A stretch of 64,000 nucleotides of DNA from Erythrobacter sanguineus (GTDB lineage: Bacteria > Pseudomonadota > Alphaproteobacteria > Sphingomonadales > Sphingomonadaceae), in assembly GCF_900143235.1 (NCBI RefSeq), contig NZ_FRDF01000006.1:1-64000 (forward strand), given 5' to 3'. The translations under genes were made by a program, and so were the position numbers. Below, one piece after another: positions 1 to 64,000 of this stretch. The notes under the pieces were generated by a model. The model was not told the origin of the DNA. It saw only the letters and a program-made list of their open reading frames with translations, and did no database searches. Position 1 is the stretch's first letter. Each line of letters begins with the position of its first letter.

Positions 1-192
1 CAAGCTCTGGGCGATGCCTTCCTTCCGGCACAGCTCGGCGATGCTGTCCTCGCCGCGCAGCCCGTCGAGCACGATGCGGATCTTGTCCTCAGCCGAGAAA
101 TGGCGACGGGTTGCACGCCGGATGTCCTTCACCACCCGCTCGGCAGGGGCCTTCTTGGGGGGCGATTTCTTCAAGGAGGGTTGGGTCTTCAT
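1..192 (-). CDS. IS3-family transposase OrfA, N-terminal part
   Basis: Sixty-four residues are visible, from the ATG at 190-192 to the window edge. The N-terminus is lysine/proline rich, followed by the start of an HTH_Tnp_1-type domain (FSAEDKIRIVLDGLRGE, then a SIAELCRKEGIAQ helix-turn-helix). OrfA proteins of IS3 elements bind the terminal repeats and are made as an OrfAB fusion by frameshifting for transposition. The C-terminus and orfB are off the window, so intactness is unknown. The family call is from memory of the conserved HTH pattern. Confidence 0.75.
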   Translation of the reverse strand, partial: MKTQPSLKKSPPKKAPAERVVKDIRRATRRHFSAEDKIRIVLDGLRGEDSIAELCRKEGIAQSL

Positions 193-277
193 CTTCGTTC
201 CTTCGTCACTACGACGAAGCCCCAACCCTCCTTAAATCACAACCTCAAATCTGTGCCATTGGTGCTGACGGGGGACA
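1..277 (-). mobile_element. IS3-family insertion sequence, truncated by the window edge
   Basis: The right-hand end of an insertion sequence enters the window here. It contains the start of an IS3-type OrfA on the minus strand and its upstream non-coding end. The outer end appears to be near 277, where the minus strand begins TGTCCCCCGTCAG, the TG-initial form usual for IS3 termini. The other end lies outside the window, so target duplication cannot be checked. A decayed orfB that seems to come from a related element lies at 41649-41855. Confidence 0.7.
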
Positions 278-831
278 CTGGGCGAGTAGCTGGCGAAGCG
301 GCGTTTGCATTGAATGACCCCCAAAGCTGGATGACCGATTGCTAACCGCACCCGGACACCACGCCAATTTATTTTCCTAAATCATATGGGAAATTCGGTG
401 TTTTTGCACCGGGGATGCACTGAAAGCAGTGATCAGCGGCTTTTCTATTTCAGCCTACTTTAGCCGCTCCTTCGCGCGCGCCCGCGCGCGGGCGGAAACC
501 TGTGTTAGCGTTTCAACGCGGGATTTCGACCGGTGTCCATGATGATCGGCTTAGCCTTTTGACCACCCCCCTGCACCTCATGAGAACTTGACAGCACTCT
601 ATTGATCGGACTTTTGTCGTCCGCTTTCGGGCACTGCGCTTCGAAGCGTGAATGACCGATGTTGGGTGGTTTGCCGCCTGACCGCTTTCGGGTGACAGAA
701 CGCGATAGCTGCCGTTGATCGCAGCCAAGTAATGCGTCGCCTCTCGACCCAGACCCAGCCATTCACAATGGTCAAATTGAACGTCTGGTTCCGCCCGAAG
801 CCGCCATACTGCTTTCGGGTAGGTGACGACA
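278..831. other. Non-coding stretch with short repeats
   Basis: No convincing gene lies between the IS end and the META lipoprotein. The octamer CTTTCGGG occurs three times on the plus strand (624-631, 685-692, 812-819), each in a slightly different context. A run of alternating C and G lies around 471-494. The small ORFs here overlap one another on both strands and lack ribosome sites. Confidence 0.5.
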
Positions 832-1305
832 TCATTGCTGCGGCGCGACAGGCTCCCACACGAGAATTCCGCCGTTCGCCGCCAGCGCCATGTGCATCCG
901 TCCGTCTTCGATGATAAAGGCGCGCACATCGCCGAGTTGGCCTGCCAGAGCCTCACCGATCGACGGCGGCGGACAAAGTGCCCTCGTCACCGCCAGCGGA
1001 CCGATTTCGAGCGAGCCGCCGCTGGGTTCGACAATCTCGTTGCGCCAGGGGCCCACCCCTCGGTTGCAATCGAGACGGGCTGCAATTGTGCCATCGGCGT
1101 TAAATGTCAGCGTATACTTTTCAGCATTGTCTGGGCGGATCGAGCCCAAGGCATCATCCATCGACTTGACTTCAACCAGCCGCCAAACTGTCCCACTCAG
1201 GCCCAAAAACGATGCCTCGCTAGGTTCAGGAGCGTTTGCCGAATGTTGACACGCAGCGAGTGTGCAGGCCAACGAAATGGCGCTTCCCCATAGGAAAATC
1301 TTCAT
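832..1305 (-). CDS. META-domain lipoprotein (HslJ-like)
   Basis: A 157-residue protein if started at the ATG at 1303-1305. This start places a lipoprotein signal at the very N-terminus: a hydrophobic segment ending in the lipobox LAAC, with Cys at about residue 19. A longer frame runs to 1416 but would bury the signal, so I reject it. The mature part has the META/DUF306 pattern: a G-x-x-W-x-L-V opening, then an N-A-D-G-T block and R-L-D-C-N-R-G. HslJ-type proteins sit in the outer membrane or periplasm and their biochemical role is poorly defined. It is the distal gene of a block of five exported proteins read leftward. Confidence 0.7.
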   Translation of the reverse strand: MKIFLWGSAISLACTLAACQHSANAPEPSEASFLGLSGTVWRLVEVKSMDDALGSIRPDNAEKYTLTFNADGTIAARLDCNRGVGPWRNEIVEPSGGSLEIGPLAVTRALCPPPSIGEALAGQLGDVRAFIIEDGRMHMALAANGGILVWEPVAPQQ

Positions 1306-1342
1306 CCCAATAGCCCCTATGCTTCTCACGCCTCCCGTTTCT

Positions 1343-2080
1343 CTAGCCGCCGAAGATGAAGGCGTCTGGAATTTCATAGACCTCGTAAGTGCCGATGGTG
1401 ACAATGTTTGTGTCACCCCTGCGCGTGACGCTCATCATGTTGTCGCTGTCGCTCGACACCGCGCGCCCGTCGCGGAAGAAGATCGAGCGCTCGCCCCCGT
1501 CGGGGGTGTCGATGTGGACCGTGGCCGAGGCATTGCGGCGCACGACACCGGCCACGCACGACGACATCGATGCGCCGGCTGAGGCGCGGCAGCGGATCGT
1601 CGCGGTGGCGTGATAGGGCGTGCCGCTGACCAGCGCATCGGCGGGGTGGTGGCTCGGTGCCGAGCCGCTCGCCGCTGCTCCCGTGACCGAAACCGTGAGC
1701 CGGTAAGAAGCCGTTTCGCCGCGGCGGGCGGTCGCGCGCATCTGGTAGACGCGGATCGTGTAGGTTCCGCTTTTCGCTGTTGTGCCGCTGTAAAGTTGGC
1801 CGTCGCTTGAGCCTCTGAAGATCGCCACATCGGCCGATCCCGGCTCCGCCACGTTGAAATAGGGCGACCCCTTGGTCGGCTGGAGGGTGATGTCCATGCG
1901 CTGGCCAGCCCGCACCGAAATGCGGTAATCGATATACTGGTCACCCTTGATCGAACCAGAGACGGTCGAACCGGTCGTCCCGCGCGCGAACTGGATGTTC
2001 TTGGCCTCCTGTGCGTAGACGGGCGCAACTGCGAGCGGGGCCATCATGGCGACGACAATCGGTAACAATGCGATTTTCAT
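1343..2080 (-). CDS. Secreted protein: beta-sandwich (PPC-like) domain plus C-x10-C domain
   Basis: 245 residues with a Sec signal peptide (cleavage after VYA, about residue 23) and a good AGGAG site before the ATG. Residues about 28-135 resemble bacterial pre-peptidase C-terminal (PPC) domains: I-K-G-D-Q-Y-I-D-Y, then alternating strands ending in Y-R-L-T-V-S-V. Residues about 156-245 form a second domain with two cysteines, C164 and C175. The same pattern, including the C-x10-C spacing, recurs in the next protein upstream (2141-2614). Probably periplasmic or secreted. No enzymatic motif is visible. Confidence 0.7.
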   Translation of the reverse strand: MKIALLPIVVAMMAPLAVAPVYAQEAKNIQFARGTTGSTVSGSIKGDQYIDYRISVRAGQRMDITLQPTKGSPYFNVAEPGSADVAIFRGSSDGQLYSGTTAKSGTYTIRVYQMRATARRGETASYRLTVSVTGAAASGSAPSHHPADALVSGTPYHATATIRCRASAGASMSSCVAGVVRRNASATVHIDTPDGGERSIFFRDGRAVSSDSDNMMSVTRRGDTNIVTIGTYEVYEIPDAFIFGG

Positions 2081-2140
2081 GCTGCTTCTCCTGGCTGATG
2101 CAGGTTGCGGTCGGCGCCCTGCTGGCGTGCTATTGATTGA

Positions 2141-2614
2141 TCACCCGCCGACGATAAGGCTGTCGAAGATGACGTAGGTTTCCGGGCCGAACGTGATCGT
2201 CACCTCGTCGCCCTCGCGGGTGGAGGTGAAGTCCCATGCGGCCGAGCCGTCAGCCTCCGCACTGTCCGCGCCATAGGGATCGGTGCCCTTGAAATAGAGC
2301 GCGCGCTTGCGTCCGTCGGGCTTGAACACCTCGACCAGCGCCTCGTCGCCGGCATCCCCCCAATTGCGCTTGACCCCGGCGTTGCATTTCTGGGTCGGAG
2401 CAGCGCCGTCAAAGCCGCAGTCGAGGATCGTGGTCGCGGTGTATTCGTCGCCCGGTTCGATCGGTTCGGGAATGTCGGGCGGCGGTGGCGGACCATTTTC
2501 GGCGATTGTCGACCTATCGCTTGCAGCAGGGGCGGCGCTGTCCGACGCGCCCCCGCAACCGGCGAGGCTGCTTGCCAGCAGTGCGACAAAGAGAATGTTC
2601 TTGCAGTTTACCAT
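2141..2614 (-). CDS. Lipoprotein with C-x10-C domain
   Basis: 157 residues from the ATG at 2612-2614, preceded by GAGGAAAACGCG. The N-terminus is a lipoprotein signal with lipobox LAGC (Cys20), followed by an Ala/Ser- and Pro-rich linker. Residues about 58-157 match the C-terminal domain of the neighbouring protein at 1343-2080: Y-x-A-T-x-x-x-x-C, C-x10-C (C66, C77), A-G-V-x-R, P-D-G-x-x-R, R-E-G-D, G-x-E-x-Y-x-I, ending in a terminal I-x-G-G. A frame extending to 3025 overlaps the next gene and is rejected. The function is not recognised. Confidence 0.7.
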   Translation of the reverse strand: MVNCKNILFVALLASSLAGCGGASDSAAPAASDRSTIAENGPPPPPDIPEPIEPGDEYTATTILDCGFDGAAPTQKCNAGVKRNWGDAGDEALVEVFKPDGRKRALYFKGTDPYGADSAEADGSAAWDFTSTREGDEVTITFGPETYVIFDSLIVGG

Positions 2615-2649
2615 CTCGCGTTTTCCTCGTTGGTCAGGTCGATACACTG

Positions 2650-3258
2650 CTACAACCCGCCCTCGCTGCCGGTATACATCACCTCGGCGATGGTGCCGTC
2701 GCGATAGGCTAGGCAGCGCCAGGGGGCATCGGCGTCGCGGATGTTGACGAAGATCTCGGTCGCGGCTTCGGACTCCTCTATGCGGTTGGTGCCGATCACC
2801 GCCAGCCCTTCGGCGCGCAGACGCTTGAGGCACCGTTGCTCGAGGCCGTCGGGGCCGCGCACTGCCAAATCGCCCAACTTGGCCGGCGCATCTGCCGGGG
2901 GCGGCGGGCGGTTCTCGTTCATGCCGGCATTGGCATCGCCCATCGCGATGCTGACCAGCCGCACGCCATCGACATTGCCGACGAGGGAGCCGCCCAGCGC
3001 CTTGGCCGATGCCTCGTCGGGGCATCCGACCAGCACCGCGCTGTCATCGAGATAGTTCGACGTCGCTGCGCTTTCGCCGAGCCGGCGGCAAGGGTCACCC
3101 GCTGCGGGATAGCCATCGCCGAACGGGGCGAGGCTCTCGGGAATGGCGGCACCCGCAGTGTCGGCTGCGGCTTCGCCCGTGGCATCCGCAGCGTCGTTCG
3201 CACCGCCGCAGGCCGACAGCGCCAGCATGGCAGCGCCCATCATCACACGCATGGTCAT
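2650..3258 (-). CDS. Hypothetical lipoprotein
   Basis: 202 residues with a lipoprotein signal (lipobox LSAC, Cys at about residue 17) and an Ala/Asp-rich linker. The mature part has four further cysteines (in DPCRRLG, VGCPDE, QRCLKR and WRCLAY), consistent with disulfides in the envelope. A second ATG two codons in could equally be the start. It sits between the C-x10-C lipoprotein and the glycine-zipper protein, all leftward with short gaps, so the block is probably co-transcribed. I do not recognise the family. Confidence 0.6.
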   Translation of the reverse strand: MTMRVMMGAAMLALSACGGANDAADATGEAAADTAGAAIPESLAPFGDGYPAAGDPCRRLGESAATSNYLDDSAVLVGCPDEASAKALGGSLVGNVDGVRLVSIAMGDANAGMNENRPPPPADAPAKLGDLAVRGPDGLEQRCLKRLRAEGLAVIGTNRIEESEAATEIFVNIRDADAPWRCLAYRDGTIAEVMYTGSEGGL

Positions 3259-3379
3259 CTTCTTACTACCCTCAAACAGTTCGGATCAGCAAAGGCAGAG
3301 CCAGCGCCGCACCCGTTGGGTGTGCCTCGTCAAGGCGCAGCGCCGACCCTGCATGGGCCGGGTCAGCAGACCCGGCCGA

Positions 3380-4165
3380 TCAGCGGCACTTGGGGTGCGT
3401 CCCGATGTCGCGGATGTCGTAAAATTTGCCGTCGGCGATGGTCACCTGCACACACTGGCGGGTGTCGCGCTTCCACTGGATCGAATAGCGCGCGTTGCCA
3501 CTGGTGAAGTTGTCGACCTGCTTGAAGCCGCGGCTTTCCAGATCGCTCATGCCGCCGGCCGCACGCGCACCCTGCAGGTCATCGATCCGCGCGACCTGGG
3601 CATAGCCCCCGCGCCGGTGGTGGTGGCTGAGGTTCGCCTCGCGCTCGTCCACGCCCTTCTCGTAGCCGTGCGAATAGGCATCCGAGCGGCTGTAGTTGTG
3701 ATAGGTCGCCCCATGCAGCCCGTCAGCATAGCCGCGGTCGAACTCGGCGGTCTGTTCGCGGTTATAGTCGCGCCCGTCCTTGTGGTGCGACTTGCCGCCG
3801 AGCAGCGCGCCGAGGATCGCCGCCCCCGCGACGACGCCGACGGCTGCTGCGGCTCCATCGCCCTTGTGATGGCCGCAGTCCTGGTCGGTCGCGTCGTTGA
3901 TGCTCATGACCTGGCCCGAATAGGATTCGACCACGATGCAATTGTCGTCCCCGCCGTTCCACCAGTAACTGTTGACGTAGCCGCTTGAGCTGCGGTGGCT
4001 GGAAATGCTCTTGAACCCGCGGTTCCTGAGTTCCCGGTCGGCACTGGCGGCGTCCTTTCCGTTGATCCAGGTCAGGTTGCTTGCCTTCTCGGCCAGCACC
4101 GGCGTCGCAATAAGCACACTGCAAACGCCTAACGCGAGGATACGGCTGGAAAATCGATCAATCAT
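3380..4165 (-). CDS. Exported protein with internal repeat and glycine zipper
   Basis: 261 residues with a Sec signal peptide ending near residue 25 (VLA). Two similar segments, about residues 30-97 and 192-260, each contain L-x-x-R-G-F-K, an aromatic Y-x-x-W strand, a single C followed by V, a G-x-x-x-x-I turn and a final Cys. They are separated by a glycine zipper (about 104-124, GVVAGAAILGALLGG) and a His/Tyr/Asp-rich spacer. The layout suggests a duplicated small periplasmic domain with an outer-membrane-associated zipper. It is the first gene of the leftward exported-protein block. The function is unknown. Confidence 0.65.
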   Translation of the reverse strand: MIDRFSSRILALGVCSVLIATPVLAEKASNLTWINGKDAASADRELRNRGFKSISSHRSSSGYVNSYWWNGGDDNCIVVESYSGQVMSINDATDQDCGHHKGDGAAAAVGVVAGAAILGALLGGKSHHKDGRDYNREQTAEFDRGYADGLHGATYHNYSRSDAYSHGYEKGVDEREANLSHHHRRGGYAQVARIDDLQGARAAGGMSDLESRGFKQVDNFTSGNARYSIQWKRDTRQCVQVTIADGKFYDIRDIGTHPKCR

Positions 4166-4396
4166 TGTCTGCTCCCGTCTGCCCGCCCTCCCCGGGACAG
4201 GCGATCCATCGACAGGGCGGCTCTGCGACCGCTCCTGCCCCCTGTGTCAGGCATCCGCAGTCAAACGGATGTGACATGGTAAGACTACTGATTCCCGCAT
4301 TGATATGAAATCGGCACCTCCTGCCAAAAGCTTGACAATTTCTGCCATGGCCGGGAAGAATGTCTCTTGGCGGATTGGGGTGCGAAAGGGCAGCCG

Positions 4397-5476
4397 ATGA
4401 ACCAGCAGACGGCGTTGGAGTTTGATGCGTCGATCGCGGCGCTGGCGCATCGCAACCCGGGGCTAGCCTTCGGCAGCGTGCCCAGCGGCTTCACGTCTTT
4501 TTTCGGCGAGAGCCTCGGCTGGCCGGAGTGGCTGCTGGAAGGCACCGATTACGCGGGGTTGCGTCACGTTCCGCGCCAGCTACCGTTGGTCGAAGGCCTG
4601 AAGCCAATGGCAAGCTTGCTGACCCGTATCGGTGAAGCAGAGCTGGCGAGAATGATGCTGGAGTGGCCGCGCTTCCCGCTCGAGGCGGAAGTTCTGGCCG
4701 CACCCGATCTCGAAGCAGCATTGCGCGCACTCGTTACCCGGGTCGACGGGAAGAACCCCACGGTCAGCATCACGATGGCCGATGAGAACGGCAGGCTGGT
4801 GATTGCAATCTGCGTCCATCCCGATCTCGGCCCCTTTCGCGCCCTCTATGAGCAGATCAGTCTCATCTGGATATTCCTCGTGATCCGCTCGTTTCTGGGG
4901 ATGAGCAGCGACGGACGTAACCTCCTGGGGCGGGTCGCGATCGGCCGGTTCCATTCCGATACCGCAGTCGATGCGCTCCTGCACTGCCGCACGATCAAGC
5001 CGGAAGATGCCGCGATGTTGATTGTCCCGTCAGAAGCGCTGCGTTGCGTCGGACCGGACTTCAAGCCTGAGCTTTGGCAGGCGACCCAAGCCGCGCTGGA
5101 GGCCGCGACACGCAAGGACACGCAAGGATCGAATGTCGGCGAGACCATTGCCGGGTCGGTCAACGGGTCGCTTCGGGATTATGGACGGGTGCCGACGTTT
5201 GATCAGATAGCACAGTCCATCGGTCGTTCTCAAAGAACGCTCGCCCGCAATCTGGCTGAGGCCGGCACAAGCTATCGAGAGATCGTCGATACGGTGCGCA
5301 TGAAGATGGCCAGGGAGATGCTCTCTAATGGCGATGTCAGTGTCCGCGAGATCAGTGCGAAGCTCGGTTATTCCGACGACACAGCTTTCGTTCGCGCGTT
5401 TCGCCGACATTTCGGCCTTTCTCCCACCAATTGGCTAAGGCAAGCCCCAACGCAATCGAGAGCACGCCGAAGCTGA
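4397..5476 (+). CDS. AraC-family transcriptional regulator
   Basis: 359 residues from the ATG at 4397, which has GAAAGGG seven to thirteen bases upstream. A longer frame from 4367 lacks such a site. The N-terminal about 200 residues resemble the arabinose-binding-like domain of OruR/ArgR-type AraC proteins (aromatic-rich, F-G-E-S-x-x-W). The C-terminal about 90 residues contain two helix-turn-helix units (I-G-R-S-Q-R-T-L-A-R-N-L and S-A-K-L-G-Y-S-D-D-T-A-F-V-R-A-F-R-R) and the usual S-P-x-x-x-R ending as S-P-T-N-W-L-R. It is monocistronic and faces the IS1182-type element, so its target cannot be inferred from context. Confidence 0.85.
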   Translation: MNQQTALEFDASIAALAHRNPGLAFGSVPSGFTSFFGESLGWPEWLLEGTDYAGLRHVPRQLPLVEGLKPMASLLTRIGEAELARMMLEWPRFPLEAEVLAAPDLEAALRALVTRVDGKNPTVSITMADENGRLVIAICVHPDLGPFRALYEQISLIWIFLVIRSFLGMSSDGRNLLGRVAIGRFHSDTAVDALLHCRTIKPEDAAMLIVPSEALRCVGPDFKPELWQATQAALEAATRKDTQGSNVGETIAGSVNGSLRDYGRVPTFDQIAQSIGRSQRTLARNLAEAGTSYREIVDTVRMKMAREMLSNGDVSVREISAKLGYSDDTAFVRAFRRHFGLSPTNWLRQAPTQSRARRS

Positions 5477-5850
5477 AGGCGCCTCTGTCAAACTTCAGAA
5501 ATACTCTTCCGAGCGTGAATTCACACCCATTATTGCGGTTGGTGCAATTGCTTCAGGATGATTGGCAGTCCCCATCCAGCTCGAGTGAGAAATGCCGTAT
5601 GGCGACAATCTGAAAGTCGAAATGCAGCTTTAGCCCTTTTGCGGACCCGAGCTGCACTTAAACAAGCGGCCCAGCTGATATCGCTATGCCGAGCCGGTCG
5701 AATACATGTCGGTTGTCTGCTTCTAGGGAAAAGCGCCGCTAGGCACATCGTAGGGGAACGACGGCTAAGTCTCAATTTGAGCTGTTCCGAGCCCCATGAA
5801 CATTTGGCCGCTTCCAGGAAGTCGCAGGTCGCAACCGAACGTCTGACATT
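5477..5850. other. Intergenic DNA left of the IS insertion
   Basis: No gene is supported. An open frame on the minus strand (5530-6063) runs from inside the IS across its end and is therefore not real. Joined across the insertion, the flanks read continuously as CATTGGGTCGATTGCCG, showing what the locus looked like before the IS arrived. Confidence 0.45.
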
Positions 5851-5855
5851 GGGTC

Positions 5856-7373
5856 GATTCTGTTGAAAAACTCCCCCTTGCAATGCTGGTAAAGTATTGA
5901 TTCTATGTCTCTGCAGCATGGCGGAGACGATCGGATGATGGGTGAGCGGACCGTGGCGCAGGAGGCGCTGTTCTATAGCTTCAACCTGGAGCGGCATGTT
6001 CCGGCAGATCACCTGCTGCGCTCGATTGACCGGTTCGTTGATCTGTCGGGCATTCGTGAACATCTGCGCCCCTTCTACAGCTCGACCGGACGGCCCTCGA
6101 TCGATCCCGAGCTGATGATCCGGATGCTGATCATCGGCTACTGCATGGGTATCCGGTCAGAGCGGCGGCTCATGTAAACCTCGCCTATCGCTGGTTCTGC
6201 CGCCTGGGGCTGGAAGGCGATGTGCCCGACCACTCGACCTTCTCCAAGAACCGGCACGGGCGCTTCCGTGACAGTGATCTGCTGCGCCAGCTGTTCGAGA
6301 CGACCGTGGCGCGTTGCATCACCGAGGGTCTGGTCGGCGGTGAAGGGTTCGCGGTTGATGGCAGCCTCGTGCGCGCCGATGTGAACCGCCAGCATGCTGT
6401 CGATCAGGCGGATGGTCTGCCGGACCCGGCCACCAGCCATGCTGTTCGCGAGTATCTGGCTGTGCTCGACGATGCGGCCTTCGGGGGCGCAACCCCGGTG
6501 CCGCCCAAGCAGTTGGCGGTGGCCGATCCGGCCGCACGCTGGACGGCAGCAAGCCGCGAGCGTGCCTTCTTCGCCTATGCCACCAACTACCTGATCGATC
6601 TCCAGAACGCAGTGATCGTCGATGTCGAGGCAACCACCGCCATCCGTCAGGCCGAGGTGACCGCGCAGCGGCGCATGATCGACCGGACGCAGGAGCGCTT
6701 CGGCCTCTGGCCCGAGCGGCTCGTAGGCGACACCGGATATGGCGATGCCAAGAACCTGTCATGGCTGGTCGAGGAGCGCGGCATCGAGCCGCACATCCCT
6801 GTGTTCGACAAGTCTGCCCGCCGCGATGATACCTTCGAGCGTTCGGCCTTCACCTTCGACCATGAGGATGACAGCTATATCTGCCCCGCCGGCAAGCGGC
6901 TGCGCCAGAGGCAGAAGGTCTATCGCGAGGATCGGCCGTTCGTCGATGAGAACGGCATGCTGCGCTACCGCGCCAGCAAGCTCGACTGTGACGCCTGCGC
7001 CCTCAAGCAGCGCTGTTGCCCGACCCAACCAGCACGCAAGATCCTGCGCTCAGTCCACGAGGGCGCCCGTGATCTGGCCCGTGATATCGCCACAACCGAC
7101 GCCTATCTGGTCTCGCGCCGCCAGAGAAAGAAGGTCGAGATGTTGTTCGCGCACCTCAAGCGCATCCTGAGGATGGATCGCCTGCGCCTGCGAGGTCCAA
7201 ACGGCGCAAGAGACGAGTTCCTCCTCGCAGCAACTGCCCAAAACCTCCGCAAGATGGCCAAGCTGATCCCAATGCCAGCCACCCCAGCCCCCGCATAAGC
7301 GGGGGCCAAGCCTCGGCGCGGCGATCAGGCTGACGCCAGCGCCGATCTCAGCGCCGGGTTTTTCAACACAATC
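5856..7373 (+). mobile_element. IS1182-type insertion sequence with terminal repeats and 5-bp target duplication
   Basis: The ends are imperfect inverted repeats. The left end is GATTCTGTTGAAAAACTC at 5856 onward; the right end read inward on the minus strand is GATTGTGTTGAAAAACCC from 7373. They are flanked by the direct repeat GGGTC (5851-5855 and 7374-7378), consistent with a 5-bp target duplication. The element is 1518 bp and encodes one transposase that is now frameshifted. Exact ends could differ by a few bases because GATT also occurs in the right flank. Confidence 0.8.
5905..7298 (+). pseudogene. IS1182-family transposase, frameshifted
   Basis: The N-terminal part (5905-6177) has the DUF772-like region ending in R-S-E-R-R-L-M and a stop. 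The reading continues in another frame from about 6177 with N-L-A-Y-R-W-F-C-R-L-G-L-E-G, P-D-H-S-T-F-S-K-N-R, then the DDE segments (F-A-V-D-G-S-L-V, G-D-T-G-Y-G-D-A, E-M-L-F-A-H-L-K). In relatives R-R-L is normally followed by C-E-E-V-H before N-L-A-Y. The gap is consistent with loss of about 13 bases between CTC and ATGTAAAC, which also creates the frameshift. The protein should be inactive unless a full-length copy acts in trans. Confidence 0.8.
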
Positions 7374-7378
7374 GGGTC

Positions 7379-8002
7379 GATTGCCGAAAGGCAGCTTTTG
7401 GCAGAAATCCCGCCTTAGCTGCCATCCCCCCATGCCTAGAATTGCGGATGGTTCATTTTTTCGGCCAAGCCGATGTCCGTTGCAATCGGCACAGACTTTT
7501 GATCACCCCTGCCCGAAAGGGATCATGTCGCGCGTATGTTGCACGGACTAGCGGGAATTGAACGGAAAGTAGCGAAAACCGCCGGAAAAGCGCGCAACAA
7601 GATGCAACACGGCATTTCTGCCCGGTGTCGCCGCAATTTGATAAATTATGATTATATTCAAAGGGGTTGTTGGTAGCGGAGGAGGGACAGGCGGTTTCGA
7701 GCTATATCACTGAAGACAAGCGATATTTTATCCACGCTCTAAAAAATACCCCCATCGATACCCCCGCCCGGCATAGATTTCAAGTTATCCACAGGGCATT
7801 GAGCACCCTCCCCCATGGTGGCCGATACTACACTCGATCAATGTCGGCTTCGCGCCTTCATTACAGACGCAAGCGTCCAACTTCTTGGTTCCTCGAAGCG
7901 GACATTCTCCTTGGCCATTCCGACCATGGGGAATGAAAATGACATACTTAAAATTCGACCCGGAAACGCAAAGCGACCTACCTTGAAACTTCGGCGTTAA
8001 GA
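7379..8002. other. Non-coding stretch right of the IS
   Basis: No gene with a credible ribosome site is seen. The DNA from about 7600 to 7780 is more A+T-rich than its surroundings. It contains a tRNA-3'-end-like sequence at 7671-7688, listed separately. The remainder leads into the recombinase remnant at 8003. Confidence 0.4.
7671..7688 (-). other. tRNA 3'-end-like sequence, possible integration site
   Basis: The minus strand reads GTCCCTCCTCCGCTACCA, which looks like the 3' half of an acceptor stem with an encoded CCA. No complete tRNA precedes it. Such orphan 3' ends are left as attachment-site halves when integrative elements insert into tRNA genes. The recombinase remnant about 300 bp away fits this reading. 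Based only on resemblance. Confidence 0.35.
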
Positions 8003-8350
8003 TTGGCCCGAAGCGACCGTTCAATCAGAAACAAAAATTGGGCCATTCGTTTCTTTCTGGATCGCGGGCAGTGCGTTTGGAATCGAGCATTGTTTGATTT
8101 AGCGATCGAGGGTAAGTTGAGAGGCTGCGACCTCGTCGAACTAAAGATCGGTGTTTTGGTGAGCGGACCGGACATCAAAAAACAAGCGGCAATCACTCAA
8201 ATGAAGAAGGGTCGCCCGGTTCAATTTGAGATCGCAAAGGATGCGCGGGACATTCCCCTGATCATGCTGGCAAACTCAGCCGGTGAAACCAGCCTACCGG
8301 ATCTGAGCAAGGCGGAAAACTCCAGACTCGCGTGGTCCAAGGTTGCGTAG
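8003..8350 (+). pseudogene. Remnant of a short tyrosine-type recombinase/integrase
   Basis: A 115-residue frame starting at TTG. Its middle resembles the N-terminal part of the short tyrosine recombinases found in alpha- and betaproteobacteria: I-R-N-K, W-A-I-R-F-F-L-D, A-L-F-D-L-A-I-E-G-K-L-R-G-C-D-L-V, then Q-M-K-K-G-R-P-V-Q-F-E-I. After that motif the resemblance stops. The catalytic C-terminal part (R-H-x-x-R and Tyr) is absent, and no ribosome site is seen. I therefore read it as a decayed fragment. It lies between the tRNA-like stretch and the catabolic genes. Confidence 0.55.
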
Positions 8351-8523
8351 TAGTGCATGGTTGGCATTGGCTGGGCCAGTTTCTACAGATGAAAGCGCGC
8401 CTATTAGCAAGATGGTATTGGTGACATCTTGCAGGGTCGATCATGCCCAATCAGCCTTTTTGTCAGCTATCTAGACTGCCCCGCCCGCGACCGACGTTCA
8501 AAACCCAACCGCAGCGCTCAGCG

Positions 8524-9939
8524 TCAGCTCCCTGCAGCCGGGGTTGTCCCGGTTTTGGCGCTGGGCGGAATGTGCCTCCTCACCAGCAGCAACGCGATCG
8601 CCGTCACGGCCATGGCGGCGGCCACTACATAATAGAAGCCCACCGGGCCGAAGCCAGACAGGGCCGCTGCACCAATAAAGCTGCTCAATACCGCACCGAC
8701 CCTGCCGATTCCCGCCGAAAGGCCAACCCCGGTTGCGCGCAGCAACGTCGGATAGACGTGCGACGCGAGCACGTAGAGTACAACTTGAAGGCCTACGATA
8801 CAGCCACCAAGCAGGGCCAGCGCCGTCAGGAGCAGCAGCTTCGGCGCGGCCGGGTCAAACCCTATGCGGCTCAACGCCAAGGCTCCCCCGGCACCGCCAA
8901 GCGCCATAATCAGCATTGGCAACCGCGATCCGGTGAAAAGGATTATCCAGGATACCAGCACCGCAGCCACAATCGCCCCCACATTAAACGTCAGGAGGCC
9001 GCGGCTCGATGTCGGAAGGTCGAAGCCGGCATCGGCGAGCATGGTCGGAAGCCAGTTAAACGACATGAACACCGCCAGCAGGCAGCCAAAGAAGGCCAGC
9101 CACAAGAGCAATGTATCGCACAAGTAGGGAGGGCGCAGAAGGGTTGCCGCCGATGGCTTGTTGACACCCGATTCGGAGCGATCGACAAACACGGCGTCCG
9201 ACGGCACGTCGAACCGCATCCTTTCGAAGATCTGGCGCAATTCGTTCGACCGTTCCGGCCGGGTCACCAGAAATCGCGGAGATTCCGGCAGCAACAGAAA
9301 CAGCGCCACTGCCAGCACCAGCGGCAAGGCGCCCGCCACAGCGAACAATCCCCGCCAACCCAATTCCGGAAGCGCTTCGGCAGAAACGAACCCGCCGATC
9401 ACTCCGCCGACCGCCATGCAAATCAAACTAAGAGTAACCGCAAAACTCCTACGGTGTTGGGGCGTATACTCTGCAACAAGTGCGGTGACATTCGGGAGCG
9501 CGCCGCCCAGACCGATACCCGCAATAAAGCGGAATAGTCCCAGTGTCGGCAAGTCATTGGCGAAAGCGATTGCGCCCGTCATAGATCCGAAGATGATTGT
9601 GCTGGCCAACAGGGCTATCTTGCGTCCAAACTTGTCGCCGAGGATCCCGCCGATTGTGGCACCTATGGTCATGCCGATCAGGCCGATCGCCAGCACCGGC
9701 GCAAGTTCTTCCTTGGTAAGGTTAAGGTCGGGCAGCATCGCCGGGGCGGCAAACCCGAGTGCCAGTGCATCGAAACCATCGAGCACTATCACCAAAGAGC
9801 ACAGCAGCAGCACCAGTTTCTGATAGGGCGTCCACGACGATGTGTCTGAAGCAAACCCGACGTCGAATTCGGGGCGAACCGCCGGGATCGCATTAGATGG
9901 CACACCGCCCCCAATCTCTTTGGCACTCATAATGGACAT
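8524..9939 (-). CDS. MFS transporter, aromatic acid:H+ symporter type
   Basis: 471 residues with about 12 hydrophobic segments. The first helix carries D-G-F-D, and the loop after helix 2 carries G-D-K-F-G-R-K, both typical of the AAHS (PcaK/BenK/MhpT) group of proton-coupled aromatic-acid importers in the inner membrane. A second conserved stretch (P-E-S-P-R-F-L) follows helix 6. Two close starts exist (9939 and 9930). It is the last leftward gene after the RHO pair and desaturase, with a 349-bp gap, so it may have its own promoter. Likely substrates are benzoate- or hydroxyphenyl-type acids, by inference. Confidence 0.85.
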   Translation of the reverse strand: MSIMSAKEIGGGVPSNAIPAVRPEFDVGFASDTSSWTPYQKLVLLLCSLVIVLDGFDALALGFAAPAMLPDLNLTKEELAPVLAIGLIGMTIGATIGGILGDKFGRKIALLASTIIFGSMTGAIAFANDLPTLGLFRFIAGIGLGGALPNVTALVAEYTPQHRRSFAVTLSLICMAVGGVIGGFVSAEALPELGWRGLFAVAGALPLVLAVALFLLLPESPRFLVTRPERSNELRQIFERMRFDVPSDAVFVDRSESGVNKPSAATLLRPPYLCDTLLLWLAFFGCLLAVFMSFNWLPTMLADAGFDLPTSSRGLLTFNVGAIVAAVLVSWIILFTGSRLPMLIMALGGAGGALALSRIGFDPAAPKLLLLTALALLGGCIVGLQVVLYVLASHVYPTLLRATGVGLSAGIGRVGAVLSSFIGAAALSGFGPVGFYYVVAAAMAVTAIALLLVRRHIPPSAKTGTTPAAGS

Positions 9940-10288
9940 CCTCGCCGTTGCTATTTTCGGTGGCCTACATGACTGAGCAAAATTGTACCGTCCTGCCTAA
10001 CGCCCCTTTTCTTGGTACCCAAATACTCTACGTCGGCAGACTTTATCCGCTCGAGCTTCCTGGGGATGATGCTCGGCCCCGTCGATTGTGCCAGCACCTT
10101 AACCTGCCGGGGCTGCCAATTGCTGGTTTGCGCATTGTGATCGGCGCAGTGGGGGCGGCGGGAACTCAAGCAGCGTAGCGCCCCGCCCATGAATCCCCAG
10201 CCTTGCCGGTCACGGCGAGGGGCAGTTCGCAATGGCAAGCACGGCGACGACAGCAGTGATCTTAACGAGCAGCGTGTCGAGCCAGCTA
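9940..10288. other. Intergenic region between desaturase and transporter
   Basis: 349 bp without a supported gene. Short frames exist on both strands but have no ribosome site and mirror each other. A promoter for the transporter is likely here but I cannot assign boxes with confidence. Confidence 0.4.
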
Positions 10289-11212
10289 TTATTCAGCTGG
10301 CTGCAAAGCCGTGTCCTTTTCCTTGCGGTAGGCCAGATGGGATTCCATGTTCTCCGGCTTGAGCCCAAAGGCTGTCTGCCTGCTGATGTTCTCACGGTTG
10401 ATCTCATCGAACTTGACGAAATAGGCCTTGTGCATCCTGTAGAAAGGGATTTCCGGATAGAGATGATGGATGAGGTGGTAGTTCTGATAAACGAGCAACG
10501 GCGTCAGCAGCCATTCCCATCCAAAGCGCATCGTCGTTGCCATGTATGGTTCTTCGTCTTGGGCGACCATTGCCGGATAGTGGGGCAGGATCACGAAAAC
10601 GACTGCAATCATGAAAAGTGTGATCCTCGAGGGAAGGAACCACAACATGATGAGTTCAAAACCGAATCCAAAATAAATGGCGGTTACAAAAAGCGCAAGC
10701 AAGCCTGAGTAAAAGGCGACGAGTTCCCTGCCGTGCTTTTTGCGAACATTCTGGCCGTACTTGATGAAGTAATAAATGTAGGCGCCGTCAAACAGGGTCC
10801 AGCGAAACGGTACCTGCCACCATGGCGATTCGTGTTCAAAGAGATCAGGGTCTTGCGGTCCGTTGGCATAGCTGTGGTGTTTGTTGTGCACCCAACGCAG
10901 AAGTACCATCGGCGCATAGGGAAACAAAAAGAAGAGGCCGATCGCCCCGATCGTCTCGTTTATCCATTTGACCCTTGAAAGGGACATATGGGCCGCATCA
11001 TGTATTACGCTGAAAAGCAGATAGGTTATCAGGCCGTTGGCGATGGTTCCGTACCAAATCGGCATTTGCCCCGTCATTACGAGATACCAGACGATTCCGA
11101 TGCCACCCATCGAGGCAACGAAAAGCAAGGCGGTCGGTAGCGCCAGTAACGGTGCCCTTCGCAGCTGCTCGAAATACTCTTCCTGGTTTTTTGGAAAAAC
11201 ACTCGCCGCCAT
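10289..11212 (-). CDS. Fatty acid desaturase-family di-iron membrane protein
   Basis: 307 residues from the ATG at 11210-11212, preceded by GGGAGAGATTAT; a frame from 11251 lacks this. It has three histidine clusters of membrane di-iron enzymes: H-D-A-A-H (71-75), H-N-K-H-H (109-113) and H-x-x-H-H near the C-terminus (H-L-I-H-H-L-Y-P). Several hydrophobic segments lie between the boxes. Members of this family insert double bonds or hydroxylate alkyl chains using O2 and a separate electron donor. Position next to a RHO pair suggests hydroxylation or desaturation of a hydrocarbon substrate, but a lipid or carotenoid role is not excluded. Confidence 0.75.
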   Translation of the reverse strand: MAASVFPKNQEEYFEQLRRAPLLALPTALLFVASMGGIGIVWYLVMTGQMPIWYGTIANGLITYLLFSVIHDAAHMSLSRVKWINETIGAIGLFFLFPYAPMVLLRWVHNKHHSYANGPQDPDLFEHESPWWQVPFRWTLFDGAYIYYFIKYGQNVRKKHGRELVAFYSGLLALFVTAIYFGFGFELIMLWFLPSRITLFMIAVVFVILPHYPAMVAQDEEPYMATTMRFGWEWLLTPLLVYQNYHLIHHLYPEIPFYRMHKAYFVKFDEINRENISRQTAFGLKPENMESHLAYRKEKDTALQPAE

Positions 11213-11357
11213 ATAATCTCTCCCAGAATCTAGCCCATCCATGGCCGCCATTTCGCTTTAGCTGTCCATGATAAGCCATCGCTCGCCAAGCGCGCTCAAG
11301 CTTTGAGGGATAGCCACTTGTTGGACAATATACAATTCTTATCCCGCAGTGTCCGCG

Positions 11358-11387
11358 CAATCGGGCAGACCATTATCCCCCCGATTG
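11358..11387 (-). promoter_or_regulatory. Inverted repeat between RHO beta gene and desaturase gene
   Basis: CAATCGGG (11358-11365) and CCCGATTG (11380-11387) form an 8-bp perfect inverted repeat with a 14-base spacer, in the 229-bp gap after the RHO beta gene. There is no T-run after it, so it is more likely an operator or RNA-stabilising hairpin than an intrinsic terminator. Confidence 0.3.
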
Positions 11388-11441
11388 TCCTGCACTCAAA
11401 CATTCGATCTGGAAACAAGCGATGAGTCCTAGGTCGCTCCT

Positions 11442-11939
11442 TCAGATCGGATAAACGAGGTATCGCGGCAATACCGAGGTATCGAGTTCAGCGCGCCGAG
11501 ATAACAGCTTGAATTCGCCATTCTTACCTTGGCGCACCGTATCGAGGTACTGTCCCGCCGCCAGGACCTGGGTGATCCCGCTGTCTGTAGGCGTCATGAA
11601 CACCGAAAAGTTGGATCGCATTCCCAGGGTGGTTGCATCGATGCGATCAAAGCTGGTGAGCTGGACGAAATGACGGGTGCGATAGTCCTGAAAGGTTCCG
11701 ACCCAGATGTCGTTCACGAAGGTAACGCGATCCTCAAGCCTGGAGCGGCAATCGTCGTACATGAAGCCGATCTCTAACCCGTGCTCCGAATTTTCTGCCG
11801 AACGACAGTAGTAGGAGGCAGCCTCCTCTTCCGCATAATTACCCAACCATCCCAGCATATCCTTGCCGTCGAGTGCGCGCGCATCAGCCAGCAGCAAGGC
11901 GTTGAGCGCAGCTTCGAGCGATATATCTGTCTGCGTCAT
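11442..11939 (-). CDS. Aromatic-ring-hydroxylating dioxygenase beta subunit (set 1)
   Basis: 165 residues, the usual size for the SnoaL-like small subunit. Features are the early A-L-L-L-A-D-A-R-A-L-D-G-K-D-M helix, D-D-C-R-S-R-L-E-D-R-V and a C-terminal L-L-S-R-R-A-E-L-D-T. Beta subunits stabilise the alpha3beta3 hexamer and contain no cofactor. The start overlaps the alpha stop by four bases (ATGA), so the pair is translationally coupled. The sequence differs clearly from the other five beta subunits of the window. The partner is 11936-13111. Confidence 0.85.
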   Translation of the reverse strand: MTQTDISLEAALNALLLADARALDGKDMLGWLGNYAEEEAASYYCRSAENSEHGLEIGFMYDDCRSRLEDRVTFVNDIWVGTFQDYRTRHFVQLTSFDRIDATTLGMRSNFSVFMTPTDSGITQVLAAGQYLDTVRQGKNGEFKLLSRRAELDTSVLPRYLVYPI

Positions 11940-13111
11940 GCCGCCGCCCTTTCGAAACCCATGACCGAACGGTAATATTCCCAGCGCGGCAGGTTGCCGC
12001 TCTCATCATTCTGAAGGAATTCCGATTCCAACTTCAGAGGGTCGTGCACGCCCTTCTGGAAAATAGCCGACCCGGGGGTGTGGTTTCCGATGTGGATGCG
12101 GTGAAAGACCGAAGCATCCTCCATGCTGATCAAGCCGCACGGGCCGAGCAGGTTGGAACTTTGCCGCAGGCGATGGCGAACCATTTCCTCGTCGTCATCC
12201 TGATGGGCGAAATAGGCATAGTGGACTTCAACCGTCTCCGCATCGATCGGTGTCGCGAAGCGTAAGTTGATGACATCAAGATGCTTCGTTGAAACAAAGG
12301 TTGGAAAGAGCGAGACGATCCGGGATCCGACCGCCGGGTCCTGCCCTTTGAACTCGATAAGCGACTTGTCCTTGAGCACGGAAGGCCCGGTTGCCACAGA
12401 AAGGGCCGATTCGAAGCAGATGTGACCGCGGTGCGTTGCTGTGTACTGGCGACCTTTGCCGCCTTGCCAGTTGAGCATCTTGAACGCCTGATGCAGCAAC
12501 GGAGCATGATAGCCATCGTTATCGGTATACGACTTCCAGTTCGTATCATAACGGACCTTCTGGTAGCCAAGTAGCTTGAGCCGCCCGTCGCCCGCAAGCA
12601 GCTCGCGCAAGCAATTCTGCGAGTCGCCCAGAAATTCAAGCAGCGGCTCGGTATCCGCCGAAAGCGTCACGAAGATCAGGCCAAAATAGATGTCGAACCG
12701 CGGCTGGGCGAGCGGATAGTCGGCTTTGTTGAAACCGGGCAGAAATTCCCGTGGGTTGGGACACCCGACCAGGTCACCCTTCGAATCGAAGAGCCAGCGG
12801 TGGTAAGGGCATTCGAATTCGGTCTTGTTGCCCATGACCGCCGTCTCGAGCTGATTGCCGCGGTGCGAGCAGGCGTTGTAGAAAACCCGCACCACGCCCT
12901 CAACGTCGCGCCCGATAAGCAGAGGAACGCCAGCCAACCGGAAAGTCTTGAAATCTCCCGGGTTGGGCAATTCGCTTTCATGGGCGACCGGGTGCCATTC
13001 GGTGCCATGAAAAATGCGCTTAACCTCTTCCGCATAGATGTCTTCGCGAACGAAGGCTTCCTTAGGAACTTCATTATAGTTCTTCGGCCACGACAGCTTG
13101 ATGTCCGTCAC
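11936..13111 (-). CDS. Aromatic-ring-hydroxylating dioxygenase alpha subunit (set 1)
   Basis: 391 residues if started at the GTG near 13109-13111, which has GGGAGAGAG upstream; the longer ATG frame to 13255 overlaps the aldolase gene and is rejected. The N-terminal Rieske centre is C81-x-H83 and C101-x2-H104, with the less common Y-H-R-W after the second pair. The catalytic iron site shows D199, H202 and H207 and a later Asp in S-M-E-D-A. The short length and H-E-S-E-L-P-N-P-G-D opening suggest the salicylate/anthranilate-like alpha group rather than the naphthalene/biphenyl group; the substrate is not determined. No reductase gene is attached. Confidence 0.85.
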   Translation of the reverse strand: MTDIKLSWPKNYNEVPKEAFVREDIYAEEVKRIFHGTEWHPVAHESELPNPGDFKTFRLAGVPLLIGRDVEGVVRVFYNACSHRGNQLETAVMGNKTEFECPYHRWLFDSKGDLVGCPNPREFLPGFNKADYPLAQPRFDIYFGLIFVTLSADTEPLLEFLGDSQNCLRELLAGDGRLKLLGYQKVRYDTNWKSYTDNDGYHAPLLHQAFKMLNWQGGKGRQYTATHRGHICFESALSVATGPSVLKDKSLIEFKGQDPAVGSRIVSLFPTFVSTKHLDVINLRFATPIDAETVEVHYAYFAHQDDDEEMVRHRLRQSSNLLGPCGLISMEDASVFHRIHIGNHTPGSAIFQKGVHDPLKLESEFLQNDESGNLPRWEYYRSVMGFERAAA

Positions 13112-13139
13112 CCGCTCTCTCCCAATTTTCGCGCTTCTT

Positions 13140-14126
13140 CTATGTTTCGGCCGCAAGCGCCTTGCCAAGTTCAGCCCACATTTTGCCCGACTTGCGTGCC
13201 CCCTCGAGATACGGTTCCGGGCAAAGATGGTACGGTGGCCGAACCGGGCCGGCATTCATCCACCCGCCAGCATTCATCCGCGCCTTTTCAAGCGCGATGT
13301 TGTAGGTCGAGAATTCCTTGAAGCTGCCGTTAGGGAAAAGCGGCGCTGCCGTTGGGCCGAGCCGGCCCATAAAGGCCCGCGCCGCGCTCCAATCACCGGT
13401 CGCGCGCGCTTGCGATACAAGGTCACGCAATGTCGTGGTCACCAGCGGGTCACACACGGCACCGCTCGACCAAAAGGCGTCGATCGAGTCGTCCATACGG
13501 GCTGCGCCGTAGTAATCGAAATCGATCGGCAGCAGCTTGATACGGCCCCGTATCGCGGCAAGGTCTGGCAACAGGTTGCCGACGCCGATATACTTTGCAG
13601 TAACGACCTGCGGAAGCTCAGCCATCTGGGCCCAGAATGAACGCGGGAAATCGAACTTGAAGGCCTCGGGATTGGCGTAGATGGCAATGTTCATTTCGGG
13701 AACGGCCTCAGCGACGTCCTTGTAGAACTGGACAGCAACATCAAGGCTGGGCGCGCACCACATCGGAATTCCCAGCATCGTGCCATCCGCGCCAAGTTCC
13801 AGCGCTTGCCGGGTCAACGCGACCGTGTCGCGCGTGTTGATGCAAGTGGTGCCAACGAAGATCGGCACCCGGCCGGCCGCGGCATCGACCAACGCCTTCA
13901 TGAAATCGAGCTTTTCGTCGTGGGTCATGGTCGCCGCTTCGCCAAGCGTCCCCATGCTCAGAATTCCGTTTATCCCTGCATCGATCAGGCCGTTAACCAC
14001 ACGCGCTGTCTCATCGAGGTCAACTGTCTTTGTCGCGCGCCAATCCGAGGCATTCTCCTTCGCCGGAGTGGGAATAATCGCCCAGGCGCCTTTGACGTCG
14101 CTGGGGTCAATAAGTGTACGGGCCAT
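13140..14126 (-). CDS. Hydratase-aldolase, NahE/PhdJ-like (DapA superfamily)
   Basis: 328 residues from the ATG at 14124-14126 with GAGGAGAG upstream. It is a DapA/NAL-type TIM barrel with the Schiff-base lysine in T-A-K-Y-I-G (K178) and the catalytic tyrosine in I-A-I-Y-A-N-P (Y150). The N-terminal G-A-W-A-I-I-P-T-P and W-x-A/T block are typical of trans-o-hydroxybenzylidenepyruvate (or carboxybenzalpyruvate) hydratase-aldolases, which split bicyclic aromatic ring-cleavage products into an aryl aldehyde and pyruvate. It is the first gene of the leftward set ending in RHO set 1. It implies that a naphthalene-like or larger fused or biaryl ring is a substrate of the wider pathway. Confidence 0.8.
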   Translation of the reverse strand: MARTLIDPSDVKGAWAIIPTPAKENASDWRATKTVDLDETARVVNGLIDAGINGILSMGTLGEAATMTHDEKLDFMKALVDAAAGRVPIFVGTTCINTRDTVALTRQALELGADGTMLGIPMWCAPSLDVAVQFYKDVAEAVPEMNIAIYANPEAFKFDFPRSFWAQMAELPQVVTAKYIGVGNLLPDLAAIRGRIKLLPIDFDYYGAARMDDSIDAFWSSGAVCDPLVTTTLRDLVSQARATGDWSAARAFMGRLGPTAAPLFPNGSFKEFSTYNIALEKARMNAGGWMNAGPVRPPYHLCPEPYLEGARKSGKMWAELGKALAAET

Positions 14127-14188
14127 TTCGTTTCTCTCCTCAGATTCGGTCCGGTGATCGCCACTGCAACGCCCGATCATTCGCCATC

Positions 14189-14209
14189 GCGCAACGCATT
14201 TCCTTGCGC
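14189..14209. promoter_or_regulatory. Inverted repeat GCGCAA-N9-TTGCGC in divergent promoter region
   Basis: A perfect 6-bp inverted repeat with 9-base spacer in the 166-bp gap between the divergent aldolase (leftward) and benD-like (rightward) genes. Together with the repeat at 14230-14252 it marks the most likely operator area. The regulator is unknown. Confidence 0.4.
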
Positions 14210-14229
14210 GGCATAGATCAAGAATATAG

Positions 14230-14252
14230 GCAAGGCAACCACCCAGCCTTGC
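14230..14252. promoter_or_regulatory. Inverted repeat GCAAGGC-N9-GCCTTGC in divergent promoter region
   Basis: A perfect 7-bp inverted repeat with 9-base spacer, about 40 bp upstream of the benD-like start and 21 bp from the neighbouring repeat. The spacing would put two regulator dimers about four helical turns apart. No T-run follows, which argues against a terminator. Confidence 0.45.
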
Positions 14253-14292
14253 GTTTCGTTGCAGGAATGAGGGATAACGGAGGAGCAGGATT

Positions 14293-15078
14293 ATGACTTT
14301 TGCCAAGCGGTTCGACAACCAGATCGCGGTTGTGACCGGTGGAGCTCAAGGCATCGGGTTAGCCACGGCCCAGCGTCTGGCTGAAGAAGGCGCGATCGTG
14401 ATCATTGCCGACCGAGCGGCTGACGCCACTCAGGCTACGGTCGATCGTCTGCGGGACAAGGGCTGCGATGTCCACGCCGCCATCTTCGACCTCGAGAAAT
14501 GCGAGGGGGCGACCGAACTTTACCGGACGGTTACCGATCAATTCGGCCAAATCGACGTGGCGGTCCACAATGTTGGCGGCACGATCTGGGCCAAACCCTA
14601 TTGGGACTATACCCCGGACGAGATCGTGGCTGAAATCAACCGTTCGCTGTGGCCAACACTTTGGTGCTGCCACGCGGTGTTGCCGTACATGCTCGCGGCC
14701 GGGCACGGTTCAATCGTAAATATCGGTTCAGTCGCCACGCGCGGCGTGAACAGGGTTCCATATGCCGCCGCCAAGGGCGGGGTTGCCGCGCTTACCGCAG
14801 CCTTGTCGCTGGAACTGGAAGCCAGCGGCGTGCGCGTTAACTGCGTTGCGCCGGGCGGAGTCAACGTCACCCGGGTCACTCCGCGCGATCCTGCACCGAT
14901 GAGCGAAACCGTCAAGGCAGGTTTTGCAGGCGTGATGGAGCAGACCTTGCGCGACACCCCTATGGCCCGCTTCGGCGAGCCTGAGGAACTGGCCGCGGCA
15001 ATTTGTTTTTTGGCTTCTCAGGAGGCTTCCTACGTCACCGGGCAGACACTCTTCGTCGCGGGCGGCGGGATCGGATAA
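14293..15078 (+). CDS. benD: cis-Dihydrodiol carboxylate dehydrogenase (BenD/XylL-like SDR)
   Basis: 261 residues. It is a classical short-chain dehydrogenase with T-G-G-A-Q-G-I-G at 15-22 for NAD binding and S146, Y157, K161 as catalytic triad. The stretches N-V-G-G-T-I-W-A-K-P and T-L-W-C-C-H-A-V-L-P are hallmarks of 1,6-dihydroxycyclohexa-2,4-diene-1-carboxylate dehydrogenase, which converts the benzoate dihydrodiol to catechol and CO2. It would complete the reaction of BenAB encoded 45 kb away (60199-62102). Transcribed alone, divergent from the aldolase and convergent with the ferredoxin reductase. Confidence 0.85.
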   Translation: MTFAKRFDNQIAVVTGGAQGIGLATAQRLAEEGAIVIIADRAADATQATVDRLRDKGCDVHAAIFDLEKCEGATELYRTVTDQFGQIDVAVHNVGGTIWAKPYWDYTPDEIVAEINRSLWPTLWCCHAVLPYMLAAGHGSIVNIGSVATRGVNRVPYAAAKGGVAALTAALSLELEASGVRVNCVAPGGVNVTRVTPRDPAPMSETVKAGFAGVMEQTLRDTPMARFGEPEELAAAICFLASQEASYVTGQTLFVAGGGIG

Positions 15079-15105
15079 GACCGCTCCCGCGCCGCCAACG
15101 CACCG

Positions 15106-16332
15106 TCAGGCAGACTGCTTGAGCAGTTCGCGCAGAGACACATCCGCATCAGCAAGCCGATCCGCGCTCGCGCTAACCCGCCGTTCGATCAGCCGCTTGC
15201 CAATCCCCATATCGGGCGCGCGGTTGACTGTCAGCACGCCGTCAATTGTATCGCCGGACAGAAAGAAAGCGACGAAAGCGTTGCTTTCGATATCGCCGCG
15301 AAGGACAATCTCGGCCTGCACCGGAATTTGCCCACAGAACTGGATGTTCAGATCGAACTGGTCACTCCAGTACCACATCGGTTTGCAGTAATCGACTTCG
15401 TGACCAAGCATCGCCAAGGCCGCCGCCTGGGCCTGGTCGGCCGCGTTCTGATAGGTTTCCTGCCGGAAGCGTCCGCCAAAAAAACTGTCCTGCTCGGCCA
15501 CGTCACCGGCGGCAAACACCGCCGGATTGCTGGTCTGGCATCGACGGTCGACGATGATCCCATTGTTTACAGCCAACCCGGCATCGACCGCCAGCGAGGT
15601 TGCCGGAATGATGCCCACCCCAACAACGACGGCATCACAAGGGAAGATGGTGCCGTCGTCGATCTCGACCGCGGATACGCGGCCGTCCGCGAACTTGAAA
15701 CCCGTTACGCCCCGGCTGAAATGGGTCTTGACCCCGCGCTTGCGGTGTTCCTCGCCCAACCACTGACCGAAACGTTTGCCCAGTGCACGTTCCATCGGAG
15801 CCGCCAGCGGTTCTACCGCCGTCACATCGCAGCCCAGCTTGATCGCGCTGGCAGCCACTTCGGCCCCGATCACGCCCATGCCAACGATCACCACCCGTGC
15901 GCCTGGACGAAGGTCGAGGGCCATTCTGGCGGCATCGTCCTGGGTGCGCAGATAATGCACGTTGGCGCAGTCGGCTCCGGCCAGATTGAGCTTTCGGGCG
16001 TGTCCGCCGGTCGCCAGCAAAACCTTGTCGGCGGCGACCAATTGGCCGCCCGAGAGGCGCACGCCGCTCGCAGCTAAATCGATCGCTTCGGCCCGGGTGT
16101 TGAGCAGCAAGTCGATCCGGTTGTCGGAGTACCAGCTTTCATCCTGCAGGAAAAAATTGTCCGGCACTTCGGCTGGATTCCACAGGAACTCCTTGGACAG
16201 CGGCGGGCGCTCATAGGGCCTCCAGGGTTCTTCACCGATCAGAGTGATCCTACCGTCGAATCCTGCTTGCCGCAGCGTTTCCGCCGCTCGCCCACCTGCT
16301 AGATTAGCGCCTACGATTGCAACTGAACGCAT
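15106..16332 (-). CDS. Ferredoxin reductase of RHO systems (FAD, pyridine nucleotide-disulfide type)
   Basis: 408 residues from the ATG at 16330-16332. There are two Rossmann motifs: G-A-N-L-A-G-G near the N-terminus for FAD and G-M-G-V-I-G-A-E near residue 155 for NAD(P)H. The F-A-A-G-D-V-A segment binds the flavin, and a C-terminal reductase domain follows. P-P-L-S-K-E-F and the overall length match BphA4/ThcD-type reductases that pass electrons from NADH to a Rieske or plant-type ferredoxin. It is the only such reductase in the window, so it may serve several RHO pairs together with the Rieske ferredoxin at 63359-63685. Confidence 0.85.
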   Translation of the reverse strand: MRSVAIVGANLAGGRAAETLRQAGFDGRITLIGEEPWRPYERPPLSKEFLWNPAEVPDNFFLQDESWYSDNRIDLLLNTRAEAIDLAASGVRLSGGQLVAADKVLLATGGHARKLNLAGADCANVHYLRTQDDAARMALDLRPGARVVIVGMGVIGAEVAASAIKLGCDVTAVEPLAAPMERALGKRFGQWLGEEHRKRGVKTHFSRGVTGFKFADGRVSAVEIDDGTIFPCDAVVVGVGIIPATSLAVDAGLAVNNGIIVDRRCQTSNPAVFAAGDVAEQDSFFGGRFRQETYQNAADQAQAAALAMLGHEVDYCKPMWYWSDQFDLNIQFCGQIPVQAEIVLRGDIESNAFVAFFLSGDTIDGVLTVNRAPDMGIGKRLIERRVSASADRLADADVSLRELLKQSA

Positions 16333-16444
16333 TCTAAAGTCTCCCAAATTCCCGGCCCCGCCCTGCCCTTGCTTCCCTCTCGCGAAAATCGCAGGTCATT
16401 GCAAATTATCCAATGCGTCCCAGAATCGTCAACGCCCGGCCGGT

Positions 16445-18085
16445 CTAGTCGCAACTTTGCATTTTCTCAACTTTGTAAGAGAGCTGTCGACGCGACAGTC
16501 CCAATTCCCGGGCCGCTTGTGCAACATTGCCGCCAGCAGCATCGATTGCAGACCGTACAATCGCATCTTCTATCGTCGTAAGCGTTGCTCCGTTTTGGCG
16601 AAGTAGTCCCACCATGTGAGAAAGCGAGAAGGGCTCTCCGTCTACAGGTTGCTCTTCGGCGACGCGACCGTCGCAGGTCAGCGTAAGACCGCGACGCACA
16701 TGCACATTATTTGTCCCGATAAAGAGATGACGCAAATCGATGGCCCCGGATTCGTCGGCAAGAAGCACGGCACGCTCGACCATCCGTTCCAACTCCCTGA
16801 CGTTCCCAGGATAATCATGCAATAACAGCGCATTGATTGAACGCGCTGTGAAGCCTTCTACCGTTCGTCCATGACGCTTTGCATATTTACGCCGGAAGTG
16901 CTCCATCAAGCCCGGGATGTCCTCACGCCGCTCTCGCAGCGGCGGAACCCGGATAGGAAGAGTTGAAAGCCGGAAATACAAGTCGGCACGAAAGGTCCCT
17001 TCGCCCATCGCAGCCTCGAGATCGACGTTGGATGCCGCGATCAGGCGGACGTTCACCTGGATGGTCCTGGTGTCACCCACACGCTCAAACTCGCCTTCCT
17101 GGATGGCCCGGAGGACTTTGCTTTGCGCCAGCGGCGAAAGCATCGAAATTTCGTCGAGAAACAGCGTGCCGCCGTCGGCGAGTTCGAATCGTCCCGGCCG
17201 GTCTGCTCCAGCTCCGGTAAAAGCGCCCTTGGCCACGCCGAACAGTTCGGCTTCGATGAGGCCTTCGGGAATGGCTGCACAATTGAGCGCGACAAACGGC
17301 GCATCATTGCGCAGGCTCAGCCGGTGCGCCAGCTTGGCAAACACCTCCTTGCCGACACCCGTCTCTCCGAGAAACAACAGGCTGGCATCGGTTCGCGCCG
17401 TGCGTTCTATCAGGTTGCGTACTGCGTTGAAGCCTGCCGATACCCCGGCGACGAAATGTTTGTCTTGGTGCCGGGACACCGCCGGATCGAGTGGAACCGC
17501 ATTGGTTTCGGCATCGTCCAGCCCCGGCCATTCCGCTTCCGGCTTGCCATGGAGCAGGCACGCTGGATGGCCCATTCCCTGGCACTCGATCTCGCGCATT
17601 ATTATGGGCTGGCCTGCGAATGTGCTCGCAAAACCGCTGGCAAAACCGGTTTGCAACCAGCACACCGGATCAGTGTGGACGCCTTCGGTGGCGAGATGAA
17701 TCCCAGCCTCGATAGAATCGTGTACCAGGAACCGACCTTCAAAATGTCCGTTCTCGGTATCGGTCTCCAAGGTTTCGATTTCTGTCCAGCCGAACCCGGT
17801 CACTGCGTGGGCTTGTGGGCCAACCGCGAAGGCATCAAGGAAACTGCTGCCGGGCCGCAAATGTTTTGCTTCAACCGCGCAACGCGCGCCTTCTGCGAAG
17901 CCCAGTTCCCAAAACAGCCGACGCGCTTTGACAAGGCCCAGTTGAACGACCAGTTCGTTGCGCAACATGGTCAGCGCGGAATTGCTCAACAATACGCAGC
18001 GCTCGCTGTCACGCCAAATGCGTCCTTGCTCAGGCGAAAACCGTAGTCGGCTGGTAAGGTCGGTATAGGCCGGAAGATGCTTCAT
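16445..18085 (-). CDS. Sigma54-dependent activator, XylR/DmpR family
   Basis: 546 residues from the ATG at 18083-18085. An N-terminal XylR_N/V4R sensory region (about 1-185) is followed by a short linker and an AAA+ domain with Walker A G-E-T-G-V-G-K-E (240-247), the sigma54-contacting G-A-F-T-G-A (287-292) and Walker B (305-312). A Fis-type helix-turn-helix ends the protein (A-A-R-E-L-G-L-S-R-R-Q-L-S-Y). Such proteins bind an aromatic effector directly and then activate -24/-12 promoters. The gene is divergent from the RHO/xylMA operon, and the 211-bp gap contains matching sites. It probably also controls its own synthesis. Confidence 0.9.
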   Translation of the reverse strand: MKHLPAYTDLTSRLRFSPEQGRIWRDSERCVLLSNSALTMLRNELVVQLGLVKARRLFWELGFAEGARCAVEAKHLRPGSSFLDAFAVGPQAHAVTGFGWTEIETLETDTENGHFEGRFLVHDSIEAGIHLATEGVHTDPVCWLQTGFASGFASTFAGQPIIMREIECQGMGHPACLLHGKPEAEWPGLDDAETNAVPLDPAVSRHQDKHFVAGVSAGFNAVRNLIERTARTDASLLFLGETGVGKEVFAKLAHRLSLRNDAPFVALNCAAIPEGLIEAELFGVAKGAFTGAGADRPGRFELADGGTLFLDEISMLSPLAQSKVLRAIQEGEFERVGDTRTIQVNVRLIAASNVDLEAAMGEGTFRADLYFRLSTLPIRVPPLRERREDIPGLMEHFRRKYAKRHGRTVEGFTARSINALLLHDYPGNVRELERMVERAVLLADESGAIDLRHLFIGTNNVHVRRGLTLTCDGRVAEEQPVDGEPFSLSHMVGLLRQNGATLTTIEDAIVRSAIDAAGGNVAQAARELGLSRRQLSYKVEKMQSCD

Positions 18086-18096
18086 GCCGAACCATA

Positions 18097-18112
18097 ACAA
18101 ATATGTGAACCC
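18097..18112. promoter_or_regulatory. Second, degenerate upstream activator palindrome
   Basis: ATAACAAATATGTGAA matches 12 of 16 positions of the perfect palindrome at 18136-18151 and lies 39 bp from it, almost four helical turns. Paired sites are usual for XylR/DmpR-type activators. It is only 12 bp from the activator start codon, so binding here could also repress the activator gene. Confidence 0.45.
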
Positions 18113-18135
18113 AGCGCTATATCATCTCTCCAGAC

Positions 18136-18151
18136 TTGACAGATATGTCAA
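18136..18151. promoter_or_regulatory. Upstream activator palindrome
   Basis: TTGACAGATATGTCAA has perfect TTGACA/TGTCAA arms around a 4-base centre. XylR/DmpR-family sites have the same TTGA...TCAA architecture. It lies 64 bp upstream of the -24 element at 18216, a suitable distance for looping contact with sigma54 RNA polymerase. Confidence 0.6.
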
Positions 18152-18194
18152 TCGTCGGGAGGGCGAACAGACGGGTAATCAGTTACAATGATGA

Positions 18195-18207
18195 AAACAA
18201 ACTGATT
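18195..18207 (-). promoter_or_regulatory. Possible IHF site
   Basis: The minus strand reads AATCAGTTTGTTT, matching the WATCARNNNNTTR consensus at all but the last position. It lies between the activator palindromes and the -24/-12 promoter, where IHF bends DNA at XylR-type promoters. Confidence 0.35.
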
Positions 18208-18215
18208 TCCGAGAC

Positions 18216-18230
18216 TGGCACATTCCGTGC
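18216..18230 (+). promoter_or_regulatory. Sigma54 (-24/-12) promoter of the RHO/xylMA operon
   Basis: TGGCACATTCCGTGC has the invariant GG (18217-18218) and GC (18229-18230) separated by exactly 10 bases, with a perfect TGGCAC -24 element. It is 66 bp before the first start codon of the operon. With the divergent sigma54 activator gene and its palindromes next to it, this is a strong assignment. Confidence 0.75.
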
Positions 18231-18296
18231 TTAAGAGGCTATAACTCAAGATAGACTGACCAAAAAAACAGCGGCAGCGAGTGAGTGGAGAGAGCA

Positions 18297-19643
18297 ATGG
18301 ATGTTTCCGACCTGGTCGATACGACGACAGGCCGTCAAAAGCGGACGATCTACTCGAACGAGGAGCTCTACAAACAGGAGCTTGAACGCATTTTCGGTCG
18401 CTGCTGGCTGTTCCTCGTTCACACCAGCCAGATCCCCAAAGCTGGTGACTATTTCCGCACCTTCATGGGCGAGGACGACGTCATCGTCATTCGCCAGAAA
18501 GACGGGTCGATCAAGGCCTTCCTCAACAGCTGCACCCACCGCGGGAACCGCATTTGCCGCGCCGATCGCGGCAATGCCAAGGCCTTTACCTGCAATTACC
18601 ATGGCTGGTCGTTCGCGCCAGACGGGTCGCTCGCCGGGGTTCCGCTGGAAAACGAGGCCTATTTTGGCGAACTGGACCGCAGCAAGCTGGGCCTGGTTCA
18701 GGTAACCCATGTTGCCGAATACAAGGGCCTGGTCTTCGGCTGCTTCGATCCAGATGCGCCCTCGCTCGAGGATTACCTTGGCGATGCAAAATTCTTCCTC
18801 GATGTCTGGCTGGATGCGATGCCAGGCGGAACTTCGCTTCTCGGCGAAACCCAGAAGATGGAGCTGGGCAGCAACTGGAAGCTGCCGGTTGAGAATGTCT
18901 GCGGCGATGGCTACCATCTGGGTTGGGCGCATGCCGGAGCGATGTCGGCCGTCCAGTCGATGGACCTTGCTGGTCTCAGCGTCGGCAACTCGAGTACCAA
19001 CCTCGAAGGCGGGCTTTCCGTCGCCGGAATGAACGGCCACATGGCGCTGACCTCGCTCGACGGGGTTTCGGGCTACGCCTTCTACCCCGAACCGAAGCCC
19101 ATGATGGATTATCTGGAGGCCAATCGTCCCACGGCGATCGAGCGGTTGGGCAAGGTGCGCGGCGAACAGCTGTGGGGTTCGCAGATCAACATCACGATTT
19201 TCCCCAACCTCCAGTTCCTGCCAGGCCTGAACTGGTTTCGGGTCTATCATCCGAAGGGTCCGGGCAAGCTCGAGCAATGGACCTGGGCGATGGTGGAAAA
19301 CGACATGCCCGAAGAAATGCAGGCAACGATCCTCGACAATCAGTGCCTAACCTTCGGTCTCGCTGGTCTGTTCGACAATGACGATGGCGACAATCTCGCT
19401 GCCTGCACCGAACAGTCGCGTGGCTGGCGGACGGCGCAGATGGACGTGTTCACTAACATGGCGCTCGGCCGTTCTGGGCCGCGCGATGGCTTTCCTGGCG
19501 ACATCGCAGCCGGATTGGTGAGCGAGCACAACCAGCGCTATTTCTATCGCCGCTGGCAAGAACACATGCAGGCTGAAAGCTGGGCCGAGGTTCCCACCTA
19601 CAACATTAACTCGCTCTCCGTTGAGGAGCCTGAGAATGCTTGA
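18297..19643 (+). CDS. Aromatic-ring-hydroxylating dioxygenase alpha subunit (set 2)
   Basis: 448 residues from the ATG at 18297, eight bases after GGAGAGAG. The Rieske centre is C79-x-H81 and C99-x2-H102 (Y-H-G-W). The catalytic iron site is D204, H207 and H212 (G-D-G-Y-H-L-G-W-A-H). Length and the L-N-S-C-T-H-R-G-N and E-Y-K-G-L-V-F-G blocks place it in the naphthalene/biphenyl/toluene group of RHOs, which add both atoms of O2 to unactivated rings. It is the first gene behind the sigma54 promoter and is followed by its beta subunit with 8 bases of overlap. The exact substrate is not determinable. Confidence 0.88.
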   Translation: MDVSDLVDTTTGRQKRTIYSNEELYKQELERIFGRCWLFLVHTSQIPKAGDYFRTFMGEDDVIVIRQKDGSIKAFLNSCTHRGNRICRADRGNAKAFTCNYHGWSFAPDGSLAGVPLENEAYFGELDRSKLGLVQVTHVAEYKGLVFGCFDPDAPSLEDYLGDAKFFLDVWLDAMPGGTSLLGETQKMELGSNWKLPVENVCGDGYHLGWAHAGAMSAVQSMDLAGLSVGNSSTNLEGGLSVAGMNGHMALTSLDGVSGYAFYPEPKPMMDYLEANRPTAIERLGKVRGEQLWGSQINITIFPNLQFLPGLNWFRVYHPKGPGKLEQWTWAMVENDMPEEMQATILDNQCLTFGLAGLFDNDDGDNLAACTEQSRGWRTAQMDVFTNMALGRSGPRDGFPGDIAAGLVSEHNQRYFYRRWQEHMQAESWAEVPTYNINSLSVEEPENA

Positions 19644-20163
19644 AATGAACCCTGCCCCGGTCCTGGTAGAGGACATGATCGCTCTGACGCAGCGCCTGTA
19701 TCACGAAGCGCGCCTCCTCGATGCCGAACGCTTCGAGGACTGGCTGGAGCTGCTGTGCGACGATGTTACCTACCGAATGGACCTCAAACGGCGACGCTTC
19801 CGGGCAGATCGGTCGCCGCCAGCGGCAGTCGGCGCTGGCGTTGTTTTTAACGAGAACTTTGCGCGGCTTAAACTCAGGATCGATCGCCTGCGCTCGGGAT
19901 ATGTGTGGGCCGAGGATCCACCCAATTTCGTGCGCCGCGTCATTTCGAACGTCGAAATCGAACCTGCGGATGCCGAAAACGAGGTGATCGTGCACTCGGT
20001 CATCGTCATTCATCGCAACCGCATCGACGGCTTGGCGCGTCAATTTACTGCGGGGCGCACCGACCGGTGGCGCCATGGAACGAAGGGCTGGTGCCTCGCT
20101 GCGCGTGACATCGCGCTTGACCATGCGGTGCTGCCAGACAGCAACATCAACGTGTTTTTCTAG
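19636..20163 (+). CDS. Aromatic-ring-hydroxylating dioxygenase beta subunit (set 2)
   Basis: 175 residues. The start at 19636 has GAGGAG 9-14 bases upstream and overlaps the alpha stop by 8 bases; a second ATG lies three codons in. Typical small-subunit blocks are Y-H-E-A-R-L-L-D, F-E-D-W-L-E-L-L, W-A-E-D-P-P-N-F-V-R-R-V-I-S-N-V and the terminal L-P-D-S-N-I-N-V-F-F. The W-x-E-D-P and the R-x-x-x-N-V pair are characteristic of the naphthalene/biphenyl group, in agreement with the alpha subunit before it. Confidence 0.88.
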   Translation: MLEMNPAPVLVEDMIALTQRLYHEARLLDAERFEDWLELLCDDVTYRMDLKRRRFRADRSPPAAVGAGVVFNENFARLKLRIDRLRSGYVWAEDPPNFVRRVISNVEIEPADAENEVIVHSVIVIHRNRIDGLARQFTAGRTDRWRHGTKGWCLAARDIALDHAVLPDSNINVFF

Positions 20164-20188
20164 AAGAAATTATCGGGAGAAGAATGAC

Positions 20189-21556
20189 ATGCGTATCGAA
20201 CGGATCGGCCGCGAGCCGGATTTTTCGCGTTACATGGATCTCAAGGAAGGCTGGCTCGACCGCCGAATCTTCAGCGATGCCGAGATTTACGAGGAAGAAC
20301 TGTACCGCATCTTCGCACGGTCCTGGCTGTTCGTGGCCCACGAAAGCCAGCTGCCCAAGGCAGGCGATTTTCTAACCACCCACATGGGCGAAGACGCCGT
20401 GATCGTCGCGCGTCAGCCTGATGGCTCAATCAGGGTTTTCCTGAATTCCTGTCCGCATCGCGGCAACAAGGTGTGCTTTGCCGACGCCGGAAACACCCGC
20501 CGGTTTGTCTGCAATTACCACGGCTGGGCCTTTGATACCGGCGGTGAACTGAAAGGCATGCACGAGGAATATTGCTACGACGAAAACGATATCGATCGGA
20601 AAAAGAACGGCTTGAAGCAGGTAGCCCGGGTTGCCAGTTACAAGGGGCTGGTTTTTGCGACCTTCGCCGAAGACGGCCCGAGCCTCGATGCCTGGCTGGG
20701 CGACTTCCGCTGGTACCTCGACATGCTGCTCGACAACGAAGAAGGCGGCACCGAATTGATCGGCGGCTGCATCAAGTCGGTGATGAACGCCAACTGGAAG
20801 TTCGGCGTCGAGAACTTCATCGGCGATGCCTACCATGCTGGCTGGACCCATGATTCCGGCTGCCGTTCGATGAACAATGGCGAGCCCTTCCCGCCGATCG
20901 ACATGGAAAATTCCTACCATGCCAGCGTTAACGGCCACGGGTGGGAATTCGGCACCGAAGGGGTGGGCGATCTCTTCCTCCTCGGCCGACCGAAGGTTCT
21001 CGAATATTATGAGAAGATCCGCCCCAAGATGGCCCAACGGCTGGGCGAGATGCGCTCGAAGATTTTCGGATCGGTCGCCTCCGCGTCGATTTTCCCCAAC
21101 GTGTCGTTCCTTCCTGGCATTTCGACCTTCCGTCAGTGGCAGCCCAAGGGTCCGATGGAATTCGAGCTCAAGACCTGGGTGATCGTCAACAAAGCGATGC
21201 CAGATGACATCAAGGATGAAATTACCAAGGGGGTCATGCAGACCTTTGGCCCAGGGGGCACGTTCGAGATGGACGATGGCGAGAACTGGAGTAACTGCAC
21301 CACGGTCAACCGCGGTGTAGTGACCCGCCACGAACGCCTGCATTACCGTTGCGGCATATCGCGCCAGATCGAGCACGATACGCTGCCGGGCATCGTCTAT
21401 CGCGGGCAGTATAACGACGCCAACCAGCGTGGTTTCTACCAGCGTTGGCTCGATATGATGGAAGCCGACAAGCTGGATGCAATGCCCGAGCGGCCGGAAC
21501 CACGCCTTTCCGGCGTTGGCGAGACGCGCAACCTCCCCGGCCTGTTCGCGCTCTGA
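20189..21556 (+). CDS. Aromatic-ring-hydroxylating dioxygenase alpha subunit (set 3)
   Basis: 455 residues from the ATG at 20189 (GGGAGAAG upstream); an ATG five bases earlier is out of frame. The Rieske centre is C88-x-H90 and C108-x2-H111. The iron site is D213, H216 and H221 (G-D-A-Y-H-A-G-W-T-H). It shares the overall plan of set 2 but differs throughout, so it is an old paralogue rather than a recent duplicate. It is 25 bases after the set 2 beta gene, within the sigma54-controlled operon. Probably a second ring-hydroxylating activity for a related hydrocarbon or its oxidised product. Confidence 0.88.
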   Translation: MRIERIGREPDFSRYMDLKEGWLDRRIFSDAEIYEEELYRIFARSWLFVAHESQLPKAGDFLTTHMGEDAVIVARQPDGSIRVFLNSCPHRGNKVCFADAGNTRRFVCNYHGWAFDTGGELKGMHEEYCYDENDIDRKKNGLKQVARVASYKGLVFATFAEDGPSLDAWLGDFRWYLDMLLDNEEGGTELIGGCIKSVMNANWKFGVENFIGDAYHAGWTHDSGCRSMNNGEPFPPIDMENSYHASVNGHGWEFGTEGVGDLFLLGRPKVLEYYEKIRPKMAQRLGEMRSKIFGSVASASIFPNVSFLPGISTFRQWQPKGPMEFELKTWVIVNKAMPDDIKDEITKGVMQTFGPGGTFEMDDGENWSNCTTVNRGVVTRHERLHYRCGISRQIEHDTLPGIVYRGQYNDANQRGFYQRWLDMMEADKLDAMPERPEPRLSGVGETRNLPGLFAL

Positions 21557-21570
21557 AAGGGATCATTACT

Positions 21571-22122
21571 ATGACACAGAACGCCACGTTGGAACGCCCC
21601 CAGACGGGCCAGAGCGCCTCGCTCGAACTGACGCACGCCTTGACCCAGACGGTCTACCGCGAAGCGCGCATGCTCGACGATGAGAACTATGTCGATTGGG
21701 TCAAGATGCTGGCCGACGATTTGCTCTATCATATGCCCGGCATTGAAACACGCTATCGCCGCGACAAGACCGACCAGGTCAACGACCTGACCCGGATGGC
21801 CTATTACAACGACAATCTGGAGGAGATCAAAAAACGGCTTACGCGGCTGGAAACCGGAACGGCATGGTCAGAGGATCCGGCCACGCGTTACACGCACATC
21901 ATCACCAATGTTGAGGTAGAGCTGACTGAAAAGGCCGGAGAATACCGGGTCTATTCCAACTTCTACGCCTATCGCAATCGCAATGAGCGTGAGGAAGATT
22001 CACTTATCGGCAACCGTGTCGATATCTGGCGCGAAGCGGGAGCTTCATTTCAGCTGGTCAAACGGCGGATCATACTCAAGCATAATGTCCTTCTCAGCAA
22101 GAACCTGAACATCTTCCTTTAG
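21571..22122 (+). CDS. Aromatic-ring-hydroxylating dioxygenase beta subunit (set 3)
   Basis: 183 residues from the ATG at 21571, with GAAAGGGATC upstream; the frame open to 21445 is only an overlap with the alpha gene. Blocks are Y-R-E-A-R-M-L-D, W-S-E-D-P-A-T-R-Y-T-H-I-I-T-N-V and the terminal L-L-S-K-N-L-N-I-F-L. The gene is followed 7 bases later by a large inverted repeat (22130-22167), so transcription or RNA stability may change between this gene and xylM. Confidence 0.88.
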   Translation: MTQNATLERPQTGQSASLELTHALTQTVYREARMLDDENYVDWVKMLADDLLYHMPGIETRYRRDKTDQVNDLTRMAYYNDNLEEIKKRLTRLETGTAWSEDPATRYTHIITNVEVELTEKAGEYRVYSNFYAYRNRNEREEDSLIGNRVDIWREAGASFQLVKRRIILKHNVLLSKNLNIFL

Positions 22123-22129
22123 GGATGCG

Positions 22130-22167
22130 GCGGCACGAAATGCGGAGCCAGTCGCATTACGTGCCGC
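22130..22167 (+). terminator. Strong intercistronic hairpin after RHO set 3
   Basis: Arms 22130-22144 and 22153-22167 pair at 14 of 15 positions around an 8-base loop (A-A mismatch in the stem). There is no T-run downstream, so it is more likely an RNA-processing or stability element, or a weak attenuator, than a full intrinsic terminator. It lies in the 132-bp gap between the RHO genes and xylM. Confidence 0.5.
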
Positions 22168-22254
22168 TAACCATGCGCTCCTTGGCGCGGGGCATTCCTG
22201 CACACGAACAACAATAGAGCTGGCCTGCGGACCGGACGGATCGGAGAGAATAAG

Positions 22255-23358
22255 GTGGACGCATTACGGTATTATCTTGTGCCGATGATGACTCTGACGG
22301 GCATCGCGGGGTTTGTCCTCGGCGGCCCGTTCGTGTGGCTCGGCTTTGGCACCTTCCCGGTGCTGATGATGCTTGACATAGCCCTTCCAAGTGACAGCAA
22401 GATGCGCGCACGCGGCATTTCGTCCGTCGCCGATTTAGCGATCTATCTGCAGCTACCGCTGATGATCGCGCTCTATCTGGTTTTCGCCTACTCGGTTAAT
22501 TCCGGCGCAAATCCGTTGTTAGGGGATGCGGCTTCGGGTTGGCAGATCGCCGGATCGATCGCCAGCCTTGCCTGGCTTTCTGCGGTTCCGACCCTGCCCG
22601 TCGCACACGAGCTGATGCATCGTCGGCACTGGTTCCCGCGCGCGGTCGCAAAGGGGTTGAGCGCCTTCTATGGCGATCCCAATCGCGATATTGCACACAT
22701 TGTCACTCATCATGTGCATCTCGACACGGCGAAAGATAGTGACACCCCCTTGAGGGGGCAGACAATCTACAGCTTCGTGCTTTCGGCCACCTGGGGTTCG
22801 TACAAGGACACCTGGGACAAGCAGGGAGAGATCCTTTCGCGCCTGGGTCATTCGAAATGGAGCTGGCGCAATGCGATGTGGTTGCAACTGGTGCTGGTTG
22901 GCGCAATTATCGGTGCGATGGTCGTTCTCGCGAGCCCGGTTGCTGGCCTGATGACGGTAGCCGCGATGTTCTTCGCCAAAATGCTGGTTGAAGGCTTCAA
23001 CTACTTTCAGCACTACGGCCTGCTGCGGATCGAAGGGGAGCCGATCGCCAAGCATCACGCGTGGAACCATCTTGGCATGATCGTGCGTCCGATTGGGGTG
23101 GAGATCACCAATCACATCAACCACCACCTCGACGGGCACACACCCTTCTACGAGCTGCGACCTGAACCTGAGGCTCCGCAGATGCCGTCATTGTTCTTGT
23201 GCTTCCTGTGCGGACTGGTCCCGCCAATCTGGAACCGGTTCATCGCCCAGCCGCGCCTCAAAGACTGGGACCAGAGGTTTGCATCACCTGGCGAGCGCAA
23301 ACTTGCACAAGCCGCCAACGCGAGGGCCGGTTGGCCGCAGTGGCTCGCCATCGAATGA
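22255..23358 (+). CDS. xylM: Xylene/toluene methyl monooxygenase, hydroxylase component
   Basis: 367 residues starting at GTG, with GGAGAGAATAAG directly before it. It is a membrane di-iron hydroxylase of the XylM/AlkB group: H-E-L-M-H (118-122), H-x3-H-H (148-153), F-N-Y-F-Q-H-Y-G-L-L-R, and N-H-I-N-H-H near residue 285, between several membrane segments. XylM oxidises the methyl group of toluene or xylenes to the benzyl alcohol with electrons from XylA, whose gene follows. No benzyl alcohol dehydrogenase (xylB) follows. Confidence 0.88.
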   Translation: MDALRYYLVPMMTLTGIAGFVLGGPFVWLGFGTFPVLMMLDIALPSDSKMRARGISSVADLAIYLQLPLMIALYLVFAYSVNSGANPLLGDAASGWQIAGSIASLAWLSAVPTLPVAHELMHRRHWFPRAVAKGLSAFYGDPNRDIAHIVTHHVHLDTAKDSDTPLRGQTIYSFVLSATWGSYKDTWDKQGEILSRLGHSKWSWRNAMWLQLVLVGAIIGAMVVLASPVAGLMTVAAMFFAKMLVEGFNYFQHYGLLRIEGEPIAKHHAWNHLGMIVRPIGVEITNHINHHLDGHTPFYELRPEPEAPQMPSLFLCFLCGLVPPIWNRFIAQPRLKDWDQRFASPGERKLAQAANARAGWPQWLAIE

Positions 23359-23410
23359 CACAGTCCACCAACATGACGATGTATCCGTCCGGTCATCTGC
23401 ATGTTACTCG

Positions 23411-23448
23411 AGCGTCGTCCCTCCGGGGATGACGCTTCCTTTTTCTTT
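23411..23448 (+). terminator. Terminator-like hairpin between xylM and xylA
   Basis: Arms 23411-23421 and 23425-23436 form a GC-rich stem (one G-U pair) with a 3-base loop, followed by the T-rich TCCTTTTTCTTT (23437-23448). It has the form of an intrinsic terminator reading rightward. Located about 50 bp before xylA, it could lower xylA expression relative to xylM. Confidence 0.55.
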
Positions 23449-23488
23449 CATCCCACTTGCCGCAGATCGAACAGAATAGATCGCATTC

Positions 23489-24529
23489 ATGTTTTCCTTC
23501 CTGAAAAAACCCAAGCCGAGCAAGGTGACTGTGACCTCCGAAGCGCGGGAGTTGTTTGTCGCCCAAGACAAAACCCTGCTCGAAGCAATGCTCGCCGAGG
23601 GCATGGCCATGCCGCACGATTGCAAAGTCGGTTCGTGCGGAACCTGCAAATTCAAGCTTCTGGACGGCAAGATACGGGAATTAAGTCCCTCCGCGCTGGT
23701 TCTGGAGCGCGACGAACTGTCGGCTGGATACAGGCTTGCTTGTCAGGCCCTACCTCGCTCGGACTTGACGATTGCACTCGACGCTCCCTTGTTGAGCCAG
23801 CAAGCGGTCAAAAACTATCCGGCAACGATTGTCGCAGCCACCCGGCTTTGCCCGGACATCGTAAACCTCATTGTCGAGCTTGACCGACCGCTGTCCTTTA
23901 CCCCAGGCCAGTACGCCGATCTGAGCCTGACTGGCATCGACGGTCCCCGAAGCTACTCCTTCGCATTCGCACCCAAAAACGGGTCGGCAAAGCAGTTGCA
24001 ATTCCATGTCCGCCATGTTCCGGGAGGCGCTTTCACCGACTGGTTGTTTGGCGGTGAACGCATCGGAACGCAGCTGGAGGTGGCGGCGCCCTATGGCGCG
24101 TTCCACCTCAAGCCAAGCAAGGCGCCAATGCTCTGCATTGCGGGTGGCAGCGGCCTCGCTCCGATCATGGCGATTTTGCAGGAGGCCCATGCGCTTGGCG
24201 CCAATCGGCCGGTTATCCTGTTGTATGGTGCCAGGACCAAGGCGCATCTTTATTGCCTTGATGAAATCAGCGCACTCGCCGCCGACTGGAATGCGCCGTT
24301 CGAATTTATACCGGTCTTGTCCGAAGAGACACCGGATAGCCCCTGGCAAGGCGCGCGGGGGTTGGTGACGCAGCAGATCGCCGCCATACCGGACAAGGCG
24401 CAATGTGAGGCCTATCTCTGCGGTCCGCCCGCGATGGTCGACCACGCCGAAACAGAGTTACTCAGCGCGGGCGTGCCTCGCGATGCGATATCAGCAGATC
24501 GTTTCCTCGACCGCAGCAGCGCGCGGTAA
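23489..24529 (+). CDS. xylA: Xylene monooxygenase electron-transfer component
   Basis: 346 residues. The N-terminal plant-type [2Fe-2S] ferredoxin has ligands C45, C50, C53 and C85. A ferredoxin-NADP reductase-like unit follows, with the FAD-binding R-S-Y-S-F motif, an NAD-binding G-G-S-G-L-A-P and C-G-P-P-A-M near the C-terminus. This is the order found in XylA of xylene monooxygenase, which feeds NADH electrons to XylM. It may also serve the RHO pairs upstream, which lack a reductase in the operon. Confidence 0.88.
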   Translation: MFSFLKKPKPSKVTVTSEARELFVAQDKTLLEAMLAEGMAMPHDCKVGSCGTCKFKLLDGKIRELSPSALVLERDELSAGYRLACQALPRSDLTIALDAPLLSQQAVKNYPATIVAATRLCPDIVNLIVELDRPLSFTPGQYADLSLTGIDGPRSYSFAFAPKNGSAKQLQFHVRHVPGGAFTDWLFGGERIGTQLEVAAPYGAFHLKPSKAPMLCIAGGSGLAPIMAILQEAHALGANRPVILLYGARTKAHLYCLDEISALAADWNAPFEFIPVLSEETPDSPWQGARGLVTQQIAAIPDKAQCEAYLCGPPAMVDHAETELLSAGVPRDAISADRFLDRSSAR

Positions 24530-24649
24530 TGTTTGTATACGTTCCTGCACCTGCCATGCTTCCATGGCCTGCCTGCAACGACAGGTTTCGACCAATACGC
24601 CCGCAAAATTTGGCATTCAGCCAAGCACCTTCAACCAGGAAAGAATGAC

Positions 24650-24937
24650 ATGGCAGCTTACGTCATCATTGTAACACAAACGGTTTCAGATCCGGCCCTG
24701 TTGAACCAGTACAAGGAACAGGCAAGAGAGCATCTTCGGGCGCAGGGCATCTCTTTCACCGCGGGTCCAGTTGTGGCCGAAACGCTGGAAGGAACGGCTC
24801 CGCATGGAGCGGTCGTGCTCAAATTCGGAGACCTCAAGCAAGCACAGGACTGGTACAGATCCGACGATTATCAGAAACTTTTGGAAATGCGGCTTTCGGC
24901 TACTTCCAGCACGGCGATTATCGTCGAAGGACCCTGA
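24650..24937 (+). CDS. DUF1330-family small protein
   Basis: 95 residues from the ATG at 24650, with AGGAAAG upstream. It matches the ferredoxin-like DUF1330 fold: Y-V-I-I-V-x-Q-T-V-S-D-P at the start, L-x-x-Y-K-E-Q-A, and A-Q-D-W-Y-R-S-D-D-Y-Q near the end. The fold resembles dimeric alpha/beta-barrel monooxygenases and isomerases, but no activity is established. It lies in the same direction as xylMA and is probably co-transcribed. Confidence 0.7.
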   Translation: MAAYVIIVTQTVSDPALLNQYKEQAREHLRAQGISFTAGPVVAETLEGTAPHGAVVLKFGDLKQAQDWYRSDDYQKLLEMRLSATSSTAIIVEGP

Positions 24938-24960
24938 ATAAAATAGCAAGAGAAGCCGAA

Positions 24961-25326
24961 ATGAAAAACCTTTTGCCAAGACATGCCCTGTTCGTGGCGG
25001 CAGCTGCAATTTCCCTGGTCTGGGTATGGACCAAGGGATTCGGCTGGCCGGCTGAGGGCGGCAATCTGATCAACCTGCCAGGATTCTTCATGGATGCCTA
25101 CAACAGCGGCAACGCGGCTGCATTTCTGACGATAGGCAACCTATTTGTCTGGGGCGTATTCTTGGTCTGGGTCATCGCCGACGCCAAGCGCATCGGCCTG
25201 GGAACCGGTACCGGCGTGACATTTGCCATGCTTTCACTGCTTGGCATGTGTTTCGCCTTCCCGCTCCATCTGGTGCGGCGCGAACGATGGCTTGAACGCC
25301 GCAACGGTTTAGCCGACGCACGGTGA
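24961..25326 (+). CDS. DUF2834-family membrane protein
   Basis: 121 residues with three hydrophobic segments (about 8-25, 52-75 and 82-102) and a basic C-terminus. The pattern (F-M-D-A-Y-N-S-G-N-A-A-A-F-L-T-I-G-N-L and V-W-V-I-A-D-A-K-R-I-G) agrees with DUF2834 proteins. The function is unknown. Last gene of the rightward sigma54-controlled operon, convergent with the hydrolase gene. Confidence 0.7.
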   Translation: MKNLLPRHALFVAAAAISLVWVWTKGFGWPAEGGNLINLPGFFMDAYNSGNAAAFLTIGNLFVWGVFLVWVIADAKRIGLGTGTGVTFAMLSLLGMCFAFPLHLVRRERWLERRNGLADAR

Positions 25327-25406
25327 GCGGCAGTACTTGTTTTCCGACAAACAATGTCTGGCGAGCACCGCACCTGCGGGAACTCCGGGACAAGATACCA
25401 CTAGCA

Positions 25407-26402
25407 TCAGCCGGCGAATGGCGGTGCAGTGTGCGTTCCCCAAAGAGCCAGAACAGAGCGCAACGCGGTTACGAATGCCAATGGCTGGTCGAGCATCAGA
25501 TGGTGTCGCGCCTCAGGAACGGCAATTATCGGAATGTCACCTCCACCCAGTTCGCGAACATATTCGGCTGATTCCGGTGTGAAAAGCAGGCTCAAGCCGC
25601 CGTGTACGATAGCCTTTCGGCCCGGTGCCTGCACCAGACGCTCGCCCATGGTGAGCCATTCGTCGGGCTTGTTGCTCCTCCGAAAGACCTCGGTCGTGAA
25701 CTTCCAAGTCCACTCGTCTCCATCCTGCCGCAGGGAGTGATAGGCCATGTAGTCCAGCAGGAATGGCGCGCCGACCGGCTGGGGCGGGGAAAGGATGTAC
25801 CGCTGGCGCGCCGCTTCATAGTTGGGATAGCGCTTGCTGGGCTTGTCCGGATCGCCAGAACCTGGGCTGGACCGGCTGAGGTTCCAGTACTCGTCCAGGA
25901 GAGCAGGCCGCATGATCATGAGATCGCAAACCACCACTCCGGCAAAGGTCCCGGGCGATTGGGTCACGGCTGTCAGGGCCGCTCCCGATCCGAAGCTGTG
26001 CGCGATAATCGTCGGCTTTTGGCCATCCGCAAACATATTCAGCGCCTCGGCAATCTCGCGAAACTCGCCCCCCCTTGCCAAGAGGTCGGCGCGCCCGCGC
26101 ATCTCGCTGTCGCCCATGCCGGCCAGATCAAACGCTACCACATCATAGTCTTCGGCAAGAAACGGTGCAATGAAGGCGAAGCAGCGCGCATGGGCGAGAA
26201 AGCCATGCGTCATAAGCACCTTGGGCTTGCCCGGGTGACCCCAGCGAAAATAGTGCGCCTTGGCCCCATCGATTTCCACATAACCCTCTTCGCGCGGCAC
26301 CTTGAGGGCCGACACGAACCATTCGGGCAGATGCGAACCGTCACCAGCCCAAATCGGGTCGATGTCGGTCGGAAAATCTTCGATTCTCACCATCTCATTC
26401 AT
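25407..26402 (-). CDS. Alpha/beta hydrolase, probable lactone or ester hydrolase
   Basis: 331 residues. Catalytic serine lies in A-H-S-F-G-S-G, the oxyanion region in T-H-G-F-L, and a C-terminal His in P-E-A-R-H-H. The start codon overlaps the stop of the Baeyer-Villiger monooxygenase gene by one base (TGATG), so the two are translationally coupled. This suggests that the hydrolase opens the lactone or ester made by the monooxygenase. An alternative ATG lies three codons downstream. The substrate is inferred from context only. Confidence 0.75.
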   Translation of the reverse strand: MNEMVRIEDFPTDIDPIWAGDGSHLPEWFVSALKVPREEGYVEIDGAKAHYFRWGHPGKPKVLMTHGFLAHARCFAFIAPFLAEDYDVVAFDLAGMGDSEMRGRADLLARGGEFREIAEALNMFADGQKPTIIAHSFGSGAALTAVTQSPGTFAGVVVCDLMIMRPALLDEYWNLSRSSPGSGDPDKPSKRYPNYEAARQRYILSPPQPVGAPFLLDYMAYHSLRQDGDEWTWKFTTEVFRRSNKPDEWLTMGERLVQAPGRKAIVHGGLSLLFTPESAEYVRELGGGDIPIIAVPEARHHLMLDQPLAFVTALRSVLALWGTHTAPPFAG

Positions 26403-28036
26403 CAGGTTACGCAGTCCTTGTTCGCTGGTGTGCTGGCGGTAAAGCCGCGGTAGGCATCGCGCGCCACTTGGACGCAAATCGCGGCATAGGCCGACATGCT
26501 TGGGAAATTGATAAGCTGGCGCTTCTTGCCCGGGATGTTCGCGCCCATGTACCAGGAGTCCGCTTCGGGAAAGAGCGTCATCGCGCCAGCTTGGGCGACC
26601 ATTTCGGTCCAGCCATCTTCGGCTTGCGGTTGAGCGTCGAAAAGGAAGAAACCGTTGCTTCGCAGCCAGACCATGAAATCGCAGATCCAGTCGCCCTGCA
26701 TTTCCGCGCTTGTCGGCCCATTGGAAAATCCCGAGGGGCTGAGGGGGCCGTAAGCGAACAACATATTGGGGAAACCCGATACCGCCATTCCCAGATAGGC
26801 GCGCAAGCCGTGTTGCCAGGCCTGCGAAAGTGATTGGCCGCCTCTGCCGGTGATGTTCATGTCGATCAACCCGCCCCGCCCGGCGTCGAAGCCGGTGGCA
26901 AAAACGATGAAATCGCATTCGACCTCGCCGTCTTCGGTCGTGATTGCGTGCGGCGCGACACGGGTGATCGGGTTTGCCTTCAGATCAACCAGCGCAACAT
27001 TGTCCTGCGCGAAAATCTCGTAATATCCCTGTTCGAGCGAAGGCCGCTTCGTGCCGAACGGATGCGGCGGTTCGGATGGGGCGAGTTTCTCGGCCAGATC
27101 GGGATCGGCGATCCTCGCGCGAACCTTGTCGCGCCAGAAATCGTAGGCGTGGCGGTTGGCTTCGCGATTGGTAAGAATGTCAGCGAAATTGTGATACCAG
27201 AACCTCAATCCGCCCCGCTGCCACAGATCTTCGAAGTGCGCATTGCGCTCTTCTTCGCTGACTTCGAGCGCCGACACCTCAAGCGACTGGCATTCAAAGC
27301 CAGCGCTCGTCTGCCGACGCTGTTCGAAATAGGCGGGATAGCCATCCTTTTCGCGCTCGTGATCTTCCCTCGTCAACGGCTCCTGACGCATCGGCAGGGC
27401 CAGGATCGGAGTTCTTTGAAACAGTGTCAGCGACTCCGCACGTTTGGCTGCTTCCTGGGCGACCTGCACTCCGCTCGCTCCGGTTCCGATCAGGGCAACT
27501 TTGCGCCCATCCAGATCAATACCCTCCTGCGGCCAGCGCGCCGTGTGGCACCATTCGCCCTCGAAATCCTCAATGCCCGGAATGTCGGGGATAAACGGCT
27601 TCGACGCGAAACCGAGGGCTGGGAGCAGAAAGCGTGTCGATACGGGTTGCCCGCCCTCAAGTTGTAGGTGCCATAGTCCCGCCCCCGGTTCAAAACCGGC
27701 GCTCTCGACCCTCGACCCCATACGCATCAGCGGCCAAAGGTTCAGCGTATCGCAGACATGGAGGAAATAGGCCCTGAGTTCTGCCCATCCCGGAAAGCGC
27801 TCACTCCAGGTCCATGGCCGCCACACTTCGGGGATCGAGAATTCATAGAGCGGAATCTGCGAATCCACGCGTGCGCCGGGATAGCAATTCCAGTGCCAGA
27901 TGCCGCCCGGATCGGCCGCCGCATCGACCAGCAGCACGTTGAACCCGGCGTCACGCAACTTGTGGAGCAGGTAGATCCCGCTGAAGCCGGCACCGACGAT
28001 CACCGCGTCGTAATCGGGCGAAGTCTGGGTCGTCAT
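26402..28036 (-). CDS. FAD-dependent Baeyer-Villiger monooxygenase
   Basis: 544 residues from the ATG at 28034-28036. Two Rossmann motifs (G-A-G-F-S-G and G-T-G-A-S-G) flank the diagnostic class B fingerprint F-x-G-x3-H-x3-W-P (F-E-G-E-W-C-H-T-A-R-W-P). The length and G-G-I-W-H-W-N-C-Y-P-G-A-R-V-D segment match the cyclohexanone/cyclopentadecanone monooxygenase group, which inserts oxygen next to a ketone to give an ester or lactone. ATGA overlap with the acyl-CoA ligase gene upstream and coupling to the hydrolase downstream place it in a ketone-to-CoA-thioester route. Confidence 0.85.
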   Translation of the reverse strand: MTTQTSPDYDAVIVGAGFSGIYLLHKLRDAGFNVLLVDAAADPGGIWHWNCYPGARVDSQIPLYEFSIPEVWRPWTWSERFPGWAELRAYFLHVCDTLNLWPLMRMGSRVESAGFEPGAGLWHLQLEGGQPVSTRFLLPALGFASKPFIPDIPGIEDFEGEWCHTARWPQEGIDLDGRKVALIGTGASGVQVAQEAAKRAESLTLFQRTPILALPMRQEPLTREDHEREKDGYPAYFEQRRQTSAGFECQSLEVSALEVSEEERNAHFEDLWQRGGLRFWYHNFADILTNREANRHAYDFWRDKVRARIADPDLAEKLAPSEPPHPFGTKRPSLEQGYYEIFAQDNVALVDLKANPITRVAPHAITTEDGEVECDFIVFATGFDAGRGGLIDMNITGRGGQSLSQAWQHGLRAYLGMAVSGFPNMLFAYGPLSPSGFSNGPTSAEMQGDWICDFMVWLRSNGFFLFDAQPQAEDGWTEMVAQAGAMTLFPEADSWYMGANIPGKKRQLINFPSMSAYAAICVQVARDAYRGFTASTPANKDCVT

Positions 28037-29646
28037 GATGCGGCAGTCAGGCTCTCGGCAATTGCCTTCGCCGTTGCGTAGTCGGCCTTGCCGTTCGATG
28101 CGCGCAGGGGGGTATTCGTTGGATATATGGCCTTCGGCGTCTTGTATCCTGCCAACTGCCCCCGCACATGATCCTTGACGGCTTGCTCGTCGAACGGAGC
28201 GTCGCCGCTGAGGTGGACAACAGCGGTGACGGCTTGGCCCCATTTCTCGTTCGGCACGCCCACGACCAGCGCGTCACCAATGGCGGGATGGGTCTTGAGA
28301 ATCTCCTCGACTTCCTCAGGGTAAACTTTCTCGCCAGCAGTGTTGATGCACACGCTGCCACGGCCCAGCAAGGTCAGGCTGCCATCGGCCTCGACCGTGC
28401 ACCAGTCGCCGGGAATCGAATAGCGAACCCCATCGATTGTACGGAACGTTTTGGCGGATTTCTCGGGATCCTTGTAATAACCCGCCGGGATCGCCCCGGC
28501 GAGAGCGATAAATCCCGGTACGCCGCTTCCCGGCGTCACTTTCTGGTCGTTTTCGTCAAAGACATCGCAGCATTCGCCAATCGCAAATTTCGCGGTGTTG
28601 GTGCCCCCTTGCGCGGTTGTGATGGAGCGGCCGAAGCCGAGCCCTTCGGAAGCGCCGAAGCTGTCCATCAGCACCACCTGGGGGATATGCTTGCACAGCC
28701 CAGCCTTGACTTCCTTGCTCCACATCACGCCGGATGAAACGATGGTAACGAGGCTGCTGGTATCCCAGCGGCCGGGATTCTCGTCCAGCGCATGCAGCAT
28801 CGGCTTGGCAAATGCATCGCCCACAATTGCGATGCTTTGCACCTTGTGCTTATCGACTGTTTCCCACAATTCCGTCGCATCGAAGGACGGGTCTGCAAGT
28901 GTAACGATGGCGCCGCCCGACATAAGTGTGCCGATCGCGGTGATGAAGCCGGTCCCGTGCATCATCGGGCAGGAGGGCACAGTGCGGTTGCCGGGCCCTT
29001 GACTTGTGATCAACGCGACATGCTCTTCGAGTGTCTGAGGAACGGGGGCGAGCAGCTTCTGGGCCTCGAGCTGTGCTTTGCGCATTTGGTCGTGATGCCA
29101 CATCACGCCCTTGGGCATGCCGGTCGTGCCACCGGTATAGATGAAGAGCTGATCTTCGGGTGAGCGCACGATGCCGAGCGCCGATCCGTCGCCTTCTTGC
29201 GCGAATGTCTCGTAAGGGATCGCAAAAGGCGCGATTTGCGACGCCTCGCCAATTTCCACAAAGGTGTGCACCTTCTCGAGCCGGTCCTTGAGCTCGACGA
29301 TACAGTCGCGGAATTCCGAGTTGTAGACGATTACTTCGCTGTCGGAATCGTCGAAGATGTAAAAGACCTCCTCGGCGACATAGCGGTAGTTGATGTTCAC
29401 ATGGATCAAGCGCCCCTTAAAGCAGGCTGCCATCAACTCGCCATATTCTGGGCGGTTGCGCATATAAAAGGCGACCTTTGCGCCATCGCCAGCGCCGCGT
29501 TGACGCAGCGCGCGGGCAACATTGTTCGAACGCGCGGACATTTCGGGCCAGGTAATGATCCGGTCACCGTGGATCAGGGCCGGCGCATCCTTTGGCATGA
29601 CAGGCTCGAAAGCGTCGAGAATGTCGCCGAGATTCCAGTCGGTCAT
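28033..29646 (-). CDS. Acyl-CoA synthetase (ANL superfamily)
   Basis: 537 residues from the ATG at 29644-29646 (AGAGGAGAAC upstream). Adenylation motifs are Y-T-G-G-T-T-G-M-P-K-G (P-loop), F-G-A-S-E-G, G-D-W, and the late R-G-S-V-C-I-N-T-A-G-E-K-V-Y-P-E-E-V hinge. The catalytic Lys lies near the C-terminus (N-G-K-A-D-Y). The sequence is of the FadD17/FadD19-like long-chain, steroid or isoprenoid acid type rather than short-chain. It would activate the acid released by the hydrolase, feeding the acyl-CoA dehydrogenases encoded upstream. Confidence 0.82.
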   Translation of the reverse strand: MTDWNLGDILDAFEPVMPKDAPALIHGDRIITWPEMSARSNNVARALRQRGAGDGAKVAFYMRNRPEYGELMAACFKGRLIHVNINYRYVAEEVFYIFDDSDSEVIVYNSEFRDCIVELKDRLEKVHTFVEIGEASQIAPFAIPYETFAQEGDGSALGIVRSPEDQLFIYTGGTTGMPKGVMWHHDQMRKAQLEAQKLLAPVPQTLEEHVALITSQGPGNRTVPSCPMMHGTGFITAIGTLMSGGAIVTLADPSFDATELWETVDKHKVQSIAIVGDAFAKPMLHALDENPGRWDTSSLVTIVSSGVMWSKEVKAGLCKHIPQVVLMDSFGASEGLGFGRSITTAQGGTNTAKFAIGECCDVFDENDQKVTPGSGVPGFIALAGAIPAGYYKDPEKSAKTFRTIDGVRYSIPGDWCTVEADGSLTLLGRGSVCINTAGEKVYPEEVEEILKTHPAIGDALVVGVPNEKWGQAVTAVVHLSGDAPFDEQAVKDHVRGQLAGYKTPKAIYPTNTPLRASNGKADYATAKAIAESLTAAS

Positions 29647-29704
29647 ATTAGTTCTCCTCTCCGAATGGGGCGGCGGCTTTAGCGCGCGTCCCCCGGTAGA
29701 AACA

Positions 29705-30796
29705 TCACGCAGCTTTGGTCCAACCCTGAAGTGCCGCAGCCTCCGCCCGGACCACTTCTGGCCCACCAAGGACCTGCCGGTCGAATCCGATCCGTTTGAA
29801 CCAGTAGTGCAGGCCAAGCACGTCGGTGAATCCCATTCCGCCGTGCACTTCGATGGAAGTGCGTGCGACAAATCGATGGACCTCGGCCGTGTGCGATTTC
29901 GCATAGCAGGCAACCAGCGATGCCTCATTCGGCACCGCGTCGAAGGCGTGGGCGGCGTACCAGACGAGCGAGCGGCACGGTTCATGCCGCGCGGCCATCT
30001 CGGCGCACATATGCTTTACGGCCTGGAAACTGCCGATCAGGCGGCCGAACTGTTCGCGCTGGCCAGCATAATCGACAGCCTTTTCGATCATGGCCTGACC
30101 TGCGCCAAGACTGTCGGCGGCGAGGATAACACGACCCGCAGCGCGCAACCGGGCTGTTGCAACTCCGCCATCGTCAGCCAATGGTTCCGCCGCGGTCCCA
30201 TCAAAATGCAATTCCCCGACGCTGCGGGTGCGATCGATAGTCGTCAGCGCGATAGCTACCAACCCGGACGCTTTGGCACCGACAAGGTGCAGTCTGCCAC
30301 CGGAATCGGCGACGATGTAGGCATCGGCTCCTTCGAAATCGAGCGCGAACAGGGCGGTGCCGTTGAGCTTCCCGCCGACAGAGGAAACCCCCGCGCCGTC
30401 GCGCACCTCAATCGTCTCAGAAATAGCGACACCGATACGCGCCTCGCCGCTCGCGATCTTTGGCAGCCAGTGGGCCTTTTGCTCCTCGCTGCCCGCATCG
30501 CGCAAGGCGATCGGTGCGAGAGCCTGACTGGCGAGAAACGGCACCGGGGCTACCGCATAGCCAAGCTGTTCCGCTACCACCGCAGCGTCGAGCAAGGTCA
30601 TGCCGAGCCCGCCATGCTCTTCGGGGACCAGCATTCCGGCAACGCCCAGATCGTTGAGAGCCCGCAGCAACTGGTCGCTCAGCGGATTGTCACGCTCCGC
30701 ACATTCGCGGACATGACTGAGCGGGCTAGTATTGGCAAGACACCGCGAAACCGCGTCGCGCAACATCTGCTGGTCCTGCGAAAGTCCGAAATCCAT
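29705..30796 (-). CDS. Acyl-CoA dehydrogenase, small-subunit type (pair A)
   Basis: 363 residues with the three-part fold of acyl-CoA dehydrogenases. The FAD-binding R-E-Q-F-G segment and a C-terminal V-H-G-G-M-G-F motif are present. The start overlaps the stop of the larger dehydrogenase gene by one base (TGATG). Tightly linked large and small dehydrogenases are known to form alpha2beta2 enzymes in steroid side-chain breakdown (FadE28/29-like), in which active-site residues are shared. That quaternary structure is an inference here. Confidence 0.8.
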   Translation of the reverse strand: MDFGLSQDQQMLRDAVSRCLANTSPLSHVRECAERDNPLSDQLLRALNDLGVAGMLVPEEHGGLGMTLLDAAVVAEQLGYAVAPVPFLASQALAPIALRDAGSEEQKAHWLPKIASGEARIGVAISETIEVRDGAGVSSVGGKLNGTALFALDFEGADAYIVADSGGRLHLVGAKASGLVAIALTTIDRTRSVGELHFDGTAAEPLADDGGVATARLRAAGRVILAADSLGAGQAMIEKAVDYAGQREQFGRLIGSFQAVKHMCAEMAARHEPCRSLVWYAAHAFDAVPNEASLVACYAKSHTAEVHRFVARTSIEVHGGMGFTDVLGLHYWFKRIGFDRQVLGGPEVVRAEAAALQGWTKAA

Positions 30797-32046
30797 CAGT
30801 TTGCTCCCTGCTTCTGACTCGCCATGTCTGAGGCTTTTGGCCCTACATTCGAGGTCTTTGCCGGGTTCGGTTCACGCGGCATTTCAAGGCCGCGTTCAGC
30901 GATGATGTTTTTCTGGATCTGAGCGGTCCCGCCGCCAATGATGAGACCGAGTTGGAACATATAGTTCCATTGCCACGCCCCGCCTTCCCGCTCACGCGGG
31001 CTGTGGTGATAGAGAATGCCCAGTTCGCCCATGGCGTCGATTGCCAGCGCGGATATCTGGTGAGCGAGTTCACAGCTTTGCAACTTGACGATCAGCTTCG
31101 CCATGCCACCCGGCTCTCCTCTAAGGCTGTTCGAAAGGATACGCATCCCATTATATTTCATCGCCGCTACTTCGGCCTGAAGTGCCACTACCCGGTCGCG
31201 CAGTACCGGATTGTCGATCGCGCGACCCAGGCCCAAATGCTCTTCCTGCATCAGTGCGATCAGCGCCTGCAGCCGGTTTTCAAGCGCGTCGGGATCGCCC
31301 AGCATTCCGCGCTCATGGCCAAGGGTTGCATTCGCGACGAACCAGCCCTGGCCCCGCTGGCCGACAATCTGGTGCATGGGCACGCGCACATCGGTGAAGA
31401 ACGTCTCGTTGAACTCGGCGTGACCGGTCATCGTCTTTAAGGGGCGAACCTCGATGCCCGGCGTGTCCATCGAAAAGATCAGGTAGGAAATGCCGCCATG
31501 CTTGGGCGCGTCAGGTTCGGTCCTGACCAGGCAAAAGATCATGTCGGCCTGCTTGGCGGTGCTGGTCCAGATCTTCTGGCCATTGATAACAAATTCGCCG
31601 TTTTCGATGTGCGCGCTGGTCTTGAGGTTGGCGAGGTCCGACCCGGCACCGGGTTCGGAATAGCCCTGGCACCAGACGATATCGCCTTTCAACGTGGGTT
31701 CGATCCAGCGCCGTTTCTGTTCCTCGGTGCCGAGTTCGAGCAGGGTCGGCACGAACATCGAGATTCCCTGATTAGCAAGCCCGCCCGGCACCCTGGCCTG
31801 CGCAAATTCCTCTGCGATGATACGCGATTGGAGAATGTCCGGCTCCGCTCCATAGCCGCCATACTCCTGCGGGACCGTTCGCGCGGCATACCCATGCTCG
31901 ATCAACAGCTTCTGCCATTCGACCGCCTTGCACGAAGGTCGGCCCGCCCGGTCAGCAGAAGGCGGCGCGAGATGGCTGTGCGCTTCGATGAAAGCCCGCA
32001 CTTGCTTGCGGAAGACATCGTATTCGGGCCCATATTCAAGATCCAT
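30796..32046 (-). CDS. Acyl-CoA dehydrogenase, large-subunit type (pair A)
   Basis: 416 residues from the ATG at 32044-32046. It has W-C-Q-G-Y-S-E-P-G-A-G-S-D-L-A and N-G-Q-K-I-W-T-S as FAD and substrate motifs, and a C-terminal G-G-T-A-Q-I-Q-K-N-I-I-A-E-R. The same motifs recur in the second large subunit at 37531-38742, and both are followed by a small partner. It introduces a double bond alpha-beta to the CoA thioester. It lies 8 bases after the DUF35 gene in the leftward operon. Confidence 0.82.
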   Translation of the reverse strand: MDLEYGPEYDVFRKQVRAFIEAHSHLAPPSADRAGRPSCKAVEWQKLLIEHGYAARTVPQEYGGYGAEPDILQSRIIAEEFAQARVPGGLANQGISMFVPTLLELGTEEQKRRWIEPTLKGDIVWCQGYSEPGAGSDLANLKTSAHIENGEFVINGQKIWTSTAKQADMIFCLVRTEPDAPKHGGISYLIFSMDTPGIEVRPLKTMTGHAEFNETFFTDVRVPMHQIVGQRGQGWFVANATLGHERGMLGDPDALENRLQALIALMQEEHLGLGRAIDNPVLRDRVVALQAEVAAMKYNGMRILSNSLRGEPGGMAKLIVKLQSCELAHQISALAIDAMGELGILYHHSPREREGGAWQWNYMFQLGLIIGGGTAQIQKNIIAERGLEMPREPNPAKTSNVGPKASDMASQKQGAN

Positions 32047-32053
32047 GACGCTT

Positions 32054-32515
32054 CTAACTTTCACGCAGGCGGAAAACAGGAAGACGGAAGTCCTCACCGA
32101 TCAATTCGAATTCCACTTCCACCGGAAGGTCGAGCGCTAAGCGCTCGTGATCGCAACCAATCAGGCGCGTGGCCATGCGTACGCCCTCTTCCAATTCCAC
32201 CAGCGCCGCCACGAAGGGAATTTCGTCGGCAAAAGCCGGGTGGAGGGCTTGGTGGGTAACGGTCCAGGAAAACAGCGTGCCCTTGCCACTGCTGCGTTCC
32301 CAGGAGAATTCCGGCGAGCCGCACTTTGCGCACATATAGCGCGGCAGGTGGCGGAAGCAGCCGCAGCCGCCGCAGCGCTGGAAATAGAGATTGCCGTCCT
32401 GGCACCGCTTCCAGAATTCCTGCTCAACCGGGTCTTGCGGGCGAGGTCGCGGTTTGGGCGGCGCGACCTGCGCGGAGGGCCGCATTTTGGGAGGCAGATC
32501 GCTCTCGCTGCTCAT
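32054..32515 (-). CDS. Zn-ribbon OB-fold protein (DUF35), partner of the thiolase-like protein
   Basis: 153 residues. The zinc ribbon is C48-x2-C51 and C62-x2-C65, followed by an OB-fold of about 70 residues ([12 protein letters not shown], then [10 protein letters not shown]). Its start overlaps the stop of the thiolase-like gene by four bases (ATGA). DUF35 proteins form obligate complexes with thiolase-like partners, for example ChsH2 with the aldolase Ltp2 in cholesterol side-chain cleavage. A role as CoA-substrate handoff partner is therefore likely. Confidence 0.82.
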
Positions 32516-33702
32516 GTAAACCTCCTGAGAATGACAATGCTTCCATCGCCAAGGTCACCCCAGCCGGTAACTAGGCCGGTCTGGGCTCCTAGCACCTGGC
32601 GCTCGCCGCAGTCGTGACGAAGCTGGCGTACTGCCTCGACCACGTGGTTGAGTCCCCAGACATGCGCCTCACTGAGCAAGCCGCCATGGGTGTTGATCGG
32701 ATAGCGGCCACCCAGCTCAATCTGGCCATTGGCTACGAATTCGGCCTGTGCGCCCGGTTCGCAATAGCCCATCGCTTCCAGTTGCAGCAAAACGACATAG
32801 GTAAAGCAGTCGTAAATCTGCAGGAAATCCATGTCCTCGCGCTTGACGCCCGCCATGTCGAAAGCGCGCGGGGCAGCATAGCTGAGGCCAATCTTGAAGG
32901 GATCGGGCCGCGAAGGGATGTCGTCGGCTGGATAGGGGTGGCCTTCAGCGGCACCGGCGATGCTGACGGGCACATGGGGCATATCCCTGGCCCGATCCAT
33001 TCGCGATATGACTACCGCGCAGGCGCCATCGGTTTCAAGGCAGCAATCGTAAAGGCGAAAGGGCTCGGATATCCAGCGCGCCGAATGGTAGGTTTCCGCG
33101 TCGAGTTCGCGCCCATAGGTAAAGGCGCGCGGATTCAACTGCGCGTGACGCCGGCAGGCTAGCGCTACCGCTGCCATCGCATCCGCGCCCACGCCGTAAA
33201 GCTTCGAGTGGCGGGTCGCCAGCCAAGCATACATCTGCACCGGCAGGAACACACCATAGGGGATGTAATAGCCCTGGATGGTATTGGTCAGCGTGTTCAT
33301 GTTCATCGGCCGAGTAGGCGGGGCACCCGGTTTGGGCCTGAGGGCGGAATAGCCGTTCCAACCGAGCGTAACCAGCACGTGATCGCAAAGCCCGCAGGCG
33401 ATCGCCATTGCCGCGTTCTGCAGCGCCGTCGTCGGGCTGGCGCCGCCCATGTGAACTGTGGCCGCGTAGCGCAGCACATCAATGCCGAGATTGGCGGCCA
33501 TTTCCTCCGAGGTTGTATAGATCGGCGGCGGCACCATGCCGTCGATGTCGGAAGGTTTCAGCCCGGCATCCGCGATTGCGCGGCGCGAGGCTTCCAGCAT
33601 CATGTCCACTGCGGTCCGCTCGGTGCCCTTGACGAATGCGGTTTCGCCCACACCGGTTATGGCGGCCTTGTTGGCAAAGGGTAAGGTCTGCGAAGCGTTC
33701 AT
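32512..33702 (-). CDS. Thiolase-like protein lacking the nucleophilic cysteine (SCP2/Ltp type)
   Basis: 396 residues with the thiolase fold (I-T-G-V-G-E-T-A-F at the N-terminus, N-T-H-G-G-L-L-S-E near the C-terminus). At the position where thiolases carry the catalytic Cys the sequence is [10 protein letters not shown], without Cys. The C-terminal Cys loop of thiolases is also absent (T-G-L-V-T-G-W-G). These losses are those of lipid-transfer/Ltp2-type aldolases, not of beta-ketothiolases. The Y-D-C-F-T segment resembles the Ltp2 region containing a catalytic Tyr, whereas the segment holding its second Tyr reads S-E-A-H-V-W-G here. C-C cleavage by a retro-aldol route is a reasonable inference. 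Confidence 0.78.
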
Positions 33703-33726
33703 ACCGCGTCCCCGTCGTACCGCAAT

Positions 33727-34869
33727 TCAGGAACAGAATCTGGCATCGGCCAGCGCCCTTTCGGCCCCTTCGACAAGATCGCGCATGACCTCTGCCGCTG
33801 GACGGATCGAGTGGATCAGGCCAATTCCCTGCCCCGCGAAGCCAGGCATGATATCCTTGCGCTGAGCCTTGATGCCCGAAGCCATGACCGGCCCTGAAAT
33901 CATCGACTGGTAAGGCATGGGAAGCGGCTCCTTGCCCGCCGCAACCCAGGCATCGGCCCATTTGTTGCGGATCATGCGCGCAGGCTTGCCGGTCAACGAG
34001 CGGCTAACGACGGTATCTGCATCGCCGCCATCGGTTATTGCTTCCTTCTGGAACCGTTCAATCCCTGCCTCTTCGGTTGCCAGAAACGCCGTGCCGACCC
34101 ACGCGCCCAGCGCGCCTAACATCATCGCTGCGGCGACTCCCCGGCCATCGGAGATTCCACCCGCTCCAATCACGGGAACCCGATCGCCCACCGCATCGAC
34201 TACCTGCGGAATCAGCGAGAACGTTCCGATTGGGGAGTTGTGCCCGCCGCCATCGTGGCCCTGCGCCACAATCATGTCGATGCCGGAATCGACCACCTGC
34301 TGGGCGTGCTTGACCTTGCCGATCACCGCCATCACCTTGGTGCCATTGGAATGAAGGCGGTCCATCCACGGTCCGGGATTGCCGAGGCCGGCGGCATAGA
34401 CTGGCACCTTTTCCTCGATTACCACTTCCATCTGCGCCTCGAAAAACTCCCGCGTGAACAGCTGCAGCCCGCCCTTGCCCATTTCCGGCGTGCCAGCCGC
34501 GAGCATGGCCATTGCGGCATCCACTTCGGGCAGATCCTCGCGTTCCATGAAATCGCGGGTGAACTGCTGATATTCGCCAAGCAGTGCCATCGGGTTTTCG
34601 GGCGAGCCGCCGCTCTGCGGTGCCGACCCGCGCCTGACGGAAGCAGGCAGAAGGGTGTCGACCCCAAATGGCTTGTCGGTCAGTTCGCGGGTCTGGCGGA
34701 TCCAGCTGCGCAACTGGTTTGGCGAGCAGGCCGCGGCTCCAAGAACGCCAAGTCCCCCGGCATTCGATACGGCGGCCGCGAGCGCAGGGACACTTGCCCC
34801 ACCCATTCCGGCCAGAAGAATCGGGTATTCGATCCCGAGAATTTCGCAAATGCGGCTCTTGAGTGCCAT
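33727..34869 (-). CDS. Nitronate monooxygenase-like FMN oxidoreductase
   Basis: 380 residues from the ATG at 34867-34869. It is a TIM-barrel flavoprotein of the NMO/2-nitropropane dioxygenase family: Y-P-I-L-L-A-G-M-G-G-A-S at the N-terminus, A-Q-G-H-D-G-G-G-H, and the FMN phosphate-binding G-A-G-G-I-S-D-G-R-G segment. The catalytic His lies in G-G-G-H-N. Paralogues are common in beta-oxidation-type clusters of actinobacteria and sphingomonads, where they probably act as enoyl or quinone reductases. The nitronate activity is not to be taken literally. Confidence 0.75.
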   Translation of the reverse strand: MALKSRICEILGIEYPILLAGMGGASVPALAAAVSNAGGLGVLGAAACSPNQLRSWIRQTRELTDKPFGVDTLLPASVRRGSAPQSGGSPENPMALLGEYQQFTRDFMEREDLPEVDAAMAMLAAGTPEMGKGGLQLFTREFFEAQMEVVIEEKVPVYAAGLGNPGPWMDRLHSNGTKVMAVIGKVKHAQQVVDSGIDMIVAQGHDGGGHNSPIGTFSLIPQVVDAVGDRVPVIGAGGISDGRGVAAAMMLGALGAWVGTAFLATEEAGIERFQKEAITDGGDADTVVSRSLTGKPARMIRNKWADAWVAAGKEPLPMPYQSMISGPVMASGIKAQRKDIMPGFAGQGIGLIHSIRPAAEVMRDLVEGAERALADARFCS

Positions 34870-34913
34870 CGTAATACTCTCTCCATTCTGCGCCACCCAC
34901 CGGCGCCCGTTTT

Positions 34914-35654
34914 TTACGTCTGCCCCCACCTGACCTTCTGGGACACAAGCTCGGGGCTTCTTTCTGCGAGATAGGAGGCGGAGCCCGCCACGAGACGCGC
35001 CATCGCCTGCCGCGCTCCTTCGGCGTCGCCCTTGCGCACGGCTTCAAGGACGCGGCGCAAGAAACGCAACTGGACCGCACGCTCTTGCGCCGAATACCCC
35101 AGCGAGAGCGAAAATTCGCGGGTAAGCATGTGCAACGCGGAAGTCAGAAGGCCGAAAAGCGGATTTCCGCTGGCCCAGCCGAGCATGTCGTGAAAACGGC
35201 GATTCAGTTCCTCGAACTGGCTGCTCGCTTCGTTTCGCTCCAGCTCTTTGAGGCAATCGGCAAGTGCGCTCAGATCACCCGTGGTCGCGCGCTGGGCGGC
35301 ATAGGCTGCAACATCCGCCGCAATCGCTTCGCGCAATTCGAGCAAGCCCCTCAAGTCCGCCTCCATAAAATGCAGGATCAGCGAGAGGCTGTTTGCGAAA
35401 TCGCCAGTCTGCGGGCGTGCGACCACCGGCCCGCCACCGCGACCAAGTTGAAGATGGATAACGCCCTGGAGTTCAAGGAAGCGAAGCGCTTCGCGCAAGG
35501 TCGCTCGGGCGACATGGTATCGCGCAAGCATTTCGTCCTCGCGCGCCAACCTGTCGCCCGCAACATGCGCCCCGGCTTCGATATCGCGTACGATGTCCTG
35601 CGCAAGCGTGAGCGCACGCTTGGCCTTCCTCGAAGCATCGACCTTCGGTTGCAT
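34914..35654 (-). CDS. GntR/FadR-family transcriptional regulator
   Basis: 246 residues. The N-terminal winged helix (about 15-85) includes L-A-R-E-D-E-M-L-A-R-Y-H-V-A-R-A-T-L-R-E-A-L-x-x-L. An all-helical FCD ligand domain follows (about 95-230), with the metal-type pattern D-x3-A and H-x-M-L-G. It is the most upstream gene of the leftward module and divergent from the P450 gene. The 190-bp gap contains two copies of CCTTATAAG that could be its operators. The ligand is probably an acid or acyl-CoA of the pathway. Confidence 0.85.
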   Translation of the reverse strand: MQPKVDASRKAKRALTLAQDIVRDIEAGAHVAGDRLAREDEMLARYHVARATLREALRFLELQGVIHLQLGRGGGPVVARPQTGDFANSLSLILHFMEADLRGLLELREAIAADVAAYAAQRATTGDLSALADCLKELERNEASSQFEELNRRFHDMLGWASGNPLFGLLTSALHMLTREFSLSLGYSAQERAVQLRFLRRVLEAVRKGDAEGARQAMARLVAGSASYLAERSPELVSQKVRWGQT

Positions 35655-35681
35655 CTCTGGGAATCGCTCCTCTGATAAAAC

Positions 35682-35689
35682 CTTATAAG
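35682..35689. promoter_or_regulatory. CTTATAAG palindrome, copy 1
   Basis: CTTATAAG within AAAACCTTATAAGAGTTT, which extends to an AAA...TTT outer symmetry. It is 28 bp upstream of the GntR gene start. The 9-mer CCTTATAAG is repeated at 35757-35765. A candidate operator for the divergent regulator. Confidence 0.5.
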
Positions 35690-35757
35690 AGTTTGTCGGA
35701 TGACATGTCCAGCATCAGTCTATGAAGTTTGCAGTGCGGTCAAATATCCCAACAATC

Positions 35758-35765
35758 CTTATAAG
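35758..35765. promoter_or_regulatory. CTTATAAG palindrome, copy 2
   Basis: Second copy, in CAATCCTTATAAGCTTTATTG, 76 bp from the first and 80 bp before the P450 start. Two identical palindromes between divergent genes suggest joint control of the leftward and rightward halves of the alicyclic module. Confidence 0.5.
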
Positions 35766-35844
35766 CTTTATTGACCACACCCTGCGAAACATCTACCTGT
35801 TTGATAGCAAGGTGAGTCTGCTTGCCTGGGATGGAGGACGAGAC

Positions 35845-37107
35845 ATGAGCATCGACACGATGGAGCTGGATACTGCCGGAAAAGTTGCAGCCATTCCGAT
35901 CGACGAAATTGATGTCGCACGGCCGATTCTTTTTCAGCAGGACACGATCGGCCTGTATTTCGACCGGCTGCGCAAAGAGGAGCCGGTCCACTATTGCCGC
36001 GAAAGCTATGTTGGGCCTTACTGGTCGATCACCAAGTTCGACGATATCATGGCTGTCGACACCAACCACAAAGTCTTTTCGTCGGAGGCAAAGCTCGGCG
36101 GTATCGCCATTCAGGACATGCATTCGGTGGAAGGCGCGCTCGAACTTGAAATGTTCATCGCTATGGATCCTCCAAAGCACGACCAGCAACGCAAGGCCAT
36201 CACCCCCGCTGTAGCGCCGTCCAACTTGCTGTTGCTCGAACCGACAATCCGCGAACGAGCGTGTCAGATTCTCGATGATTTGCCGATAGGCGAGGAATTC
36301 GATTGGGTTGACAAGGTCTCCGTTGAATTGACCACGATGACCCTTGCCACCCTATTCGATTTCCCGTGGGAAGAACGCCGCAAGCTCACGCGCTGGTCCG
36401 ATGTCACCACCGCCGCTCCTGAAACCGGCATCGTCGAATCGTACGAAGCGAGGCGTGAAGAACTCATCGAGTGCGCGATGTATTTCAAAGGCCTGTGGGA
36501 GCAGCGCATCAACGAAGAACCGAAGAACGATCTGATTTCCATAATGGCGCATTCTCCGGCGACACGGGATATGCCCTTCCTTGAATTTCTGGGTAACCTG
36601 CTGCTGCTGATCGTGGGCGGCAACGACACCACGCGCAATTCGATAAGCGGAGGTGTGCTGGCGCTCAATCAGAACCCCGATGAATATCGCAAACTGAATG
36701 ACGACCCTTCGTTGATCGCCAGCATGGTGCCGGAAATCATCCGGTGGCAGACGCCGCTGACTCACATGCGCCGCACCGCGCTTCAGGATTGGGAGATCGG
36801 CGGCAAGCAGATCAAGAAGGGCGACAAGGTCGTGATGTGGTACCTGTCGGGTAACCGCGACGACACGGTTATCGAACAGGCCGACCGCTTCATCATTGAC
36901 CGCAAGAATCCGCGCCATCACCTGTCATTCGGTTATGGCATCCATCGCTGCATGGGCAACAGGCTGGCTGAACTGCAGTTGCGGATCATCTGGGAAGAGA
37001 TTCACAAGCGGTTCGCTAAGGTCGAAGTGACCGGCGAGCCCGAGCGCCTTTTCTCAAACCTTGTGCGCGGGATCACGAAGCTGCCGGTGCGGCTGCACGC
37101 GCGCTGA
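35845..37107 (+). CDS. Cytochrome P450, CYP153-type alkane/alicyclic hydroxylase
   Basis: 420 residues from the ATG at 35845 (GGAGGAC upstream); the longer frame from 35722 crosses an operator-like site. The heme ligand is C369 in G-I-H-R-C-M-G-N. The I-helix is L-L-I-V-G-G-N-D-T-T-R-N and the E-x-x-R motif is E-I-I-R-W-Q-T-P. The C-terminal stretch from F-G-Y-G-I-H-R onward follows the CYP153 pattern closely. CYP153 enzymes hydroxylate terminal carbons of alkanes and also cycloalkanes or terpenes, using a ferredoxin; one is encoded 26 bases downstream. Soluble, cytoplasmic. Confidence 0.85.
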   Translation: MSIDTMELDTAGKVAAIPIDEIDVARPILFQQDTIGLYFDRLRKEEPVHYCRESYVGPYWSITKFDDIMAVDTNHKVFSSEAKLGGIAIQDMHSVEGALELEMFIAMDPPKHDQQRKAITPAVAPSNLLLLEPTIRERACQILDDLPIGEEFDWVDKVSVELTTMTLATLFDFPWEERRKLTRWSDVTTAAPETGIVESYEARREELIECAMYFKGLWEQRINEEPKNDLISIMAHSPATRDMPFLEFLGNLLLLIVGGNDTTRNSISGGVLALNQNPDEYRKLNDDPSLIASMVPEIIRWQTPLTHMRRTALQDWEIGGKQIKKGDKVVMWYLSGNRDDTVIEQADRFIIDRKNPRHHLSFGYGIHRCMGNRLAELQLRIIWEEIHKRFAKVEVTGEPERLFSNLVRGITKLPVRLHAR

Positions 37108-37133
37108 TTTGCTGAAGCAGAAATACGGAGTTT

Positions 37134-37463
37134 ATGATGGTCAAAGTGACGTTCGTATCCAGCGATGGAACGCGGCGGGAAGTCGAAACTGCTGAGGGCG
37201 AAACCGCACGCGAGGCGGCGCTCTTCAATGATGTACCGGGCATCGATGGCGATTGCGGCGGTGTCTGTGCCTGTGCGACCTGCCATGTCCATGTCGATCC
37301 GGGCTGGATCGACACGGTTGGTCGTCTGAAGGAAGGCGAAGCGGAGGCCGAACTCCTGCAGTTTGCAGAAGGGGCCAACGAATACAGTCGCCTCGCCTGC
37401 CAGATCCCAATGGAGGCTGCGATGGAAGGTTTAGTTTTGCACGTTCCTGCGCAGCAATACTAA
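37134..37463 (+). CDS. [2Fe-2S] ferredoxin of the P450 system (putidaredoxin type)
   Basis: 109 residues. Iron-sulfur ligands are C41, C47, C50 and C89 (C-x5-C-x2-C...C). The C-A-C-A-T-C-H-V-H-V stretch is typical of ferredoxins serving bacterial class I P450s. Located directly after the CYP153-type gene. No dedicated ferredoxin reductase follows; the reductase at 15106-16332 or a chromosomal one would be needed. Confidence 0.88.
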   Translation: MMVKVTFVSSDGTRREVETAEGETAREAALFNDVPGIDGDCGGVCACATCHVHVDPGWIDTVGRLKEGEAEAELLQFAEGANEYSRLACQIPMEAAMEGLVLHVPAQQY

Positions 37464-37530
37464 CCAGCCAGAGCGCGGCCTTGTAGTCCGTCTGGGGAAC
37501 CACGAATTCAGCTCTTTCACGGAGGTTTCC

Positions 37531-38742
37531 TTGCCAACACAGCCAGAATCCGATGTCCAGGCAAGCGAAGACGCATTTCGCACCGAAGTGCGCCAATTCC
37601 TCGCTGCCCATTTCCCTGCTGAACTCAGCGGCACGGGCAATATGCTCGCCGGGCTCGACGGTCCGACCAACGAGACACCTGTGCAGAAGAAATGGCGAGA
37701 AGCCGTGGGCGAGCGTGGCTGGGGTACACCGACCTGGCCCAAGGAATATGGCGGCGGCGGACTGACCAAAGGCCAGGCCAGGATCATCGAGCACGAGTTC
37801 GCCAAGGTCGGTGCCTACAATCCGATCGGCGGAATGGGTGTGATGATGTTCGGCCCGACCCTGCTCGAATACGGCGATGAAAAGCAGAAGCTGGAGCATA
37901 TCCCGCCAATCTGCCGTGGCGAAATTCGCTGGTGTCAGGGTTACTCGGAACCGAATGCCGGATCAGACCTCGCGAACCTGCAGACCTTCGCCGTCGACAA
38001 GGGCGATCACTACCTCGTTAACGGCCAGAAGACCTGGACCAGCGGTGGCCAGTGGGCGGACAAGTGCTTTGCCATCGTCCGCACCGACCGGTCAGACAAG
38101 CACAAGGGCATCAGCTTCATGCTGATCGACATGGATGCACCGGGCGTTGAAGTCCGCCCGATCACCATGATCAGCGGAACGAGTCCGTTCTGCGAGACCT
38201 TCTTCACCGATGTAAAGGTGCCGAAGGAAAATCTCGTGGGCAGGGAAGGCCAAGGCTGGACTATCGGCAAACGCCTCCTTCAGCACGAGCGCACGAACAT
38301 TTCGGGCGGCGGGCGCCTTGCCGGCATGATGGGCCAGAGCCTTGCCGATGTCGCCAAGAAATACTGCGAAACCGGCGGTGACGGCGCGCTCGTCAACAAG
38401 GTCCTGCGCGACAAGATCGCCGATTTCGAGATCCGCTCGAACAGCTTCCTGCTCACCGCGCGTCGTGCGGTCGAGGAAAGCAAAGCGCAAGGCGGCGTTT
38501 CAGAGATCAGCTCGGTGCTGAAAAAGGTCGGCACCAAGTTGGCCCAGGAACGCAGCGAGTTGCTGATCGAAATCCGCGGCCTTCAAGGCCTCGGCTGGGA
38601 AGGCGACGAGTTTGGCGATGACGAACTCGAGGATGTGCGCGGCTGGCTCTTCGGCAAGGCAGCGACGATCTATGGCGGTTCGACCGAAGTCCAGAACAAC
38701 ATCATTGCCAAGCGGGTGCTCGGCATGCTCGACCACCAGTAA
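37531..38742 (+). CDS. Acyl-CoA dehydrogenase, large-subunit type (pair B)
   Basis: 403 residues starting at TTG, with GGAGGTTTCC upstream, the only good ribosome site near the frame start. Motifs are the same as in pair A: W-C-Q-G-Y-S-E-P-N-A-G-S-D-L-A, N-G-Q-K-T-W-T-S, and a C-terminal Y-G-G-S-T-E-V-Q-N-N-I-I-A-K-R. It is followed by a small partner 18 bases on. Read in the same direction as the P450 and ferredoxin, probably as one operon. Confidence 0.82.
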   Translation: MPTQPESDVQASEDAFRTEVRQFLAAHFPAELSGTGNMLAGLDGPTNETPVQKKWREAVGERGWGTPTWPKEYGGGGLTKGQARIIEHEFAKVGAYNPIGGMGVMMFGPTLLEYGDEKQKLEHIPPICRGEIRWCQGYSEPNAGSDLANLQTFAVDKGDHYLVNGQKTWTSGGQWADKCFAIVRTDRSDKHKGISFMLIDMDAPGVEVRPITMISGTSPFCETFFTDVKVPKENLVGREGQGWTIGKRLLQHERTNISGGGRLAGMMGQSLADVAKKYCETGGDGALVNKVLRDKIADFEIRSNSFLLTARRAVEESKAQGGVSEISSVLKKVGTKLAQERSELLIEIRGLQGLGWEGDEFGDDELEDVRGWLFGKAATIYGGSTEVQNNIIAKRVLGMLDHQ

Positions 38743-38760
38743 GCGAGGGGAGCAAGGACA

Positions 38761-39831
38761 ATGGCAGTTCTCAGCGAAGAACAGGAAATGCTGCGCGACA
38801 TGGCGCGCGACTGGGCGACCAAGGAAAGCCCGGTGTCCGAGTTCCGCAAAGTCCGCGCATCGGGCGAACCGCACGCCTACAACTCCAGCGCCTATGCCGC
38901 GATGGCCGAAATGGGTTGGGCCGGGATCATCATTCCCGAGGCGCATGGTGGATCGGATTTCGGCTTCATGTCGGCCGGCCTCGTGGTCGAGGAACTCGGC
39001 AAAACGCTGACCGCAAGTCCGCTGGTGACCACAACCATCGCGGCTGGTGCAATCCTGCTGGGCGGAAGCGACGAGCAGAAGGCCAAATGGCTACCCAGGC
39101 TTGCCAGCGGCGAAACCGTGGCAACGCTGGCTGTCGACGAAGGCGCGCATTGCGATCCTGCAGCAATCGCGACAAGCGTTTCGGGCGGCAAGCTGACCGG
39201 CAGAAAGGCATTCGTTCACGAAGCGCATGGCGCGAACCTCTTCGTTGTTGCAGCCAAAGACGGCCTCTACCTGGTCGAGAAGGGCGATGGCGTTTCACTG
39301 ACCACGCGCAAGCTCACCGACCAGCGCAGCCACGCCGATGTCTCTTTCGCTGGCGCTGCCGCCGAGAAGCTCGAGGGCGGAAGCGACAGTCTGCTTGACG
39401 ACGTGCTCGACCGGGCGCGCGTACTTTCGGCGGCCGAAATGCTCGGCATGGCGCAAGCCGTGTTCGACACGACCCTCGACTATCTGAAGCAGCGCGTACA
39501 ATTTAATCAGGTGCTCGCCACTTTCCAGGCGCTGCAGCACCGCATGGCGGACCTGTTCGCCGACCTTGCGCAAATGCGCTCCGCAGTCGAGGCGGGATTA
39601 CAGGCAGTCGACAGCGGCTTTGGTGTCGCGCGTGCAGCGACCATCGCCAAGGCCGAGGCAAATCGCGTTCTGCACGCGATCAGTAATCAGGGTATCCAGC
39701 TGCATGGCGGCATCGGGATGACCGATGAATTCAATGTCGGCTTCTACCTCAAGCGTGCTCGCGTGCTCGAGGCGAGTTGGGGGTCGTCGAGCTACCTGAA
39801 GGACCGTTTTGCCCAGCTATCCGGCTACTAA
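38761..39831 (+). CDS. Acyl-CoA dehydrogenase, small-subunit type (pair B)
   Basis: 356 residues. The flavin segment is K-Q-R-V-Q-F-N-Q and the C-terminal motif is L-H-G-G-I-G-M-T-D-E. Structurally the counterpart of 29705-30796, but too diverged for a recent duplication. With the large partner it probably makes a heteromeric dehydrogenase for a CoA-activated ring or branched-chain acid. Last gene of the P450 operon; convergent with the Nudix hydrolase. Confidence 0.82.
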   Translation: MAVLSEEQEMLRDMARDWATKESPVSEFRKVRASGEPHAYNSSAYAAMAEMGWAGIIIPEAHGGSDFGFMSAGLVVEELGKTLTASPLVTTTIAAGAILLGGSDEQKAKWLPRLASGETVATLAVDEGAHCDPAAIATSVSGGKLTGRKAFVHEAHGANLFVVAAKDGLYLVEKGDGVSLTTRKLTDQRSHADVSFAGAAAEKLEGGSDSLLDDVLDRARVLSAAEMLGMAQAVFDTTLDYLKQRVQFNQVLATFQALQHRMADLFADLAQMRSAVEAGLQAVDSGFGVARAATIAKAEANRVLHAISNQGIQLHGGIGMTDEFNVGFYLKRARVLEASWGSSSYLKDRFAQLSGY

Positions 39832-39864
39832 CGACAAAGTTTCCTCGCCGCTGGCAGCTTGCTC

Positions 39865-40635
39865 TCAGCCCATGATTTCGTGGGCTGGGCCGTATCCGGC
39901 ATCAGCTGGGATCGTAAGGACGTTTTTGCCGTCTCGCTGAATGATTTCCGGCAGAACCGTTACGATATCGCGGGCTTCAGCCTGCGCCACGCAATCCGCT
40001 GCGCTTGCGGCTTTGGCCAGCAATTGCAGGTTCAAGCGCGTAGGAAAGATAATGGTTCGCTCGCCAGTTGCTTCCATTTCCAACGCCTTGTGCGGCGAAA
40101 GCCATTCCGCATCGACGGTTTCGTATCCATCGCATGCGGCAATCTGGCGTTCAGGCGCGCGAACGACGAAGAAATGGGTGTCGAAGCGCTTGGGCATGAA
40201 GGTGGGCGTTATCCACCTTGCGAATATGCTGAGCTGATCGAGGCGCAAGTGCACACCGGCCTCGCGAACGACGTCAAGAAATTCGCGCTCGCCTCGCTCC
40301 ACCGCTTTGCGGCTTTCAAGATCACATGTATCTTCAAACGCGCCGCCGTCACGATGATCAGCCAGCAAGATCCCGGCTTCCTCGTACGCTTCGCGGATCG
40401 CGGCGATCCGCAATGTGCGCTGCGTAGCGTCGAAAGTGCCCCAGCCCCTGCAATGATCGGCCCATTCAACAATTTCATCTCCAACCGAAGGCTTCCCTCC
40501 GGGAAACACCAGCGCGCCGGAGGCGAAATCGATCTGGTGATGGCGTTTGACCATCAGGACCTGAAACTCCGGCGTGTCGCGAAGCAAGAGCATGGTGGCC
40601 GCGGGGACCGGATCGACGGGCTGCTGTATGGTCAT
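39865..40635 (-). CDS. Nudix hydrolase
   Basis: 256 residues. The Nudix box is G-A-L-V-F-P-G-G-K ... R-E-A-Y-E-E-A-G-I-L-L, with about 28 residues between the two halves instead of the usual short spacing. The longer spacing is known from the subgroup that includes the CoA or acyl-CoA diphosphatase-like NUDT7/19 proteins. An N-terminal strand-rich region and a C-terminal helical extension complete the protein. Hydrolysis of a CoA or acyl-CoA side product would fit the CoA-based neighbourhood, but the substrate is unproven. Confidence 0.75.
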   Translation of the reverse strand: MTIQQPVDPVPAATMLLLRDTPEFQVLMVKRHHQIDFASGALVFPGGKPSVGDEIVEWADHCRGWGTFDATQRTLRIAAIREAYEEAGILLADHRDGGAFEDTCDLESRKAVERGEREFLDVVREAGVHLRLDQLSIFARWITPTFMPKRFDTHFFVVRAPERQIAACDGYETVDAEWLSPHKALEMEATGERTIIFPTRLNLQLLAKAASAADCVAQAEARDIVTVLPEIIQRDGKNVLTIPADAGYGPAHEIMG

Positions 40636-40822
40636 CGGTTTCTCCAGTAGTCTTGGCTCAGACCCATACGAAATGTTGGGGTACGGATGCCGACAAGCAC
40701 AGAAGTTGGCGGCGAAGCTTCTTCAGATTGAGCAAAGCATTTGCCAAGGGGAAATCCATCCGCGAACGGCGCTAACAAAGCCGAAGGGATCTTTTGGGCA
40801 ATCTTGTGATTGGGTGCTATAC

Positions 40823-41041
40823 TCATATCAATGCCCGTTCGCTGTTCCCGTGAACTCGCAGGTCCAATGCAATCGCGTGAAAGCCATGACTTGCGAGAAG
40901 CGTTGAAATCCTCTTCCAGGCAAGGTGGGTTTGTCCCCCGCCATGCGCGAGGATGACCGGCATTTCATCGCTTGCGCCTTCGACACTGGCGGAAATGGCA
41001 AGAGCAGATTGACCGGCCAGTTTGATCGATTCTTTCGCCAT
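40823..41041 (-). pseudogene. Truncated alpha/beta hydrolase (N-terminal part only)
   Basis: 72 residues containing the first third of an alpha/beta hydrolase: V-I-L-A-H-G-G-G-Q-T-H-L-A-W and A-L-D-L-R-V-H-G-N-S. It stops before the nucleophile elbow. Nothing downstream to 40640 restores the rest in any frame. The start region is intact and sits 10 bp from a perfect operator-like palindrome (41051-41074) shared with the divergent marR gene. It therefore looks like the remains of the original target gene of that regulator. Confidence 0.65.
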
Positions 41042-41050
41042 GATGGCAGC

Positions 41051-41074
41051 TTACTGTAATATATCTTACAGTAA
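41051..41074. promoter_or_regulatory. MarR-type operator palindrome
   Basis: TTACTGTAA (41051-41059) and TTACAGTAA (41066-41074) are exact inverted copies with a 6-base spacer. The site lies between the divergent truncated hydrolase and the MarR gene, 42 bp before the marR start. It is the natural autoregulatory operator. Confidence 0.65.
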
Positions 41075-41115
41075 AGTCTTTTCAATCCTCTGCCCGTCGC
41101 GTAAGGCACAGACCA

Positions 41116-41568
41116 ATGCCGGACGAAATCAGCCAAGATAGCTATGTGACCGAGGCCGACGAGATCGTTTTTCTCGTCGAGGAAGTCCCGCGCAAACTGC
41201 GCAGGCTGTTTGATGCGTCCACGGCAAAATTCGGCCTGACTCGCACTCAATGGCGCGCCCTTGCCTATATATTCCGCTCACCGGGACTCACCCAGACCGA
41301 ACTTGCAAGACACCTCGATCTTGAACGCGCGAGTGTGGGTCATGTGATCGATCAGCTGGAAAAGGCCCATTTTGTCGAGCGGCGCTCAATCGAAGGGAAT
41401 CGCCGCGTCTGGAGCCTGCACCTGCTTCCCAAGGCTATCGAGATACTTCCATCGCTCAGGCTAGAGGCCGACGCGATATACACTCAACTGCTGGCCGGGA
41501 TTTCCGCAACTGAGTATAACACAGTCAAGACCCTGCTGGGGAAAATGTCTGGCAACCTTGCTGACTAA
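41116..41568 (+). CDS. MarR-family transcriptional regulator
   Basis: 150 residues with a typical winged helix-turn-helix: L-T-R-T-Q-W-R-A-L-A-Y-I, then T-Q-T-E-L-A-R-H-L-D-L-E-R-A-S-V-G-H-V-I-D-Q-L, wing G-N-R-R-V-W-S-L. Dimerisation helices are at both ends. Members respond to phenolic or hydrophobic compounds. Because the adjacent divergent gene is truncated, this regulator may now control only itself or distant genes. Confidence 0.85.
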   Translation: MPDEISQDSYVTEADEIVFLVEEVPRKLRRLFDASTAKFGLTRTQWRALAYIFRSPGLTQTELARHLDLERASVGHVIDQLEKAHFVERRSIEGNRRVWSLHLLPKAIEILPSLRLEADAIYTQLLAGISATEYNTVKTLLGKMSGNLAD

Positions 41569-41648
41569 ACCAGGTTGGACTCGTTATTACTTTAGAGCGA
41601 GATTGCATCGTTTATCTGAGGCAGAAGGCATCGGCAGAGTGATTTGCT

Positions 41649-41855
41649 TCAAACCGTGGATTCTGAGACGAAGCAGGTGAAGCGCATCGCAAGTTCGCGG
41701 GGGCTCGTTTCGGTCTCTTCCAGCGCCATTTCGACGAGCTGGCTTTGGATTTTTCCGCCATCTCGGAGACACACCCGGCTCGGCGCCAGTGCCCGTTATC
41801 CCAGCGCTTCCGGCCCGCATTCAAGATAACGGGCATGCCAGCTTTAGAACGTCCG
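41649..41855 (-). pseudogene. Decayed IS3-family transposase OrfB fragment
   Basis: The minus strand, read in one frame with two internal stops, gives T-F-*-S-W, A-R-Y-L-E-C-G-P-E-A-L, A-P-S-R-V, then L-V-E-M-A-L, S-P-R-E-L-A-M-R-F-T and F-V-S-E-S-T-V before a stop. This follows the order of the conserved N-terminal linker and HTH of IS3 OrfB proteins (T-F-Y-R-W-Y, L-E-G-G-P-E-A-L, P-S-R-V, S-P-R-E-L-A-x-R-F-T, Y-F-V-S-E-A-x-V). No terminal repeats are seen. A remnant of an old insertion, possibly related to the element at 1-277. Confidence 0.6.
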
Positions 41856-42002
41856 GCAAAGCGTGCCAATCTGGTCCAGTGAAAACTGCCAAAGCACCGA
41901 GGCTGTAGTCTGATACATGCTGGTCGTTCACACGCCGGACCGGGCTAACAGATGCAGTTGACTGCGTCCGTCAGGACCCGAACCGTCAAAGCCCAAGGAG
42001 CG

Positions 42003-42863
42003 TCAGAAGCTACGCGCGCCGAAATGGATTTCCATCATCGGCCGCATGACGTCCCAACGCTCAAGCTGCGACCAATGGCCCGACCGATCGAGCACGTAAA
42101 GCTCGGCGTGTTTCAGATGCTCGATCAGATAGAGGCTGGTATCAAGCGGTACGATGCGATCCTGCCGGCCGTGGAAGATCAGCACCTTGTGCGGCATCTT
42201 GCACAGGATAGAAGGCGGCATGTTGAGCCCGTCCATCCCCTGTTTCATCGAATCGATCATCTTGACCGCAGTTTTCATGATCTCGGGGTCGGTGGCGATC
42301 TTGAAGCGATTGTTGACGATCTCTTCCATGCCTTCGAACTTGTCGGCGTCATAAGCGAAACTGTGCATCAACTGGCGGTAACGTGAGTGCCGCGGATCGG
42401 AATAGAACGACAGCAGGCGGATAAGCTCAGGAGTTTTGGGGCCAGGGGCACCGATCGAACCCATCAGCACCACCCGATCAAGCCGGTCAGGCTCTTCGCT
42501 CATCATCTGCAGGGTAAGCGCGCCGCCCATCGAATTGCCGACTACATGGGCCTTCTCAATCCCCAGCGCGTCGAGCACGCCAAAGCATTGTTCGACCCGA
42601 GTGCCGATCCATCCCATCACATTGTCTGGCCATGGGTCGGGGATAACCGACTGCCCGAAGCCGATCAGGTCGGGCGCGATCACGAAGAAGTTTTCTGCCA
42701 GATCCGGCATCAGGTGCAGCCAGTTGGAAGCGGCATGCGCCCCTGGCCCTGCACCGTGCAACAGAAGAATGGCGGGCTTGCTCGGGTCACCTGCAAGCAA
42801 GGTGTGGGAAGTCAGCCCACGGCCAGTAATTTTTTCTTCTCTTACGCTCGTATCGCCTGGCAT
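42003..42863 (-). CDS. Meta-cleavage-product hydrolase-like alpha/beta hydrolase
   Basis: 286 residues from the ATG at 42861-42863. Catalytic Ser111 lies in G-N-S-M-G-G, a following Asp in H-G-R-Q-D-R-I-V-P, and His in R-S-G-H-W-S-Q-L-E-R. The H-G-A-G-P-G-A-H oxyanion loop and H-W-x-Q-x-E-R ending are typical of C-C bond hydrolases (BphD/XylF/ThnD family) that hydrolyse 2-hydroxydienone acids. It is divergent from an HpaH-type hydratase, and the 139-bp gap contains a GTGCAA-type site. It is distinct from the second hydrolase of the family at 55761-56612. Confidence 0.8.
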   Translation of the reverse strand: MPGDTSVREEKITGRGLTSHTLLAGDPSKPAILLLHGAGPGAHAASNWLHLMPDLAENFFVIAPDLIGFGQSVIPDPWPDNVMGWIGTRVEQCFGVLDALGIEKAHVVGNSMGGALTLQMMSEEPDRLDRVVLMGSIGAPGPKTPELIRLLSFYSDPRHSRYRQLMHSFAYDADKFEGMEEIVNNRFKIATDPEIMKTAVKMIDSMKQGMDGLNMPPSILCKMPHKVLIFHGRQDRIVPLDTSLYLIEHLKHAELYVLDRSGHWSQLERWDVMRPMMEIHFGARSF

Positions 42864-42920
42864 CCTGCTCTCCTCTGTTAAGTGTTTGTTGCGGCCGTTT
42901 ACGGGCTGTTGTGCAGCGAG

Positions 42921-42959
42921 GATGTAGACGAGCGTTTCCAATTGTGCAATGCATTTACC
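42921..42959. promoter_or_regulatory. GTGCAA-type operator and leftward promoter
   Basis: GTGCAA-TGCA-TTTACC at 42944-42959 resembles the palindrome at 62273-62288 in its left half. Read leftward, TTGCAC is followed after 17 bases by TACATC (42926-42921), a plausible promoter for the hydrolase gene. The site lies between the divergent hydrolase and hydratase genes. Confidence 0.4.
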
Positions 42960-43002
42960 CAGAAGCGGCAGAGCCAAAATCGCAAGGGACGAGGAGCAAT
43001 TT

Positions 43003-43845
43003 ATGGACCGCAATGGAAGCCGACCCGACGCTGCAGCGACGATCCTCAGCGAGGCAGAGATCGCGGCGTTTGCGGCCGAGCTCGATCAGGCCGAAAAATC
43101 GCGCCAGCAGATTCGCCAGTTCACGGCGCGCCACCCGGAAATGTCGATCGCAGATGGCTACAGCATCAGCAAGCGGTGGGTTGACCTTAAACTCGCCTCG
43201 GGCAGGAAAATCGTCGGCCACAAGATCGGCCTGACTTCGCGGGCCATGCAGCAGGCCGCCGGGATTACCGAACCTGATTACGGCACCCTGCTCGATGATA
43301 TGGTGTTCGAGCAGGGGGGTGACGTGCCAATCGGCCGGTTCATCACTCCCAAGGTCGAGGTCGAGCTGGCTTTCGTCCTGGGAAAGCGCATCGAAGGCCC
43401 CGGTGCGACCATGTTCGACGTGCTACGGGCGACCGAATATGTAATCCCAGCGGTCGAGATCATCGACAGCCGCACCTTTCCCGTCGATCCTGAAACCGGC
43501 GCGCGCCGCAAGGTGCAGGACACTATCAGCGACAATGCTGCCAATGCCGGGATCATCGTCGGCGGATTGCCGATGCGGCCCGACAAGATCGACATGCGAT
43601 GGGTTAGTGCCCTGCTCAGCCGCAACGGTGTGATCGAGGAATCCGGCGTTGCCGCAGGCGTGCTCAACAATCCGGCAATCGGCGTGGCATGGCTCGCCAA
43701 CCGGCTCTCGCCCTGGGGCCAGACTCTAGAGCCGGGCGAGATCGTGCTGGGCGGATCATTCACCCGGCCGGTTGAAGCCCATGCGGGCGATGTGTTCAAC
43801 GCCGATTTCGGGCCGTTGGGCGTCATCGGTTTTCGGTTCGTTTAA
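43003..43845 (+). CDS. HpaH-type hydratase (2-oxo-hept-3-ene-1,7-dioate hydratase-like)
   Basis: 280 residues from the ATG at 43003 (GACGAGGAG upstream). It is of the fumarylacetoacetate hydrolase/MhpD superfamily. The run of H-K-I-G-L-T-S-x-A-M-Q, E-P-D-Y-G-x-L-L-D-D-M, I-S-D-N-A-A-N-A-G and G-V-A-A-G-V-L-N-x-P-x-x-G-V-A-W-L-A-N follows E. coli HpaH almost block for block. This separates it from the two MhpD/DmpH-like proteins at 49273-50049 and 52042-52854. HpaH hydrates dicarboxylic oxo-enoates; a dicarboxylic substrate is therefore expected here. Confidence 0.85.
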
Positions 43846-43853
43846 GGCAGGGA

Positions 43854-44651
43854 ATGATGCAGACACCGCAAAACTGCTTCAAGGATCGTCTTGGCGACGG
43901 TCCGCCACAACTTGGTTTCTGGCTGGCGCTCGCCAATCCGGACATCGCTGAAATTTGCTCTGGCCTGGGCTATGACTGGGTTCTGATCGATGGTGAGCAC
44001 GCTGCTCAGACCCTGCCCGGGATTGCCAACCAGCTACGCGCGGTCGATACCGTTCCCGCCTGCTCTGCCATCGTGCGTGTGCCCGGCCACGATCCGGTGA
44101 CGATCCGCCAGATCCTCGATCTTGGTGCCCAGACAATCATGGTCCCGATGGTTGACACCGCACAACAGGCGGAGGCTATCGTCAAGGCCTCGCGCTATCC
44201 GCCGACGGGTGATCGCGGGATCGGCGGCGCGCGCGCCGCACGTTGGGGCCGCTACCCTGCTTTCGTAGCTGAGGCCAACGAGCGCCTGTGCATCATCGCC
44301 CAGATCGAGACCGTCGAAGCGCTCAACAATCTGGAAGCTATCGCAGCAGTCGATGGCATTGACGCCCTGTTTGTCGGACCGGCTGACCTGGCTGCATCGC
44401 TCGGCCTGCTTGGTTCCGCCAATGCAACAGCTCTCGCTCAAGTGACCGGCGAAGCCCTAGCCCGCATTCGCGCTACCGGCACTCCCTGTGGTATCCTTTC
44501 ACGCGACGAACGGCTGGTGCAGCAATATCTGGACGGCGGCGCCCGGTTCCTCGCGGTGGGGATAGACTCTTTCACCCTGGCCAAAGCAGCCGGCGATATG
44601 GCGCGAGACTGGCGCAAGCGCATTGCTTCGGCAGTGGCAGGTGCGCAATGA
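43854..44651 (+). CDS. HpaI-type aldolase (4-hydroxy-2-oxo-acid, metal-dependent class II)
   Basis: 265 residues; a second ATG directly follows the first. HpcH/HpaI TIM barrel with D-G-E-H-A at about 46-50, V-R-V-P, Q-I-E-T-V-E-A and V-G-P-A-D-L-A-A-S-L-G, which together hold the metal-binding Glu and Asp and the catalytic His. It cleaves 4-hydroxy-2-oxo acids to pyruvate and an aldehyde. Directly behind the HpaH-type hydratase it forms a hydrate-then-split pair. The stop overlaps the CoA-transferase start (ATGA). Confidence 0.85.
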   Translation: MMQTPQNCFKDRLGDGPPQLGFWLALANPDIAEICSGLGYDWVLIDGEHAAQTLPGIANQLRAVDTVPACSAIVRVPGHDPVTIRQILDLGAQTIMVPMVDTAQQAEAIVKASRYPPTGDRGIGGARAARWGRYPAFVAEANERLCIIAQIETVEALNNLEAIAAVDGIDALFVGPADLAASLGLLGSANATALAQVTGEALARIRATGTPCGILSRDERLVQQYLDGGARFLAVGIDSFTLAKAAGDMARDWRKRIASAVAGAQ

Positions 44652-45820
44652 CGGGGTGTGGCTGGGCCGCAACGCCAACAGAGGCATCCACAAAACCGCT
44701 AAACGGCATCAGGGTTCTCGAACTCGCGCGCATTCTTGCCGGCCCGTGGTGCGGACAGTTGCTCGCCGATCTCGGTGCCGAGGTTATCAAGATCGAGCGC
44801 CCCGGCAGTGGCGACGACACTCGCCACTGGGGGCCTCCGTTTGTGATGTCGGACGCGGGCGAAAATCTGGGTGCCGCCTATTATCATTCGGCCAACCGGG
44901 GAAAGCGGTCCATCGCGGTTGATATCGCGACGCCAGCAGGTCAGGATATCATTCGTGGCCTTGCGGCAAGCGCTGACATCATAATCGAGAATTACAAGGT
45001 GGGTGGGCTCGCCAAGTATGGGCTTGATCACGCGGCTTTATCCCAGGTCAATCCGCGCCTCATCACCTGTTCGATCACCGGCTTCGGACAAACCGGGCCC
45101 TATGCCAACCGACCGGGATACGACTATATCGCCCAGGCGATGGGCGGGCTTATGTCCATGACTGGAGAGCCGCAGCGCGAGCCTCAGAAGGCCGGTATCG
45201 CGGCCGCCGACTTGTTCACCGGGGTTTACAGCGCGGTGGCGGTCCTGGCGGCGCTTAACCGGCGGAACGAAACGCAGGTCGGCGCGCACATCGACATGGC
45301 GCTGCTCGATACCCAAGTCAGTGTCATGGGCAATCAGGCACTGAACTGGATGACCTCGGGGGTGGTGCCGCGCCGGGTCGGCAATGGGCATGCCAATTTG
45401 GTACCCTATCAGGCATTCCCCACTCGCGATGGCGATCTGATCATCGCGGTCGGCAATGACGGCCAGTTTGCCGCCCTCTGCCGCGTGCTGGATATTGCAC
45501 TCGACCGGGACGAGCGCTTTATCACCAATCCTCAACGGATCCGCAATCGGGCAGACTTGATTGAAGCGCTCGAAGTGATCACGGTGCAAAGGGGCCGGGA
45601 AGAGCTTTTCGAACAACTCGAACAGGCAGGAATTCCCGCAGGCCCGATCAACGAATTGGACCAGGTTTTTGCCAACCCACAGGTCATCGCACGGGGCATG
45701 GCGATTGAACGCCACGGCCGCCCCGGAGTAGCCAGCCCGATCGTCATCGATGGCGTCCGAATGGTATCGGACCGTCCCGCGCCCGGGCTTCCAGAAGAGA
45801 TCGAGCCAGATTTTCAGTAG
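44648..45820 (+). CDS. CaiB/BaiF-family (class III) CoA-transferase
   Basis: 390 residues. The N-terminal G-I-R-V-L-E-L-A-R-I-L-A-G-P-W block, G-A-E-V-I-K-I-E-R-P-G-x-G-D-D-T-R, A-N-R-G-K-R-S-I and the catalytic Asp in A-A-A-D-L-F-T-G define the family. It moves CoA between carboxylic acids. Coupled by ATGA to the aldolase gene, it may activate the acid derived from the aldolase product for beta-oxidation. The first 18 residues are less typical and a later start is possible. Confidence 0.82.
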   Translation: MTGCGWAATPTEASTKPLNGIRVLELARILAGPWCGQLLADLGAEVIKIERPGSGDDTRHWGPPFVMSDAGENLGAAYYHSANRGKRSIAVDIATPAGQDIIRGLAASADIIIENYKVGGLAKYGLDHAALSQVNPRLITCSITGFGQTGPYANRPGYDYIAQAMGGLMSMTGEPQREPQKAGIAAADLFTGVYSAVAVLAALNRRNETQVGAHIDMALLDTQVSVMGNQALNWMTSGVVPRRVGNGHANLVPYQAFPTRDGDLIIAVGNDGQFAALCRVLDIALDRDERFITNPQRIRNRADLIEALEVITVQRGREELFEQLEQAGIPAGPINELDQVFANPQVIARGMAIERHGRPGVASPIVIDGVRMVSDRPAPGLPEEIEPDFQ

Positions 45821-45855
45821 TTTCGGATCAAGGTTGTAGCTTCGGGATCGTCAGA

Positions 45856-45883
45856 TCCAAAAGGTATCGTTGACCTTTTTGGA
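45856..45883. terminator. Possible bidirectional terminator
   Basis: TCCAAAAGGT (45856-45865) and ACCTTTTTGGA (45873-45883) pair around a 7-base loop with one bulged T. The A- and T-runs inside the arms would weaken it. It lies between the convergent CoA-transferase and the small unknown gene. Confidence 0.3.
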
Positions 45884-45979
45884 CCGCGATCTTCTGGGTA
45901 AGGGTGGGATGAAGGTTCCCTCGCTCCCCATCCCCAACCCCAACCCGTCAATACCAGCGAAGGGGGAAACGAGCCCGCG

Positions 45980-46360
45980 TCAGTTATCGACCCGGATCAT
46001 TTTGCGGACCATTTCCTGGATGTCCACCTTTTCGGCGTTGTCGAGCAGAACTGCCACGCGGTTCATGGTCGCAATGACCGACGTGTATTGACCATGCGCG
46101 TAATAGGCGTCGATCGGATAGACGACCGTCTTGTCAACCGGCGCGCGATGGTAGCTGAGTTGCCCGATCCCGTAAATTGCAAGCCCCCCTGCTTCGGCAT
46201 GTGCCATCAGCCGTTCCGCTCGATCTCTTGTCAGATCGCCGCCGAATTCAACCAGTTGGGGAGGGGCAACAGTGCGTCCAAGATGCGTCGGCTTCCATCG
46301 TGCAGCTCCGATGACTCCCGAAATGACGAGCAAGTCGGAAAATTGAAATCTCTCAGCCAT
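45980..46360 (-). CDS. Small protein of unknown function
   Basis: 126 residues with a strong AGGAGG ribosome site 9-14 bases before the ATG, so it is probably translated. No signal peptide or membrane segment. The sequence has an N-terminal hydrophobic strand (L-L-V-I-S-G-V-I-G-A-A), a middle helix rich in Arg/Glu (R-D-R-A-E-R-L-M-A-H-A) and a C-terminal helix (V-D-I-Q-E-M-V-R-K-M-I). I do not recognise the family. It is the last gene of the long leftward block, 58 bases after the dihydrodiol dehydrogenase. Confidence 0.6.
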   Translation of the reverse strand: MAERFQFSDLLVISGVIGAARWKPTHLGRTVAPPQLVEFGGDLTRDRAERLMAHAEAGGLAIYGIGQLSYHRAPVDKTVVYPIDAYYAHGQYTSVIATMNRVAVLLDNAEKVDIQEMVRKMIRVDN

Positions 46361-46418
46361 GGCCTCTATCCTCCTGTCATGCTCTTGCTTCTAACGACCC
46401 TGGCTGAATGCAGAGTAC

Positions 46419-47219
46419 TCACTCTTCCGGACGTTTGCCGATACCGATACCGCCATCGCTGAGCAGAACCGTGCCAGTCATATACGAAGAGTCCCGCCGC
46501 GAAGCCAAAAGCGTGTAGAGACCAGCATGGTCGGCCGGTTCGGCTATCCGCCCGAGCGGGGTCATGCTGGAAATCATTTCGTCAAGCCCGGGCATCTGTT
46601 CCATCTTCGTCTCTGCAAAGCCACCGGTCTCAGTGCCGCTGAGCGGGGTCCGCGTCCCCCCCGGTGCAACGCCGTTGACCCGGATGTCAGGCGACAGCTC
46701 CCAGGCCAGTTGCTTGATCAGCCCGAGCACCGCGTGCTTGGAGGCGACGTATAGCGTGCCGCCGCCTCCGGTATAGTAACTCGAGGTAGAGGCCGTGAAA
46801 ATGATGCTTCCCTTAACCTTCCTGAGTTCGGGGATGGCGGCGCGGGCACCAAGAAAATAACCCTTCAGGTTGACGTCGAAGATTTCGTCGAAGACCTTGC
46901 CGAGTTGCTCGGGATCCTGCTGTTCGAGCGGGACCATAAAATCCCAGATCCCAACGTTCCCGACGAATACATCAAGCTTGCCGAAAGCCGCCACGGTTTC
47001 CGCCACGGCGCGGGCATTGTCTGCATAGGAACGCACGTCTCCCGCCACGGCCACCACGCTGTCCCCATGCCGCGAACGCACGAGTTCTACCTGCTCATCG
47101 TCCTTGACCAGGACGCCAACCTTGGCGCCCTCCTCAATATAACGCGCGACCACCGCCGCCCCGATCCCGGTGGCGCCACCGGTAAGTAGCGCCACCTGTC
47201 CATCAAGCCTGTTAGACAA
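46419..47219 (-). CDS. cis-Dihydrodiol dehydrogenase (BphB/NahB-like SDR)
   Basis: 266 residues. The NAD motif is T-G-G-A-T-G-I-G (13-20) and the catalytic residues are Y157 and K161 with a Ser near 144. [20 protein letters not shown] and R-V-N-G-V-A-P-G-G are the blocks that distinguish ring dihydrodiol dehydrogenases (BphB, NahB, ThnB) from the BenD type found at 14293-15078. It re-aromatises the dihydrodiol made by a RHO to the catechol. Located at the distal end of the meta-cleavage block behind an aldehyde dehydrogenase. Confidence 0.85.
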
Positions 47220-47244
47220 TTTTCTCTCCTCCGTCTCCGGTTAT

Positions 47245-47268
47245 CGATCAGTCTGGGATTACTGATCG
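47245..47268 (-). promoter_or_regulatory. Hairpin at the aldehyde dehydrogenase stop codon
   Basis: CGATCAGT and ACTGATCG form an 8-bp perfect inverted repeat with an 8-base loop, overlapping the stop of the aldehyde dehydrogenase gene and ending 26 bp before the dihydrodiol dehydrogenase start. No T-run, so probably an intercistronic RNA structure. Confidence 0.35.
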
Positions 47269-48758
47269 AACATCCCGGTGCGACCTTCTTGCAAGTTCAC
47301 CACGACCGACTTGGTCTGGGTGTAGTGGTTGAGCACTTCATGGCTGAATTCACGACCGAACCCGCTCTGCTTGTAGCCGCCGAGTGGCATGTTGGCCTTC
47401 AGATTGTAGTAGCGGTTGATCCACACCGTGCCGGTTTCGAGCTTGCGTGCCATGCGGTGCGCGCGCGCGATATCGCGGGTCCAGATACCACCGGCGAGGC
47501 CGTAATTGGTATCGTTCGCCACCTTCATCATGTCGTCTTCGTCCTTCCAGCTAATCACGCTGGTAACGGGGCCGAAGATCTCTTCACGCGCAATACGCAT
47601 CGAGTTGTTGACGTTGGTAAAGACCGTCGGGCTGATGAAGTGCCCATCGGCAAGATTGTTGTTGCGGCTGCCGCCTGTCAGAACGTCGGCGCCTTCTTCA
47701 GTCGCCAGTTCGAGGTAGCTTACGACCTTGTCCATCTGCATCTGCGACGCCTGCGCGCCGAGCTGTGTGGCGAAGTCGAGGGGGTCGCCCTGGCGAATGC
47801 CTTCGAGTGCGACCTTGAACTTGGCGAGGAACTCATCCTGGATCGACTCGTGCAGGAACAGTCGCGATCCGGCCAGGCAAACCTCGCCCTTGTTGAGGAC
47901 TGTCGACATCGTGGCGCTTTCGACTGCTGCATCGATATCAGCATCGGCGCAAACGATGTGCGCGGACTTGCCACCCAGTTCGAGTGTCTGCGGGATGATG
48001 TTGGTGGAAGCATATTGCATGATCCGGCGGGCTGTCCCCACCGAACCGGTGAAGGCGACCTTACGGACGTCCTCATGAGTCACAAGTGCCTCACCGACGT
48101 CAGGACCGTAGCCGGTGACCACGTTGATCACGCCTGGGGGCAAAAGATCCGCCATTTCCACGAAGAATTCGATCACCGAAAGGCAGACCGTCTCGGCGGG
48201 TTTAAGCACAACTGTGTTACCCGAAGCGAGCGCGGGCGCGATCTTGCAGGCCATCATCAGCATCGGCACGTTCCACGGGATAATCTGGGCGCACACGCCC
48301 AACGGCTCGCGATGAACGATGCCGACGGCATCAGGATAATCCATCGATTGGCCATGCAAACCGTAGGCGGCCCCGGCGAACAACTCGAACTGGCCGATAG
48401 CCTGGGGCATGTCGAAGTACATCGATTCGCGGATTGGCTTACCGTTATTCAACGTTTCGAGCGTAGCGTAATGTTGATGGCGCGCCTTGAGCCGACGCGC
48501 GACCTCGATCAAAATGTCCTGACGTTCGGCAGGCGAGCTTTCCGACCACTTGGGGAAGGCAGCCTTGGCAGCTGCCACTGCACGCTGGATATCCTTAGCA
48601 TTGCCAGCCTGGATTTTGGTCAGCACCGCCCCGGTGGCAGGGTTAATCAGGTCAATCGTCTTTCCGCTATCACTGGAAATCCACTCGCCGCCGATAAAGT
48701 GACCGTATTCGCTCTTAATTCCGTACTCGTTGGTACCACTTTTCAACTGTGTAGCCAT
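47259..48758 (-). CDS. NAD(P)-dependent aldehyde dehydrogenase
   Basis: 499 residues. The catalytic Cys294 lies in G-E-V-C-L-A-G-S-R and the general base Glu260 in L-E-L-G-G-K-S. P-W-N-V-P and F-T-G-S-V-G-T-A mark the cofactor site. It is a tetrameric class 1/2-type enzyme and different from the semialdehyde dehydrogenase at 52859-54343. It could oxidise benzaldehyde-type products of XylMA, the aryl aldehyde from the NahE-like aldolase, or the semialdehyde from the HpaI-like aldolase; sequence alone does not decide. Confidence 0.8.
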   Translation of the reverse strand: MATQLKSGTNEYGIKSEYGHFIGGEWISSDSGKTIDLINPATGAVLTKIQAGNAKDIQRAVAAAKAAFPKWSESSPAERQDILIEVARRLKARHQHYATLETLNNGKPIRESMYFDMPQAIGQFELFAGAAYGLHGQSMDYPDAVGIVHREPLGVCAQIIPWNVPMLMMACKIAPALASGNTVVLKPAETVCLSVIEFFVEMADLLPPGVINVVTGYGPDVGEALVTHEDVRKVAFTGSVGTARRIMQYASTNIIPQTLELGGKSAHIVCADADIDAAVESATMSTVLNKGEVCLAGSRLFLHESIQDEFLAKFKVALEGIRQGDPLDFATQLGAQASQMQMDKVVSYLELATEEGADVLTGGSRNNNLADGHFISPTVFTNVNNSMRIAREEIFGPVTSVISWKDEDDMMKVANDTNYGLAGGIWTRDIARAHRMARKLETGTVWINRYYNLKANMPLGGYKQSGFGREFSHEVLNHYTQTKSVVVNLQEGRTGMFDQ

Positions 48759-48776
48759 TGCATCTCTCCTTAGAAT

Positions 48777-49058
48777 TCATCCAACTTCGATCAAAAGGTC
48801 GCTCACCGGAAACACTCTGCAGGCTAGGACAAAGCCCGCTGCGCGCTCGGTCTCCGAAATCTTCGCCACGCTCATCTTACCTGTCGTATAATCTCCGCCG
48901 ACCACCCTGACTCTGCAAATTCCGCACCCGCCGCCACGGCAACCAACGCCGATATCGCTCGATCCGCATCGCTCCATGGCGAGCAAGACCCGCTCGTCCT
49001 CACCGCAGCTGAACTCTCCGCCGCCGACAATCCGGATCCGGTGCAGCCCAGTTGTCAC
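48777..49058 (-). CDS. XylT-like plant-type [2Fe-2S] ferredoxin
   Basis: 93 residues from the GTG at 49056-49058. Ligands are C40, C45, C48 and C80, in the V-G-C-R-G-G-G-C-G-I-C-R-V-R-V block that is characteristic of XylT/NahT/DmpQ. These ferredoxins re-reduce the oxidised active-site iron of catechol 2,3-dioxygenase. Unusually, the gene is not beside the dioxygenase gene but seven genes downstream, one base after the tautomerase stop. The frame open to 49196 has no start signal and is rejected. Confidence 0.8.
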   Translation of the reverse strand: MTTGLHRIRIVGGGEFSCGEDERVLLAMERCGSSDIGVGCRGGGCGICRVRVVGGDYTTGKMSVAKISETERAAGFVLACRVFPVSDLLIEVG

Positions 49059-49059
49059 G

Positions 49060-49272
49060 CTATTGCTTCCCGGCGGCCTTTGCAGCCGCTTTCGCCGCAA
49101 AGGACTGTCCGCCCACCGCGAAGTGGCCGCTCGGCATCTCGCGCAACATAATGCGAACCGATTCACGCGGCGCCCCGATCGAAGTGATGGCAGCATCGGT
49201 CAGGGCTTGGATCAGCCGTTCCTTGTCGTCCGGCGATCTCCCCTCGAGCAGGTTAACCTCGATGATCGGCAT
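49060..49272 (-). CDS. 4-Oxalocrotonate tautomerase
   Basis: 70 residues beginning M-P-I-I-E-V-N-L-L-E-G-R. After removal of Met the N-terminal Pro is the catalytic base, and R-x5-R-I-M-L-R supplies the substrate-binding arginines. The C-terminus is alanine/lysine-rich. It isomerises 2-hydroxymuconate to 2-oxo-hex-3-enedioate in the oxalocrotonate branch. The start is directly adjacent to the decarboxylase stop, in the usual pathway order. Confidence 0.88.
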   Translation of the reverse strand: MPIIEVNLLEGRSPDDKERLIQALTDAAITSIGAPRESVRIMLREMPSGHFAVGGQSFAAKAAAKAAGKQ

Positions 49273-50049
49273 TTAGTCCTCCACCTGGAACATGACCGAG
49301 CCAAGCCCCTGAATCGTCGTGCGGACGGTTTGACCGGGCGCGAGATTGGGAGCGGCGGTGATGCCACCTGCCATGACGATGTCGCCTGCTGAGATTTCTT
49401 CTCCGCCTTCAGCGACAAGTCGCGCTGCGGCGACCAACGACCGCAAGGGATGGCCGAGAATAGCTGCAGTCGAACCGACCTCGATCACATGGCCGTCGAT
49501 TTCGAGAATTACCCCGAGGTTCGAGAAATCCTTGGCCGGATCGTTCCATTGTCCGATCACAAGGCCAGAGGACGAAGTGTTGTCAGCAATAACATCAGAC
49601 AAAGCGAATTTGAAGTTCTCGTACCGGCTATCAATGATCTCCATTGCCGGAGCAATCGCTTCGACCGCCGCCAGCGCCTCCATCGCTGTGACCTTTCCGG
49701 AAAGCGGTGCCTTCATAAGAAAGGCCACTTCCGGTTCAACCCGTGGGTGAACGAAACGTGCGCGAGACATCGACGCGCCTTCCTCGAGCAGCATCGCGTC
49801 GGTCAGGCGGCCCCATGCCACCTCGTCGACTCCGACCTGCAGCATTTTGGCCCGGCTCGTCAGACCCATCTTGACTCCGATTCGGCGTTCACCGCGGCTG
49901 AGGCGACGATCGACCGACAGCTTCTGCACCAGATAGGCATCTGCCACGCTCAGGTCGGGGTCGGTATGCGTGAGCTGGGGCGTTGCGCGCGCATGAAGCG
50001 CCGCGCTGTCCAGAATTTCCGCGTAACGTTCAATCTTGTCCATTGCCAT
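49273..50049 (-). CDS. 4-Oxalocrotonate decarboxylase
   Basis: 258 residues. It is of the MhpD/DmpH fold, assigned to the decarboxylase (XylI/DmpH) by I-D-S-R-Y-E-N-F-K-F, V-K-M-G-L-T-S-x-A-K-M, and I-M-A/T-G-G-I-T-A-A. Metal ligands are the Glu residues in V-E-P-E-V-A-F. It converts 2-oxo-hex-3-enedioate to 2-oxopent-4-enoate, the substrate of the hydratase at 52042-52854, with which it forms a complex in Pseudomonas. Confidence 0.85.
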   Translation of the reverse strand: MAMDKIERYAEILDSAALHARATPQLTHTDPDLSVADAYLVQKLSVDRRLSRGERRIGVKMGLTSRAKMLQVGVDEVAWGRLTDAMLLEEGASMSRARFVHPRVEPEVAFLMKAPLSGKVTAMEALAAVEAIAPAMEIIDSRYENFKFALSDVIADNTSSSGLVIGQWNDPAKDFSNLGVILEIDGHVIEVGSTAAILGHPLRSLVAAARLVAEGGEEISAGDIVMAGGITAAPNLAPGQTVRTTIQGLGSVMFQVED

Positions 50050-50052
50050 CGC

Positions 50053-51084
50053 CTATGCTGCCCGCGCGGAAACGAGATCGAGCGCAACATCGACAATCAT
50101 GTCTTCCTGCCCGCCAACCATACGCCGTTTACCCAGTTCGATCAGAATTTCGCGGGTGTCGAGGCCGTATTGTTCGGCCGCCTTTTCCGCGTGACGAAGG
50201 AAGCTTGAATAGACCCCGGCATAACCCAGGCTCAGCGTCTCGCGGTCGACCCGCACCGGGCGATCCTGAAGTGGACGGACCAGATCTTCCGCTGCGTCCA
50301 TTAGTGCCATCACGTCGCATCCATGGTTCCAGCCCTTTCGGTCGGCTGCAGCAACGAACACTTCGAGCGGGGCGTTGCCCGCCCCTGCCCCCATGCCTGC
50401 AAGGCTGGCATCGATCCGTACTGCGCCTTCCTGAGCGGCAACGATCGAATTCGCGACACCGAGCGACAAATTGTGGTGGGCATGCATGCCGCGCTGGGTT
50501 TCTGGCTTGAGAACGCGGTCGTAAGCCCGCAGCCGATCGCGCACACCGTCCATGTCGAGCGCCCCGCCACTGTCGGTGACATAGACGCAGTGCGCGCCAT
50601 AGCTTTCCATCAGCAAGGCCTGCTGGGCCAGCGCCTCGGCGTCGATCATGTGGCTCATCATCAGAAAGCCCGATACATCCATACCAAGATCGCGGGCGAT
50701 ACCGATGTGCTGCTTGGCAACGTCTGCTTCGGTGCAATGGGTTGCCACTCGTACGGAGCGAACACCCAATGCGTAAGCGCGGCGAAGCTCTTCGACAGTG
50801 CCGATGCCAGGCACCAGCAGTGTGGTCAGCACCGCCCGTTTGATCACGTCAGCTGCCGCCTCGATCCACTCCCAGTCAGTGTGGGAGCCAAAGCCATAAT
50901 TGAATGAGGTGCCGTTAAGACCATCGCCGTGCGACACTTCGATGGCGTCGACACCGGCATCGTCCAGGGCTTTGGCGATCGTGCGGACGCTGTCAGTGCC
51001 GTACATGTGGAGGATGGCGTGCATCCCGTCACGCAGGGTGACGTCTTGGATGTAAAGCTTACCGGTTTCAGGGTTGAAGGTCAT
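50053..51084 (-). CDS. 4-Hydroxy-2-oxovalerate aldolase
   Basis: 343 residues. TIM barrel with metal and catalytic residues in [15 protein letters not shown] and H-A-H-H-N-L-S, and a C-terminal dehydrogenase-contact domain. It splits 4-hydroxy-2-oxovalerate to pyruvate and acetaldehyde and channels acetaldehyde to the partner enzyme. Overlaps that partner's gene by four bases (ATGA), the arrangement seen in bphI/bphJ and dmpG/dmpF. Confidence 0.9.
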
Positions 51085-52019
51085 GCTCTCACCTTTTCTA
51101 GGTTCTGCAGTGCAAGCCGCTCGCCAGCCGCCTTCGCCGCAGCGGTCATAATGTCGAGGTTGCCGGAATATTTTGGCAGGTAGTCGCCCGCCCCCTCTAC
51201 CTCGAGGAAAACACTGGTTTTGAGACCGGCGAACTCGCCATAACCAGGAATTTTGAGGGGCCGGTTCGAGCCGAACCGTTCGAACTGCACTTCCTGCTTG
51301 AGGCGATAGCCAGGGACGTATGACTGGACGGTCTGCACCATGTCCTGCACCGACTGGCGGATAAGATCCTCGTCAACCTGATCGGTCAGCGTGAAGATCG
51401 TATCGCGCATGATCATCGGCGGTTCAGCCGGATTGAGGATGATAATCGCGCGTCCGCGGCCCGCGCCGCCGACGACTTCGATCGCCTTTGCGGTGGTCCG
51501 GGTAAATTCGTCGATATTGGCGCGCGTGCCCGGCCCTGCCGAACGCGATGATACCGATGCGACAATTTCTGCGTAATGGACCGGAGACACGCGCGATACG
51601 GCGGCAACGATCGGGATGGTAGCCTGGCCTCCGCAGGTGACCATGTTCACGTTGCGGACGCTGCTGTCGAGCACATTTCCTACCGGGGGCACGAAAAACG
51701 GCCCTAAAGCAGCAGGCGTCAGGTCAACGACCAGCTTGCCGTCCTGCTGCAGCGCGGCATCATGCACCTTGTGGGCGTAAGCCGAGGTTGCATCGAAGAC
51801 GATTCCGATCTCCGGATAAACCGGCAGCTTGCGCAGCCCGTCCATCCCTTCATGGGTGGTCGTCACACCGCGCTCGCGGGCCATCGCCAGCCCTTCCGAT
51901 GCTGGGTCGATGCCGACCACCGCAGCGAGTTCGAGCACATCCGAACCCTTGAGCATCTTGATCATCAGGTCAGTACCAATATTGCCTGAGCCGATGATCG
52001 CACATTTCATCTTGGGCAT
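51081..52019 (-). CDS. Acetaldehyde dehydrogenase (acylating)
   Basis: 312 residues from the ATG at 52017-52019, preceded by GAAAGGCAAG. NAD motif G-S-G-N-I-G-T-D near residue 10 and catalytic Cys in [10 protein letters not shown]. It oxidises acetaldehyde to acetyl-CoA within the aldolase-dehydrogenase complex. An earlier in-frame ATG (52034) lies inside the gap and lacks a better site. The C-terminal [17 protein letters not shown] is strictly typical of the family. Confidence 0.9.
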
Positions 52020-52041
52020 ACGCTTGCCTTTCATCCAATCT

Positions 52042-52854
52042 TCAGTTGCCGTTCGCGGCGAATTCTGCGCGAACTGTTCCAACTCCGTTGATTCTCGCCT
52101 CGACGACATCGCCGCGTTTTACCCCGGCCATGGGGCCGAGCGCACCGGACAGGATCACATCGCCTTCGAGTAGCGGCCGGCCGACCCGCGCCATGACCCG
52201 CGCCAGCCACAACGATGCGGTGATCGGGCTGCCCAAGCAGGCGATACCAGCGCCGACCGAAATGGGTTCGCCCTTGATCTCCATCACCATGCCGCATTCA
52301 CGCAGATCGAGCCCATCGAGCTTGCGCGGAACCGCGCCCAGCACGAACAGGCCACTTGAGGCATTATCGGCAACCGTATCCCAGATGCGAATGTCCCAAT
52401 TGGCCACCCGGCTGTCGACGATCTCGATCGCCGGCACGACATATTCCACCGCGCGGATCATTTCGGCGGTCGTTAGGTCCGGATGCGGCAGGTCGCGACC
52501 GATGACAATCGCGATCTCGGCTTCGACCTTGGGCTGAATCACCTGATCAAGCGAAACCGGTATGCCTTCAGGCACGTCCATGTCGGCAAACAGCATGCCG
52601 TAATCGGGCTGGTCGACGCCAAGCTGCCGCTGGACCGCAAGCGAAGTGAGCCCGATCTTGCGGCCTACCAGTCTTCGTCCGCTGTCGACATAGTGCCGGG
52701 TATTGACCTCCTGCACGGCATAGGCCGCATCCACCCCGCCCGCCGATATGAGATCGCGAACCGGTGCGACGGGAGTTCCGCTTGTCGCGGCACCGCGCAA
52801 TTGTTCGGCTGCTTGTTGAATGACCCGAGGGTCTATCGTTGTTTCCATGGTCAT
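52042..52854 (-). CDS. 2-Oxopent-4-enoate hydratase
   Basis: 270 residues. MhpD/DmpE type: G-R-K-I-G-L-T-S-x-[28 protein letters not shown]. It hydrates 2-oxopent-4-enoate (vinylpyruvate) to 4-hydroxy-2-oxovalerate, feeding the aldolase. It is the third member of this fold in the window; the differing signature blocks support three separate substrates. Confidence 0.87.
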
Positions 52855-52858
52855 AATC

Positions 52859-54343
52859 TCAGAGCTTCACGCAAATGTTTGCGGTTTCAGTGTAGAATTC
52901 GAGGCTGTGAACACCGCCCTCCCGGCCGATCCCGGAATGGCCAGACCCGCCAAACGCCGTGCGCAAATCGCGCAGGAACCAGCAATTGACCCAGCACACA
53001 CCGACCTGCATCGCCGCTGCCACCCGGTGCGCGCGCGAAAGGTTTTCGGTCCACACGGTCGCGCACAATCCGTAGTCGGTGTCATTGGCCAGCGCGATAA
53101 CCTCGTCTTCGGAGTCGAACGGGATTACCCCGCAGCACGGACCGAAGATTTCCTCCCGCATCACTGTGCTGTCGTGCGCAAGTCCGGTCCACAGCGTCGG
53201 CTCCACGTAGAAGCCGCCCGCCTGATCGCCATCGACTTTCGGAACGCCGCCGCCGGTGACAACCGTCGCCCCTTCTTCGACCGCTTTCGCGTAATAGCCG
53301 AGCACCTTGTCGCGGTGCTCTGCGCTGCTCAACGGCCCAAGGTAGGCCGGATCGTCGATGGAACCGGGCTTGAATGCCTGCGCCGCCAGCGTCATCCGCC
53401 GGACGAACTCATCGAGCAGCGGCCGCTCGACATAGACCCTCTCTGTGCCGAGACAGACCTGCCCGGTGTTGAGAAAGACCGAGCGTGCCAGGCCCTCAAT
53501 CGCCTTGTCGAGATCAGCGTCGACGAAGATGATCGCCGCATTCTTGCCGCCGAGCTCGAAAGAAACGTCGCGGACCCCGACTGCAGCCTTTTGCATGATC
53601 GCCTGCCCGGTTCCGGTCTCGCCGGTAAAAGTGATCGCATCGACATCCTTGTTGGAGGTCAGGAACTCGCCCGCCGAGCCGCCGCCGAAACCATGGACGA
53701 CATTGTAGACGCCTTTGGGCATCCCCACCGCGTTCATGACCTCGCCGAGAAGCGCTGCTGTTCGGGGAGTTTCCTCCGAAGGCTTGATTACCACTGTGTT
53801 TCCGCAGGCTAGCGCCGGTCCGACCTTCCAGGTCATCAGCAGCAACGGGAAGTTCCACGGGCAGATCACCGCGATCACGCCCTTGGGCTTGCGCACGGCA
53901 TAATTGATCGCCTGCCCACCATCAGGCGTCGGCGTGGTGAAGGATTCACCTGGCATCGTCGCGATAACGTCGGCGAACATGCGGAAATTCGCCGCGCCGC
54001 GCGGAATGTCGATGTGCGAAGCCACGTGACGGGGCTTGCCGGTATCGGCCACCTCGGCATCGAGAAAATCATCCGCACGACGCTCGATTTCGGTGGCTAC
54101 CGCGACGATCAACTTGACCCTCTCGGCAGTCGTCATCTTTCCCCACGGTCCGTTCAGCGCCGCCCTCGCCGCCGCCACTGCATCGGAGACATCGGCTTCG
54201 CTTGCCTCATGAACCGTGCCGATCGTTTGTCCGGTTGCAGGATTGACGTTGTCAAAGGTCTTTCCCTGGCTGCCCTTGCGAAAGGAGCCTCCAATGAAAT
54301 TGAGTATGGTGTCGGTTACAGGTCGAGGCGGATTGGTAGTCAT
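52859..54343 (-). CDS. xylG: 2-Hydroxymuconic semialdehyde dehydrogenase
   Basis: 494 residues. Catalytic Cys297 in N-T-G-Q-V-C-L-G-T-E and Glu263 in F-E-L-G-G-K-N-A. N-F-I-G-G-S-F near the N-terminus, I-C-P-W-N-F-P-L-L-L-M-T-W-K and the full-length homology to XylG/DmpC-type enzymes support the call. It opens the oxalocrotonate branch by oxidising the meta-cleavage product of unsubstituted or 4-substituted catechols. Only 4 bases separate its stop from the hydratase gene. Confidence 0.88.
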   Translation of the reverse strand: MTTNPPRPVTDTILNFIGGSFRKGSQGKTFDNVNPATGQTIGTVHEASEADVSDAVAAARAALNGPWGKMTTAERVKLIVAVATEIERRADDFLDAEVADTGKPRHVASHIDIPRGAANFRMFADVIATMPGESFTTPTPDGGQAINYAVRKPKGVIAVICPWNFPLLLMTWKVGPALACGNTVVIKPSEETPRTAALLGEVMNAVGMPKGVYNVVHGFGGGSAGEFLTSNKDVDAITFTGETGTGQAIMQKAAVGVRDVSFELGGKNAAIIFVDADLDKAIEGLARSVFLNTGQVCLGTERVYVERPLLDEFVRRMTLAAQAFKPGSIDDPAYLGPLSSAEHRDKVLGYYAKAVEEGATVVTGGGVPKVDGDQAGGFYVEPTLWTGLAHDSTVMREEIFGPCCGVIPFDSEDEVIALANDTDYGLCATVWTENLSRAHRVAAAMQVGVCWVNCWFLRDLRTAFGGSGHSGIGREGGVHSLEFYTETANICVKL

Positions 54344-54356
54344 TTGATTTCTATCG

Positions 54357-54372
54357 TTCCAATGTATTGAGG
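54357..54372 (-). promoter_or_regulatory. Weak GTGCAA-family site before xylG
   Basis: The minus strand reads CCTCAA-TACA-TTGGAA and shares the 11-mer CAATACATTGG with the site in front of the hydrolase gene (56704-56719). It is only 14 bp from the xylG start and has no suitable promoter spacing, so it may be a chance or relic match. Confidence 0.25.
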
Positions 54373-54382
54373 CGCCGGCCGC

Positions 54383-54814
54383 TCACTGCTGCTCTGCGCC
54401 GATCGCGGAGAGGCCGGCATTGGCGCAGGAAATATCGAGTTCTTCAGATCCGCCAGAGACGCCGATTGCGCCGACGAATTCGCCATCGATAACGATCGGC
54501 AGCCCCCCGCCAAACATCACGATGCCCGGTCGCGCGGTAATTCCGGTGCACAGCGCCGGATTGCCCGAAACCATATGGTACACGTCAGGCGTCGCAACCC
54601 GAAAGCTGGCGGCGGTATAGGCCTTGTCCTGGGCAATTTGTGACGAGGGAAAGGGTGTACCGCTCGCGCGCAGCAAAGCCACCAGTTCGCCTCCTCCACC
54701 GATGACGGCGGCAACGACCGGGCAACCGGCTTCCTCGCCCTTGGCGACGGCGGCCGAAACCGCTTGTGCGGCCAAGCCGTGTCCGATTGTCCGGATTGTC
54801 ACCAAACCGTCCAT
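54383..54814 (-). CDS. HbpS/GlcG-family protein of the meta-cleavage operon
   Basis: 143 residues, Pfam HbpS/GlcG-like: A-A-V-I-G-G-G-G-E-L-V-A-L-L-R, A-Q-D-K-A-Y-T-A-A-S-F, G-G-G-L-P-I-V-I-D-G-E-F-V-G-A-I-G-V-S-G-G. Related proteins (NahX-like) recur inside catechol meta-cleavage operons and may bind a cofactor or help the dioxygenase, but the activity is not settled. It sits 2 bases after the catechol dioxygenase gene, so coupled expression is very likely. Confidence 0.8.
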   Translation of the reverse strand: MDGLVTIRTIGHGLAAQAVSAAVAKGEEAGCPVVAAVIGGGGELVALLRASGTPFPSSQIAQDKAYTAASFRVATPDVYHMVSGNPALCTGITARPGIVMFGGGLPIVIDGEFVGAIGVSGGSEELDISCANAGLSAIGAEQQ

Positions 54815-54816
54815 GA

Positions 54817-55740
54817 TCAGGTGTTTACCGTCATGAAGCGGTCGGTCAGCGCCTTCTCATAATAGAAAATCGCCTTGCCCGCGTTTTCCGCCTGCCACAT
54901 GCGGCGCGGGTTGTCGGGGTAGTAGAAATAGCCGCCGCTGAACGTCTCGTTGCGGTTGCCCGACGGATCGAAGAAATAGATCGTCTGGCCGCGAGTGATC
55001 CCGTGGCGCGTCGGGCCGATGTCGAGCGAGATATCGTAGCGACTGATAATGTCAGCCGCGTGCCCAACATCGTGCCAGGATTCGAGGTTGAACGAAGTGT
55101 GGTGGATCCGGCCATCTTCCGGATAGCCCAGAAAGGCGACATCATGGGCCTTATTGCTGCATGAAAGGAATATACCGAGACGTGCCCCCGTACTTTCGTC
55201 GACCAGTTCCTCAGTGACTGAGAAGTCGAGAACTTCCACGAAGATCTTGGCGCTCGCCGAGATGTCCACGCCGTTGAGCGCGCAGTGATCAAAGCGGGTT
55301 GCCCGCATGCCACGCGGTTCGGCTATCCAGACATCAGGATTGCGGACCGCCGGCCCGGTTTCGGACAGCTCCATTTCTGCGTATAGGTCAAACACATGCG
55401 AGGTCGGCGTGTTGAAGCGGATTTTGCGTCCGACACCCGGATCTTCGCCAGCGGGAATGACATCGACGTGCACTCCCGCGTCGAGCAGGCGTTCGGCAAA
55501 ATGATCAAGATCGGAGTCTTTCGCGACCTTGAACGCCATCCGGTCAAGCCCAGCGGTATCGGCTTCGCGCAGGATAATGCTGTGGCGGTCGAATTCGTCG
55601 AACGCCTGGAAGAAGGCACGCCCATCCTCGACGCTGACGAGATTGAGACCAATCCGGTCACGATAATGAACAATAGCCTCATCGAGATCGAGGACCCGCA
55701 GTTGCACATATCCAGGGCGAATTACACCGGTCAAAGCCAT
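54817..55740 (-). CDS. xylE: Catechol 2,3-dioxygenase (extradiol)
   Basis: 307 residues. Two-domain vicinal-oxygen-chelate enzyme of the XylE type. Iron ligands are H152 (F-D-H-C-A-L), H214 (I-H-H-T-S-F) and E265 (N-E-T-F-S-G-G). P-G-Y-V-Q-L-R-V-L-D-L at the N-terminus and F-F-D-P-S-G-N-R are typical. It cleaves catechol next to the diol to 2-hydroxymuconic semialdehyde. Position between the hydrolase and HbpS genes and the dedicated XylT-like ferredoxin support the assignment. Confidence 0.9.
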   Translation of the reverse strand: MALTGVIRPGYVQLRVLDLDEAIVHYRDRIGLNLVSVEDGRAFFQAFDEFDRHSIILREADTAGLDRMAFKVAKDSDLDHFAERLLDAGVHVDVIPAGEDPGVGRKIRFNTPTSHVFDLYAEMELSETGPAVRNPDVWIAEPRGMRATRFDHCALNGVDISASAKIFVEVLDFSVTEELVDESTGARLGIFLSCSNKAHDVAFLGYPEDGRIHHTSFNLESWHDVGHAADIISRYDISLDIGPTRHGITRGQTIYFFDPSGNRNETFSGGYFYYPDNPRRMWQAENAGKAIFYYEKALTDRFMTVNT

Positions 55741-55760
55741 TTCAGTTCTCCTTGTATGCG

Positions 55761-56612
55761 TCAGCCCTTGAGGCCGTTGGTGAAAAATTCAGACACAACT
55801 CGATTAAAGCTGGCCATGCGCTCAATCTGAACCCAGTGCCCGCATTCGCCGAACACGTTCAGGTCAGCACGAGGCAGCAGCGTTGCCAAGCGCACGCTCG
55901 ACTCCAGTGGAATAACCTGATCGAACCGGCCATGCAGCACCAGCATTTCGTGTTGCAGCGCAGCAATGTCTTCTTCGCGGCTTGCCAGCATCGCGATATT
56001 GGCTTGACGGTTCGCGCCGCCAAAGGTCGCATGATACGGTTCCTGTGCACCAGGACGCATACTTGCTTCGTATCGCGACTTGATCAGATCGTCGGTCAGC
56101 CTGCTGTGATCCCAGGCAAGATATTCGAGCGACGAGCGCATGGCCTCGACCGAGGGAACATAGCCCCAGACCTCATCGAGCGCAGGCGTGATCGGGAACT
56201 CAAGACCGGCCGGTCCCATCAGTACCGCCCGCTCAACTCGATCCGGATGCGCGATCGTGAAAGCCAGCGCAATGCCGCCACCGAACGAATTGCCCACCAT
56301 CGACACCTTGTCTATGCCAAGCCCATCGAGCAGGGCGGCAATCTGGTCGACCCAGATCTGCTTGTCTTCGATACGGCCCTTGGAATCGGAATAACCAAAT
56401 CCGTACATGTCCGGCGCAATCACCCGGAACTGTTTCGCAAGAGCTGGCATATTGAGCCGCCAGTTAGCCCATGCCGTGACACCTGGTCCCGATCCATGGA
56501 TAAGCACGACCGGCGTACCTTCGCCCACATCATGGTAGTTGGTAACACTGCCATCGACCACCAGCGACTTGCCAATCTCGGGGCGTGCATCTTCTTTCGT
56601 TGCGGTGACCAT
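55761..56612 (-). CDS. xylF: 2-Hydroxymuconic semialdehyde hydrolase
   Basis: 283 residues. Catalytic Ser109 in G-N-S-F-G-G-G, Asp in H-G-R-F-D-Q-V-I-P and His in G-H-W-V-Q-I-E-R. H-G-S-G-P-G-V-T-A-W-A-N-W is the DmpD/XylF form of the oxyanion loop. It hydrolyses ring-cleavage products of 3-substituted catechols, the alternative to xylG. First gene of the core meta-cleavage set; its leader contains a 33-bp perfect hairpin (56649-56681) and a GTGCAA-type site. Confidence 0.87.
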   Translation of the reverse strand: MVTATKEDARPEIGKSLVVDGSVTNYHDVGEGTPVVLIHGSGPGVTAWANWRLNMPALAKQFRVIAPDMYGFGYSDSKGRIEDKQIWVDQIAALLDGLGIDKVSMVGNSFGGGIALAFTIAHPDRVERAVLMGPAGLEFPITPALDEVWGYVPSVEAMRSSLEYLAWDHSRLTDDLIKSRYEASMRPGAQEPYHATFGGANRQANIAMLASREEDIAALQHEMLVLHGRFDQVIPLESSVRLATLLPRADLNVFGECGHWVQIERMASFNRVVSEFFTNGLKG

Positions 56613-56648
56613 ATCTCTCCCGATCGCGCCTTTTCCGCCTTCGATCCT

Positions 56649-56681
56649 TAGCGCCTCCCGTCATTTTGACGGGAGGCGCTA
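56649..56681 (-). promoter_or_regulatory. Perfect 15-bp hairpin in the leader of the meta-cleavage operon
   Basis: Arms 56649-56663 and 56667-56681 are fully complementary with a 3-base loop. It lies 37 bp before the xylF start and after the GST gene. No T-run follows on either strand. A promoter from the adjacent GTGCAA-type site would start transcription at about the outer arm, placing the hairpin at the 5' end of the mRNA, where it could protect the transcript. Confidence 0.55.
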
Positions 56682-56703
56682 TAGACGGTCGCTAGATTCG
56701 CTT

Positions 56704-56719
56704 TCCCAATGTATTGCAC
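56704..56719 (-). promoter_or_regulatory. GTGCAA-type operator upstream of xylF
   Basis: The minus strand reads GTGCAA-TACA-TTGGGA: one conserved half-site and one degenerate half, compared with the perfect palindrome at 62273-62288. It lies 92 bp before the xylF start. A -10-like TCTATA follows 18 bases after TTGGGA. Confidence 0.45.
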
Positions 56720-56791
56720 AAAACAGAACGCATTGGCAATTAGCGAATGCCCTTTACTCGCCGTATGTCCGCGTGCGGTTCACGCGCTGCC

Positions 56792-57397
56792 TCATGCCAG
56801 ACCTTCGGCTTTTAGCGCTGCACCCACAGCGGGACGCTGCGCGATCTTGCCGGCATAAGCGCCGAGCGCGGGATATGCAGACATATCGATGCCCACATAT
56901 CCAGGCCATCCAAGCATCACGAACAGGTAGATGTCGGCGACGCTGAACGAATCGCCGGCGAAATGATCCCGCCCGGTCAGTTCCTTGTCGAGCGCGGCAA
57001 GGTGGTTCTTGACCGCCACTGCGGCCGCCGCCTTGGCTTCATCGGACGTTCCGGGAGCAAACAAAGGCACAAAGGCCTTGTGGAATTCTGAACCGAGGAA
57101 GCTGAGGCGGCTCAACAACTGGTAACGCGCAAGGCTGCCCTCGGCTGGCGCCAGGCCAACTGCAGATCCCTGATCGGCGATATAGAGCAGGATGGCCGGG
57201 TTCTCTGTCAGGGTCTCACCGTTGTCCAGGGTCAGCGCCGGGACCTTGCCTGAAGGATTAACGGCCAGAAAATCGTCGCCTGCTTCGGTTTTGCGGGTTG
57301 CGAGATCGACCTTGACCGCCTCGAAATCCGCGCCGGTTTCGCGCAGGGCAATATGCGGTGCAAGCGAACAGGCGCCGGGACTGATGAACAATTGCAT
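56792..57397 (-). CDS. Glutathione S-transferase (BphK-like, beta class)
   Basis: 201 residues. The thioredoxin-like N-terminal domain starts M-Q-L-F-I-S-P-G-A-C-S-L-A-P-H-I, with Cys10 as the beta-class catalytic cysteine. V-N-P-S-G-K-V-P-A-L and T-E-N-P-A-I bind glutathione, and an all-helical C-terminal domain follows. BphK-type GSTs are carried in many biphenyl and PAH clusters and can dehalogenate ring-cleavage metabolites or protect from electrophiles. It lies between RHO set 4 and the meta-cleavage genes. Confidence 0.85.
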   Translation of the reverse strand: MQLFISPGACSLAPHIALRETGADFEAVKVDLATRKTEAGDDFLAVNPSGKVPALTLDNGETLTENPAILLYIADQGSAVGLAPAEGSLARYQLLSRLSFLGSEFHKAFVPLFAPGTSDEAKAAAAVAVKNHLAALDKELTGRDHFAGDSFSVADIYLFVMLGWPGYVGIDMSAYPALGAYAGKIAQRPAVGAALKAEGLA

Positions 57398-57439
57398 TGT
57401 GTTTCTCCTCTTGTCTCTTGTCGGTAAAAATTACGGCCG

Positions 57440-57919
57440 TCAGATCGGGGTCGCCAGCAGGGTCGCGATCCGGTGGGTGTCGTAGACGCACGTCCGGCTG
57501 ACCAACCTTGCCGCGCCGTCCTTGACAAGCAACCTGTCGATATACTTCCCGGCATTGTAGATGCGCGTTTCACCGTCGTTGCGGGTTTGCAGCACGGCAT
57601 AGCTGGCCTCCGCCGTCACCGTGTTCCCCTCGCTCCCGGTCACAACCGCCCGAGAGATTAGATGACGACTGAAATGTTCGGGGAACACGTTGGCATGGCG
57701 CAGGGCCACCACGCGATCCACCAGCATCCCCTTGCTGTCACAATACATCACTGCGGCAGGCAGGCCATTGTCGACATTCTCGCGAGCGATCACCTGATAG
57801 AGGCAATCTTCAACAAAGAACTCGGGCCAATCTTCAAGACGCCCGTCATCGAGGCATAGGCCGTAAGCGGCGTTCAGGGAATCGATCAGCCCTTGCAGAA
57901 CGGGATCGGCGATCGTCAT
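57440..57919 (-). CDS. Aromatic-ring-hydroxylating dioxygenase beta subunit (set 4)
   Basis: 159 residues. Blocks are L-E-D-W-P-E-F-F-V-E-D-C-L-Y, V-I-A-R-E-N, and C-D-S-K-G-M-L-V-D-R. The same blocks occur in the partial beta subunit at the right window edge (63687 on), so sets 4 and 6 are related. The start overlaps the stop of the alpha gene by four bases. These features match the anthranilate/salicylate-type small subunits (AndAd/AhdA2-like). Confidence 0.85.
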   Translation of the reverse strand: MTIADPVLQGLIDSLNAAYGLCLDDGRLEDWPEFFVEDCLYQVIARENVDNGLPAAVMYCDSKGMLVDRVVALRHANVFPEHFSRHLISRAVVTGSEGNTVTAEASYAVLQTRNDGETRIYNAGKYIDRLLVKDGAARLVSRTCVYDTHRIATLLATPI

Positions 57920-59196
57920 GCCGGCACCTCCGCTGTCGAGGCCGACAAGGCATCACTCATCAATTCCAGATACCCTTTCCAGAATCCACGCACGGCGTTC
58001 TCATCCATGCCCATCGGCGCGTAGTATTCGCGCACATCGTCGCCACCCATTTCGATGAAATTAAACTTGCCTTCCGCCCCGATGGTCCCCTGCTGGCAAA
58101 GCTCGACTGCTTCGCCGTCCTCCATCGATATCAGCCCGGAAGGCCCGACAAGATTCAGGTTGCGCAGGCGGTGCCGCGTTGTTTCCTCATCATCGTCGGC
58201 ATAGCCAAAATAGGTCCAGACCAGCTCTGTCTTGTCAGGGCCAAGCGTCACGATCTGACGGGTCGCCAGCGTGTTCTGGATTTGCTGCAGCACCACGTTG
58301 GGGAACAGCGACTGGATGTGCAGCCCCACATCGTCGTCAATTTCGGGCCGGAATTGCAACAGTCTTTCATCCTGCAATTTCGTCGCCCCTTGCATCTCCC
58401 GATTGGCTTCGTCGCCGAACGACGTGTAATCGATGTCGCCCTTGGGCTTGGACACCGTAAAGACATTATGGAAGCCCTGCTCCGTAAGCTCTCCGGCGCT
58501 GTCCTGGCTTTGGCGGTAAATGCCGAAGGTGGGGTAGAACAGATGCAGCAAGGCGCCGTGATAGCTATCCCGGCTGTTTTCGGAATAGAGCTTCCAATTG
58601 CCCGCCATATACTGCCGCGAATAGCCCAACACTTTGATCGGACGATGGAAAACCCGGTCGATATATTTGCGCATCACGGGACCTAGAAAATCCTCGAGCG
58701 GCTCTATCTCGGACGAAAACGTGCCGAAAACCATGCCCTTGTAGCTCTCAACCCGCAGCTTCTCGAGCGAGTGATTGGCCGGATCGAAATCCTTGTCATA
58801 GCCGCCGACGCCCTTCATGCCGCGCCGGAACGGCACGCCAACCAGCGTTCCTTCGGAATCGTAAGCCCACTGGTGATAGACGCAGACAAAAGCGCCATCG
58901 GCCTGGTTACCGCGCAGCGAGCGGCACACGGTCGCCCCCTTGTGTGCGCAGCGGTTGACCCAGGCGAAGATCTTGCTGTCCTGACCGCGCACCAGTACCA
59001 CTGGTGTTTCACCGACATGGCTCGTCCGAAAATCGCCTGCATTGGCAATTTCGGCTTCTAGTCCAAGGTAACACCAGGTGCGCCCTTTGAAGACGTTGCT
59101 CTGTTCCGCAGCGAAGACTTCGGGGTCGTGATAGACCTTATAGTCGATCGCCGTGGGGATTGATCGCTGGGCCTCAACCCGCACTTGAGTGTTCAT
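57916..59196 (-). CDS. Aromatic-ring-hydroxylating dioxygenase alpha subunit (set 4), salicylate/anthranilate type
   Basis: 426 residues. The Rieske centre is C83-x-H85 and C105-x2-H108, with the variant Y-H-Q-W. The iron site is D210, H213 and H218. C-A-H-K-G-A-T-V-C-R-S-L-R-G and M-A-G-N-W-K-L-Y-S-E-N are typical of three-component anthranilate 1,2-dioxygenase and sphingomonad salicylate 1-hydroxylases. The start overlaps the stop of the PdxA-like gene by four bases. A hydroxy- or amino-benzoate is the likely substrate, giving catechol for the adjacent meta pathway. Confidence 0.86.
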   Translation of the reverse strand: MNTQVRVEAQRSIPTAIDYKVYHDPEVFAAEQSNVFKGRTWCYLGLEAEIANAGDFRTSHVGETPVVLVRGQDSKIFAWVNRCAHKGATVCRSLRGNQADGAFVCVYHQWAYDSEGTLVGVPFRRGMKGVGGYDKDFDPANHSLEKLRVESYKGMVFGTFSSEIEPLEDFLGPVMRKYIDRVFHRPIKVLGYSRQYMAGNWKLYSENSRDSYHGALLHLFYPTFGIYRQSQDSAGELTEQGFHNVFTVSKPKGDIDYTSFGDEANREMQGATKLQDERLLQFRPEIDDDVGLHIQSLFPNVVLQQIQNTLATRQIVTLGPDKTELVWTYFGYADDDEETTRHRLRNLNLVGPSGLISMEDGEAVELCQQGTIGAEGKFNFIEMGGDDVREYYAPMGMDENAVRGFWKGYLELMSDALSASTAEVPA

Positions 59197-60215
59197 TTCG
59201 CTTCTCCTTCAAGTTCAAATCCCTGCCCAGATGCGAGCCGCCCACAGGTGCGCATCGCACTGAGCATCATCGCTGCGTCCGCTATGCCTGAACCGACAAT
59301 GTCGTAGGCGGTGCCATGGGCGACCGACATGTGGAGATAGGGCGGCCCCATTATGATTACGCAGTTGCCCGAAAATCCCCAGGTCTTGACAGCAATATGG
59401 CCCTGATCGTGGAACATCGCGAGAACCATGTCGTAGCGGCCCTCGATGCACTGGCGGAAGACCGAATCCGGCGCGACCGGCCCTTCTACGGCAATCCCCA
59501 TGGCCTTGGCCCGCTCGACACCCGGCACGATGGCCAGCCGCTCCTCATCGCCCATAGCGTGCGGATTAAGCCCGGCAACCGCAATGCGCGGTTTGGCAAT
59601 GCCCCAAGACCGCATGGCATCATTCACCTGACCGATGGCCTTGGCCACCAGATCAGCGGAAATGACATCGATCACCTGACGCAAGGACATATGATCAGTC
59701 AGATGCGCAACCCGCAAGGGGCCGGTCAGCAAAACGAGATAGCTCTCGCCGGGCGTGGGGCTGATAACCTTGTCCAGCTTGCCGGCCATCTTCAGCGAAC
59801 CGGTACTGATCGGTCCCATGATCGTCGCCGCAAAGGATCCGTCCCGCGCCAGCGCATCAAGCTCATCAAGCCACTGCGCCGTCGCGTGCCCCGCCGCCTC
59901 AGTGTCTTCGCCCAGCGGCAGAACCCCGGCAGGCAAGGCACCCGTGTCGATCACATCAATCACGCCCGGATCGTCACTGGGCGTCTCGAGCGACTTCATG
60001 GCACGCACGCGCGCTTTGACCCCAGTCATGTCGATGGCCCGTTCGACGGCCGCAGACGACCCGACCAGAACCGGGACCGACACCTCGTGAACCTGCCCGC
60101 TCGCAAGCGCCTTGACCGCAACCTGCGGACCGATCCCGGCAGGGTCGCCGATCAGCGTTCCAACGACCGGCCGTGCGCCAAGCGAACCCATTGGCCGGTC
60201 AGATACTGTAGACAT
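59193..60215 (-). CDS. PdxA-family dehydrogenase, probably a dihydrodiol dehydrogenase-decarboxylase (TphB-like)
   Basis: 340 residues from 60215, which overlaps the benB end by 17 bases; an internal ATG at 60191 is the alternative. PdxA fold: I-G-D-P-A-G-I-G-P near the N-terminus and zinc ligands in T-D-H-M-S-L-R, F-H-D-Q-G-H and V-A-H-G-T-A-Y-D-I. PdxA normally acts in pyridoxine synthesis, but TphB of terephthalate operons has the same fold and oxidatively decarboxylates a dihydrodiol. Located between two RHO pairs, the catabolic role is much more likely. Substrate by inference only. Confidence 0.75.
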   Translation of the reverse strand: MSTVSDRPMGSLGARPVVGTLIGDPAGIGPQVAVKALASGQVHEVSVPVLVGSSAAVERAIDMTGVKARVRAMKSLETPSDDPGVIDVIDTGALPAGVLPLGEDTEAAGHATAQWLDELDALARDGSFAATIMGPISTGSLKMAGKLDKVISPTPGESYLVLLTGPLRVAHLTDHMSLRQVIDVISADLVAKAIGQVNDAMRSWGIAKPRIAVAGLNPHAMGDEERLAIVPGVERAKAMGIAVEGPVAPDSVFRQCIEGRYDMVLAMFHDQGHIAVKTWGFSGNCVIIMGPPYLHMSVAHGTAYDIVGSGIADAAMMLSAMRTCGRLASGQGFELEGEAK

Positions 60216-60693
60216 CGAGCATGGTCTTGGCGACGTCGTTGATCACGATCGTCTTCTTGCGCTTGATCACAAAGGAATTGCCTGCTGGCGCAAGGTCGTA
60301 GTGCGCGGATCCGCTGTAAACGGTGACATCTCCTTCAAGCACCGAAGTGACGGTCCATGAGGTTCGCACCTGCAAACCAGCAGTGGTGTCATCGACCGAC
60401 AGCAGCGTGAACATATGCTGCGTCCGCGGAGCAGGCGTACTGGATGAAGACCGGCCGGTTCGGATGCGAAACACCCGGTCTTCCAGCCCGCCCCGGTTAT
60501 GATAATAGATGAGCGAGATTTCACGCTTCGGATCGGCGGTCAGGCGTTCGCTATCATCCCAGGCAGGCACCCAATATTCAGTCTCCTCGTCGTACAGCGC
60601 CAACCAGGAATCCCAGTCCTTCTCGTCCAGCGCCTGGGCCTCTCGTCCAAGGAAGCGCAACACCGACAGCCATTTTGCATCTACGTCAGTCAC
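60199..60693 (-). CDS. benB: Benzoate/toluate 1,2-dioxygenase beta subunit
   Basis: 164 residues from the GTG at 60691-60693, which overlaps the alpha stop (GTGA). The frame open to 60771 lies inside the alpha gene and is rejected. F-L-G-R-E-A-Q-A-L-D-E-K-D-W-D-S-W-L-A-L-Y and Y-W-V-P-A-W are diagnostic for BenB/XylY. It pairs with the BenA-like alpha subunit upstream. A matching reductase gene (benC/xylZ) is absent from the window. Confidence 0.86.
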   Translation of the reverse strand: MTDVDAKWLSVLRFLGREAQALDEKDWDSWLALYDEETEYWVPAWDDSERLTADPKREISLIYYHNRGGLEDRVFRIRTGRSSSSTPAPRTQHMFTLLSVDDTTAGLQVRTSWTVTSVLEGDVTVYSGSAHYDLAPAGNSFVIKRKKTIVINDVAKTMLDVYSI

Positions 60694-62102
60694 AAAACCG
60701 GCTCCTTGTCCCCAAACGCCATCAGTTCGGCGCTTTCGCGATCGATCGCCGAATTCATGCGGTTCACCCACTCATCATGGATCGCAACATAAAGGCCTTC
60801 GTCGGCCACAGCGGGACTGCTGAGGACGGCGTCTACATCCAGTCCTGCACCGAAACGCCCAGCGCCCTTCTCCCATCTGGGAGCGCCGCGCGACATGTCG
60901 TTCACCCGGCCTTCGCCGGCAGCGAAAGCAATCTGACAATTGTTGAACTCGGTCAGGTCATCGGGTGTCGCCATGCCGCTGGCGTTGAAGAAGTCTTCAT
61001 ACTGCCGAATCCGCAAGGCCCGGGCCTCAGCACTCTCACCAACAGGCGCGATGCAATAGGTCGTGACTTCCGTTTCATCGACCGAAATCGGGTGAATGAT
61101 TCTGATCTGGCTGCTGGTCTGGTCCATCAGGAACACGTTGGGGAAAAGCTGGAGATTGCGGATCCGTTTATTCATCCACAATACCTTCTCTTCCCCGTGG
61201 TTGGCAGTCAGCCAATCGATCCACTGAAAGTTCGGCCGGTCCTTGAAATTGGCATAGTCAGCCCACAGGACCGTATGGCCATTCTTGAAAGAGAACGACC
61301 CGCCATCCTGCTGATTGAAATTGGCAAAATCGATCGCCTTGGTATCGTTTTTCGATTCGCCCAGAACACGCCGCTGAACGGTCATGAAGTAGTTGGCGTG
61401 GACAGTGCTGACGTGGTATCCGTCCAGACCGTTTTCAACCTGCATCTTCCAGTTGCCCTGATAACGATAACGGGTCGCGCCAGGGATTACCTCAAGCTCT
61501 CCGGTCTGGGATTGATCGACAAGCAGATCAATGAACGTTTTCGACCCTGCCAGATAATCCTCAAGCGGTAAGACGTCGTCGGAAAGGCTTGCGAATATGA
61601 AACCGCGATAGCTTTCAAGGCGCGCAATTTTCGGCAGACCAAAATCAGCCTTGTCGAAGCCCGGCGCATAGCCGCCAGCCGCTTCTTCGGTGACGTCCAG
61701 CAAATCGCCTGCCGATGAATAGGTCCATCCATGAAACGGGCACATGAAATTCTTTTTATTTCCGGCCTTTTCACGGCAGACGCGCGCGCCCCGATGCGCG
61801 CAGGCATTGATCATGCCACGAAGGCTCCCGGCCCTGTCTCGCGTAATAAGGACAGGCACCCTGCCGATTTTTGTTGTGATGAAATCGTTGGGCTTAGCGA
61901 CCTGACTTTCATGCGCAACGAACACCCAGTTGCGTTCAAAAACGTACTTTACCTCAAGCTCAAACATTTCCGGGTCGGTAAAAGCTGCACGATCCACCTG
62001 ATAGATGCCGCGCGTTTTATCCTTGGCCAACCAGGATTGCAGTCGCCCCCGCAGGACCTGCAGGTTGGCAATACGCCCCACCAGTTGTTCTTTCGAGTTC
62101 AT
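60690..62102 (-). CDS. benA: Benzoate/toluate 1,2-dioxygenase alpha subunit
   Basis: 470 residues from the ATG at 62100-62102. The Rieske centre is C101-x-H103 and C121-x2-H124; the iron site is D227, H230 and H235. V-Y-L/F-V-A-H-E-S-Q, I-N-A-C-A-H-R-G-A, E-N-G-L/A-D-G-Y-H-V-S, L-M-D-Q, I-R-Q-Y-E-D-F-F-N-A-S/T-G-M-A-T-P-D-D-L align with BenA/XylX over the whole length. It dihydroxylates benzoate or toluates at C1-C2. First gene of the long leftward block, 171 bp from the perfect operator palindrome. Confidence 0.9.
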   Translation of the reverse strand: MNSKEQLVGRIANLQVLRGRLQSWLAKDKTRGIYQVDRAAFTDPEMFELEVKYVFERNWVFVAHESQVAKPNDFITTKIGRVPVLITRDRAGSLRGMINACAHRGARVCREKAGNKKNFMCPFHGWTYSSAGDLLDVTEEAAGGYAPGFDKADFGLPKIARLESYRGFIFASLSDDVLPLEDYLAGSKTFIDLLVDQSQTGELEVIPGATRYRYQGNWKMQVENGLDGYHVSTVHANYFMTVQRRVLGESKNDTKAIDFANFNQQDGGSFSFKNGHTVLWADYANFKDRPNFQWIDWLTANHGEEKVLWMNKRIRNLQLFPNVFLMDQTSSQIRIIHPISVDETEVTTYCIAPVGESAEARALRIRQYEDFFNASGMATPDDLTEFNNCQIAFAAGEGRVNDMSRGAPRWEKGAGRFGAGLDVDAVLSSPAVADEGLYVAIHDEWVNRMNSAIDRESAELMAFGDKEPVL

Positions 62103-62249
62103 TACCTGTCTCTCCCGCATCGTCCTCTTGGCCCGACGTCGCTTCTGCGATCACTTGGCCCCGCTGCCATTACCGAAACCGGTCGTTGAACGGTTACCTG
62201 TACGCCAATCGCCTATCGTCGACTCGACCAGCCAATCGCAGACAGCCGA

Positions 62250-62311
62250 ATCCTACCGCTAAAATTTATCTTGTGCAACGTATTGCACCCTGCGAAACAT
62301 TCGACTAGAAA
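62250..62311. promoter_or_regulatory. Divergent promoters with -35 boxes inside one palindrome
   Basis: The perfect palindrome GTGCAACGTATTGCAC (62273-62288) contains TTGCAC on both strands. Rightward, TTGCAC (62283-62288) is followed after exactly 17 bases by TAGAAA (62306-62311). Leftward, TTGCAC (62278-62273) is followed after exactly 17 bases by TAGGAT (62255-62250). The two promoters would drive bphC-type and benA-type genes, and a regulator bound to the palindrome would control both. Confidence 0.55.
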
Positions 62312-62405
62312 ATTTCTCGAATCTGGTAGCCGAAGCCGCATGTTTAGCGTCGTCGAGCATGCCTGACAGAGCGCCAAAAGGCGGCAATTTTGGGAGAATC
62401 AGTTA

Positions 62406-63305
62406 ATGTCATCGGTCACCGAACTTGGATATCTGGGCATGTCAGTGACAGATCTCGATGCGTGGCGAGCCTACGCAGCCGAGGTTGCCGGAATGGAAGT
62501 CGTCGACGAAGGTGAGGGCGATCGGATCTATCTCCGGATGGATCTGTGGCATCACCGCATTGCACTTATCAAAGGCGACACTGACGATCTGGCCTACATG
62601 GGCTGGCGGCTTGGTGATCCGACCGAGTTCGAGGCAATGGTTGAAAAGCTGACCAACGCCGGGGTAGCAGTGACTGTGGCGAGCGACGCCGAAGCCCGCG
62701 AGCGCCGCGTGCTCGGCCTGGCCAAGATGACCGATCCCGGTGGAAACCCCACCGAAATCTTCTACGGCCCGCAAGTTGACGCCCACAAGCCGTTCCATCC
62801 CGGACGCCCCATGTTCGGCAAATTCGTCACCGGGTCAGAAGGGATCGGTCACTGCATCCTGCGCCAAGACGATGTCGAAGCAGCAGCCGCGTTTTACCGC
62901 CTGTTAGGGCTGCGCGGATCGGTTGAATACCAGTTGCACCTGCCCAACGGCATGGTGGCCATGCCGTACTTCATGCATTGCAATGATCGGCAGCACTCGG
63001 TCGCCTTCGGCCTCGGCCCGATGGAGAAGCGCATCAACCATCTGATGTTTGAATATACCGAACTGGACGACCTCGGGCTCGCCCACGACATCGTGCGCGA
63101 GCGGCAGATTGATGTCGCGCTTCAGCTCGGCAAGCATGCCAACGATTTGGCCCTTACCTTCTACTGCGCCAACCCTTCTGGCTGGTTGTGGGAATTTGGT
63201 TGGGGTGCTCGCAAGGCGCCCGCCCAGCAGGAATTCTACACCCGCGACATTTTCGGTCACGGCAATGAGGCCCAGGGGTACGGCATGGATATTCCTCTCC
63301 AGTAA
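62406..63305 (+). CDS. bphC: BphC/NahC-type extradiol dioxygenase
   Basis: 299 residues with the two-module vicinal-oxygen-chelate fold. Iron ligands are H149 (G-H-C-I-L), H212 (N-H-L-M-F-E) and E263 (W-L-W-E-F-G-W-G). L-G-Y-L-G at the start and the H-P-G-R-P-M-F-G-K-F-V block match 2,3-dihydroxybiphenyl and 1,2-dihydroxynaphthalene dioxygenases. It is not similar to the XylE-type enzyme at 54817. GGGAGAATCAGTT precedes the ATG. First gene of the rightward operon shared with a Rieske ferredoxin and RHO beta subunit. Confidence 0.88.
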   Translation: MSSVTELGYLGMSVTDLDAWRAYAAEVAGMEVVDEGEGDRIYLRMDLWHHRIALIKGDTDDLAYMGWRLGDPTEFEAMVEKLTNAGVAVTVASDAEARERRVLGLAKMTDPGGNPTEIFYGPQVDAHKPFHPGRPMFGKFVTGSEGIGHCILRQDDVEAAAAFYRLLGLRGSVEYQLHLPNGMVAMPYFMHCNDRQHSVAFGLGPMEKRINHLMFEYTELDDLGLAHDIVRERQIDVALQLGKHANDLALTFYCANPSGWLWEFGWGARKAPAQQEFYTRDIFGHGNEAQGYGMDIPLQ

Positions 63306-63358
63306 GCCGCCCCCAGAATCGCTGTTATATCAAATACATCAAAGGACTACGAAGCGCG

Positions 63359-63685
63359 ATGACAAGTAAGGTGCGTCTTTGCCCGGTTGCTGACGTCAAG
63401 GATGGCGAACCGGTCGGCGTGTTTCTGGAGCAACTGCCGGCGCTGGCTGTCTACAACGTCGATGGTGACATCTTCGTGACCGACAACATGTGCACCCATG
63501 GAAACGCAATGCTGACTGATGGGTACCAAGATGGCGGCATCATCGAATGCCCTTTTCATGGTGGCTCGTTCGATATCGCCACTGGGGCGGCGAAGGCCTT
63601 TCCATGTCAGGTTCCGGTCAAGACCTACCCCGTCACGATCGACGACGAGTGGGTTTGCATCGATCAACCAGACGGAGTTGCCTGA
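63359..63685 (+). CDS. Rieske-type ferredoxin (BphA3/NahAb-like)
   Basis: 108 residues. The Rieske ligands are C45-x-H47 and C64-x2-H67 (M-C-T-H-G and C-P-F-H-G-G-S-F-D). Size and P-V/C-x-x-P-V-K-T-Y-P-V ending match the ferredoxins that deliver electrons to RHO alpha subunits. As the only Rieske ferredoxin in the window it may serve several of the RHO pairs with the reductase at 15106-16332. Confidence 0.9.
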   Translation: MTSKVRLCPVADVKDGEPVGVFLEQLPALAVYNVDGDIFVTDNMCTHGNAMLTDGYQDGGIIECPFHGGSFDIATGAAKAFPCQVPVKTYPVTIDDEWVCIDQPDGVA

Positions 63686-63686
63686 G

Positions 63687-64000
63687 ATGGATCTCGCCAT
63701 CTTCGAGCGCCTTCGCTTGCAGCATCTCGCAACCGAACTCAACGCCATCCACGCCGAGTGGATAGATGATGATCGACTTGAGGAATGGCCAGAGCTGTTC
63801 ACGGACGATTGCATTTACAAGGTTATTGCGCGCGAGAACCATGAGCGCAATCTGAGCCTCTCGGCGATATTCTGTGATAGCAAAGGCATGCTGGTCGACC
63901 GCATCATATCGCTGCGCAAAGCAAATATCTTTCCGGTGCACAGCTATCGGCATATTCTTGGGCCTACTCGCATCGTGTCAGAACACGAGTTAAAAATCAC
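63687..64000 (+). CDS. Aromatic-ring-hydroxylating dioxygenase beta subunit (set 6), cut by window edge
   Basis: The first 104 residues are visible from the ATG at 63687, 1 base after the ferredoxin stop. L-E-E-W-P-E-L-F-T-D-D-C-I-Y, V-I-A-R-E-N-H-E-R-N and C-D-S-K-G-M-L-V-D-R-I-I-S-L-R match the set 4 beta subunit at 57440-57919. An alpha subunit gene is expected downstream of the window. Order ferredoxin-beta-alpha would be typical of sphingomonad clusters. Confidence 0.85.
   Translation, partial: MDLAIFERLRLQHLATELNAIHAEWIDDDRLEEWPELFTDDCIYKVIARENHERNLSLSAIFCDSKGMLVDRIISLRKANIFPVHSYRHILGPTRIVSEHELKI

Follow-up and report, generated by a model that had tools for sequence, protein, structure and literature searches.

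A conserved CYP153, aldolase-like and Baeyer-Villiger gene module of Erythrobacter sanguineus that may act on alkylcycloalkanes

Within a 64,000-nucleotide stretch of DNA from Erythrobacter sanguineus, hereafter the window, genes for a CYP153-type cytochrome P450, a type I Baeyer-Villiger monooxygenase (BVMO) and several CoA-linked enzymes lie on two divergent strands, which raises the question of whether they serve a single pathway and, if so, in what order the enzymes would act. An earlier note on this DNA pictured one catabolic module around a common control region, beside aromatic genes. This picture stands: close loci keep the set together, and the minus- and plus-strand genes probably form one coherent catabolic module whose substrate is non-aromatic. 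Every gene named in that note between 25407 and 39831 was found again in Pfam/NCBIfam scans, although an NMO/FabK-type gene at 33727-34869 had been overlooked. The first-start open reading frames are too long for several genes; likely starts were chosen where the gene overlaps the one before it, where a ribosome-site-like sequence stands or where the length agrees with that of orthologs, and after correction fall at 26402 (hydrolase), 28036 (BVMO), 29646 (ligase), 32046 (α-type acyl-CoA dehydrogenase [ACAD] of pair 1), 34869 (nitronate monooxygenase [NMO]-type protein) and 35845 (CYP153). The features are as follows.

25407..26402, minus strand: α/β hydrolase, Ser-type, 331 aa, probably acting on the BVMO product as esterase/lactonase (Pfam Abhydrolase_6/1)
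26402..28036, minus strand: type I BVMO, 544 aa (best solved match the BVMO 6jdk, 683 bits)
28033..29646, minus strand: acyl-CoA ligase, 537 aa (NCBIfam PRK07798, 683.8 bits, cut-off of 543 passed)
29705..30796, minus strand: ACAD β-type subunit, pair 1 (Pfam Acyl-CoA_dh_N/_1)
30796..32046, minus strand: ACAD α-type subunit, pair 1 (Pfam N/M/C domains)
32054..32515, minus strand: DUF35/ChsH2 C-terminal-type OB-fold protein, predicted aldolase partner (Pfam OB_ChsH2_C and zf-ChsH2)
32512..33702, minus strand: thiolase-like protein, predicted retro-aldolase, Ltp2/Sal-like (6ok1_A match and diagnostic residues)
33727..34869, minus strand: FabK/NMO-type flavoprotein, 380 aa (Pfam NMO, 237.8 bits)
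34914..35654, minus strand: FCD/GntR (FadR-type) regulator (Pfam FCD and GntR)
35682..35689: CTTATAAG palindrome 1, candidate operator on the regulator side
35758..35765: CTTATAAG palindrome 2, candidate operator, 5 bases upstream of TTGACC (-35-like)
35845..37107, plus strand: CYP153, 420 aa, predicted alkyl hydroxylase (CYP153A7, 3rwl, 632 bits)
37134..37463, plus strand: [2Fe-2S] ferredoxin (Pfam Fer2)
37531..38742, plus strand: ACAD α-type subunit, pair 2, accessory (all three ACAD domains in Pfam)
38761..39831, plus strand: ACAD β-type subunit, pair 2, accessory (Pfam Acyl-CoA_dh_N/_1)
39865..40635, minus strand: NUDIX protein, module membership uncertain (Pfam NUDIX)

At four junctions on the minus strand, neighbouring genes share 1 or 4 bases (1 base for hydrolase and BVMO), an arrangement as in one operon. 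The two copies of CTTATAAG compare with 0.14 expected in the window, and across the 2.98-Mb genome there are three sites, two of them between divergent operons. The palindromes are conserved in part of the relatives: of 28 distinct control regions, which stand for 70 loci, 6 (from 30 loci) hold no CTTATAAG-like site at one mismatch. For co-induction of the two operons the paired palindromes are indirect evidence. Two copies of so rare a palindrome between the operons speak against a chance meeting of two unrelated pathways, one a CYP153 alkane operon and the other a BVMO/CoA operon, as does the CYP153 match that accompanies the minus-strand genes at 57 of the 63 scan loci, at 10 of the 12 family loci and at all five plasmid loci. 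We consider such a coincidence highly improbable, even though the operons are divergent, distant genomes hold parts of the minus-strand set without CYP153, and at one family locus (L164, genome G416) the CYP153 is cut and the ferredoxin missing.

Of 63 close loci, 58 hold all nine minus-strand genes with order and strand unchanged; in the remaining five, contig ends cut the set short. In a second sample, comprising 12 loci picked by the thiolase-like protein (Ltp) alone from 11 other genomes of the family, all nine genes are present in nine loci and are accompanied by a full CYP153 and ferredoxin in eight; CYP153 is full length or nearly so in 10. Two of these 12 loci are contigs too short for the whole set, which hold as much of it as there is room for, and two are damaged: the genome harbouring L164 holds a second, full copy of the module, while L170 has a BVMO cut to its N-terminal piece and no hydrolase, with the other genes kept. 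The carriers include many marine and soil bacteria as well as plasmids, and each of five plasmids has all nine genes together with CYP153 (78-82%) and ferredoxin. On the Sphingobium cloacae plasmid the P450 and ferredoxin genes are placed between BVMO and hydrolase, so the set remains together in a new order, and in S. fribergensis genes for AlkB, rubredoxin and ALDH lie 7-9 kb from the ferredoxin gene. Splitting of homologous sets among unrelated pathways, which by the earlier note would have counted against a single module, was not seen among close homologs, whereas distant genomes do hold parts alone. Ltp-DUF35 genes occur near a BVMO without a CYP153 match at L065/L116 (one genome), L122 (where the BVMO is on the opposite strand) and L131. 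Among the distant loci, four BVMOs were found at 3 of 17 Ltp loci, where the BVMO density in the 16 genomes would predict about 0.5; the other 14 had no BVMO match at threshold within the stretch examined, two of them having weaker matches of 26-27%.

The probable order of the steps is indicated by the thiolase-like/DUF35 pair, whose best solved matches are two chains of one entry, 6ok1: chain A, a 'lipid-transfer protein' that we take to be TcLtp2, for the thiolase-like protein (E 4.2e-71), and chain B, ChsH2(DUF35), for the DUF35 protein (E 2.6e-22). The DUF35 gene adjoins and overlaps the thiolase-like gene, and its 153-aa product has a zinc finger (C48-x2-C51-x10-C62-x2-C65) and no MaoC domain in the Pfam scan. 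Gly87 of the thiolase-like protein aligns with the nucleophilic Cys of the SCP2-thiolase 6hsj, and all 112 aligned rows (duplicates included) have Gly at this position. The motif Y297-D-C299-F fits the Y-D-[H/C]-[F/Y] of SCP2-type CoA aldolases; the Tyr/Cys dyad is present in 109 of the 112 rows, duplicates again included. Y297 and C299 correspond to Tyr302/Cys304 of CtSal, a dyad established by mutation (PMC12329534). The module resembles the CtSal/CtShy bile-acid side-chain aldolase in its Tyr-Asp-Cys dyad, its Gly in place of the thiolase nucleophile and its DUF35 partner, but differs in having His347 rather than Gln352, a four-Cys rather than a Cys3His finger, and a DUF35 protein unfused to MaoC (PMC12329534). 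His347 also occupies the position of Tyr344 in TcLtp2. All 95 rows with at least 46% identity (47 distinct; duplicates included) retain Gly-Gly, Y-D-C-F and His, and among the 17 rows below 46% the His347 position holds Tyr in 12 and His in 5. A thiolytic thiolase was rejected, as the nucleophilic Cys that it requires in its N-terminal half is replaced by Gly87. The earlier note saw the pair as shortening the chain; the residues and closest solved structures indicate instead a ketone-forming retro-aldolase, and the thiolase-like protein probably supplies the ketone needed by the BVMO, with the aldolase activity resting on analogy in view of His347 where TcLtp2 and CtSal have Tyr or Gln.

Type I BVMOs are recognized by the fingerprints FxGxxxHxxxW[P/D] and GGxWxxxxYPGxxxD. 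Both motifs are seen in the module's BVMO, in the stretches FEGEWCHTARWP and GGIWHWNCYPGARVD, and its best solved matches are BVMOs, the closest, 6jdk, being presumably an enzyme that acts on cyclic ketones. In the hydrolase, S136, H300 and H301 are invariant among 12 aligned rows, and the structure model (pLDDT 84) has a thioesterase domain, esterases and other α/β hydrolases as its best Foldseek matches. The CYP153 assignment made earlier was borne out, CYP153A7 (3rwl) being the best solved match at 632 bits, vs 269 bits to the best CYP125-type chain listed. As with CYP153A7 and other CYP153 alkane hydroxylases, which are mainly terminal hydroxylases, a ferredoxin gene adjoins the P450 gene; unlike them, this CYP153 is linked to an aldolase/BVMO set.

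Known cyclohexane and cyclohexanone pathways employ a P450 or other hydroxylase, an alcohol dehydrogenase (ADH), cyclohexanone monooxygenase and a lactone hydrolase, and the module shares with them a P450, a BVMO and a hydrolase. The earlier note proposed an order of this type, from CYP153 through oxidation of the alcohol to a ketone, Baeyer-Villiger oxidation, hydrolysis and CoA activation to β-oxidation with thiolase, for which cycloalkane routes with P450 and BVMO offer precedent and for which P450, BVMO, hydrolase and ligase are all at hand. We regard this order as improbable: the 'thiolase' shows the Gly substitution and aldolase dyad counted above, CYP153 enzymes favour chain ends, and the module in the window lacks an ADH. 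That note had correctly observed this absence, and also that of an enoyl-CoA hydratase. Unlike the cyclohexane-type pathways, the module has a CoA ligase, ACADs and an aldolase, and with no ADH present the ketone probably arises from aldol cleavage, which would also account for the missing ketone-forming ADH. The residues and best solved relatives of the thiolase-like/DUF35 pair thus place CoA activation, dehydrogenation and aldol cleavage probably before the Baeyer-Villiger step, reversing the sequence proposed earlier.

Side-chain removal from a steroid or terpenoid by an igr-type operon, with a ring ketone (e.g. the 17-ketone) then opened by the BVMO, must also be weighed: on a plasmid of Prescottella equi, a 44% Ltp homolog belongs to a P450/VOC/ACAD/MaoC cluster, a type of cluster that we take to serve oestrogen degradation. 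In Mycobacterium tuberculosis (igr operon) and Comamonas testosteroni TA441 (ORF40-44), ChsE1E2, ChsH1H2 and Ltp2-DUF35 remove the propionyl side chain to give a C17 ketone (PMC12502768). The module's ACAD pair, DUF35 and Ltp genes parallel chsE1/E2, chsH2 and ltp2 in bringing ACAD genes of two-subunit type, a DUF35 partner and an Ltp-type aldolase together, and in a predicted logic of dehydrogenation, hydration and retro-aldol cleavage to a ketone. The igr genes, too, have a P450 (CYP125) gene alongside. However, the module has CYP153 in place of CYP125, with the difference in bit scores given above, lacks ChsH1 or a MaoC half fused to DUF35, carries YDCF and His rather than YDHF and Tyr in its aldolase, and adds BVMO, hydrolase, ligase, NMO and a FadR-type regulator. 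Moreover, the 25 window ORFs outside the module that were scanned with Pfam belong to aromatic-catabolism and general families, with no evident steroid-ring cluster among them, and we accord a steroid or terpenoid substrate only a small chance.

We favour, with moderate confidence, a single co-regulated module that combines CYP153, CoA activation, retro-aldol cleavage, BVMO and hydrolase, with alkylcycloalkanes as its most likely substrates; the reactions, their order and the substrate are what we infer from the gene set, and a methyl-branched chain is possible. CYP153 and its ferredoxin would hydroxylate the end of an alkyl chain, from which host ADH/ALDH would yield the acid; the ligase would form the acyl-CoA and an α/β ACAD pair the 2-enoyl-CoA. 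A hydratase from outside the window's module would then hydrate a β-carbon that bears a branch or lies in a ring, the product being a tertiary alcohol that could not be oxidised to a 3-ketoacyl-CoA. Retro-aldol cleavage by the thiolase-like and DUF35 proteins would release acetyl-CoA (or propionyl-CoA) and a ketone, which the BVMO would convert to a lactone (from a ring) or an ester; the hydrolase would open either, and the product would pass to β-oxidation, perhaps via ACAD pair 2 where present. The likeliest substrates would be alkylcycloalkanes whose tail has been shortened to cycloalkyl-acetyl- or -propanoyl-CoA, the module sequence itself holding no pointer to a ring. The same enzymes would suit equally well an acyclic chain with a β-methyl branch (isoprenoid or branched alkane), taken from 3-hydroxy-3-methylacyl-CoA via a methyl ketone and an acetate ester to acetate and a shorter alcohol; CYP153 and the AlkB neighbourhood are compatible with branched alkanes, and the hydrolase model resembles a general esterase-type fold. 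We nevertheless think an acyclic substrate rather unlikely, since no evidence singles out an acyclic ketone and the closest solved BVMO is the presumed cyclic-ketone enzyme 6jdk. In addition, the studied ACAD/aldolase analogues of the Ltp2 pathway act at a ring β-carbon, C17 of steroids (PMC12502768).

The absence of a hydratase is explained in part by hydratases encoded in some relatives. No MaoC domain was found by Pfam in the 13 module proteins scanned. The S. cloacae plasmid module carries an enoyl-CoA hydratase that is 46-50% identical to ones near Ltp-DUF35 genes (Rhodococcus DMU1, L071) and on the BVMO locus L068, while the other four plasmid modules have no hydratase annotation; a MaoC hydratase and a Zn-ADH occur at the related Ltp-DUF35 loci L065 and L117. 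The E. sanguineus genome itself encodes ECH paralogs that share at most 39% identity with the hydratase of S. cloacae, as well as two MaoC matches over cut-off, none of them on the window's contig.

For cyclohexylacetate, Ougham and Trudgill (1982) reportedly described degradation by way of cyclohexanone with a 1-hydroxycyclohexylacetyl-CoA lyase, a route that matches the sequence proposed here (ligase, dehydrogenase, hydratase, lyase, cyclohexanone, caprolactone), although the work was biochemical and in another organism. We know of no genes assigned to it. Cycloalkyl-acetic acids have been reported as oxidation products of alkylcyclohexanes (PMC7778628), and a genome survey entered the enzymes for cyclohexaneacetic acid as unknown (PMC4591350). 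We found no published description of the aldolase and BVMO gene combination, the separate chemistry being known. A bolder proposal, which we advance tentatively and hold at somewhat less than an even chance, is that the module represents a widespread, plasmid-mobile route for alkylcycloalkane tails, in which CoA-dependent retro-aldol cleavage is followed by BVMO/hydrolase ring opening, and that its aldolase forms a separate SCP2-type class marked by a Tyr/Cys dyad plus His. If so, the cyclohexylacetate route would gain genes, and the escape of even-chain alkylcycloalkanes from the β-oxidation block would be explained. The oil components that are degraded slowly include cycloalkanes and branched alkanes, and if the module can take such compounds past this block, it would, as a conserved and portable gene set, provide marker genes. 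The findings also suggest that side-chain aldolase chemistry of the steroid type has a role beyond steroid catabolism, and that the name 'transporter' given to proteins in plasmid records of the module is wrong.

The ACAD genes stand side by side as α-type and β-type twice, and from this pairing each pair is predicted to be heteromeric, while curated family cut-offs were missed: the β subunit of pair 1 has IpdE2 as its best NCBIfam match (134 bits, under the cut-off of 450). A PimC/PimD pimeloyl-CoA dehydrogenase was rejected, the α subunits of pairs 1 and 2 reaching 228.7 and 279.5 bits with pimC_large (cut-off 623.85) and the PimD scores being 114.2 and 141.7 (cut-off 652.7). Both genes of pair 2 are present in 5 of 12 family loci and in none of the five plasmid loci. 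The FabK/NMO-type flavoprotein, which among solved structures matches FabK-type enoyl-ACP reductases and a 'putative nitroalkan dioxygenase' best, is possibly an enoyl reductase. The proposed route leaves NMO, ACAD pair 2 and Coq4 outside its explanation. Finally, NUDIX homologs adjoin the module in 7 of the 80 scan loci within the flanks examined, in the family loci L160 and L168, and in all five plasmid loci (63-67%).

Domain and profile annotation of the open reading frames in the window showed that the genes named in an earlier note made from the sequence alone are all present between 25407 and 39831 and were broadly typed correctly, and that its reader overlooked one minus-strand gene encoding a flavoprotein of the nitronate-monooxygenase/FabK type (NMO; 33727..34869). 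Minus-strand transcription proceeds from an FCD/GntR regulator through NMO, a thiolase-like protein (Ltp; 32512..33702), a DUF35 protein, the first acyl-CoA dehydrogenase (ACAD) pair (α1, β1), an acyl-CoA ligase and a Baeyer-Villiger monooxygenase (BVMO) to an α/β hydrolase, with four junctions at which genes overlap by 1 or 4 bases each; the plus strand carries CYP153, a ferredoxin and ACAD α2 and β2, in that order. The P450 is a CYP153, with CYP153A7 as its top solved relative (632 bits; next four, 546-581 bits), and the top solved relative of the BVMO is 6jdk (683 bits). For the hydrolase model, a fold search returned general α/β-hydrolase matches, none of them decisive.

This gene set is conserved as a unit. 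A BVMO-seeded scan of genome contigs yielded 112 relatives, and among the best 80 loci of these 112, which were kept, 63 encode a BVMO of at least 68% identity. All nine minus-strand genes occur in identical order and strand in 58 of these 63 close loci, the remaining five ending at contig ends, and a CYP153 match accompanies the module in 57; the co-occurrence across genomes that the earlier note had suggested looking for is borne out among these close loci. Because the scan was BVMO-seeded and many of its loci are near-identical, a second test was seeded by Ltp alone. At an E value of 1e-100 or better, this protein was found in 12 of 199 same-family genomes, the genome under study included, and was not found in the three other same-genus genomes listed. 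The 11 other genomes contributed 12 loci, two of them from G416. Eight (L160-L163, L166-L169) contain the complete set of nine together with full-length matches to CYP153 and to the ferredoxin, and two on short contigs (L151, L165) hold the module genes that fit. The second G416 copy, L164, has the nine genes but lacks the ferredoxin and retains only 136 residues of CYP153; L170 (1-6000, genome G452) has seven genes, CYP153 and ferredoxin, with the N-terminal part only of the BVMO and no hydrolase. The two G416 copies differ in aldolase identity and setting: L160 (98%) has flanking genes as in the window, and L164 (93%) has a Coq4 gene. Near-identical modules also appear in metagenome-assembled genomes labelled as unrelated genera (L003, Afipia; L061, Dechloromonas), reflecting either misbinning or recent transfer.

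The module is also carried by five Sphingomonadales plasmids, whose aldolases are 88-89% identical to that of the window:

Sphingobium cloacae pSCLO_2
Croceicoccus naphthovorans p1
Blastomonas RAC04 pBSY18_1
S. yanoikuyae pF2
Sphingopyxis fribergensis pSfKp5.2

The S. cloacae copy has its P450 and ferredoxin genes between the BVMO and the hydrolase, and the set is retained despite this altered gene order. Together with the scan and family loci, the plasmid modules rule out a local accident of gene placement, and the patchy distribution and the five plasmids point to spread by horizontal transfer. The second ACAD pair is accessory: five of the 12 family loci have both of its genes, L165 has one gene as far as the contig end, L161 and L166 have fragments, and the five plasmid modules lack the pair altogether. 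In the plasmid records (L137, L138, L175-L177) the aldolase is labelled 'transporter', probably a misannotation.

The best solved matches of Ltp and the DUF35 protein are two chains of a single entry, 6ok1 (a lipid-transfer protein and ChsH2(DUF35)), of which we take chain A to be TcLtp2. Alignment with the SCP2-thiolase 6hsj places Gly87 where the nucleophilic Cys would stand, and the thiolase reading of this SCP2-like protein is rejected on that ground. CtSal likewise has Gly at the thiolase nucleophile position, and its catalytic dyad is formed by Tyr302 and Cys304 within a YDCY motif, whereas TcLtp2 relies on YDHF and Tyr344 (PMC12329534). The window protein instead has YDCF (Tyr297, Cys299), with His347 at the third position. 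Across an alignment of 112 Ltp rows (61 distinct), Gly is invariant, and YDCF occurs together with His in each of the 95 rows that reach 46% identity; the 17 rows below that value comprise 12 with YDCF and Tyr, two with YDCF and His, and three in which His accompanies YDAF (two) or YDSF (one). A tree built on 40 of the 61 distinct rows groups those at 46% identity or above in a single clade (26 rows; support 99/98) in which His is universal; because five distant rows outside it also carry His, this residue alone does not define the clade. The DUF35 protein has a four-Cys zinc finger, as described for ChsH2-type partners (PMC12329534). Judged from its residues, Ltp is probably a retro-aldolase: Gly at the nucleophile position, YDCF and His347 together fit such an enzyme, with a third residue found in neither of those studied.

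In steroid side-chain removal, a two-subunit ACAD introduces a double bond to ring carbon C17, which a hydratase then hydroxylates by addition of water, and cleavage of the side chain by Ltp2-DUF35 leaves the C17 ketone (PMC12502768). The window holds equivalent dehydrogenase, DUF35 and aldolase parts but adds CYP153 and the ligase, logically before them, and the BVMO and hydrolase, after them. We propose that CYP153 and the ligase would act ahead of the dehydrogenase and aldolase steps, that the aldolase would supply a ketone to the BVMO, and that the BVMO and then the hydrolase would follow. With the ketone coming from the aldolase, no ketone-forming alcohol dehydrogenase would be required. 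Normal β-oxidation would take care of an unbranched chain, which implies a substrate that is β-branched or cyclic.

Outside the module's own clade, Ltp-DUF35 genes lie near a BVMO, with no CYP153 match, in L065/L116 (same genome), in L131, which has two BVMOs, and in L122, where the BVMO is encoded on the other strand. Around the 17 distant Ltp loci (~316 kb), four BVMOs were observed, at three loci, against ~0.5 expected from 102 BVMO-type matches in 16 genomes (~70 Mb), an enrichment that is only moderate. The other 14 stretches gave no BVMO match at threshold (L119 and L120 have weak matches of 26-27%), so the Ltp-BVMO link is loose there. Distant Ltp-DUF35 sets accompany an ACAD pair in L117, L131 and L132 and ring-hydroxylating oxygenase genes in L118-L120. 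On a Prescottella equi plasmid (DSSKP-R-001 plas2; L140), a 44% identical aldolase homolog and DUF35 sit within a P450/VOC/ACAD/MaoC cluster that resembles oestrogen-degradation clusters.

The S. cloacae module includes an enoyl-CoA hydratase (ECH) gene divergent from the regulator, and proteins 46-50% identical to its product are encoded close to the Ltp-DUF35 genes of Rhodococcus DMU1 and of L071 (where Ltp has YDSF and just 34% identity) and ~7 kb from a BVMO on L068; a MaoC-type hydratase and a zinc alcohol dehydrogenase lie near Ltp-DUF35 in L065 and L117. No hydratase is annotated beside the other four plasmid modules. The genome under study encodes ECH paralogs of at most 39% identity to the S. 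cloacae hydratase and two MaoC proteins over the cut-off, none of them on the window's contig. A gene for a Coq4-domain protein separates NMO from Ltp in nine of 12 family loci, in 30 of the best 80 scan loci (of 112) and on two plasmids:

L054:3855-4547 and equivalents, Coq4-domain protein
L175:14207-15004, Coq4-domain protein
L177:17207-18004, Coq4-domain protein

Considered as the missing hydratase, it is absent from the window's module and shows no clear complementarity with ECH: S. cloacae, with its own ECH, lacks Coq4, and the Blastomonas and Croceicoccus modules have neither annotated. Three plasmids also have genes of the AarF/UbiB family close to the module; like Coq4, their products are ubiquinone-type proteins encoded next to a catabolic operon. 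A second α/β hydrolase paired with a PaaI-type thioesterase also recurs near the module (L175:9171-10411, L177:12168-13462, L176:27657-28948, L014:19070-20304).

A biochemical cyclohexylacetate route through 1-hydroxycyclohexylacetyl-CoA and cyclohexanone was reportedly described by Ougham and Trudgill in 1982. Alkylcycloalkanes are the favoured candidate substrates, because the analogues of Ltp2 type work on a ring carbon and because alkylcyclohexane oxidation is reported to yield cyclohexylacetic acid (PMC7778628). Methyl-branched chains are almost as good a fit, and we consider an acyclic isoprenoid or other methyl-branched substrate a possible, though less likely, alternative to the ring compounds. 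Action on a steroid side chain, for which the dehydrogenase, DUF35 and aldolase equivalents would serve, seems improbable; the window's P450 scores 269 bits against the best CYP125-type chain among the matches listed. In S. fribergensis, the ferredoxin gene is separated by 7-9 kb from genes for AlkB, rubredoxin and an aldehyde dehydrogenase, in keeping with an alkyl substrate; a close AlkB was not found in the other stretches searched. The window around the module is largely devoted to aromatic catabolism (ring-hydroxylating dioxygenase subunits, an XylR-type activator, a DmpG-type aldolase, aldehyde dehydrogenases) and also encodes a possible second hydroxylase system:

22255-23358, fatty-acid-desaturase/AlkB-like membrane protein, 26% to S. 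fribergensis AlkB
23489-24529, BenC/MmoC-like reductase, after the AlkB-like gene

The open-literature matches listed describe neither this gene set nor a cyclohexylacetyl-CoA lyase gene, which is weak evidence of their absence, most subscription papers lying outside that scope. The enzyme types are each known; their combination, in which a probable side-chain aldolase operon is joined to a terminal hydroxylase and to a Baeyer-Villiger step that opens a ring or chain, did not appear in the open literature listed.

The interval from the regulator (35654) to the likely start of CYP153 (35845) contains two perfect CTTATAAG palindromes (35682 and 35758), a candidate shared operator for the two divergent operons. 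The window has no others (0.14 expected), and the whole 2.98-Mb genome has only one further site, three in total, against 43 matches per strand for a reversed, non-complemented control pattern. The 70 loci supplied 28 distinct intergenic sequences, of which 17 contain at least two sites at one mismatch or fewer, and 42 such sites were observed in all, against 3.1 expected from mononucleotide shuffles. Six sequences, representing 30 of the 70 loci and mainly of Qipengyuania/Erythrobacter type, have no site at that stringency; in most site-less sequences a related TATAAG/TATACG element is seen, by eye, at the same place. The second palindrome stands 5 bases upstream of TTGACC, of which TTGAC is kept in most aligned sequences. 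Around the third genomic site, on contig C11, the open reading frames, one of them integrase-like, seem unrelated, as judged from their translations.
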